Shown here piece by piece: positions 1-31,669 of a DNA stretch of 31,669 nucleotides. The stretch comes from Halobacteriales archaeon SW_9_67_25 (GTDB taxonomy: Archaea; Halobacteriota; Halobacteria; Halobacteriales; Haloarculaceae). Position numbers and translations under genes: made by a program. The DNA lies in the NCBI GenBank assembly GCA_003022745.1, contig PXSU01000074.1, forward strand, positions 1-31,669, in the 5' to 3' direction. Below the pieces are notes generated by a model, which searched no databases, was not told the DNA's origin, and saw nothing but the letters and a program-made list of their open reading frames with translations. The stretch's first letter is position 1, and each line of letters opens with the position of its first letter.

Positions 1-1019
1 GCCGGGATGATGCCCTCGGCCTCGCTGAGTTCCCGGAACGCGTCCAGTGCCTCCTCGTCGGTGATGGCGTGGTACTCGGCGCGACCCAGTTCCTGCAAGG
101 CGGCGTGTTCCGGGCCGACGGCGGGATAATCGAGGCCGGCACTGACGGAGTGGTTGGTGGTGTCCTCGTCGATGACCTTCGTCTTCATCCCTTGGAAGAC
201 CTCGGGTTCGTCCTGTTCGGTCTTCGAGAGGGGCGCAGAGTGTCGGTTCTCGCTTTTCCCCCCGGGTTCGGCGCCGTAGAACATCACGTCGTCGTTCTTG
301 AACGCGTGGAAGAGGCCGATGGCGTTCGAGCCCCCGCCGACGCAGGCGACACAGGCGTCGGGCAGGTCACCGTGCAGTTCCTGGACCTGCTCGCGGGCCT
401 CGCGGCCGATGACCGACTGGAACTCACGGACCATCCGCGGGAACGGGTCCGGGCCGACAGCGCTACCCACGAGGTAGTGGGTCTCCTCCATATTCCCCGC
501 AAAATCTTCGAGGGCAGCGTCGACGGCCTCCGCGAGCCCCTCGTTGCCCCGCGTGACCTCCTCGACCTCCGCACCCAGGAGGCGCATCCGGAAGACGTTC
601 ATTTCCTGGCGGTTGACGTCCCTGCGGCCCATGTAGACCTTCGTCGGGATGTCCAGCAGTGCGCCGACCATCGCCGTCGCGGTGCCGTGCTGGCCGGCGC
701 CGGTCTCCGCGATGAGTCGCTCCTTGCCGGCCTTCTTGGCCAGCAGTCCTTGACCCAGCGTGTTGTTGAGCTTGTGGGCGCCACCGTGCAGGAGGTCCTC
801 GTGTTTGAAGTAGATGTTCGTCCCCCAGCGCTCGCTGAGCGTCTCGGCGTGATACACCGGCGTCGGCCGCCCGGCGTAGTGTTTCAGGAGGTACTGGTAG
901 CGCTCCTGGAACTCCTCGGAGGGCACGACCTCCTCGAAGGCCGCAGCGAGCTGTGCGAGCGGTTCCTCCAGTGGCTCGGGAACGTGTCTGCCGCCGTACT
1001 GCTCGAACTGGCCTGGCAT
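1..1019 (-). CDS. trpB: Tryptophan synthase beta chain (partial, C-terminus outside window)
   Basis: TrpB condenses indole with L-serine to make tryptophan, using PLP, in complex with TrpA in the cytoplasm. The first 339 residues are in the window; the gene runs off the left edge. Visible family features are the lysine that binds PLP in HGGAHKLNN (residue 83), the AETGAGQHG stretch (residues 103-111), NVFRMRLLGAE (140-150), and the phosphate-binding loop GGGSN (227-231). The ATG at 1019 is chosen because homology begins right there and a TATA-like element (AGTAGCTAAGTG on the minus strand, about 1042-1053) sits 28 bases upstream, fitting a leaderless mRNA. trpA probably follows outside the window, as in other haloarchaea (inference). 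Confidence 0.97.
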   Translation of the reverse strand, partial: MPGQFEQYGGRHVPEPLEEPLAQLAAAFEEVVPSEEFQERYQYLLKHYAGRPTPVYHAETLSERWGTNIYFKHEDLLHGGAHKLNNTLGQGLLAKKAGKERLIAETGAGQHGTATAMVGALLDIPTKVYMGRRDVNRQEMNVFRMRLLGAEVEEVTRGNEGLAEAVDAALEDFAGNMEETHYLVGSAVGPDPFPRMVREFQSVIGREAREQVQELHGDLPDACVACVGGGSNAIGLFHAFKNDDVMFYGAEPGGKSENRHSAPLSKTEQDEPEVFQGMKTKVIDEDTTNHSVSAGLDYPAVGPEHAALQELGRAEYHAITDEEALDAFRELSEAEGIIP

Positions 1020-1040
1020 ACGCGCTGTCTCGGATTCGGG

Positions 1041-1054
1041 GCACTTAGCTACTT
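1041..1054 (-). promoter_or_regulatory. TATA-like box of trpB
   Basis: AGTAGCTAAGTG on the minus strand is centred about 28 bases before the trpB ATG. Position and AT content fit an archaeal TATA box for a leaderless transcript. No upstream BRE was confirmed. Confidence 0.45.
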
Positions 1055-1075
1055 GGTTCAGTAGAGGCTCGTCCG

Positions 1076-1200
1076 TCAGTCCCAGTACCCCCCGAGGACT
1101 ACGACTCCCTTTGTCTCCTCGTGGGTCAGGTCGCCATCGGCCGAGACGACCGGCGCGTCCAGTTCCCGCCCGACGGTCGCAATCATAGATATCTCGAATC
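1076..1200 (-). pseudogene. C-terminal stub of a PIN-domain (VapC-type) toxin
   Basis: Read on the minus strand, this stretch encodes about 40 residues containing IATVGRELDAPVVSADGDL, followed by THEETKGVV, and stops at 1076. In PIN-domain ribonuclease toxins the last part has this shape: a helix, a short strand, then a D-x-D-x motif that carries a late acidic metal ligand. The first two thirds of the domain, with the other catalytic acids, are missing: upstream lies the start of the MBL gene on the other strand. It is therefore a remnant, not a working toxin. The family call rests on memory of haloarchaeal PIN proteins and on a short match. A likely partner fragment is the truncated AbrB-type antitoxin at 5620. 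Confidence 0.55.
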
Positions 1201-1235
1201 CACGTGCCTTTGTGCGGACCGGCCCTACCGCCGGC

Positions 1236-1910
1236 ATGGTCACTCGACTGGCCGACGGCGTGTGGTGGTTCGACCTCCAGGGCGTCAACGCCTACCTCCT
1301 CGAAGACCGCGATGGTTACACCCTCGTCGACACCGGGATGCCCTGGCACCGTCGCCGGCTCGCCCGCGGGGTGCAGACGGTCGCCGGTTCGCCCGCCGCA
1401 ATCGACCGGGTGCTCCTGACACACGCCGACTTCGACCACGTCGGCGGTCTCGACCTCCGGGGCCTGGACGCCACGGTGTATCTCGGCGTCGAGGACGAAC
1501 CCTACCTCTCGGGACGCCAGCGGCCGGCCTGGGGGACTCCGAAACGGGCACTCCAGCAGCTCACAGGTCTCGTCCAGCGTGCGCCCGACGGACCCGTCGA
1601 GACGGTCGCAGACGGAGAGACGGTTGGCGGGTTCACCGCTTACCACACCCCCGGTCACACACCAGGCCACACGTGTTTCGTCCACGAGGAACTGTCGGTG
1701 GCGATGCTGGGCGACCTCGTCAGGGAACGAGACGGTGCCTTCGACGTCCCGCCGGGGTTCCTGAACTGGGACCACGACCGCGCCCGCGAGAGCATCGCTT
1801 CCTTCACCTACCGGGGATCCGAATTCGATGTCGCCTGTCCCGGACACGGTTCACCGGTCGTCTCCGAGGGCAGCGAGCGCCTGGCGGCGTGCTCTCTCTC
1901 GTCCGAGTAG
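1236..1910 (+). CDS. MBL-fold metallo-hydrolase
   Basis: A 224-residue metallo-beta-lactamase-fold hydrolase. The metal-binding signature THADFDHVGG (H-x-D-x-D-H type, about residues 66-75) is present, followed by the further ligands in HTPGHTPGH, the LGD aspartate, and the CPGHGSP histidine near the C-terminus. This layout is that of the glyoxalase-II-like/YflN group of small MBL hydrolases; the substrate cannot be told. The ATG at 1236 is preferred to the in-frame start at 1212 because the homologous N-terminus (LADGVWWFDL) begins a few residues after it. The gene faces away from trpB and runs convergent to the hypothetical gene ending at 1935. Confidence 0.9.
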   Translation: MVTRLADGVWWFDLQGVNAYLLEDRDGYTLVDTGMPWHRRRLARGVQTVAGSPAAIDRVLLTHADFDHVGGLDLRGLDATVYLGVEDEPYLSGRQRPAWGTPKRALQQLTGLVQRAPDGPVETVADGETVGGFTAYHTPGHTPGHTCFVHEELSVAMLGDLVRERDGAFDVPPGFLNWDHDRARESIASFTYRGSEFDVACPGHGSPVVSEGSERLAACSLSSE

Positions 1911-1934
1911 AGTACGCTCGCCCCGAAGGTGCCG

Positions 1935-2567
1935 TCACCGGTAGACGGTTTGGATACCACACTCTCGATACAGGTCGTAGAATGCGGCGTAGCGCCACGT
2001 CGACGTGGGCGTCTCGTCGAGATGGTCGGCACGGTTCTCGTATTCGTCGAGCAGATACTCCAGTTCGTCCGGGGAGAACGGAAAGAAGACGCCCGAGGTA
2101 GTGGCGAAGTTCTCATACTGGACCGGACGGACGAACAGCACGATACCCGGCTGGATGTGCTGACTCAGGTTGATATCGAGAACCGAGACCTCCTCACCAC
2201 TGCCCAGCACATCGGTGATTGTGAACCGGTAGTCACTCTCGTCGACCGCGGTTACCGCAAACAGAGACGTCTCCGCCTCGAGTGTCGCCGCAAGGACTCG
2301 CCGTTCGGTCGCGGTGTCCCAGCGTTTTGCCTCGTTAAATCGCTCGGCTGCGGTCTTCCCGTCCCACTGGTACTCGTAGAGCAGAAACTCGTAGTGAACG
2401 GTCATGTCCGACTCGGACTCGTAGAAGATGTTGGTCCCGTCGTGTTCGAGTCCGAGTGCCTCCGCCGAATCCAGAATCAACTCCCGGTCCGAGTACGCGT
2501 CCAGTATCTTGCTGTGCAGTTGCTGTCCTGCCTCCCGATACTCCTCGTACAGCTCACTATCACTCAC
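1935..2567 (-). CDS. Hypothetical protein, 210 aa
   Basis: I do not recognise this family. The protein is acidic and soluble, with no signal peptide or membrane segment. It starts with a charged helix and contains a middle part with alternating beta-type hydrophobic residues (FTITDVLGSGEEVSVLDINL). It starts with GTG at 2567, overlapping the stop of the DUF7126 gene by four bases (GTGA), so it is the last cistron of the pyrG-guaAb-DUF7126 operon. The overlap argues that it is a real, co-translated gene. The link to nucleotide metabolism is only by position. Confidence 0.75.
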   Translation of the reverse strand: MSDSELYEEYREAGQQLHSKILDAYSDRELILDSAEALGLEHDGTNIFYESESDMTVHYEFLLYEYQWDGKTAAERFNEAKRWDTATERRVLAATLEAETSLFAVTAVDESDYRFTITDVLGSGEEVSVLDINLSQHIQPGIVLFVRPVQYENFATTSGVFFPFSPDELEYLLDEYENRADHLDETPTSTWRYAAFYDLYRECGIQTVYR

Positions 2568-2905
2568 TGGCCTGGCCCCCGCTGTGACTGCGAATCGAGT
2601 TCCTCGGCCACCGTCCCCGGGTCCAGCAAGTCGGGGTCGACGGCCAGGTCGGCCTGCCCGCGGGCGAAGTCGGGCAGCGACCCGTCGGCGTAGACGACCA
2701 CCTGCAGGTCGTCGGTGAGGTCCTTCGCCACCGGGATGGCGGTGGCCTGCCTGACCTCCGTCAGGACGAGAACATCGACTTCGTGGACGCCGGCACCCTC
2801 CAGGGCGGGGCGGTTGGCGAGGTCGACGCGCTCGACAGCGTGTCCCTCATCGGCGATTGCCACGGCGACGTCGTGGTCGTCGACGCCTGCAACGATGACC
2901 CGCAT
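2564..2905 (-). CDS. DUF7126-type small protein, often annotated as CTP synthetase
   Basis: A 113-residue (ATG) or 115-residue (GTG at 2911) protein, reading MRVIVAGVDDHDVA at the start and with TATAIP-like QATAIPVAKDL and YADGSLPDFARGQ in the middle. I recall this as a haloarchaeal family of Rossmann-like small proteins beside guaA, sometimes mislabelled CTP synthetase; it lacks the amidoligase and glutaminase domains of real PyrG. Function is unknown. Both possible starts are close: GTG at 2911 overlaps the guaAb stop as GTGA, while ATG at 2905 begins at the conserved strand. It overlaps the following gene by four bases. Confidence 0.8.
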   Translation of the reverse strand: MRVIVAGVDDHDVAVAIADEGHAVERVDLANRPALEGAGVHEVDVLVLTEVRQATAIPVAKDLTDDLQVVVYADGSLPDFARGQADLAVDPDLLDPGTVAEELDSQSQRGPGQ

Positions 2906-2907
2906 AC

Positions 2908-3825
2908 TCACTCGTACTCTATGGTCGCGGGCGGTTTGTGCGTCACGTCGTAGAGCACCCGCGCAACCGTCTCGTTCTCGCCGGTGATACGGGACTGGAT
3001 GCGCTGGAGGGTCTCCCAGTCGATTTCCTGGGCGCGTGCGGTCATGCCGTCCCGCGACTCGACGGACCGGACCGCGACCACCCAGCCGTGGACGCGGTTG
3101 TCCCCCTTCACGCCCGTGGCCTTCCCGACGACCGCGGCCAGCGCCTGCCAGGGGTCGTACTCATCGAGTTCCTCCTCGACGACGTGGTTGGCCTCGCGGG
3201 CAACGGTGAGTTTCTCCTCGGTGACCTCGCCGAGGATGCGCACCGCCAGTCCGGGCCCGGGGAAGGGCATCCGCTCGGAGATGACCTCCTCGAGCCCGAG
3301 CGCACGGGCGACCTCCCGGACTTCGTCCTTGTAGAGGTCCCGCATCGGCTCGACGATACCCTCGAAGTCGATGCGCTCGGGCAGGCCACCGACGTTGTGG
3401 TGGGATTTGATGGTGCCCTCGCTCTCGATGCGGTCGGGATAGATGGTCCCCTGGACGAGGTAGTCGGCCCCGACATCGCGGGCGACGGTCTCGAACTCCC
3501 GGATGAACCCCTCGCCGATGGCGTGGCGCTTCTCCTCGGGGTCGGTGACACCTTCGAGGGCGTCCAGAAAGCGGTCGCGGGCGTCGACGACCCGCAACGA
3601 ATCCATATAGGAGAAGGTCTCCCGGACCTGCTCGGTCTCGCCTTTGCGCATCAGGCCGGTGTCGACGTAGACGGGCGTGAGCTGGTCGCCAACGGCATCG
3701 TAGGCCAGCGCAGCGGCCGTCGAGGAGTCCACGCCGCCCGAGAGCGCGATCACCGCCTCGGCGTCGCCCACCTCCTGGGCAATCTCGGCTCGTGCGTCCT
3801 CGATGAACGTCTCGACGTCGACCAT
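2908..3825 (-). CDS. guaAb: GMP synthase, PP-ATPase (amination) subunit B
   Basis: This 305-residue protein adenylates XMP and aminates it to GMP using ammonia passed from a separate glutaminase subunit (archaeal two-subunit GMP synthase). The N-type ATP pyrophosphatase loop SGGVDSS is at about residues 29-35. The XMP-binding C-terminal dimerisation domain is present and ends in the typical [11 protein letters not shown]. No glutaminase domain is fused, as expected for archaea. The ATG at 3825 shares one base with the pyrG stop (TGATG), so translation is likely coupled. A longer in-frame reading upstream to 4482 is only a shadow of pyrG. Confidence 0.96.
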
Positions 3826-5495
3826 CAGTTCCCTCCTCCGACCGCTGGCCGTTCCTCGACGCCGGGGGTCTCCTCCTGCCGGGAGAGCACCGCCTCCATC
3901 AGGCCGACGAAGGGCGGACTCGCCCGCGTCGGACGCGAGCGAAACTCGGGGTGGAACTGCGTCCCGAGGAAGTAAGGATGGTCGGGCAGTTCGAGAATCT
4001 CCATCCGGTTGCCCGAGACGCCAGAGAAGACCATCCCCGCTGCCTCGAGGCCGTCGATGTACTCCAGATTGACCTCGTAACGGTGGCGGTGGCGCTCGGT
4101 ACAGGAGGTGTCGCCGTAGAGGTCGTGAGCGAGGGTGCCGGGCTCGATATCGGTGGCGTGGGCGCCCAGGCGCATCGTCCCGCCCATGTCGTCGAGTTCC
4201 CTCTGCTCGGGCAGGAGGTCGATGACGGGATGGGGCGTGTCCTCGTCGAGTTCCGCCGAGTGAGCGCCCTCGAAACCGAGGACGTTCCGTGCGAACTCGA
4301 CGACGGCCATCTGGAAGCCAAGACACAGCCCCAGGAAGGGGACATCGTTCTCCCGGCAGTAGCGGATTGCCTCGATCTTGCCCTCGGTGCCTCGCGACCC
4401 GAACCCGCCGGGGACGACCACGCCGTCGACGTCTGCGAGCTGGCTGTCGTGTCCCTCCGCGAGATCCTCCGAGTGGACCCACCGGCGGTCGACGTCGACG
4501 CCCGTCGCGATGCCGGCGTGTTTCAGCGCCTCGTGGACCGAGATGTACGCGTCCTCCATCCCGTACTTGCCTACGAGGGCAACACTCGTCTCGTCGTCGC
4601 GCTCGCGGGTGACGGTCTCGCGCCAGGCCGTGTCCCGTCCTCCGGCGGGGAGCGCCTCGCCGGCCAGTTCCAGGTGATCCATCATGTACTCGTCTAAACC
4701 CTCGTCCTCGACGACGAGCGGCACGCGGTAGATGTCGGGGACGTCGGGATTCGAGAAGACGGCACCGGTGGGGACGTCACAGAACAGAGCGATCTTCTCG
4801 CGGGTCTTCTCCTCCAGGGGGTCCTCGCAGCGACCCACGATGACGTCGGGCTGGAGGCCGATAGAGCGGAGTTCCTTCACGCTGTGCTGGGTCGGCTTGG
4901 TCTTCTGTTCGCCGTTCTTCGAGTACGGGATGAGCGTGACGTGGGTAAAGAGGATGTTCTCGGAATCTTCCTCGTGGGCGAACTGCCGGAGGGCTTCGAG
5001 GTAGGGCATCCCCTCGATGTCGCCCACGGTTCCGCCCACTTCGACGATACAGACGTCCGAGCCCACGGCTGCCTCGCGGACACGGCGCTTGATTTCGTCG
5101 GTGATGTGCGGGATGATCTGGACGGTTTTGCCCAGGTAGTCGCCCGCGCGCTCCTTCTCGATGACCTCCCGGTAGACTTTCCCGGTAGTGACGTTGTGGT
5201 CGGAGGTCATGTCCGTATCGAGGAAGCGCTCGTAATTCCCGAGGTCGAGGTCAACCTCGCCGCCGTCCTTGAGGACGTAGACCTCGCCGTGCTGGAAGGG
5301 GTTCATCGTGCCCGCGTCGACGTTGAGGTAGGGGTCGATCTTGACGGCGGTCACGTCGAAGCCCGCGTTCGCGAGCAGGCGGCCGATGCTCGCGGCAGTG
5401 ATGCCCTTCCCCAGCCCGGACATGACGCCGCCGGTCACGAAAACGAATTTCCGGCCCAGGCTCGGATCGTAGCCGGTCTCCGTTCCTGTCGGCAT
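3825..5495 (-). CDS. pyrG: CTP synthase (glutamine hydrolysing)
   Basis: PyrG converts UTP to CTP with ATP and glutamine. The 556-residue protein has the full N-terminal amidoligase domain, beginning [20 protein letters not shown] (about residues 16-35, P-loop-like), and a C-terminal class I glutaminase domain with the nucleophile Cys in LGLCLGFQ and the His/Glu pair in QFHPEF. The C-terminus carries a short tail after the glutaminase core. ATG at 5495 is chosen because the extra 27 residues of the longer frame are not family-like. It is the first gene of an operon with guaAb, DUF7126 and the 210-aa gene, which groups CTP and GMP synthesis. A weak TATA-like CCGTTTTGG lies about 28 bases upstream. 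Confidence 0.97.
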
Positions 5496-5574
5496 ATCGA
5501 GGGTGTGCCTGGCACCACCAAAACGGTTTCGACCGGGATACGCGGCGGGGAAAGTTTGGTCCGTTCGCGGAGAC

Positions 5575-5592
5575 ACATGTGGCGCAACATGT
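5575..5592 (+). promoter_or_regulatory. 18-bp palindrome over the antitoxin promoter (possible operator)
   Basis: ACATGTGGCGCAACATGT is an imperfect palindrome (16 of 18 positions symmetric) made of two ACATGT half sites. It directly precedes and touches a TATA-like stretch (ATGTATTGC, 5589-5597) about 26 bases before the AbrB-like ATG at 5620. AbrB/VapB antitoxins usually repress their own promoter, so an operator here is plausible, but binding is inferred. Confidence 0.4.
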
Positions 5593-5597
5593 ATTGC

Positions 5598-6362
5598 TCA
5601 AGAGCCGATATGAGCGGGTATGGAAACAGAAGACGTCCCCGAAGAAACCACGGTCAGCGACAGGGGGATGGTCACCATTCCAGCGTCACTCCGACGTCGC
5701 CTCGGCATCGAGGCAGGCGACAAACTTCGGTGGGAAACTGACGCCGATGGGAACCTGTCAGAGACGACCGGTAAAAAAGTCGCCACGACGTCGCCGACCT
5801 TGCCGTGTTGCCCCACGTAGAAGTGGTCGGCCGCAAATGTCTCGACGACCCCACCGTGGTCGCGGGCGCGCTCGGCGACCGATAGCGAGTCGACCGTGTC
5901 GTCGCGCTCACCGTAGACGACCTGGAGCGGACACGCGACGTCGTCGACGGCCGCAGTGGCGTTGAGTCCCTCGATGGACGCCGCGGGAGCCAGCACCGAC
6001 AGCGCGGCGGCGGCGGGGGGGTCCTCACTGAAGGCAGTCCCGGCCGCGAGCAGCGCAACAGACCCGCCGAAACTGTACCCGAACAGTCCCACGCTCCCGT
6101 AGCGCTCGCGGACCCACTCCAGTGCAGTCCGGACGTCGATCTGTTCGCCCCGAGCTTCGTCCCAGGGGCCGTAGTCAATGCGCAGACAGGCCACGTCGCG
6201 CTCGCCGAGCGCGTCGCCCACCGCGCGCAAGCGGGCGTCGCTCCGGTCACCGCCCATCTGCGGGTGGGGTGGACAGGCGACGACGCAGCCGCTGGCGGCT
6301 TCCTCGCCGTTCAGGGTCGCACGGACCTCGCGAGCGCCCGGGAGTCGGAGTCGTCGGGACAT
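5598..6362 (-). CDS. Alpha/beta hydrolase with run-on C-terminus
   Basis: A 254-residue alpha/beta hydrolase of the dienelactone-hydrolase/short serine hydrolase type. The nucleophile elbow GYSFGG (Ser at about residue 97), the acid in VVYGERDDTV, and the His in ADHFYVG complete the triad. The native protein should end soon after VGDVVATFL. Instead the frame continues for about 55 Arg/Ser-rich residues that are the antisense of the AbrB-like gene, up to the stop at 5598. The original stop was therefore probably lost at the same junction that truncated the antitoxin. The catalytic core is intact. ATG at 6362 lies 24 bases from a TATA-like CTTAAATT shared with the divergent pspA-like gene. Substrate unknown. 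Confidence 0.85.
   Translation of the reverse strand: MSRRLRLPGAREVRATLNGEEAASGCVVACPPHPQMGGDRSDARLRAVGDALGERDVACLRIDYGPWDEARGEQIDVRTALEWVRERYGSVGLFGYSFGGSVALLAAGTAFSEDPPAAAALSVLAPAASIEGLNATAAVDDVACPLQVVYGERDDTVDSLSVAERARDHGGVVETFAADHFYVGQHGKVGDVVATFLPVVSDRFPSASVSHRSLSPASMPRRRRSDAGMVTIPLSLTVVSSGTSSVSIPAHIGS
5620..5820 (+). pseudogene. AbrB/MazE/VapB-like antitoxin, truncated at its 3' end
   Basis: The first 47 residues form a complete swapped-hairpin AbrB DNA-binding core: EETTVSDRGMVTIPASLRRR then LGIEAGDKLRW. These proteins are antitoxins or regulators that bind DNA as dimers. After residue 47 (about base 5760) the family sequence ends abruptly. The remaining 19 residues (ETTGKKVATTSPTLPCCPT) are simply the antisense of the neighbouring hydrolase gene. 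Homologues normally carry a further C-terminal toxin-binding tail and a VapC gene downstream; both are absent. The DNA-binding half may still be expressed, since a TATA-like box and a palindrome lie upstream. I infer a recombination junction at about 5760-5768. Confidence 0.7.
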
Positions 6363-6380
6363 AGGGGAGTCAGTGTCTCC

Positions 6381-6390
6381 GAATTTAAGT
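6381..6390. promoter_or_regulatory. Shared bidirectional TATA element
   Basis: GAATTTAAGT reads TTTAAG on the plus strand, about 27 bases before the PspA-like ATG (6414), and CTTAAATT on the minus strand, about 24 bases before the hydrolase ATG (6362). One near-palindromic TATA box at the right distance for leaderless transcripts in both directions suggests a shared core promoter. Confidence 0.6.
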
Positions 6391-6413
6391 TTCGCGGGGT
6401 ACAACAGCTCCCC

Positions 6414-7262
6414 ATGGGAATACTCTCGCGCGCCTCGTACGTCATCCGGTCGAAAATAAACGCCGTCCTCAACCGGGCCGAGGACCCCACGGAGACACTG
6501 GATTACTCCTACGAACAGCTCCGGGACGAACTCCAGCAGGTCAAACAGGGCATCGCAGACCTCACGACCCAGAAGAAGCGCCTGGAAATCCAGAAACGCC
6601 GCCTGGAGGAGAACGTCGAGAAGCACAACGAACAGGCCCGCCAGGCCGTCGAGCAAGACAGGGACGACCTCGCGCGGCGGGCCCTGGAAAAAAAACAGCA
6701 GAAGATGACCCAGATCGAGGAACTCGAAGGGCAGATCGCGGACCTCCAGGGCAAACAGGACCAGCTCATCGAGAAGAAAGACCAGCTCCAGCGGCGCATC
6801 GAGGAGTTCCGCACGAAAAAGGAGACGATGAAGGCCCGCTACGAGGCCGCCGAGGCCAGCGCCCGCGTCTCAGAGGCGATGACAGGCGCCAGCGACGAGA
6901 TGTCCGACGTCTCTCGGACCATCGAGCGTGCCGAGGAAGAGACCGAAGACATGGAGGCCCGCGCGGCCGCGCTCGACGAACTCCGCGAACAGGGTGCCCT
7001 GGAGGACGGCCTCACGGACAGGAGCAAACTCGACCGCGAACTCGAGGAACTGGCCGACGACGCCTCCGTCGACACCGAACTCGAAACCATCAAATCCGAG
7101 ATGGATGAGAGCGAGGCTGGCGAGGAATCGACCGCGGACAGCGGAAGCGAATCGGCGAGCACGGAATCCGGGCCGGCGCCGGCCGAAGACGTCGAGGCAC
7201 CGGCCGTCGACGAGCGCGAGGTCGAGGCCGAACTGGAAGACCTGAAAGAAGAGCAGGCGTAG
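6414..7262 (+). CDS. PspA/IM30 (ESCRT-III-like) family coiled-coil protein
   Basis: A 282-residue protein starting MGILSRASYVIRSKINAVLN, the amphipathic N-terminal helix typical of PspA/Vipp1. A long coiled coil rich in Glu, Lys, Gln and Arg follows (about residues 25-190). Such proteins bind and remodel the inner face of the cell membrane under stress. The C-terminal third is an acidic low-complexity tail (EDVEAPAVDEREVEAELED) typical of haloarchaeal versions. The ATG at 6414 fits both homology and the TATA box at 6384. No psp partner genes are near, so its specific role is not shown. Confidence 0.93.
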   Translation: MGILSRASYVIRSKINAVLNRAEDPTETLDYSYEQLRDELQQVKQGIADLTTQKKRLEIQKRRLEENVEKHNEQARQAVEQDRDDLARRALEKKQQKMTQIEELEGQIADLQGKQDQLIEKKDQLQRRIEEFRTKKETMKARYEAAEASARVSEAMTGASDEMSDVSRTIERAEEETEDMEARAAALDELREQGALEDGLTDRSKLDRELEELADDASVDTELETIKSEMDESEAGEESTADSGSESASTESGPAPAEDVEAPAVDEREVEAELEDLKEEQA

Positions 7263-7299
7263 GCGGCGCACGCGGAGAGTGGGTCCGCCATTCGGCACG

Positions 7300-7308
7300 T
7301 TTTTTACC
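7300..7308 (+). promoter_or_regulatory. TATA-like box of thrS
   Basis: A T-rich TTTTTTACC stretch centred about 26 bases before the thrS ATG at 7330, fitting a leaderless transcript. Confidence 0.5.
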
Positions 7309-7329
7309 GGGCGTCGGATTGCCTGAGGT

Positions 7330-9180
7330 ATGCGACTGTTGTTCATCCACTCGGACCACCTGGAGTTCGAGGCCCGGGAGACGGCCGGCCCCGACGGCCT
7401 TGCCGAAACCGAGGGGGTCCCGATGGAGGGGCGCATGGAGGAGTGCGTGACGGTCTTTGCCAGCGTCGAGTCCGACGACGAGGCCGACGTCGAGGGCGTC
7501 GTCGAGAACGCCCTCGCGGAGTTGCGGGACGTGACCGACCAGCTCAACACTGGCCGGGTCGTCCTCTACCCCTACGCCCACCTGAGCGAGGACCTCGCCG
7601 GCCCTGACGCCGCCAAGCAGGTCATGCGCGACCTCGAGACCGAACTCGAAGCCGACGGCTACGAGGTCCTCCGGGCGCCATTCGGCTGGTACAAGTCCTT
7701 CGAAGTATCGTGCAAGGGCCACCCGCTCTCGGAACTGTCCCGGCACGTCGCCGCCCACCGCGACGAGGACGAGGAAGCGGGCGAACCCGACCGCGAGCCC
7801 AGCGAGTGGCTGGTCATGCACCCCGACGGCTCCGTGGCCGACGCCGTCGAGGCGAAAGCCGACGTGAGCGGTGACATGCGGGCGTTCATCGAGGACGAGG
7901 TCGAGGGAATCGTCGCCAGCCCGGGCGAGGAGCCACCCCACCTCGAACTCATGCGCGAGAAGGAGTTCGTCGGCTACGATGAACTCTCGGACGTCGGCAA
8001 CCTCCGCTTTTACCCGCGGGGGAAGCTCGTCAGGGACGCACTGATGGCGTACGTCAACGACCTGATCGTCGGGTACGGCGGGATGCCCGTCGAGACGCCC
8101 ATCATGTACGACCTCGGCGCGCGCTCGATACGGGAACACGCCGGCAAGTTCGGCGAGCGCCAGTACCGCTTCGAGTCGGGTGACCGCCGGATGATGCTCC
8201 GGTTCGCAGCGTGTTTCGGCCAGTTTTCCATCATGCGCGATATGCACATCTCGGTCAACGACCTGCCCCTGCGGATCTACGAGATGTCCACCTACTCCTT
8301 CCGGCGCGAGCAGAAAGGCGAGGTGGCGGGGCTGAAGCGCCTGCGTGCGTTCACGATGCCCGACATGCACACCGCGACCCGCGACATGGACCAGGCCCGG
8401 GCGGAACTGATGGCCCAGGCCAAACTCGCGTTGCAGACCTCCGAAGATCTGGACATCAACTACGAGCCCGCCATCCGGATGACCCGGGAGTTCTACGAGA
8501 ACAACGAGGCGTGGGTCGAGGACGTCGTCGCGGACCTCGAAAAGCCTGCTCTCCTGGAGATCATCCCGGAGCGACACCACTACTGGTCGGCGAAGATCGA
8601 CTTCGCGGCCATCGACGGGCTGGGCCGGCCCATCGAGAACCCGACCGTCCAAATCGACGTCGAGAGCGCCGAACGGTTCGACATCGAGTACACCGACGGC
8701 ACCCACCAGCACCACCCACCGATCCTGCACTACTCGCCGTCGGGAGGGATCGAGCGCGTGATGGCCGCCCTGCTGGAGGACACGGCGACGATGGACACGC
8801 CCCAGCTGCCGACGTGGCTCTCGCCGACCCAGGTCCGGTTCATCCCGGTCAATCCCGACGCCCACCTCGGGTACTGCGAGGAGCTGGCCGACGACCTCGA
8901 AGCGGCCGAAATCAGGGTCGACATCGACGACCGCAACGAGTCGGTGGGGCGGCGCATCGCTGGCGCCGAGACCGACTGGGTGCCCTACTACGTCGTGGTC
9001 GGTGACGACGAGATCGAAGACGGCCAGCTCGGTGTGAACGTCCGCGCGACCGGCGAGGAACGCGACATGGGCCTGGGAGACCTCCGTGAGCTGGTCGAGG
9101 GGGACGTCGGCGACCTCCCGCAGCGCGCCCGGTACCTCCCGCGACACGTCAGCGACCACCCGCACTTCACCGGCGGGTAG
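7330..9180 (+). CDS. thrS: Threonyl-tRNA synthetase, archaeal type
   Basis: A 616-residue enzyme that charges tRNA-Thr. Residues 1-140 form the archaeal N-terminal editing domain, related to D-aminoacyl-tRNA deacylase, with FIHSDHLEFEA at the start and VVLYPYAHLS and APFGWYKSF later; it clears mischarged seryl-tRNA. The class II catalytic core follows, with zinc ligands expected in FAACFGQF, MPDMHT and DGTHQHHPP, motif 2 in STYSFRREQ, and motif 3 in SPSGGIERVMAAL. The C-terminal anticodon-binding domain runs from about residue 500 to the end. Length and domain order are complete. The gene is transcribed on its own; usp follows after 83 bases with a separate promoter. Confidence 0.98.
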   Translation: MRLLFIHSDHLEFEARETAGPDGLAETEGVPMEGRMEECVTVFASVESDDEADVEGVVENALAELRDVTDQLNTGRVVLYPYAHLSEDLAGPDAAKQVMRDLETELEADGYEVLRAPFGWYKSFEVSCKGHPLSELSRHVAAHRDEDEEAGEPDREPSEWLVMHPDGSVADAVEAKADVSGDMRAFIEDEVEGIVASPGEEPPHLELMREKEFVGYDELSDVGNLRFYPRGKLVRDALMAYVNDLIVGYGGMPVETPIMYDLGARSIREHAGKFGERQYRFESGDRRMMLRFAACFGQFSIMRDMHISVNDLPLRIYEMSTYSFRREQKGEVAGLKRLRAFTMPDMHTATRDMDQARAELMAQAKLALQTSEDLDINYEPAIRMTREFYENNEAWVEDVVADLEKPALLEIIPERHHYWSAKIDFAAIDGLGRPIENPTVQIDVESAERFDIEYTDGTHQHHPPILHYSPSGGIERVMAALLEDTATMDTPQLPTWLSPTQVRFIPVNPDAHLGYCEELADDLEAAEIRVDIDDRNESVGRRIAGAETDWVPYYVVVGDDEIEDGQLGVNVRATGEERDMGLGDLRELVEGDVGDLPQRARYLPRHVSDHPHFTGG

Positions 9181-9231
9181 CCCCTCCAGCCCGCGGGGTC
9201 GGGGACGACCGTAGTCGGCCGGCGTGGGACA

Positions 9232-9241
9232 GCGTTAAGTC
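9232..9241 (+). promoter_or_regulatory. TATA-like box of the usp gene
   Basis: GCGTTAAGTC is centred about 27 bases before the ATG at 9264, the normal distance for a leaderless haloarchaeal mRNA. Confidence 0.45.
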
Positions 9242-9263
9242 CCGTCCCGGAGAGAGAGCGACC

Positions 9264-9695
9264 ATGTACGACGACATCCTCCTGCCGACGGACGGGAGTT
9301 CCGGGACCGTGGAGGTCATGGAACACGCCCTGCCGATTGCGAGCGACCGGGACGCCACCGTGCACGCCCTCTACGTTGTCGAGAGCCGGCTGTACCGCGC
9401 GGCCGACGACGACACGAAAGACGACGTCCGCGCGACCCTCGAGGAGGAAGGCGACCGCGCACTGGAGGACGCCAGGATCCGGATCGAGGACGCTGGCGTC
9501 GGGTGCGTGACCGAGCGCCGTGAGGGGACGCCACAGAAAGAGATCACCGAGTACGCCGACGAGGCAGGGATCGACCTGATCGTGATGGGAACCCACAGCA
9601 AGACCGGGCCCGGACGGATGGCCTCGCTGGGTAGCACCACCGAGCGCGTCGTCAAGAACGCCGACCAGCCGGTCCTCGTGGTCGACATCAGGTGA
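9264..9695 (+). CDS. Universal stress protein (UspA family)
   Basis: A 143-residue single-domain Usp protein. It starts YDDILLPTDGSSGT and carries the ATP-binding C-terminal motif in the form GTHSKTGPGRMASLGSTTE (Gly-x2-Gly-x9-Gly-Ser/Thr). Usp proteins bind nucleotides and are linked to stress survival; the partner is unknown. Its TGA is followed with no gap by the ATG of the GCS2-like gene (TGAATG), so the two are co-transcribed and probably translationally coupled. A functional link to the ligase-like protein is inferred only from this. Confidence 0.95.
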   Translation: MYDDILLPTDGSSGTVEVMEHALPIASDRDATVHALYVVESRLYRAADDDTKDDVRATLEEEGDRALEDARIRIEDAGVGCVTERREGTPQKEITEYADEAGIDLIVMGTHSKTGPGRMASLGSTTERVVKNADQPVLVVDIR

Positions 9696-11264
9696 ATGCA
9701 GGACATCGTGGACCTGGTCGAGCGGTCGCTCGACCCCGGGGCCGCCGACGCGTTCGCCCAGCGCGTCGCGGGGCAGGCGGCGGAGCTCCGGGAGGCCATC
9801 GCCGCCGGCCGCTACGACAACGATCAGTTCGCGGTCGGGCTCGAGATGGAAGTGTACGCCGTCGAGAGCGGGGCTGACTCTCCGCCGGCCGGGAGTGACG
9901 AGGAGGCCGGACCCGGGCGGACGTGTCGGCTGGCGGCGCTCCCGGACGAAGCCTTCGAGGGCCCGGCGAACAAGGAACTCGGGGTACACAACGCCGAACT
10001 CAACACGGACCCGAACGTCCTCGACCCCGACGGACTCGCCGCACAGGCGACGGCCATCGAGGACGCGTTCGCGGCGGGACGGGCCGACGCCAAGGCACAC
10101 GGGTGCGACCTCGTACTCGACGCGATGTGGACCGTCCCGCCGGAGGCGGGGAGCTACGACTACCTCGCGGCCGTCGAGCGTTACGGGGACGTGACCGTCG
10201 CCGAGCACATGCAACCGGACCCGCGCTATGTCGCCATCGACAACGAATCCCTGGCCTACGGTGGCAGGAGCGTCGGGCTCTCGGTGCCGGGATTCGAGCG
10301 CGAGTTCCCGACGATCCTCTTCGAGTCGCTGGCAACCTCCATCCAGCCCCACCTCCAGATCCCCTCGGCGGCGGCGTTCCCCGACTACTACAACGCCGCG
10401 ATCAGGACGCTGGGACCGGTGCTGGCGCTGTCGACGAACTCGCCGTTCCTGCCCGCCGACCTCTACGGCGACGTCGACCCCGAGACCGTGCTGAACGAGA
10501 CCGACCACGAACTCCGGATCGCGGCCTTCGAGCAGTCGGTCGGAATCAGCGAGCAGTCCAAGGTTCGCGTGCCATGCGACATCGAGACGGCGACCGACGC
10601 CGTCGACCGCGTCGTCGCAGACGAGGTCTACGCCCCTTTCCTCCGGGAGTGGCTCGAGGACTCGCCGCGCGAGACGCGCGCGGACCGCTACTGGGAGTTC
10701 GCCCACAAGCGCTCGACGTACTGGCGGTGGCTCCGGTGTGTGGTGGGCGGTGACCCCGTCGGGACCGGCGACGAGCGGTCGCTACGCATCGAGTATCGCC
10801 CCCTCCCGACCCAGCCCACCATCCGGGACGTCGTCGGCCTGCAGGCGCTGGTCGCCGGCCTGATCCGCGGGCTGGTCAGTGCCGGCCACCCCCTCGCCGA
10901 ATTGCCCTGGGAGGCCGCCGACGAGTCGTTCTACAACGCCGTCGCGGACGGTCTCGACGCGGACCTGGCCTGGCTGACCGCCGACGGCGAGCGGACGACC
11001 GACCACGAGGAAATCTTCGGAGAACTCTTCGCGTACGCCCGCCAGGGACTGCGCGAGTCCGGCGTTCCCGCGGACGCCGTTGAGCGCTACCTGACACCCA
11101 TCGAGGCGCGCTGGGAGGCCGGAGTGTCACCGAGTGACTGGAAGATTGCGCGGGTACGGGAGAGACTGGCGGAGGGCCAGTCGTTCGAGGGAGCAGTTAC
11201 AGCGATGCAACGCGAGTATCTCCGGCGGAGTCGCGAATCGACGTCCTTCGCGGAGTGGCTGTAA
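9696..11264 (+). CDS. Glutamate-cysteine ligase-like (GCS2-related) protein
   Basis: A 522-residue protein of the carboxylate-amine ligase group. FAVGLEMEVYAV (about residues 45-56) resembles the E-x-E metal-binding strand of GCS2 enzymes. NKELGVHNAELNTDPNVL and the conserved IEYRPLPTQPTIRDVVGLQA stretch also fit. It is clearly longer than the haloarchaeal gamma-glutamylcysteine synthetase GshA that I remember (about 360 aa), so it is likely a separate paralogue with an unknown amine or amino-acid substrate. It directly follows the usp gene. The C-terminus is helical and charged. The element at 11279-11358 lies 14 bases after the stop. Confidence 0.75.
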   Translation: MQDIVDLVERSLDPGAADAFAQRVAGQAAELREAIAAGRYDNDQFAVGLEMEVYAVESGADSPPAGSDEEAGPGRTCRLAALPDEAFEGPANKELGVHNAELNTDPNVLDPDGLAAQATAIEDAFAAGRADAKAHGCDLVLDAMWTVPPEAGSYDYLAAVERYGDVTVAEHMQPDPRYVAIDNESLAYGGRSVGLSVPGFEREFPTILFESLATSIQPHLQIPSAAAFPDYYNAAIRTLGPVLALSTNSPFLPADLYGDVDPETVLNETDHELRIAAFEQSVGISEQSKVRVPCDIETATDAVDRVVADEVYAPFLREWLEDSPRETRADRYWEFAHKRSTYWRWLRCVVGGDPVGTGDERSLRIEYRPLPTQPTIRDVVGLQALVAGLIRGLVSAGHPLAELPWEAADESFYNAVADGLDADLAWLTADGERTTDHEEIFGELFAYARQGLRESGVPADAVERYLTPIEARWEAGVSPSDWKIARVRERLAEGQSFEGAVTAMQREYLRRSRESTSFAEWL

Positions 11265-11278
11265 CGGACACCGGAGTC

Positions 11279-11358
11279 ATACTATCGGCCATACTCACGT
11301 GAGGAGTTTCGCCACCCTATCGTGGCGGAATCGCTCACGAAGTTATAGCCGACAGTAT
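11279..11358 (-). repeat. Palindromic element A (family 1)
   Basis: An 80-nt element with 15-bp terminal inverted repeats that match at 13 positions (ATACTATCGGCCATA / TATAGCCGACAGTAT). A second arm CGTGAG/CTCACG and a central hairpin TTTCGCCAC-CCTATC-GTGGCGGAA lie inside. It aligns without gaps to element B (25000-25079) at 59 of 80 positions. Outside the repeats both copies have GTC on the left and CAG on the right. The given strand follows the CTGATAC to GTATGA orientation common to all five elements. It lies between the GCS2-like gene and the DUF4352 lipoprotein. Confidence 0.85.
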
Positions 11359-11589
11359 CAGCCGGGACGACATCAGATTTCTCGGACCATACGATACGAC
11401 CCGATAACTGTTCGACACAATAGGTGGTTGGGAGAACAGGGTCGGTGTCGAGGAAACTGGTCGAGGGCGGACGATACGGATCGGTTCGGTACCGGTCGAG
11501 GACGCACCGCGGGAGGCCTGGATGAACCGTCGAGAGGACGGCTGTGGTATCCAGCGAGTCAACAGTCGTGGCACGTAGACCGCCGTCAG
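11359..11589. other. Intergenic stretch with no recognisable gene
   Basis: No reading frame here looks like a protein on either strand. The lipoprotein promoter begins at its right end. I see no further repeat or RNA structure I can support. Confidence 0.5.
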
Positions 11590-11596
11590 TTTAAAC
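11590..11596 (+). promoter_or_regulatory. TATA box of the DUF4352 lipoprotein gene
   Basis: TTTAAAC, centred about 27 bases upstream of the ATG at 11620. It is among the clearest TATA boxes in the window. Confidence 0.65.
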
Positions 11597-11619
11597 TACA
11601 CGCGCTCTCAGGGACCAGC

Positions 11620-12321
11620 ATGCACAGACGCGCACTGCTGGCGGGGTTGAGCACAGCACTGACGGCTTCACTCGCGGGATGTGGCGGAGACGGGAACGGT
11701 GATGGTGACGGTGGCGGCGAGGAGAGCGGAACACCCGAGTCGGAGTCGGGCACGCCCACGCCGGCGGAGACAGAGACGCCAACGGAGACGGCGACGCCGG
11801 CTGATGCCGAGACACCGACGGAGACACCGACACCCGCCTCCGCCGACGGTGAGACCTCGTTCACCCACGACGTGGGTGAGACGTTTACCGTCGGCGAGGA
11901 GGGGAAACAGGTCACCTACCGGATCATCGAGCTCACCCGGGCCGACCAGATCGGCAGCGAAGTCAACTTCTCCGAGGCCGACGGCACGTACCTCATCGTC
12001 ACGCTCGAAGTGACCAACCCACGAAGCGAGGCTGTAGAGTTCCCGAGACTCAATTTCCGCCTGCTGACCGACGACGGTGCTTGGCAGCGCTTCGACAGAG
12101 AGCCCTCACAGAAGGTGAATTCGGACGACCGCATCGACGTCGAACACATCGGCGACGCGACGATCGAACCGGGGACGTCGGCACTCGGCACGGTGGTGTT
12201 CGACGTCGACCCCGAAAAGAGCCAGCGGCTGTGGATCACGCCCACGGGCGAGGCAGAGATGCCCGAACACTTCGTGCCGGTCGGTGACCTCTCGGAGATC
12301 GAGGAGCTCGGTGGCTACTAG
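11620..12321 (+). CDS. Tat-exported lipoprotein with DUF4352-like domain
   Basis: A 233-residue secreted lipoprotein. The N-terminus MHRRALLAGLSTALTASLAG has the twin-arginine pair and ends in the lipobox LAGC (Cys20), so the mature protein should be lipid-anchored on the outer face. A low-complexity linker of Gly/Asp then Thr/Pro/Glu repeats (about 22-75) is typical of haloarchaeal surface lipoproteins. The C-terminal domain (VGETFTVGEEGKQVTYRIIE, later DGTYLIVTLEVTNPRS) matches the immunoglobulin-like DUF4352 fold. The start at 11620 fits the Tat signal and TATA box; the longer open frame to 11134 is non-coding. It needs Tat export, and the next gene is a broken tatC. Confidence 0.92.
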   Translation: MHRRALLAGLSTALTASLAGCGGDGNGDGDGGGEESGTPESESGTPTPAETETPTETATPADAETPTETPTPASADGETSFTHDVGETFTVGEEGKQVTYRIIELTRADQIGSEVNFSEADGTYLIVTLEVTNPRSEAVEFPRLNFRLLTDDGAWQRFDREPSQKVNSDDRIDVEHIGDATIEPGTSALGTVVFDVDPEKSQRLWITPTGEAEMPEHFVPVGDLSEIEELGGY

Positions 12322-12365
12322 GCCGAGAGGGAAGGCTTACAAGACGGGCCAGCCAAGGCCGCCCG

Positions 12366-13099
12366 ATGGCGGAGGGCAACCCCGAAGAGGGAGCCGACGT
12401 GACCATCCCCGGCGAGGGTCGGGTGGACCCGGAACCGGTTGGCCCGGTCCAGGAAGGGGCTCCCGACGACGAGGAGATGCCCCTCGGGGAACACATCGAG
12501 GAGATGGTCCGCCGGCTCGCGTACGTCATCGTCGTGATGGCGCTGGTCAGCGCCGTCGCCTTCCCGCTTGCAGACCGGCTGATCAACTTCCTGTGGTACT
12601 CGTTTCTCCCGGGACCACCCAGTGACTGCGTCCAGGCGTCCATCGGCGCGGCGCCGGCCCCCGAGACGACGGCCTGTACCCGAATGAGCGGCGGTACTAC
12701 CTCGCGTCGGTGCCGACGAGCCTCGTACTCGCAGCGGTCGGCATCGCCTTTGCATTCTTTCTTATCCTGCCGATCATCTTCATCTACTTCCTGGGCTACT
12801 CACAGCCCGTCGCCGAGATCGCATTCAGCCTCTCGGATACGTTCGACCTCATCCTGCTCATGCTCGGGCTGTTCGCGGTGATCTTCCAGATACCCCTGTT
12901 CATGATGCTCGCGATCATGATGGGCGTCACCTCGCGGCGGTGGCTCGAGGGGCGGCGGCTCCTCTTCTGGGCGGCCTTCGCCGGCATCGCGTTCATCTTC
13001 AGTCCCGATCCCACCGGGATGGCCCCCTTCATCGTCGCCACGACGATGATCCTCCTCTTCGAGTCGACCCTCCTGCTGTTGCGCTGGACCGGCAGGTAA
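12366..13099 (+). pseudogene. tatC: Sec-independent protein translocase TatC, internal deletion and frameshift
   Basis: TatC is the multi-pass membrane receptor of the twin-arginine export system. The first frame (12366 to about 12682) gives an acidic N-tail, the signature MPLGEHIEEMVRRL and the first membrane helix, then the loop ending APAPETTAC. The second frame resumes at GLYPNERRYYLASVPTSLVL (from 12671) and runs to 13099 with the last helices, including SPDPTGMAPFIVATT. Both frames overlap at GGCCTGTACCCG (12671-12682). Compared with TatC proteins, roughly 40 residues with one or two membrane helices between the two parts are missing, and the frame is not kept. A deletion between short direct repeats is the simplest reading. 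As written the gene cannot make TatC. A TATA-like TTACAAG lies near 12338. Confidence 0.88.
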
Positions 13100-13136
13100 A
13101 AGACTTCGGGGCGCTCCACATACACTCCCGAGAAAC

Positions 13137-13778
13137 GTGTCTGCCGACGCAACCGTGCTCCTGGTCCGCCACGGCGAGACGGCCTGGAACCGCGAGAACC
13201 GCGTCCAGGGATGGGCCCCGGTCGGACTCGCGGACAGTGGCCGCGAGCAGGCCCGCGAACTCGGCGCACACCTCGCGTCGGTATACGCTATCGACCGCGT
13301 CGTCGCCTCGGACCTCCGTCGAGCGCGCGAGACCGCAGCCCTGCTCCACGAGGCGGGAGTCCCACCGACCCCGACCTACACCCGGCGCTGGCGCGAGCGG
13401 GACGTCGGTGTCTACCAGGGCCTGTCGAAAGAGCAACTGTTCGGGAGGTATCCCGAATTCAGAGCCACCACCGGCGTGATGGGCGTCCGGTCGCGGCCCG
13501 CGGGTGGTGAGAGCCTGCTCGACCTCCGCGAGCGTGTCCTCGCCGCCTGGGAGGACCTCCTCGCCGGGGCGGACCCGGGGGAGACGGCACTCGTCGTGAC
13601 CCACAGCGGTCCGATATACACGCTACTGGGCCATCTCGCGGGGACCGACCTGCCAAGCGCATTCGTCGAACACTCACAGGACAACTGCGCGCTGACCGAG
13701 GTTCACGTCCCGGGGGACACGAGCGAGTCCGGCGACTGGGGGGCGGCCCGGATCGTGCGCGAGAACGAGCGACCCTAG
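13137..13778 (+). CDS. Histidine phosphatase family protein
   Basis: A 213-residue phosphoglycerate-mutase-like phosphatase. The catalytic LLVRHGETAWN (His of RHG at about residue 12) is at the N-terminus, with the second Arg in SDLRRARETA, the acid in WRERDVG, and the second catalytic His in VVTHSG. Members hydrolyse phosphate from small metabolites such as sugar phosphates or alpha-ribazole phosphate; the substrate cannot be read from sequence. The start is GTG at 13137. Its TAG stop overlaps the stop of the convergent ccdA gene in the palindrome CTAG (13775-13778). Confidence 0.94.
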   Translation: MSADATVLLVRHGETAWNRENRVQGWAPVGLADSGREQARELGAHLASVYAIDRVVASDLRRARETAALLHEAGVPPTPTYTRRWRERDVGVYQGLSKEQLFGRYPEFRATTGVMGVRSRPAGGESLLDLRERVLAAWEDLLAGADPGETALVVTHSGPIYTLLGHLAGTDLPSAFVEHSQDNCALTEVHVPGDTSESGDWGAARIVRENERP

Positions 13779-14467
13779 ATGTACGAGAGCCCGTCGAAAA
13801 CGAACAGGAACCAGTAGATCTGGACGAGTCCGGCGACGACGAGCGCCCCGCCGGCCAGCCGCGTGACGAGGCGGGTGTTCGACGTGACACGTTGCAGGAG
13901 GGTGTCTTTCCCGAGCGCGGTGAGTAGGGTTACCCCCACGAGCAGGACGACCATCCCGGCGGCGTAGGCGCCGAAGGCCGTGAACGCCTGCGCCGGGCCA
14001 GTCAGAGCAAGCGAGGCGACCCCGACGAACAGCGGGCCGGTACAGCCCGCGGCGGCGGCCGCGTAGACGACGCCAAAGCCGAAGAATCCGGCCGGACCCC
14101 GCCGGCGCTCCGGCAACTGGACGTGGGCGAACGCGCCCGTGGTCTTCCCGCTGAGCATCACGAGCCCCAGCACGATGAGGACGGCCCCGGCGCCCACCTC
14201 GAGGACGGCGATGTCGCCGAGGAACTGCGTCCCGACGACGAACACGACGGCCGCGAGCGTCCCGAAGACGGCCAGAAACCCCAGGCTCGTGATCAGCGAT
14301 ACGACCACGGCCCGGCGCATACGCGCGGGCCAGGTGTCGGAAACGGACTCGTCGTCAGCTCCGAGGAAGTACGCGATGTACCCGGGCAACAGGGGGAACG
14401 CACAGGGCGCGAAGAACGTGGCCGTCCCCAGCCCGAACGCGAACGTCGCGAGGCCGATGTCAACCAC
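13775..14467 (-). CDS. ccdA: CcdA/DsbD-type transmembrane thiol-redox protein
   Basis: A 230-residue protein with about six membrane helices. It carries one cysteine in TFFAPCAFPLLPGY in the first helix and the second in AAAAGCTGPLF in the middle, the spacing typical of CcdA. CcdA carries electrons from cytoplasmic thioredoxin across the membrane to extracytoplasmic thioredoxin-like proteins, in cytochrome c maturation or disulfide reduction. The start is GTG at 14467. The TlpA-like lipoprotein gene lies 60 bases upstream on the same strand, a classical pairing. It ends convergent with the histidine phosphatase gene. Confidence 0.92.
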   Translation of the reverse strand: MVDIGLATFAFGLGTATFFAPCAFPLLPGYIAYFLGADDESVSDTWPARMRRAVVVSLITSLGFLAVFGTLAAVVFVVGTQFLGDIAVLEVGAGAVLIVLGLVMLSGKTTGAFAHVQLPERRRGPAGFFGFGVVYAAAAAGCTGPLFVGVASLALTGPAQAFTAFGAYAAGMVVLLVGVTLLTALGKDTLLQRVTSNTRLVTRLAGGALVVAGLVQIYWFLFVFDGLSYI

Positions 14468-14527
14468 GCGCTGTCACCTCCACATTCGTCGCTTCGCGTG
14501 ACACGGCAGTGGCCGTGACCCGGCCGG

Positions 14528-15124
14528 TCATCCCCCTGCCTCCTCGATTCGTTCGATGATGTCCCCGGCGGGAGAGAGCCCGCTGTGGCGCCAGACCTCC
14601 TCGCCGTCGGCGTCCAGGAGAACCATCGTCGGGATGCGCGTGACGTCGTACTCCTGGAACGCCTCGAGGCGGGTATCCTGTGCGACGGGCCAGGTACCCT
14701 CGTACTCGACCCAGAACTCCCGTATCAACCCGGCGTCTTCCTCCTGGCTCATCGACAGTATGTGCAGGTCCGGGTGTTCGGACTGGACGGTCCGCAACTC
14801 GGCCATCTGGGGCTTGCAGGGGGCACACCAGGTCGCGAAGAAATCGAGCAACGCGGCCTCGCCATGTGGCTTGACGGCGACCTGCCCGCCGGGTGACCCC
14901 TCCACGTCGAGTGTCTCCAGTCGGAGGCCCGCCGGCGTCGGGGTGGGCGTGGCTGCCTCCGCACCGCTATCGCCGTCCCCACTGCCATCGGTGCCGTCGC
15001 CGCCCGCCGGTCCGCCATCGCCGAGACAGCCAGCCACCCCGCCCGTGGCGGTGACGCCAGCCAGCCCGACCGCCGCCCGGGAGAGAAACCGGCGACGGGT
15101 CGGAGCGTCCCGAGACTCGTCCAT
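14528..15124 (-). CDS. TlpA/ResA-like thioredoxin-fold Tat lipoprotein
   Basis: A 198-residue extracytoplasmic redoxin. The N-terminus has a Tat signal (TRRRFLSRAAVGLAG) and a lipobox ending GGVAGC. A Gly/Asp/Ser and Thr/Pro linker follows, then a thioredoxin fold with the active-site WCAPC (about residue 100) and the cis-proline in TRIPTMVLLDADG. It probably receives electrons from CcdA encoded just downstream and reduces disulfides, for instance in apocytochrome c or copper-site assembly (inference). The ATG at 15124 fits the signal and a TATA-like GGCTTTTGT 27 bases upstream. Confidence 0.94.
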   Translation of the reverse strand: MDESRDAPTRRRFLSRAAVGLAGVTATGGVAGCLGDGGPAGGDGTDGSGDGDSGAEAATPTPTPAGLRLETLDVEGSPGGQVAVKPHGEAALLDFFATWCAPCKPQMAELRTVQSEHPDLHILSMSQEEDAGLIREFWVEYEGTWPVAQDTRLEAFQEYDVTRIPTMVLLDADGEEVWRHSGLSPAGDIIERIEEAGG

Positions 15125-15146
15125 GTCAGGTCTATGTGCGAGGAGG

Positions 15147-15155
15147 ACAAAAGCC
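15147..15155 (-). promoter_or_regulatory. TATA-like box of the tlpA-like gene
   Basis: GGCTTTTGT on the minus strand, centred about 27 bases before the ATG at 15124. The bases from here to element C at 15333 hold no gene I can support. Confidence 0.45.
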
Positions 15156-15332
15156 GTACTGCGCCTGTGGGTAGTGGTTACACAACCTCACTGCCGGCAG
15201 CAAACGGCCTGCGTGCTCGCGACGGTACTGCTGTGGGTCGAGGGCGCCGTCGCGGCCGGAGAGTCGACGCCAGCGGGGATCTGTCGGCTAGGCTCGGGAC
15301 CGCGACCCAACGGCCCGGGTGGTGGGTGTCCC

Positions 15333-15414
15333 ATACGGATTGCTGTCGCTGTTTTCCAGGCCGACCGCTCGCTGTCCTGCGGTCGATCCGGTACTGAACG
15401 ACAGCAATCCGTAT
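15333..15414 (-). repeat. Palindromic element C (family 2)
   Basis: An 82-nt element with perfect 16-bp terminal inverted repeats (ATACGGATTGCTGTCG / CGACAGCAATCCGTAT). An inner arm CGACCG/CGGTCG lies around CTCGCTGTCCTG. It is about 89 percent identical to element D (17924-18003), with one two-base gap. Where C and D differ inside the terminal repeats, both arms have changed together. It starts 10 bases after the stop of the zinc-ribbon gene, in that gene's direction. Confidence 0.9.
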
Positions 15415-15424
15415 CACGGACAGC

Positions 15425-15574
15425 CTACGTCTCGCGTGCCCGGCGCATCGCCACCTCGGCGATACCGACGTTCGCGGTGCAGTTCGGACACGCGAGCACC
15501 TCGCCGGAGTCGACGGCGAAGACGCGGACGAACTGCGCCGAGACCGGACTGTTGCAGTGGTCACACGAGTCCAT
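15425..15574 (-). CDS. Zinc-ribbon micro-protein (DUF7563-like), 49 aa
   Basis: A 49-residue protein, short but convincing: MDSCDHCNSPVSAQFVRVF, then VLACPNCTANVGI, with two CxxC knuckles 28 residues apart that should bind one zinc ion. Small two-CxxC proteins with a central FxRVF are common in haloarchaea and I recall one such group as DUF7563; the exact family is not certain. Function unknown. Unlike most genes here it has a Shine-Dalgarno-like AGGAGGG seven bases or so before the ATG. A T-rich TATA-like stretch lies further upstream (about 15640), so the mRNA probably has a leader. Element C follows after 10 bases. Confidence 0.75.
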   Translation of the reverse strand: MDSCDHCNSPVSAQFVRVFAVDSGEVLACPNCTANVGIAEVAMRRARET

Positions 15575-15579
15575 GGCTT

Positions 15580-15586
15580 CCCTCCT
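15580..15586 (-). promoter_or_regulatory. Shine-Dalgarno-like site of the zinc-ribbon gene
   Basis: AGGAGGG on the minus strand, ending five bases before the ATG at 15574. It supports that start and sets this gene apart from its leaderless neighbours. Confidence 0.55.
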
Positions 15587-15688
15587 GTGGATCGGTCATC
15601 TTGCGGGCTCCCGGGTGGAAGCGGGTATCCCACATAAAAAGAGATTTTCCGAGTTTTCACCCAATTTCGTCCAACATCTGCGCCCCGC

Positions 15689-16663
15689 TCACCGCTCCAG
15701 CGGCCACCGCCCGTCGCCGTCGAGGCGTTCGGCGACACCCTCGGCCAGGCAGTACTCGCGACCGGTCCGGACGACGTCACCGGCCTCGACTAGGTGGTCG
15801 AGGTGTGCCGCGGCCTCGCCCGGGCCGTGGAGGACGTGAATCCCGTCGAGAGCGCCGAAGAGGTCGGCGCTGACCGTCCAGGCGTCACAGGGCCCGCGCC
15901 GGCGGAGGGCGTCCAGCACGCGCCAGGCGCGCTCTTCGTGGTGCTCGATGATGGTCTCGGCACGGGTGCCGGGGTCCTCGATGGGGTCGCGGTGGCCCGG
16001 CCACGCGCGGTCGTAGTCCGCCGCGACGATTCCGTCGAGCGTCCGCAGGTACTTCGCCAGCGCGTCCGCGACGCGCACGTCCGCACCACCCACGTTGGGC
16101 GTGTACTTCGGGAGGAGCGCATCGCCCGAGAGCACTATTCCCTCGCACTCGAACAGACAGAGCCCGGCGGCGTGGCCGGGCGCGTGGACGGCTTCGATGG
16201 GCGCCCCGTCGACGCTGAACGTCTCGCCGCCAGTGAAGGTGGTCACGTCCGGCCACGGGCCGAGCGTGTCCGGGTCGACGAGTGTCTCACGGAGCGTCGC
16301 ACGCTCGGCCTCGGGCATCCCCCAGTCCGCGAACCGCTCTTCCATCGTCGCGTCGAGAGCGTCCCAGGCGTCGGCGTCGCCAGCGACCAGCGCCGCGTCG
16401 GCCTCGTGGACGTACACGGGTGCCCCGCTTGCGGCCTGGATGGCCCCGGCCAGGCCGGCGTGGTCGGCGTGCCAGTGTGTCAGAAACACCCTGTCGACGT
16501 CCCCGAACTCGACGCCGTGTCGGCCGAGGCTGGCCGCGAGCTGCTCCCGGGTCCGGTCCGTCCAGTCGCCGGTGTCGACCAGCACCGTCTCCGGGCCGTC
16601 CGCGAAGAGGTAGGCGTTGTTGTCGCCCTCGAAGGCTGCGTTCGACAGCGGGATGCGTTCCAT
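15689..16663 (-). CDS. MBL-fold hydrolase with C-terminal winged-helix-like domain
   Basis: A 324-residue protein. The metal site LTHWHADHAG lies near residue 65, with later ligands in VHAPGHAAG, LSGDALLP and AWPGHRDPI. The C-terminal 90 residues (RRRGPCDAWTVSADLFG, later HLDHLVEAGDVVRTG) look like the winged-helix tail found in LACTB2-type MBL proteins. LACTB2 is an RNA endonuclease, but many relatives are thioesterase-like, so the substrate is open. The ATG at 16663 matches the family start (IPLSNAAFEGDNNAYLF). It is divergent from the HAD gene. Confidence 0.9.
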   Translation of the reverse strand: MERIPLSNAAFEGDNNAYLFADGPETVLVDTGDWTDRTREQLAASLGRHGVEFGDVDRVFLTHWHADHAGLAGAIQAASGAPVYVHEADAALVAGDADAWDALDATMEERFADWGMPEAERATLRETLVDPDTLGPWPDVTTFTGGETFSVDGAPIEAVHAPGHAAGLCLFECEGIVLSGDALLPKYTPNVGGADVRVADALAKYLRTLDGIVAADYDRAWPGHRDPIEDPGTRAETIIEHHEERAWRVLDALRRRGPCDAWTVSADLFGALDGIHVLHGPGEAAAHLDHLVEAGDVVRTGREYCLAEGVAERLDGDGRWPLER

Positions 16664-16766
16664 GTCCCTTCCTCGTCGCCCGGGTGTATCACCGTACCGG
16701 AGTCGTCGTCGGGTCGTCCGTGGGGGACCCGCGTCGGCCCCGGCATCGACCGACCGAACCACCGGG

Positions 16767-16774
16767 GTTATACC
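16767..16774 (+). promoter_or_regulatory. TATA box of the HAD phosphatase gene
   Basis: GTTATACC, centred about 27 bases before the ATG at 16797. Confidence 0.55.
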
Positions 16775-16796
16775 GTCCCAGTCCTCCGTGTCGGGC

Positions 16797-17582
16797 ATGA
16801 CCTTCGCCGGCGCTATCGTCGACCTCGACGGGACTGTCTACCGCGGCGACGACCTTCTCCCCGGGACGACGGGCGCGGTCGACCGGCTCCGGACCGCAGG
16901 GCTGGACCTCCTGTTCTTCTCGAACAACCCGACCGAGAGCGGCGAGGCGTACGTCGACCGGCTCCGCAGACTGGGAGTGGACGCCCGGGCGGACGAGGCC
17001 TGCTCGGCCGGCGACGTCACCACCGAGTACCTGCTGGAAACACACCCCGGGGACGCGATCATGCTCGTCGGGTCACCGGGGTTGCGCGAGCAGTTCGAGG
17101 CGGCGGGCCTGTCGCTAACTGACGACCCCGCGGCGACGGACGTCCTCGTGGGCTCCTGGACGGACGAGTTCGGCTACGACGACATGCTCGCTGCGCTCCG
17201 GGCCGTCGACGAGGGGACGGCGTTTCTCGGGACCGACCCGGACCGCACCGTCCCGGCCGAGGCCGGGGTGATTCCGGGCTCGGGGGCCGTGGTGGGTGCC
17301 CTCTCGGCGACACTGGGTCGTGACCCGGACGCGATGCTGGGCAAACCTTCCGAGGCCGCACTGCGGTTCGCGCTCGACCGGCTGGGCGTCGACCCGGCCG
17401 CGTGTCTCGTCGTCGGCGACCGCCTCGAAACCGACATCGCGCTCGGCGAGCGTGCCGGGATGACGACGGCCCTCGTCCGCACGGGCGTGACCGGCGAGGC
17501 GGAGCTGGCCGCGAGCGACGTCGACCCCGACTACGTCCTCGACAGCCTCGCCGATATCGGGACGGTCCTCGACGGCGCGTGA
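16797..17582 (+). CDS. HAD-IIA family phosphatase (NagD/PGP-like)
   Basis: A 261-residue HAD-superfamily hydrolase. Motif I is VDLDGTVYRGD (nucleophile Asp at about residue 9), motif II is FFSNNPT, the motif III lysine is in MLGKPSEAA, and motif IV is VVGDRLETDIALG. The class IIA cap domain lies between motifs II and III. Relatives dephosphorylate sugar phosphates, phosphoglycolate or 4-nitrophenyl phosphate; the substrate here is unknown. The ATG at 16797 is set by motif I and the TATA box. The longer open frame from 16617 overlaps the divergent MBL gene and is not coding. Confidence 0.94.
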   Translation: MTFAGAIVDLDGTVYRGDDLLPGTTGAVDRLRTAGLDLLFFSNNPTESGEAYVDRLRRLGVDARADEACSAGDVTTEYLLETHPGDAIMLVGSPGLREQFEAAGLSLTDDPAATDVLVGSWTDEFGYDDMLAALRAVDEGTAFLGTDPDRTVPAEAGVIPGSGAVVGALSATLGRDPDAMLGKPSEAALRFALDRLGVDPAACLVVGDRLETDIALGERAGMTTALVRTGVTGEAELAASDVDPDYVLDSLADIGTVLDGA

Positions 17583-17639
17583 CGCTGTCGGCCGGCGTCT
17601 CATAGCCGATAGTGATAGGCCGCTGGTGTCTCCGAGTGG

Positions 17640-17648
17640 TTTTAGTAA
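17640..17648 (+). promoter_or_regulatory. TATA box of the MTH865-like gene
   Basis: TTTTAGTAA, centred about 26 bases before the ATG at 17670. Confidence 0.55.
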
Positions 17649-17669
17649 GTGTGCCTCGACACCCGACGC

Positions 17670-17924
17670 ATGGTCGACAGCGACGACCTCAGATCGCAGT
17701 TCGTCGAGGCCTTCGAGGGTGCCGACTACCCGATAACCAGCCCGATGGACCTGGTGCCGGCGCTGCCGGACGGCCCGTCGACGTCGTTCGAATCGGGCGA
17801 GTTCGCGATGACGGCGATGGAGTTGAACACGAAACTCGACGGGGACTTCCCCTACGAGGACGTCGACTCCTTCGTCGACGAACTCATGGAGCAACTCGAG
17901 GCACAGGACCTGCTGGGGGACTGA
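17670..17924 (+). CDS. MTH865-like family protein
   Basis: An 84-residue protein recognisable from FVEAFEGADYPITSPMDLVP and ESGEFAMTAMELNTKL as the MTH865 family of small archaeal helical proteins (an EF-hand-like fold without proven calcium binding). Function unknown. The ATG at 17670 is supported by a TATA box 26 bases upstream. The TGA stop is unusual: its last base is the first base of palindromic element D, so the element end (CTGATAC) supplies the stop codon. Confidence 0.9.
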   Translation: MVDSDDLRSQFVEAFEGADYPITSPMDLVPALPDGPSTSFESGEFAMTAMELNTKLDGDFPYEDVDSFVDELMEQLEAQDLLGD

Positions 17925-18003
17925 TACGGATTGCTGTAGCCGTTTTCCAGGTCGACCGCGCTGTCCTGCGGTCGATCCAGCAATGAACTACAGCAATCCG
18001 TAT
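17924..18003 (+). repeat. Palindromic element D (family 2)
   Basis: An 80-nt element with perfect 16-bp terminal inverted repeats (ATACGGATTGCTGTAG / CTACAGCAATCCGTAT). The inner arm TCGACCG/CGGTCGA is extended by one pair relative to element C. Against C, the fifteenth base of the left repeat is A instead of C and the matching base of the right repeat is T instead of G, so pairing is kept. The TGA at its left end stops the MTH865-like gene. The ATG at its right end (18002) opens a frame that runs into the DUF2391-like gene. Confidence 0.9.
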
Positions 18004-18037
18004 GATCCCTCCCGGGCCACGCCGAAGGGGGCCGGTG

Positions 18038-18589
18038 ATGACAGACGACAGAGAGGGTGAGACGCCAGCGGCCGGGACCGAACCCGCCGGCATCGAGGCT
18101 CTCTTCGAGGGACTCTCCGAGGTCTCTGCAGCGGCCACGTCGACCGCCGTCAGCGAGGAGGTGCGGGAGACGAAGGCACTGCTCGCGGTGGCACACGACC
18201 GGGGACTCATCGAGTCCGACGTCAGGCAACTCAGCCCCGACGACGCTGTCCAGGCGTTCGCCGGGAGCGTCATCTTCGCCTCGCCGCTGCTCGTCGAGGA
18301 CGGCGTCTTCGACATCGCCGACCACCTCGTCGGGGCCACCGTCCGCGGGGTGCCGGTCTTCCTGGTCGCCAACGTCGCGTTCGTGGTGGTGATGACCTAC
18401 GCCCTCATCGAGTGGACGGGCCGGGGGCTGGTACCCACCCGCGGAGAGCCTGGCCCGTGTCACCCTCCTCTGGACGGTCGGGTCCTCGGGGCTGCCCTCG
18501 GAGACGTCCTTTCCGGGGAGAGCTCCGGCGACGACATCAACGACGACCTCGACCAAATCGGCGACCGCGTCGGCGGGTTCGTCGACTAG
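18038..18589 (+). pseudogene. DUF2391-like membrane protein, internally deleted and frameshifted
   Basis: The N-terminal part is an acidic cytoplasmic segment followed by two membrane helices (VQAFAGSVIFASPLLVE and VFLVANVAFVVVMTYALIEW), resembling DUF2391 integral membrane proteins. After EWTGRG the frame turns into GEPGPCHPPLDG, while a second frame across the same bases reads PAESLARVTLLWTVGSSG, a proper last helix. The first frame then resumes the family sequence as GAALGDVLSGESS. Two lesions explain this: an internal deletion with frame change near 18425-18441 that lost several helices, and a one-base loss near 18481-18490 that returns the frame. The product as written would be a two-helix protein with a scrambled stretch. 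An in-frame upstream ATG at 18002 lies in element D. Family call is moderate. Confidence 0.6.
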
Positions 18590-18677
18590 CCGACCATCGG
18601 TGTCCTCCCGGAGTACCGGCAGCCCACCCCGTAGCCGGAAGCAAAGAAAGAAAGCCATCGCTCACCAACACCCGAAC

Positions 18678-19439
18678 GTGACGAACACGCAGTTGACACA
18701 CATCCAGATCGACAACTACGGGCCGTGGACGGTCACGCCCGAACCGCGCCGCGAGGTCGACCTCCAGACGCTGCAGTCGCGGCTCTATGCGGACCTCTGT
18801 CAACTGTTCGGTAACCGCGACGGGTACGTCTTTTTCGCCCGCTTCGACAACATGGTCGCGGTCTCGAACGGGCTCGACATGGCCGACCACGAACTCGTCC
18901 AGGAGTCGGTCGGGAACCGCTACCCGGTCACGATGAGCCTGAGCGTCGCGACCGGCCGCTCGCCCGTCGCAGCACTGGGCACTGCAACCGAACAGCTCCA
19001 GGACGCCGGCAGCGCCCAGGACAGCCACCGGCGCGAGATCCTCCGGGGACGCGCCATCGCCGAACAGTTCCGGACCGACGACGACGTCCAGATCGCCCAC
19101 TTCGACGTCAACGCCGCCACCGAACGCTACACCGACCAGCTCAACGAGTTTGACACCTTCATTCACATCGAGCAGGGCTACGCGTCGCTGATGCGCCACA
19201 TGCGTGGGGAACACGACTCGCTGTCTTTCTTCGTCGGCGGAGACAACGTCATCGCAGTCTGCCCGGACCTCGACGCCGACGCCTACCGCGAGGCCATAGA
19301 GTACGTCTGCGAGACCGCAGACGTCGCTCTCAAAGTCGGCGTCGGTCGCGGAATCTCTGCCGCCCAGGCTGGCATGGCTGCGAAACACGCCCTGGAGACC
19401 TGCCGCGCCGAGGGCACAACGGTCGAATTCGCCGAGTGA
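18678..19439 (+). CDS. arfA: GTP cyclohydrolase III (IIa)
   Basis: A 253-residue archaeal enzyme that opens GTP to the formylaminopyrimidine ribotide, the first step toward riboflavin and the F420 chromophore. It begins TNTQLTHIQIDNYGPWTVTP, the family hallmark. It is made of two related halves with nucleotide-cyclase-like loops: FARFDNMVAV in the first and FVGGDNVIAV in the second. The catalytic metal sites sit around these aspartates. GTG at 18678 is chosen because homology begins there; the preceding 26 codons of the open frame are not family-like. An A-rich AAAGAAAGAAAG stretch lies about 30 bases upstream and may be its promoter. Confidence 0.96.
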   Translation: MTNTQLTHIQIDNYGPWTVTPEPRREVDLQTLQSRLYADLCQLFGNRDGYVFFARFDNMVAVSNGLDMADHELVQESVGNRYPVTMSLSVATGRSPVAALGTATEQLQDAGSAQDSHRREILRGRAIAEQFRTDDDVQIAHFDVNAATERYTDQLNEFDTFIHIEQGYASLMRHMRGEHDSLSFFVGGDNVIAVCPDLDADAYREAIEYVCETADVALKVGVGRGISAAQAGMAAKHALETCRAEGTTVEFAE

Positions 19440-19593
19440 CACCGTATCGGCGGTCGCGCACGGCTCGGACACGAGAAACGGACCGGTATCGTCGAGTTAA
19501 TGTGGCGTTTCCATCCGTCTTTAGCTAAGTGACGAACCCTGTGACCGCAGCGGCTTTCGAGGTTTTTTGCGAAAGAAGTGAGGAGGTGTCGCT

Positions 19594-19760
19594 ATGCACA
19601 CAAACCCCTCCTCAGATGTAATTGAACGTCGGCTCACTAATTTTCTTCCCCCTGAAGCACTCGAAGACCACGCCGAAGCTGTCGGCGTGGTCGAACGAGA
19701 GGGGAAACTTCAGATCCCGCCACTTGTCTGGTTACTCGCGTTCGGCTTCGCCCCCGCAGC
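19594..19760 (+). mobile_element. 5' fragment of an IS4-family (ISH8-type) transposase gene
   Basis: About 54 residues (VIERRLTNFLPPEALEDHAE, then VGVVEREGKLQIPPLVW, then LAFGFA) match the N-terminus of haloarchaeal IS4/ISH8-type transposases as I know them. The match stops at about 19757. The catalytic DDE part and the right end are missing. The leader (GGTTTTTTGCGAAAGAAG, then GAGGAGGTGTCGCT with a Shine-Dalgarno-like GAGGAGG) also looks like an insertion-sequence leader. The left end may be near CGTCTTTAGCTAAGTGACG (19517-19535), but I could not confirm an inverted repeat. Base composition is clearly less GC-rich than the flanks. Confidence 0.7.
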
Positions 19761-20033
19761 AAGACCTGTCACGTATGTTTTGGCGTGCTGTGTCTGGTGA
19801 TACGACAGCGAATCGAACTCGTCCAGCGGATCGGTACACGACAGGAAATCTGTTATCGGCAGCATCAGCCGTTGACGCCGCCTACAGCACGCCCCTACTC
19901 AAACGTGCAGAGCCGAGTCCAGGATAAGTTGGGCGAACTCTCCTCTGTAGATGTACTCCAGAAGGATGGAGACTTCGTGCGGTCTGAAGAAGACATCTAC
20001 GAACAGGTTGCTCGGGATACACCTACAGCGTGA
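19761..20033 (+). pseudogene. Unrecognised gene fragment joined to the IS remnant
   Basis: An open frame (from GTG 19785, or continuing upstream) ends at 20033 with SRVQDKLGELSSVDVLQKDG and DFVRSEEDIYEQVARD. The last 40 residues look like the recognition helix and wing of a winged-helix domain followed by a charged helix. The part before is Arg/Gln-rich and not protein-like. It is probably the 3' end of a gene whose start was removed when the IS inserted or deleted. I cannot name the family. Composition is lower in GC than the surroundings. Confidence 0.3.
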
Positions 20034-20140
20034 ATGGCTGTTTTCCGCCTATCCGTGATCTCATCTTCAAAACCCATCGGTGCGTCCGGTCGGCCCGCGT
20101 GTTTCCACTGGTCACGAGCAGAACCCGTGCAAGAAACGCC

Positions 20141-20356
20141 TCACGCTTCAGATCGTTTCTCGAACGTAACGTCGAAGGGCAGTTCGCGTTCCTTCCGCGA
20201 GGAGACGTTGAGGACCGCGACGCCGACCGTCTCGCCTTCCTCGTTGACGCGTTCGAAGACGCCGTCGCCGAGGTCGACAAAGAATCCACTCTCGTTCCGT
20301 CGGGTCAGTTCGAGGTAGTCGCCCTCCTCGTCGTACCACACCGATAGTCCGCCCAT
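20141..20356 (-). CDS. DUF2283-like small protein
   Basis: A 71-residue protein: MGGLSVWYDEEGDYLELTRR, later VDLGDGVFERVNEEGETVG and VAVLNVSSR. A short beta-rich domain with YDEEGDYLEL at the start fits DUF2283, found in many bacteria and archaea and often near toxin-antitoxin genes. Function unknown. ATG at 20356 is preferred over GTG at 20371 because a TATA-like CACTTAACT lies about 30 bases upstream. It borders the IS scar, but no partner gene is visible between 20034 and 20140. Confidence 0.75.
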   Translation of the reverse strand: MGGLSVWYDEEGDYLELTRRNESGFFVDLGDGVFERVNEEGETVGVAVLNVSSRKERELPFDVTFEKRSEA

Positions 20357-20382
20357 CGTATGTTCGACCACGCGTGTCTGCC

Positions 20383-20391
20383 AGTTAAGTG
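20383..20391 (-). promoter_or_regulatory. TATA-like box of the DUF2283-like gene
   Basis: CACTTAACT on the minus strand, about 30 bases before the ATG at 20356. This placement decides between the two possible starts. Confidence 0.45.
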
Positions 20392-20496
20392 ACGCGGCTC
20401 GGCTATCGCGTCGCGTGGGAAGGGCTGAGCGGCGGGACGGTCCGGGAGCGGGAGTGAGCGCCAGCGTTCACTCCGACACCGACAGACAGTGATCTG

Positions 20497-20976
20497 TCAG
20501 GCCTCCCGCTCCCGGACCCACTCTTCGAGCGTGAAGCCCTCGTAGGGCGTCTCCGCGACCAGCGTCCACTTCGTGTCGTCCCACTCGGGATAGAAGGCGT
20601 CGCCCTCGTAGTCGCCGGGGACGCGGCTGAGGACCATCCGGTCTATGTGGGGCTGGAACAGGTCGTAGATACCCGCACCCCCGATGACGTACGCGCGGTC
20701 GGCGTGGTCGGCCGCGATGTCGACGGCCTCCTCGACACTCCCCGCCCGGACCGCAGTCTCGGCGTCGAACTCGCGCTCGCTGCGGCTCATAACGATCTGA
20801 ATCGTCCCGGGCAGGTCCTCGAACATCTCGAAGGTCCGTCGACCAAGAATGACGGGATAGTTGGCGATCCGCCCGCGGTACTGCTGTTTGTCCTCGGGGA
20901 GCGACTTCCAGGGGATGGCGTCGCCGTTTCCGATGACGCGGTTCTCCGACAGCGCAACGACCGAGACGAGTTCCAT
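20497..20976 (-). CDS. folA: Dihydrofolate reductase
   Basis: A 159-residue DHFR that reduces dihydrofolate to tetrahydrofolate with NADPH. Visible features: [20 protein letters not shown] (active-site loop with the conserved Trp), [10 protein letters not shown] with the catalytic acid, VILGRRTFE, and the NADPH-binding [12 protein letters not shown]. The enzyme is acidic as expected for a halophile. In haloarchaea this gene is often called hdrA. ATG at 20976 lies 28 bases after a TATA-like CTTTTGAAA. Transcribed alone. Confidence 0.97.
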
Positions 20977-20998
20977 AGCTGTCGTCGGGGCCGCTCCC

Positions 20999-21008
20999 TT
21001 TCAAAAGT
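20999..21008 (-). promoter_or_regulatory. TATA-like box of the DHFR gene
   Basis: CTTTTGAAA on the minus strand, centred about 28 bases before the ATG at 20976. Confidence 0.5.
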
Positions 21009-21027
21009 GACGCGGTCGGACAGCGTC

Positions 21028-21588
21028 CTATCCATCCAGGTCCCGCCGCCGGCCCTTCGGGACCTGCGAGCGCAACTCGCCGTAGACGTACAGGCCGACG
21101 CCCAGCGGTTCCGGCCGGCCGGCGAGGTCGTGCGTGACGACGAGGTAGCCCCAGTCGCCGTCCCAGTCGAGTTCCTGGTCACGGCCGGCGAGGAATTCGG
21201 CCGCCCTCTCGCGGTCGAGGTGGACGACGTTGCGCGTGGCGTGTTCGCCAAAGCGCTGGATCGCCGCCATCGTCGGCTTCCAGTGTTCCTGGCGGGTCCG
21301 CAGGAACGTCATCCCCAGGGCCTCGATCTCGACCGGCGTCGCCAACTCCTCCCGGAACGCCCAGATCTTGCCGTCCCCCCGCTCCCAGAACGTGTGCGAG
21401 TCGAACACTACAGGTTCGACACCGAAGCGCTCGTCCCACCAGTCCAGCACCTCCCGGCGGGTCGGACGGTCCGGGACGACGCGCTCCTCGGCGGTGGCCG
21501 GCAGACGGTCGAACCGGTGTCCGTCGTTGGTGGGGCTCTCACCGGTGCCGTCCTCGTCCTCGCTGTCGTCGCGCTCGTGTTCGCCCAT
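21028..21588 (-). CDS. PUA-like domain partner of the RNA methyltransferase (RsmF C-terminal type; DUF7122)
   Basis: A 186-residue protein. After an acidic tail it has LDWWDERFGVEPVVFDSHTF, KIWAF, KPTMAAIQRFGEHATRNVV and GRPEPLGVGLYV. This order matches the C-terminal RNA-binding (methyltransferase-PUA) part of bacterial RsmF and related NOL1/NOP2 proteins, where it is fused to the methyltransferase. Here it is a separate gene whose ATG shares one base with the stop of the methyltransferase gene (TGATG), so both are made together and probably act together on RNA. The functional coupling is inferred. Confidence 0.8.
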   Translation of the reverse strand: MGEHERDDSEDEDGTGESPTNDGHRFDRLPATAEERVVPDRPTRREVLDWWDERFGVEPVVFDSHTFWERGDGKIWAFREELATPVEIEALGMTFLRTRQEHWKPTMAAIQRFGEHATRNVVHLDRERAAEFLAGRDQELDWDGDWGYLVVTHDLAGRPEPLGVGLYVYGELRSQVPKGRRRDLDG

Positions 21589-22511
21589 CAGCCGGTCACC
21601 TCCAGTTTCGCACAGAAGAACCCGCCCGTGTCGTTCTGGTGTGGGTAGATCCGGCGGGCCCGCGCGACGCTCGGGTCGAACTCCTCGCCCTCCCAGCCGG
21701 TGACGCCCGGCGAGGACGCGAGCGGGAGGTCGAACTCGACCAGACGACACGGCTCCTCGTCGAGGACGTAATCGAGGACGCCTTCGTTCTCTTCGGGCGC
21801 GAACGTACACGTCGAGTAGACGACGGTCCCGCCGGGGCGGGTGGCCTGTACGGCACGCCGGAGAATCCCCTTCTGGGCGCCGGCGATGCCCAGGACGTGT
21901 TCGAGGGTCCACTCCGCCAGGGTGTCGGGGTTCTTCCGGACGGTCCCCTCACACGAGCAGGGGACGTCCACGAGCGCCCGGTCGTACGGTTCCTCGCCGA
22001 ACGGGGAAAGGGAGTGGACGCGGGCGTCCTCGTTGGTGACGGCGACGCTCGTGGCGCCCAGCCGCTCGGTGTTCGAGCGTAGCGCCGAGAGCCGGCCGAG
22101 GTTGTCGTCAGTGGCGACCACCAGCCCGCGGTCGTCCATCAGCGCCGCCAGCTGGGTGGTCTTGCTGCCGGGGGCGGCGCAGGCGTCCCAGACCCGCTGG
22201 CCGGGGTCGGGGTCGAGCACCCGGGCCGGCAGGGCAGAGACTTCCTCCTGGCCGTGGAGCCACCCCTGGACGTACGGCCAGTTCGCGCCGGACTGGCCGT
22301 CGAGTTTCAAAAGGTGGGGGTGCCACGCGACGCGCTCGTGGTCGATACCCTCGGCGTTCAGCGCCCGCGGGGCGCGCTCGACGGTGGTCCGGAGGGTATT
22401 GACGCGGACGGCCGAGGGGAGCGGGCGCCGGCACGCCGCCCGGAACGCCTCGACATCGTCGACGAGGGGTTCGTACCGAGCCAGGACGTCACTCGACCCT
22501 GTTTCGTCCAT
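21588..22511 (-). CDS. RsmB/NOP family RNA (cytosine-C5) methyltransferase
   Basis: A 307-residue SAM-dependent m5C RNA methyltransferase. The SAM-binding motif I is WDACAAPGSKTTQLAALMDD. Motif IV with its cysteine is DVPCSCEGTVRKNP, and motif VI with the catalytic cysteine is VYSTCTFAPEENE. The N-terminus has the typical RVNTLRTT element. The target, tRNA or rRNA, cannot be told. ATG at 22511 fits the family N-terminus. The final strand GGFFCAKLEV ends the fold, and the PUA-like part follows as its own gene. Confidence 0.95.
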   Translation of the reverse strand: MDETGSSDVLARYEPLVDDVEAFRAACRRPLPSAVRVNTLRTTVERAPRALNAEGIDHERVAWHPHLLKLDGQSGANWPYVQGWLHGQEEVSALPARVLDPDPGQRVWDACAAPGSKTTQLAALMDDRGLVVATDDNLGRLSALRSNTERLGATSVAVTNEDARVHSLSPFGEEPYDRALVDVPCSCEGTVRKNPDTLAEWTLEHVLGIAGAQKGILRRAVQATRPGGTVVYSTCTFAPEENEGVLDYVLDEEPCRLVEFDLPLASSPGVTGWEGEEFDPSVARARRIYPHQNDTGGFFCAKLEVTG

Positions 22512-22603
22512 CGCCCCCGCTTGGACGGGTCGGCGCTTGTGGGTTTCGGCTCCGTCCACACGTCGAAGAACACCGGCCAATCGCGCTCGAATCGCCCGTC
22601 CTC

Positions 22604-23287
22604 GTGGAGGGGCTGCCCGGTGTCGGCCTCGTCGGGAAGATCGCTGCCGACCACCTCGTGCGGGAGTTCGACATGACCCATGTCGCGTCCTGTCACTGCG
22701 AGGGGATTCCGAACGTCGTCATCTACGCCGAGGACGAGCGCGACGTCCGGCCACCGGTACGGTTCTACGCTGACGAGGCGCGGGACCTGCTGGCCCTCCA
22801 GAGTGACGTTCCGATCTCCCCGAACGCCGCCGTGGATTTTGCCTCCTGTGTGACTGGCTGGCTGGGCGAGAACGACGCCACGCCGCTCTATCTCAGCGGC
22901 CTGCCCGAGGAAAAAGAGGGTATCCCGGAGCTGTACGGCGTGCACACCGGCGACGCCGAGGGGTTGCTCGCCGACCACGACATACCCGCGCCGTCAGAGA
23001 ACGGGATGATAAGCGGCCCGACGGGCGCGCTGCTGGCCGAGGCCAGCGAGCAGGACCTGGACTCCCTCGGGCTGGTCGTCCAGGCCAACGCCAACTTCCC
23101 GGACCCCGAAGCGGCTCGCGTCCTGCTGACCCGGGCTATCGGCCCCATCGCCGGAGTCGACGTCGAGACCGACACGCTCGTCGAACAGGCCGACCGCATC
23201 GCACAAGCCCGCGAGCAACTCGCCCAGCAGATGCAACAGGCCGAGGAGGAGAGCACCCGTGCCGAACCGCTCGGGATGTATCAGTAA
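22604..23287 (+). CDS. Proteasome assembly chaperone (PAC2) family protein, start uncertain
   Basis: A PAC2-family protein of at least 227 residues. VEGLPGVGLVGKIAADHLV is the N-terminal hallmark and EKEGIPELYGVHTGDAE and MISGPTGALLAEA are further family signatures. Archaeal members are thought to help assemble proteasome-like complexes. The C-terminus is a Gln/Glu-rich helix. The only canonical in-frame start is GTG at 22604, inside the first conserved strand. Family-like sequence (VEEHRPIALESPVL) continues upstream in the same frame to about 22562 without ATG, GTG or TTG before it. The real N-terminus has therefore either a non-standard start or an eroded or mis-sequenced start codon. Confidence 0.85.
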   Translation: MEGLPGVGLVGKIAADHLVREFDMTHVASCHCEGIPNVVIYAEDERDVRPPVRFYADEARDLLALQSDVPISPNAAVDFASCVTGWLGENDATPLYLSGLPEEKEGIPELYGVHTGDAEGLLADHDIPAPSENGMISGPTGALLAEASEQDLDSLGLVVQANANFPDPEAARVLLTRAIGPIAGVDVETDTLVEQADRIAQAREQLAQQMQQAEEESTRAEPLGMYQ

Positions 23288-23309
23288 CGTCACCTGACGG
23301 CAGTCCGTC

Positions 23310-24338
23310 TCACCCGACGACCGCCAGCCCGCGCCCGACCTGCGATCCGTAGCTTGTGGGCCACTCGACATCCAGCGCCGCCCAGGACTCGGCCGCGTCG
23401 GTGCTCCGGAACAGACCGCGGTTCGTGAGTGCGTAGAACTCGCCCGGTGTGGCGGCCGCCAGCACGGCCCGGACGGTTCCCTCGGGGTCCGGCAGGCCGT
23501 CCATCGCAGTCCGCCAGCGATCGTCCACTCCGTCCTCGCGTCGGTAGACGTACGACTGTGCGGTGTCGGGCCAGTGTGCCCGGCGGGCACCCGACGCGGC
23601 GGAGACGACCACGACCCCGGGGTCGCCGGGATCGACCGCCAGTCCCCAGACGTACCGGTGGTCGAGTCCCCGGTCGGGGTACGTCCAGGTCCCACCGCAG
23701 TCGGGGGACTCGGCGTAGCCATCCCCCGCCGCGACGTAGACGCGACACGGTGCCTCGGGGTGGGTCGCGAGCGTGTGGTTGTCCCGACGGGCGCCCTCGG
23801 GGTGGGGCTCCCACGTGTCGCCGCCGTCGACGGTCCGGACGAACGCGCCGGCCTCGATAGCGACGTAAACGTGTGCCGGGTCGTGGGGGTTGACCGCGAG
23901 CCAGCGGACGTGGTGGGTGTGGGGCCGGGGCGGGAACGACCACCGCTCCGCCGAGGGCAGGTCGGTCAGTCCGCCACACTGTGCCCAGCTCTCGCCGCCG
24001 TCGAACGAGCGGGAGACGGCGCTGGGTTCGGTCCCGGCCCAGACGGTGTCGGGGTCGTGCGGGCTGACCGTCACGGCGGTCACGCGGTCGTCGAACGCGC
24101 CCACGGCCTCCCACGTGTGCCCGCCGTCCGTGCTCCGCAGGAGTCCCGACTCGACGGTGCCAGCGAAGACCCGACCCGGCGTGTCGGGCGATGCGGCGAC
24201 GCACTCGAGATCACGGCCGACCAGCGTCTCGGTTGCAGTCCACCCGTCCTCGGTCCCGACTCCGTCGTCGCCGTGGGCCGTCTCCTCTCCGCGGACCACG
24301 AGGATGCGGTCTTCGAGTGCCGCATAGACGGTGGCCAT
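23310..24338 (-). CDS. BNR/sortilin-like beta-propeller protein
   Basis: A 342-residue repeat protein. At least five Asp-box (BNR) repeats are visible as S-x-DGG-x-(T/S)W: RSTDGGHTW, RSFDGGESW, RTVDGGDTW, ESPDCGGTW and the degenerate RSTDAAESW. Each is followed by a beta-sheet blade with A-x-(D/H)P-x-(D/N)-P. No signal peptide or membrane segment, so it is probably cytoplasmic. Such propellers act as binding scaffolds or glycosidase-like enzymes; no catalytic residues can be assigned. ATG at 24338 (ATVYAALEDRILVV) is preferred over the longer frame. Its stop faces the PAC2 stop. Confidence 0.9.
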   Translation of the reverse strand: MATVYAALEDRILVVRGEETAHGDDGVGTEDGWTATETLVGRDLECVAASPDTPGRVFAGTVESGLLRSTDGGHTWEAVGAFDDRVTAVTVSPHDPDTVWAGTEPSAVSRSFDGGESWAQCGGLTDLPSAERWSFPPRPHTHHVRWLAVNPHDPAHVYVAIEAGAFVRTVDGGDTWEPHPEGARRDNHTLATHPEAPCRVYVAAGDGYAESPDCGGTWTYPDRGLDHRYVWGLAVDPGDPGVVVVSAASGARRAHWPDTAQSYVYRREDGVDDRWRTAMDGLPDPEGTVRAVLAAATPGEFYALTNRGLFRSTDAAESWAALDVEWPTSYGSQVGRGLAVVG

Positions 24339-24431
24339 GACTGTCCCGTATGTGCCCACGCACAAGAAGGCTGTCGCGGGTACGGGATGGGTTTCCTCGG
24401 GGCCAGCGAGCCCCTGGTCGATACTGCCCGC

Positions 24432-24911
24432 TCAACGACGCCGCCACCGCCGCCCCACCACCTGTACTCCCTTCCCGCCGGCCGCACCGAACGCCAGCAG
24501 GCCGACCGTGTAGAAGATGGCGAGGTTCCGCGAGATGACATCCTGCGGGACGCCACGCTGGTCTACGCCCTGGTAGACGCCGAGCGCGGCCAGGACGGTG
24601 AACGCGACGAACACGCCCACGACACCGAGAACCCAGCCGTAGGACGCAGCAGAGACGCTCCGGGTGGCGGCGAAGGCGCCGACCATCGCCAGGGCCACGA
24701 GGAGGACGTACAGCATCGCGGTCGAAACGACCAGCGCCGCGGCGATCCAGACGACGACCAGCGCGCCGACGATTGCGGCGACGTTCGTCTCGTAGTCCCC
24801 GTACCCGAGCCTGGCGGCCAGGTGCGCGAGACCGACCGAGACCACGCCCGCGACGACCGCCGGGATGGTCGTCAACAGGACGAGAAAGCCGCCGGGGTCG
24901 AAGTTGGTCAC
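24432..24911 (-). CDS. Hypothetical membrane protein, about 4-5 helices
   Basis: I do not recognise the family. From GTG 24911 the protein is 159 residues: a short TNFDPGG start, then hydrophobic helices around FLVLLTTIPAVVAGVVSVGL, VGALVVVWIAAALVV, MLYVLLVALAMVGAF, WVLGVVGVFVAFTVLAAL and YTVGLLAFGAAGG, and an Arg-rich cytoplasmic end. The frame is open further to an ATG at 25001, adding 30 Pro/Arg-rich residues. That ATG belongs to the end of palindromic element B, so the shorter start seems more natural, though the longer form cannot be excluded. It follows the histidine kinase on the same strand. Confidence 0.7.
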   Translation of the reverse strand: MTNFDPGGFLVLLTTIPAVVAGVVSVGLAHLAARLGYGDYETNVAAIVGALVVVWIAAALVVSTAMLYVLLVALAMVGAFAATRSVSAASYGWVLGVVGVFVAFTVLAALGVYQGVDQRGVPQDVISRNLAIFYTVGLLAFGAAGGKGVQVVGRRWRRR

Positions 24912-24999
24912 GCTGGCGGCCTCCGGGTCATACCGGGTGTTGTCGCTGCCCGGAATAGGTCTTCTGGCGGGCCCGGAACCGGGTCTCGCGTGTGCGGTC

Positions 25000-25079
25000 A
25001 TACTGACGGCTATACCTACGTGAAGATATTCGACCCCCCGTAGGGTCGAAATTGCTCACGGGCTTATAGCCGCCAGTAT
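25000..25079 (-). repeat. Palindromic element B (family 1)
   Basis: An 80-nt element with 15-bp terminal inverted repeats matching at 14 positions (ATACTGACGGCTATA / TATAGCCGCCAGTAT). It has the arm CGTGA/TCACG and a perfect central hairpin TTCGACCC-CCCGTA-GGGTCGAA. In element A the same hairpin is TTCGCCAC/GTGGCGGAA, so two stem pairs have changed together. On the minus strand its CTGATAC end carries the TGA stop of the histidine kinase frame, and its GTATGA end carries the ATG at 25001 of the next open frame. Confidence 0.88.
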
Positions 25080-26711
25080 CAGTCCGCCCCGGCTTCGGCG
25101 ACCCCGGGCGCGGCCGGTTCGGATTCGGGTTTAGTTCCTGCCGGCAGATCGAGCGTGACGACGGTCCCGTCCGGTTCCCTGTCCTCGAAGGAGAGGTCGC
25201 CCCCGAGCCGGACGACACCCCACTTGACCGCCCAGAGGCCGAGGCCGCTGCCGTGTTCGAGGGAATCCTCGTCGCCGGCCTCGATGACTGCCCGTTCGTA
25301 CTCGGGGATTCCGGGGCCGTTGTCCGCAACGGACAGGCAGACGCTGTCGTCGGTCACGCGGGCGCTGACGGTGACGACCGGCGTCGGTGCGTCGTTGTGG
25401 ACCAGCGCGTTCTCGACGAGATTGTCGAGGACTGCGACCAGCACGCGGTCGTTGACCGACAGCGTCACGGACTCGTCGATGTCGACCGAGAGCGTGGCGT
25501 CCGGGTAGGCCGACCGGTACTCCCCGAGGACCCGTTCGGCGACGTCGGCGAGGGGAATCTCGTCGTCCGGTGTCGGCGTGACGGCCATCATCCGTTCGAC
25601 CTGCCGTGCGCGCTCGCTCGTCGACATGAGGTCGTCAGCCGAGGTGAGGATCGACTCGGCCGGGTCGCTGTACTCGTGGTCGCCATCCGCGATGAGTTCC
25701 GCGCGTCCAATGATGTTTCCCATCTCGTTGCGGAGGTTGTGCCGGAGCACGCGGTTGAGGACCGAGAGCCGCTGTGAGCGCACGCGTTCCCGCGTGACGT
25801 CGGTGAGGACGACCGCGTGTCCCGGCTGGCGGTCGAACCGGTCGCGGACCGGAGAAATCGAGGCCTCGAAGTGACGGCTCCCCCCGGGCACCGCCAGTTC
25901 GACGGTCTCGCTGTCTCGCAACGTGTCGAGACCGGCACCGACACACTCGGCGAGGGGTCCGGACGTGACGGCCTCGGAGTCGGCGCCGAACGTGTCGGCA
26001 GCGGTCTCGTTGAGTTTGACGACCCGACGGTCGCGGTCGACGACGATTACGGCGTCGTCCAGGTCGGCAAGCACCGTCTCCGGGCCGAGCGTCCCCGCAG
26101 CAGGGGCCGCCTCGAAGATGCCCCCGCGGGTCACCGCGAACCCTACGGCGGCCAGGCTCAGGGTGTAGCCGGTGGCGTTGAACCCGATGATCGTGTCGAT
26201 GGCGACGCGACTGGCGACGCCCGGCGTCAGGACGTAGGCCAGCCAGGGCCAGGCCACCCGCGTAGTAGAGGCCGACCTGTTCGGCCAGCGCGGCGAACCC
26301 GAGCAGCGAGGGCAGCGACGGCGCCATCGGTCCGCCACCGGCCATCGAGCCCGCCATCTCCGGCGAGACGATCAGCGCGGTCCCGCCCACGAGCGCCACG
26401 GCAGGGGGAACGAGGAAGGCGACCTTCCGTGCCGGCGAGGCCAGGTGGGACAGGCCGTAGTACTCGACGACGAACCACGTGAACGCACACGGGATGGCGA
26501 GGAAGGTGGTCAGCCAGACGACCGACAGCGTCGTCAGATCCCCAGCGGCCAGCGCGTCGGCGACCGCCAGCGCCCCGACGACACCGACGAACAGCACGAA
26601 CGGCCGGAGCGCCTGCGTCTCGCGGGTCCGGTCGACCCACGCCGCCGTCCCGAGCAACGCGAGTCCCGCCGTCCCCATCACGGCACGAAAGACCATCAGC
26701 GTCTCGACCAT
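25079..26711 (-). pseudogene. Histidine kinase with 7TM sensor and PAS domain, split by internal deletion
   Basis: A membrane-bound sensor kinase in two frames. The first (ATG 26711 to about 26245) gives five membrane helices of an N-terminal 7TM sensor domain, ending EQVGLYYAGGLAL. The second (from about 26256 to 25079) resumes with WPWLAYVLTPGVASR and a last helix. It then has a PAS domain (DDAVIVVDRDRRVVKLNET), the phospho-acceptor box LRHNLRNEMGNIIG, and the ATPase boxes LVENALVHND, ADNGPGIP and GSGLGLWAVKWG. About one helix and its loop are missing and the frame changes at TGGCCCTGG-type sequence (26241-26256), as in tatC. The kinase half alone is complete. No response regulator is adjacent. 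The stop lies in element B. Confidence 0.88.
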
Positions 26712-26892
26712 CAGCCGGCACCCCGTTTCGTAGCGCACCGTCGTCTCCGTTGCAGTCTGTACATACTGGATTCGACCGGTTGCCACCACAAAGAGTATTT
26801 TCCCAAATCCGTTCATGTTCCGGCCCGATTCCGTTCGGCTCTGGCCGGATTTCCGGTGCTGTTGTGAACGTCTGCGCGTCTGGACGGCCCGA
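26712..26892. other. Intergenic region between uvrA and the histidine kinase gene
   Basis: About 180 bases between the kinase start and the uvrA stop. It contains an AT-rich stretch (AAAATACTC on the minus strand, near 26795) that may be the kinase promoter. No gene seen. Confidence 0.4.
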
Positions 26893-29800
26893 TCAGTCGT
26901 CGCCGGTGCCCGTCGCCTGCTCGCCGTCGGTCTCCGTGGCGCCGTCGCGGTCGATGTCGGCAGTCGCCTCGTCGTCGGCCACGGAGGCCACGGGTTCGCG
27001 GTCGGATCGGGGACCCTCCAGGTCCACGGCGGGCAGCAGGTCCCGGAGATAGCGACCGGTGTAGGATTCCTCGGTGCGCGCGACCGCCTCGGGCGTCCCG
27101 GTGGCGACGACCTCGCCGCCCTCCTCGCCGCCCTCGGGGCCCAGGTCGACGATGTGGTCGGCGTTCTTCACGAGGTCGAGTTCGTGTTCGATGACGACGA
27201 CGGTGTTGCCCTCCTCGGCCAGCCGGTGGAGCACGTCGATGAGTTTGCGCTCGTCCTCGGGGTGGAGCCCGGTGGTGGGCTCGTCGAGCAGGTACAGCGT
27301 CTCGCCGGTATCCTTCTTTCCGAGTTCCTCGGCGAGTTTGACCCGCTGGGCCTCCCCGCCCGAGAGGGTCGTCGAGGGCTGGCCCAGACGCATGTACCCG
27401 AGTCCGACGTCCTGCAGCAGTTTCAGCCGGCGGCGCAGCTGGCCGTGGCTCTCGAAAAAGTCGTAGGCCTCCTCGACGCTCATGCCCAGGACGTCCGCGA
27501 TGGTCTTGCCCCGGTAGGTCACGTCCAGCGTCTCGTCGTTGTACCGGGCGCCGTCACACTCCTCGCAGGGGACGTACACGTCCGAGAGGAAGTTCATCTC
27601 GATTTTCACGCGGCCCTGCCCGCCACAGGACTCACACCGGCCGCCCTTGACGTTGAACGAGAACCGCCCCTTCTCGTAGCCCCGCTGCTGTGCGAGGTCC
27701 GTCTCCGCGAACAGTTCGCGCACGTAGTCGAAGACGTTCGTGTAGGTCGCGGGGTTCGAGCGCGGGGTGCGCCCGATGGGCGACTGGTCTATCAGCCGGA
27801 CGGTTTCGATGGCGTCGTGGTCGACGGCGTCGTGGTCGCCGGGGTCGACGTCCGTGTTGTCGTGCATCTCGCGGGCCAGCGTCTTGTACAGTACCTCGTG
27901 GATCAGCGTCGACTTGCCCGACCCCGAGACGCCCGTGACCGCAGTAAAGCAGCCCACCGGCAGGCGAACGTCGATGTCCTTCAGATTGTGCTGGCGGGCA
28001 CCCTGAATGGTGACGTAACTGTCCGAACCCGCCTGCTGGTCTGGCTCGCGGCTCGCGGGTCCGGTGTCCCCGCTCGCTCCGTCCGATCCCTCCCGTTGGT
28101 CCGGCTCGCGCCGCGTTTCGGGAACCGGAATCGTCCGCTCGCCAGCGAGGTACTCGCCCGTGATAGAGTCCTCGGCCGCGACGACGTCCTCTATGGGCCC
28201 GTTGACGACGACCTCGCCACCCCGCTTGCCGGGCCCGGGCCCCATGTCGACGATGTTGTCGGCCCGGCGCATCGTCTCGGTGTCGTGTTCGACCACCAGC
28301 AGCGTGTTGCCCAGGTCGCGCAGCTCCTCCAGGGTGTCGAGCAGGCGGTCGTTATCGCGCTGGTGGAGGCCGATAGAGGGTTCGTCCAGGACGTACAGCA
28401 CGCCCACCAGCCCGGAACCGATCTGGGTCGCCAGACGGATGCGCTGGCTCTCCCCGCCCGACAGCGTCGAGGCCTCGCGGTCCAGCGTCAGGTAGTCCAG
28501 CCCCACCTCGCACATGAACCCCAGGCGGGCGCGGATCTCCTTGAGGATCTCCTCGGCGATTTTCGTCTCCCGCTCGTCCATCGTCGCCTCCATGTCCTCG
28601 AAGTGCTCTAAGGCGTCCCCGATGGACATCTCGTTGACCTCGGTGATGGCGGTGCCGTCGACCAGCACCGCGCGGGATTCGGCTTTCAGCCGGGTGCCCT
28701 CGCAGGCCGGACAGGTCGTGACCGCCATGTACTCCTCGATGTGCTCGCGGGCGCGGTCGCTGTCGGTCTCGACGTGCCGGCGCTCCAGGTTGGGGATGAC
28801 ACCCTCGAACCGTTCGGTCTTCTCGCGGGTGCCGTTCTTCGTGGTCCACTCGAAGTGGACAACGTCGTCGGTACCCCAGAGAAACTGCCGCCGGATCTCG
28901 GGATCCAGTTCCTCGAAGGGGGTCTCCAGCGACACGCCGAAGTGCTCTGCGACGTTGTCCAGTTGTCGCGAGTAGTAGGTACGGTTGTAGCTCCAGGGCT
29001 CGAAGACGTGTTTGAGGGGTTTCGATGGGTCCTGGACCACGAGGCTCTCGTCGACCTCCTTCGTCTCGCCGATGCCCTCACACTCCGGGCAGGCGCCGTG
29101 GGGGCTGTTGAACGAGAAAGAGCGGGTCTCGATCTCGCTGATGTCGATGTGGCAGTGCGTACAGGCCAACTCCTCCGAGAACTCCACGACGAGACGGCCC
29201 GCTTCGTCGCTCCCGTCGCCGCCGTCTTCGGCGTCCGAGAGGTCGCCCGTCGAGCGGGCACGGGAACCGCCGACCTCGACCTCGCCGTCGGGGAAGATGA
29301 CCTTCAGGAGGCCGTCGACCTCTCCGAGGGCGGTCTCGACGGAGTCCGTGATGCGCGAGCGGGCGTCCTCGCTGATCCGCACGCGGTCGACCACCACGTC
29401 GACGGTGTGGTCGTAGTTCTCGTCGAGGTCGGGGCGGTCGACGGTGAGGTCGTACGGTTCGCCATCGGCCTCGATGCGGGTGTATCCCTCACCGACGAGG
29501 TCGTCGAACAGTTCCTCGAAGGCTCCCTTCTGGTCGCGGACCACCGGCGCACAGATCTTCGCCCGCGTGCCCTCGGGGACTTCCAGCAGGCGTCGGACCA
29601 TCTGCTGGGCGCTCTGTTCGCCCACCTCGCGGCCACACTCCGGGCAGTGGGGCGTGCCGACGCGTGCATGGAGGAGGCGCAGATAGTCGTGCAGTTCCGT
29701 GACCGTCCCGACGGTCGAGCGGGGGTTGTTGGCGGCGTTTTTCTGGTCGATAGAGATGGCGGGCGAAAGCCCCTCGACGTTCTCGACCTGCGGTTTGTCC

Positions 29801-30009
29801 ATCTGGCCCAGAAAATTCCGGGCGTACGCCGAGAGGGACTCGATGTACCGTCGCTGTCCTTCGGCGTAGATGGTCTCGAACGCGAGCGAGGACTTGCCCG
29901 ACCCCGACAGGCCCGTCACGACCGTCAGTTCCTCGCGGGGCACCCGGACGTCGACGTCCTTGAGGTTGTGTTCCTCGGCCCCGCGTACCTCGATGTAGTC
30001 GCGGCTCAT
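26893..30009 (-). CDS. uvrA: Excinuclease ABC subunit A
   Basis: UvrA finds DNA lesions in nucleotide excision repair and loads UvrB. The 1038-residue protein is complete with two ABC ATPase modules: Walker A GLSGSGKSS (about residue 33) and GVSGSGKST, signatures TLSGGESQRI and TLSGGEAQRV, Walker B VLDEPSIGLH and LLDEPTTGLH. Zinc sites are ACTHC with ACPEC, and RCESCGGQGRV with PCEEC. It carries an acidic linker between the modules with a doubled REPDQ-x-x-GSD motif, and an acidic C-terminal tail (DRDGATETDGEQATGTGDD). Both are typical of haloarchaea. uvrB and uvrC are not in the window. ATG at 30009 matches the family start (YIEVRGAEEHNLKDVDV). Confidence 0.98.
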   Translation of the reverse strand: MSRDYIEVRGAEEHNLKDVDVRVPREELTVVTGLSGSGKSSLAFETIYAEGQRRYIESLSAYARNFLGQMDKPQVENVEGLSPAISIDQKNAANNPRSTVGTVTELHDYLRLLHARVGTPHCPECGREVGEQSAQQMVRRLLEVPEGTRAKICAPVVRDQKGAFEELFDDLVGEGYTRIEADGEPYDLTVDRPDLDENYDHTVDVVVDRVRISEDARSRITDSVETALGEVDGLLKVIFPDGEVEVGGSRARSTGDLSDAEDGGDGSDEAGRLVVEFSEELACTHCHIDISEIETRSFSFNSPHGACPECEGIGETKEVDESLVVQDPSKPLKHVFEPWSYNRTYYSRQLDNVAEHFGVSLETPFEELDPEIRRQFLWGTDDVVHFEWTTKNGTREKTERFEGVIPNLERRHVETDSDRAREHIEEYMAVTTCPACEGTRLKAESRAVLVDGTAITEVNEMSIGDALEHFEDMEATMDERETKIAEEILKEIRARLGFMCEVGLDYLTLDREASTLSGGESQRIRLATQIGSGLVGVLYVLDEPSIGLHQRDNDRLLDTLEELRDLGNTLLVVEHDTETMRRADNIVDMGPGPGKRGGEVVVNGPIEDVVAAEDSITGEYLAGERTIPVPETRREPDQREGSDGASGDTGPASREPDQQAGSDSYVTIQGARQHNLKDIDVRLPVGCFTAVTGVSGSGKSTLIHEVLYKTLAREMHDNTDVDPGDHDAVDHDAIETVRLIDQSPIGRTPRSNPATYTNVFDYVRELFAETDLAQQRGYEKGRFSFNVKGGRCESCGGQGRVKIEMNFLSDVYVPCEECDGARYNDETLDVTYRGKTIADVLGMSVEEAYDFFESHGQLRRRLKLLQDVGLGYMRLGQPSTTLSGGEAQRVKLAEELGKKDTGETLYLLDEPTTGLHPEDERKLIDVLHRLAEEGNTVVVIEHELDLVKNADHIVDLGPEGGEEGGEVVATGTPEAVARTEESYTGRYLRDLLPAVDLEGPRSDREPVASVADDEATADIDRDGATETDGEQATGTGDD

Positions 30010-30085
30010 CTATCCGCTGCCAGGGAAGGAACCGGGGAAACCCTGTCGGTTCTGTACCGGCCGGTCGGCGCCCGCGCTACGACAG

Positions 30086-30095
30086 TTTATAAATA
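30086..30095 (+). promoter_or_regulatory. Strong TATA box of the LURP-one gene
   Basis: TTTATAAATA, centred about 27 bases before the ATG at 30117; the best TATA box in the window. Confidence 0.75.
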
Positions 30096-30116
30096 GAAAC
30101 GGCTGAAACGGACCCC

Positions 30117-30704
30117 ATGGGAACGGAACCACCCACGATCGACGTTCCGGGAGTCGACCTGACGGACGACAGCTACACCGTCGAGCAGAGTTTCATCCGG
30201 AACAAGTACCGTGCCGAGGACGCAAACGGGAACACCGTCCTTCGCGGGAAACAGAAACTGTTCAAGCTGAAAGAGGAGTTCCCGTTCGTCGACGGGCAGG
30301 GCAACGACGCGTTCACGGTCAAAGCAGGGGGCATCGTCGACGTGGCGGGCAACTACGTCATCACCGACGCCGCGACCGGTCGGGAAGTCGTCGTCCTCGA
30401 CAACGATTTTTCCATCTTCCAGGACACCTGGCATATCAGGGACGGCGAAACCGGACGGAAACTCGCGGAGATCAACTCCCGCGGTGCGCTGGTGACGCTG
30501 GCCCGGGCGTACGTCCCGATCGTCGGTCCGCTCATCCCCCACAAGTACGAGATTACCGACGCCGACGGGCGACACGTCGGTCGAATCGACGGGCAACTCT
30601 CGCTCCGTGACCGCTACCGGATCGTGATCGACGACGCAAGTACCGTGCCCCGGGAAGCCATCGTGGCTGCGGCGATGGTCATCGACGCGATCCAGGGGAA
30701 CTGA
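30117..30704 (+). CDS. LURP-one-related (Tubby C-like) family protein
   Basis: A 195-residue protein with the LURP-one/Tubby-C-like beta-barrel pattern: YTVEQSFIRNKYRAEDANGN, then LRGKQKLFKLKEEFPF, DAATGREVVVLDN and the central hydrophobic helix near VTLARAYVPIVGP. Members lie in the scramblase/Tubby superfamily and may bind membranes; no role is known in archaea. A strong promoter suggests good expression. Its TGA stop (30702-30704) overlaps the first base of palindromic element E, as in the MTH865-like gene. Confidence 0.88.
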   Translation: MGTEPPTIDVPGVDLTDDSYTVEQSFIRNKYRAEDANGNTVLRGKQKLFKLKEEFPFVDGQGNDAFTVKAGGIVDVAGNYVITDAATGREVVVLDNDFSIFQDTWHIRDGETGRKLAEINSRGALVTLARAYVPIVGPLIPHKYEITDADGRHVGRIDGQLSLRDRYRIVIDDASTVPREAIVAAAMVIDAIQGN

Positions 30705-30805
30705 TAGGTATTAGCGTAGGAAGTCACAGGTTCTCTGCATGCGAATCGAAACACCGTGACCGGCCGGAGATCACTGTGTCTCTGGTCGGCTACGCCAATC
30801 CCCAT
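30704..30805 (+). repeat. Palindromic element E (diverged relative of family 2)
   Basis: A 102-nt imperfect palindrome. Its ends ATAGGTATTAGCGTAG and CTACGCCAATCCCCAT are inverted repeats of each other. They match element D's ends in 13 of 18 and 14 of 19 positions, counting the flanking TG and GAC. The inner part differs from C and D and has its own arm (CACAG/CTGTG with TCTC/GAGA). The left end again supplies the upstream stop codon (CTGATAG). It lies between convergent genes and could also act as a bidirectional terminator. Confidence 0.55.
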
Positions 30806-30826
30806 GACAGGGCAAGAAGGGCCAGA

Positions 30827-31414
30827 TTACGGTATCTCGCCGTCGAGGCCGAGGTGGACGAGCGTCCCGAGATAGAACGAGCCCGTCACGGCGACGGCGA
30901 CGAACCGTGCCGGGGTGGCGAGTGTCCCCGTGGCGACCCAGACACCGGCGCCCAGCGTTGCTACCAGGACGAAGTTGATCGGGACGCTGTGGGTCCAGCC
31001 GCGGTGTCTCACGGTGAGGAGTCCGACCAGCGGGTCCACCAGCGCGGCGACGACGACTGCACAGGCGCCCACCAGCACCGCGGCGACGAGTGCCGGCGGG
31101 AGTGACGCGCCGACCGCACCAGCGGCCGTCGCCGCCACGGCCAGCAGCCCCTCCCAGTTGACCGCGGCGAGACCGCCGACACCGAGGACGGCAAGCACCC
31201 GAAACCCGTGGACAGCTTTCCGCCGGGGGACCGACGTGTGGTGGTCGATGTCCGGGTAGATAGCACCGACAAACGCGGTCACGGCAGCCCCCAGTGCCCC
31301 GACGGCCGCGAGGGCGACTCCGCCGACGAGCGTGTAGACGGCACTCCCGACGGCCAGTGCCACGACTGCGGATCCCACGCGTCCCTACCGGACGTGGGTC
31401 GGATAGTTCGGCAT
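30827..31414 (-). pseudogene. YdjM/DUF457-type membrane-bound metal-dependent hydrolase with early amber codon
   Basis: An integral membrane protein of the YdjM family. SGAIYPDIDH-like VGAIYPDIDHHTSVPRRK and RHRGWTHSVPINF are the conserved His/Asp motifs, set among five or six helices. The natural start is clear: ATG at 31414, reading MPNYPTHVR, with a TATA box (CATATATC) 25 bases upstream. The tenth codon (31385-31387) is TAG, after which GRVGSAVVALAVG continues in the same frame to the stop at 30827. Relatives as I remember them have Trp at this place (HVRWG), so a single TGG to TAG change fits. Translation could restart at GTG 31378 (183 residues), keeping all motifs, so partial function is possible. 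Confidence 0.85.
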
Positions 31415-31435
31415 ACCTCCCGTTCGTCCCGGCAC

Positions 31436-31443
31436 GATATATG
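31436..31443 (-). promoter_or_regulatory. TATA box of the YdjM-type gene
   Basis: CATATATC on the minus strand, centred 25 bases before ATG 31414. It supports 31414 rather than the downstream GTG as the original start. Confidence 0.6.
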
Positions 31444-31467
31444 ACCTGGCCCGGGCAGGCCGGGCGG

Positions 31468-31669
31468 TCAGAGCGCGTTTTCGAGCGCACCCGCGACCTC
31501 GCGGGCTTTCTCTGCGAGTGCCTCGGGGACGTTCCCGGCCTCGACTGCCGCGTCGAGTTCGTCGTCGTCGACGCGCCGGACCGTCCCGTCGGGCGTCCGG
31601 ACCACGTCGACGTGGAGGTCGACGTACCGGACCTCCTCGGGAAAGACCTCCACGGGGGTACAGACGTTG
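31468..31669 (-). CDS. C-terminal part of a FAU-1/DUF402-like protein (partial)
   Basis: The last 66 or so residues of a gene that enters from the right edge: VCTPVEVFPEEVRYVDLHVD, then VVRTPDGTVRRVDDDELDAA and VPEALAEKAREVAGALEN. The pattern of strand, strand, acidic strand and C-terminal helix with EVRYVDL and VVR-x-PDG matches the DUF402 domain. In archaea this forms the C-terminus of the FAU-1/RNase E-G-like RNA-binding protein. The N-terminal part is outside the window, so the full domain set cannot be checked. Confidence 0.7.
   Translation of the reverse strand, partial: NVCTPVEVFPEEVRYVDLHVDVVRTPDGTVRRVDDDELDAAVEAGNVPEALAEKAREVAGALENAL

Follow-up and report, generated by a model that had tools for sequence, protein, structure and literature searches.

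The five palindromic elements in the analysed DNA (the window, a stretch of 31,669 nt) are very probably short, non-coding elements of the MITE type whose insertion depended on a transposase supplied in trans. Their cores, read in this way, are mostly 78–80 nt long, with one (E) of 100 nt. The target is a TNA triplet, nearly always TGA or TCA, whose 3 bp are duplicated, and elements are inserted in either orientation; the duplication would come from the staggered cut of a DDE-type transposase that is carried elsewhere or has been lost. On insertion at a TGA stop, the gene-side copy of the triplet remains the stop, so the protein is unchanged. Stops are frequent sites of insertion, since a gene that ends in GNC-TGA fits the target.

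Two of the elements belong to family 2: A, with its core at 11280–11357 between TCA 11277–11279 and TCA 11358–11360, and B, with its core at 25001–25078 between TCA 24998–25000 and TCA 25079–25081. Family 1 is represented by C (core 15334–15413), whose flanks, CCA 15331–15333 and TCA 15414–15416, differ by one base, and by D (core 17925–18002, flanked by TGA 17922–17924 and TGA 18003–18005). Element E (core 30705–30804, 100 nt; TGA 30702–30704 and TGA 30805–30807) is from a diverged family and has one clear further copy in the source genome. The positions in an earlier note on this DNA agree with these to the base or nearly so. Gene calls confirm its statement that, at B, D, and E, the TGA closes the upstream gene in frame, and these genes have Pfam matches. 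The target of D is the stop of an MTH865-like gene (17670..17924, plus strand; PF07747, E 2e-28), that of E the stop of a LURP-one-related gene (30117..30704, plus strand; PF04525, E 4.8e-6), and that of B the stop of a histidine kinase gene, seen as its 3′ part (25079..26257, minus strand; ATPase domain PF02518, E 1.6e-17), for which the TCA at 25079–25081 reads as TGA on the minus strand. Neither A nor C sits on a stop; the core of A starts 15 nt past the stop of the gene at 9696–11264, and the core of C is 11 nt from one.

Insertion duplicates 3 bp of the target, and the triplet was present once before insertion. Among the 118 copies having both tips in three genomes (48 further matches without a recognisable tip were left out), 107 have equal flanking triplets (55/65, 33/34, and 19/19), and both flanks vary together, as TGA/TGA, TCA/TCA, or TAA/TAA. 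A target duplication of fixed length is a feature of MITEs. In a nested copy (L008), a family-2 element hosts a family-1 element, with TGA duplicated. Empty sites were compared for 34 in-frame copies with equal flanks, 24 from the source genome and 10 from the genome G060. A junction-spanning alignment was found for 14 of the 34; the best 40 per genome were scored in these searches, and a site without an alignment may merely be unscored. In 12 of the 14 alignments (7 for G060 and 5 for the source genome), the element is absent and the same triplet is present once, with small gaps near the junction at 2 of these 12 empty sites. Of the remaining two, one is without the triplet and one is a deletion. 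The flanks of one G060 copy (segment 875500, offset 1869) are 100% identical to the empty site in G061. Another in-frame site of G060 (segment 1776000, offset 2787) has CGA instead of TGA in G063, and a further one has TGA in G061 and TAG in G063. For element C of the window, the site in the relative G001 is element-free (93.7% over 111 nt, L232), with TCG as the triplet, and a search of G001 found no empty sites for A, B, and D.

Since the nested copy and the empty sites show the triplet before insertion, the stops are older than the elements. The proposal that the element supplies the stop of the gene before it is thus not correct, as the orthologous empty sites show that the stop predates the insertion. 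The earlier note had held relatives with the same stop and no element to be evidence against its reading. Such relatives do occur, but they refute only the supply of the stop, because the same stop without the element is what target duplication predicts.

The elements belong to multi-copy repeat families in the source genome and its relatives. Family-1 tips occur 117 times (56 + 61) in the source genome, compared with once (1 + 0) for the reversed control pattern. The cores run from TA to TA, with mirrored tips and lengths of 76–81 nt in the 42 cores listed, and are flanked by the duplicated TGA or TCA, rarely TAA. Like MITEs, they are short and non-coding, have terminal inverted repeats, and are present in many copies. 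In the taxonomic family (146 genomes), BLAST searches with at most the best 6 candidates scored per genome found family 1 in 31 genomes and family 2 in 27. The BLAST copy counts are lower bounds; in the source genome, the best 40 of 71 and the best 40 of 43 candidates were scored, and element A of family 2 is outside the scored 40 of 43. A scan of genome contigs gave at least 81 stretches, with 26 archaeal and 2 bacterial among the 28 listed, and a scan of viral contigs gave 30 candidate stretches. Short family-1 tip queries led to further elements in plasmids, and short family-2 tip queries gave no haloarchaeal match in plasmids.

The search for an autonomous partner covered PF01609, PF13586, a tip pattern in eight genomes, and the stretches at single tips. 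There was no match over the cut-off for PF13586 in eight genomes, and there were 52 matches for PF01609 in five genomes. At the 30 of these 52 loci that were viewed, with up to 900 bp on either side, no TA-type ends with a TNA duplication were seen around the transposase. Despite the 246 tips found in genome G138 by the tip pattern search of the eight genomes, PF01609 gives two partial matches only in that genome. Nine plasmid regions viewed contain no annotated transposase in a gene table that is incomplete by its own account. In 20 stretches at single tips, the tips listed begin elements with a different or decayed second tip. The source genome has 19 tips that are single or mismatched, and most of these adjoin truncated or decayed elements. 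Among the families and loci searched (PF01609 and PF13586), no terminal repeat is shared with a transposase-encoding element. The suggestion of a small non-autonomous element is supported in outline; that this limited search gave no autonomous partner is a point against the reading as a MITE.

RNA folding gives about −38 to −44 kcal/mol for A–D and −35 kcal/mol for E. Throughout Halobacteria, compensatory changes maintain the 80-nt two-part hairpin of family 1; over both stems, 22 of 31 pairs are altered on both sides, and 0 of 500 shuffles were as high. A tentative and rather unlikely proposal is that a host- or element-encoded transposase recognises the fold of the 80-nt two-part hairpin and not the tips alone, and that insertion at GNC-TSA-GNC makes gene ends near-harmless landing sites throughout Halobacteria.

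In-frame stops account for 44 of 76 non-coding insertions (58%). With a plain null of the available TGA/TCA sites, 15–20% would be expected at stops, and with a null weighted by the bases at −1 and +1, 28–35%; G001 alone then gives p = 0.054. The palindromic target GNC-TSA-GNC, learnt from the non-stop insertions, raises the expectation to 41%, compared with 58% (p = 0.0021), because the gene ends GNC-TGA fit this target, and the motif learnt from all insertions predicts 46% (p = 0.024). We do not claim strong stop targeting because the plain TGA/TCA null overstated the effect. A modest excess at stops is left after the motif correction, and this residual depends on a home-made gene caller; after excision of the elements and re-calling, the in-frame copies of G001 went from 15 to 10. 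The in-frame TGA excess over expectation on which the earlier note had staked its reading is thus real. Its description of an element placed between a stop and a start codon holds in outline, but the rule does not lie in the element itself. The stop rule follows mostly from the 3-bp TGA/TCA duplication and a motif that matches haloarchaeal gene ends.

Could the stops be targeted in their own right, for example by a translation-coupled or RNA-guided step, beyond the match to the DNA motif? Of every 1000 in-frame stop sites, 137 are used; the figure is 31 in the 40 nt that follow a stop, 29 in the 60 nt that precede a start, and 16 elsewhere between genes, and the excess persists after motif correction. 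Promoter avoidance as the cause of the stop excess was not seen, given the 29 per 1000 before starts vs the 16 at other intergenic sites; furthermore, 21 of 41 intergenic copies that are off stops and have both neighbours called are located between divergent genes. However, a motif learnt without stop insertions already predicts 41% and the motif from all insertions 46%, and of the 104 copies with TGA/TCA duplications, 55 lie away from in-frame stops, so we consider targeting of this kind improbable. Coding-sequence insertions are depleted, and this scarcity is ascribed to selection.

Single stops are used repeatedly. At the LURP-one stop, the window carries element E, and the relative G001 carries a family-1 copy. 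For one gene, presumably for an ABC-transporter ATPase, G060 and G061 have elements of different types at the stop, and G063 has no element there. In Natrialba magadii pNMAG01, the TGA of the element is the stop of an annotated FAD-dependent oxidoreductase gene.

A structured intercistronic RNA, the other possibility raised in the earlier note, would be an mRNA 3′-end, processing, or stabilising hairpin, hence placed after stops. The strong hairpins, their compensatory changes, and the many copies directly 3′ of a stop are consistent with such a role. However, the in-frame copies point either way with respect to the gene (29 same, 20 opposite), about half of the intergenic copies off stops lie between divergent genes, as given above, and presence varies between close species, with filled and empty sites. 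In addition, Rfam gives no family at the elements, its one weak match in the window (19653–19718, E 0.95) being away from them. Thus, an RNA function is not supported as the explanation, and we regard it as improbable.

The orientation of the elements does not depend on the triplet (TGA, 23+/27−; TCA, 27+/27−; Fisher p = 0.70). Since both orientations occur, independent of the triplet, a strand-specific IS200/IS605 mechanism is argued against. REP- or PATE-like elements that an IS200/IS605-type (Y1) transposase mobilises in single-stranded form, and in which the terminal TGA is part of the element rather than a duplication, would share the hairpin form, small size, and high copy number, and GTAG REP ends are described as often giving flanking genes the stop TAG (PMC3733652), but they are a very unlikely explanation because the flanks change together, independent of element orientation, and empty sites have a single triplet. 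The terminal inverted repeats and the target duplication, together with this orientation result, also tell against a PATE or IS200/IS605 derivative, a type with neither such repeats nor a duplicated target.

REPs with GTAG/CGTC tags are described as extragenic palindromes of 20–40 bp with the tag at one end (PMC3733652). The palindrome ends can coincide with a stop in both cases, whereas the present elements are about 80 nt long, with symmetric tips and a duplication, so their cores of 76–81 nt with mirrored tips are not GTAG-type REPs as described there. The short, mostly non-coding elements of Haloquadratum with terminal inverted repeats are reported often to have a target duplication and presumably to move in trans (PMC3119063). 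The size class, lack of coding, terminal inverted repeats, duplication, and presumed movement in trans are common to both, whereas here no transposon with the same repeats was found, the hairpin takes up almost the full element, and the target motif coincides with stops. The same source describes SMR-A and SMR-B of Haloquadratum walsbyi as about 80–110 bp long, with inverted repeats unrelated to known transposons and an unknown mobiliser; SMR-A has many copies and inserts into PATE and IS605-type elements, and the SMRs are reported there without target duplication (PMC3119063). Size and inverted ends are alike, but here 3 bp are duplicated and insertions are mostly intergenic; the duplication separates our elements from SMRs as reported. 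A 3-bp TNA-like target duplication is characteristic of IS1031-type members of the IS5 family and of eukaryotic PIF/Harbinger MITEs. IS5-type ends differ from tips that begin with TA. Our elements are like these in duplication, whereas their tips begin with TA, PF13586 gave no match over the cut-off, and none of the 30 PF01609 loci viewed has matching ends. No description of the present elements was found in literature that was covered largely at the abstract level, with most subscription journals outside its scope.

The families illustrate how a mobile element can multiply in compact archaeal genomes at little cost, since insertion at stop codons is made seamless by the target motif together with duplication of 3 bp. 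They raise the question of what moves abundant, recently active elements for which no matching transposon was found, and why the inner stem is kept up. The persistence of the inner stem by compensatory change is beyond the needs of a simple MITE model.

The ATG noted earlier 77 nt past the stop is present, but it is general to TGA-oriented copies with intact ends, since the terminal TA of the core abuts the second TGA (GTA followed by TGA). Of 49 in-frame copies with equal flanks, 4, including D of the window, have this ATG in the reading frame of the next called gene. Element B is not among these four because the gene calls used there were without its downstream gene. The downstream gene of B was called in a separate gene-call set. 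As the TA tip rebuilds an ATG ahead of the second TGA, annotators may mistake the ATGs at element ends for gene starts.

Elements A–E are present in the window as the earlier note described, and the search of the genome and its relatives that it called for found many copies, with families 1 (C and D) and 2 (A and B) both spread over several genera as dispersed repeats. BLAST of the organism's own genome (a 1.79-Mb draft, 57.5% complete) placed family 1 at 40 or more sites (40 of 71 candidates scored). Family 2 lies in at least about 33 places with ≥70 of 80 bases, besides shorter pieces (40 of 43 candidates scored), and this count is a lower bound, since element A of the window is absent from the list. 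The pattern of the family-1 tips, the ends of the element core, matched the own genome 56 times forward and 61 times reverse with up to 2 mismatches, while its reversed control matched once forward and never in reverse. Element E has one clear second copy (82% over 90 nt). Among 146 genomes and 22 genera of the taxonomic family, family 1 occurs in at least 31 genomes and 15 genera, and family 2 in at least 27 genomes and 13 genera; the named carriers include Haloarcula, Natronomonas, Natronorubrum, Natrialba, Halococcus, Halapricum, and Halomicrobium. The densest of 8 genomes scanned (G138) has 246 tips in 2.5 Mb, TAGTGATTATTGT being among those listed, and only two matches to the PF01609 transposase family, both partial.

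In stretches fetched from the own genome (G000), a relative in the same genus (G001), and the comparison genome G060, 166 elements were detected, and the 118 with both tips were analysed, with 48 set aside. The triplets flanking the core are equal in 107 of the 118 (55/65 in G000, 33/34 in G001, and 19/19 in G060); 104 are TGA or TCA, and 3 are TAA. The triplet is independent of element orientation (TGA, 23+/27−; TCA, 27+/27−; p = 0.70). At one locus, L008, a family-1 copy is nested within a family-2 copy, and TGA stands there twice, while it is found once in other family-2 copies. The joined flanks of 34 in-frame copies with equal triplets (24 own genome, 10 G060) were then compared with relatives, and 14 aligned across the junction to an element-free place. 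The proposal that the element supplies the stop codon of the upstream gene fails here, as 12 of these 14 empty sites hold the same triplet in a single copy (7 G060, 5 own genome; about 82–100% identity), 2 of them with small gaps near the junction and one with TGA in G061 and TAG in G063. Of the remaining two, the G060 site has CGA at the empty place in G063, and C152, from the own genome, could be aligned only across a deletion. The other 20 joined flanks gave no spanning alignment among the 40 candidates scored per genome, a number that is perhaps part of the reason. In G001, the place that element C occupies in the window is empty (93.7% over 111 nt) and reads TCG, versus CCA and TCA in the window. 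In a G060 stretch (L178, C1:466000–470500), two elements lie head to tail at about 2050–2215 with one TCA common to both; one of them apparently used the duplication left by the other as its target.

In-frame stops were assigned with a home-made gene caller, which first placed 27/65 (G000), 15/34 (G001), and 10/19 (G060) copies at such stops. When the elements were excised, the genes re-called, and only TGA/TCA duplications counted, 24/43, 10/18, and 10/15 non-coding insertions were at in-frame stops. The caller put a further 10, 14, and 3 insertions within coding sequence, in some cases perhaps wrongly. The available non-coding TGA/TCA sites give expected fractions of 0.195, 0.152, and 0.179, and weighting by adjoining bases raises these to 0.278, 0.345, and 0.353, against which the excess has p = 0.0001, 0.054, and 0.013. 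Pooled over the genomes, in-frame stops took 137 insertions per 1000 sites; the rate was 31 in the 40 nt that follow a stop, 29 in the 60 nt that precede a start, 16 in the rest of the intergenic sequence, and 3.9 in coding sequence.

The 55 insertions called away from stops show a palindromic preference around TSA, with G favoured at −3 and +1 and C at −1 and +3. The motif from these insertions alone predicts 41% of non-coding insertions at stops, and 44 of 76 (58%) are observed there (p = 0.0021), so that the excess of in-frame TGA, which the earlier note had wanted counted, is present; the motif from all insertions predicts 46% (p = 0.024). The stop effect is thus mostly the target motif, because gene ends of the form GNC-TGA are common. 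Coding insertions number 27 versus 67.5 expected, and this avoidance of coding sequence plausibly reflects selection. Promoters are not visibly avoided, as 21 of the 41 intergenic copies away from stops with both neighbours called (G000, G001, and G060) lie between divergent genes; promoter avoidance therefore does not account for the small preference for stops that is left over, and a direct preference for stops could conceivably lie behind it. Copies between divergent genes are positioned where they could affect promoters.

Some stops have been used more than once. The stop of the LURP-one gene carries E in the window and a family-1 copy in its G001 relative, and a gene that we take to be an ABC-transporter ATPase has one element type at its stop in G060, another in G061, and none in G063. 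Most simply, these are independent insertions at a good target; one element could also have been replaced by another.

The earlier note also reported an ATG 77 nt after the stop. It is present, since an intact core ends in TA, so that core and triplet in a TGA-oriented copy meet as GTA-TGA (or with a base other than G), and in 78-nt cores this puts the ATG at that distance. As a rule it does not stand: the ATG is a by-product of the TA end meeting TGA. Of 49 in-frame copies (element B left out), 4 have this ATG in the reading frame of the following called gene, and in 2 of the 4 it is the called start itself. Where genes overlap by ATGA, the element end would keep both codons intact.

An ungapped alignment of 27 of the 31 80-nt cores among 42 printed, chosen and not random, gives a symmetric fold in which an outer stem of 15 bp is separated by 7-nt inner loops from an inner stem of 16 bp, closed by a 4-nt end loop. 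Cells are paired at 96.5% in the outer and 83.8% in the inner stem, and pairs changed on both sides number 9/15 and 13/16, respectively, while some inner pairs are broken in up to 10 of the 27 copies. None of 500 shuffles reaches any of five measures, a control in which the relatedness of the copies remains. Any transposase binding at both ends requires the two arms of the outer stem to match. The inner stem is kept as a stem though its sequence differs in some copies (L281 and L324 among them), which suggests that the fold matters or that the palindromes are corrected against themselves.

The mode of movement best supported is insertion by a transposase that would be supplied in trans and would act with a 3-bp stagger at TNA. 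No matching transposase was found with PF01609 (30 of 52 loci examined) or PF13586 (8 genomes). Near-identical copies in G060 and filled or empty differences between close species point to recent movement. In JAHENO010000145 (L263), a perfect family-1 tip at 1686–1800 is followed by unrelated sequence with no partner tip nearby, and may be what is left of a truncated copy or an end of a longer sequence; the other tips there belong to a separate element near 3383–3462. The SMRs of Haloquadratum are small transposase-free repeats with unknown movers (PMC3119063); the present elements differ by their target duplication. REP ends coinciding with stop codons have been described (PMC3733652), and the present elements differ from REPs and PATEs in size, tips, and duplication. 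No description of these elements was found in the literature searched, which leaves out most subscription journals.

Two reading frames elsewhere in the window appear disturbed. That of the histidine kinase (26200–26720, minus strand) seems broken near 26257, through either an assembly error or a real frameshift; upstream of the gene as called (25079–26257), a membrane-like N-terminal segment (MVETLMVFRAVMGTAG...) reads in a different frame. The gene at 12366–13099, presumably TatC, seems to change frame near 12680–12690.
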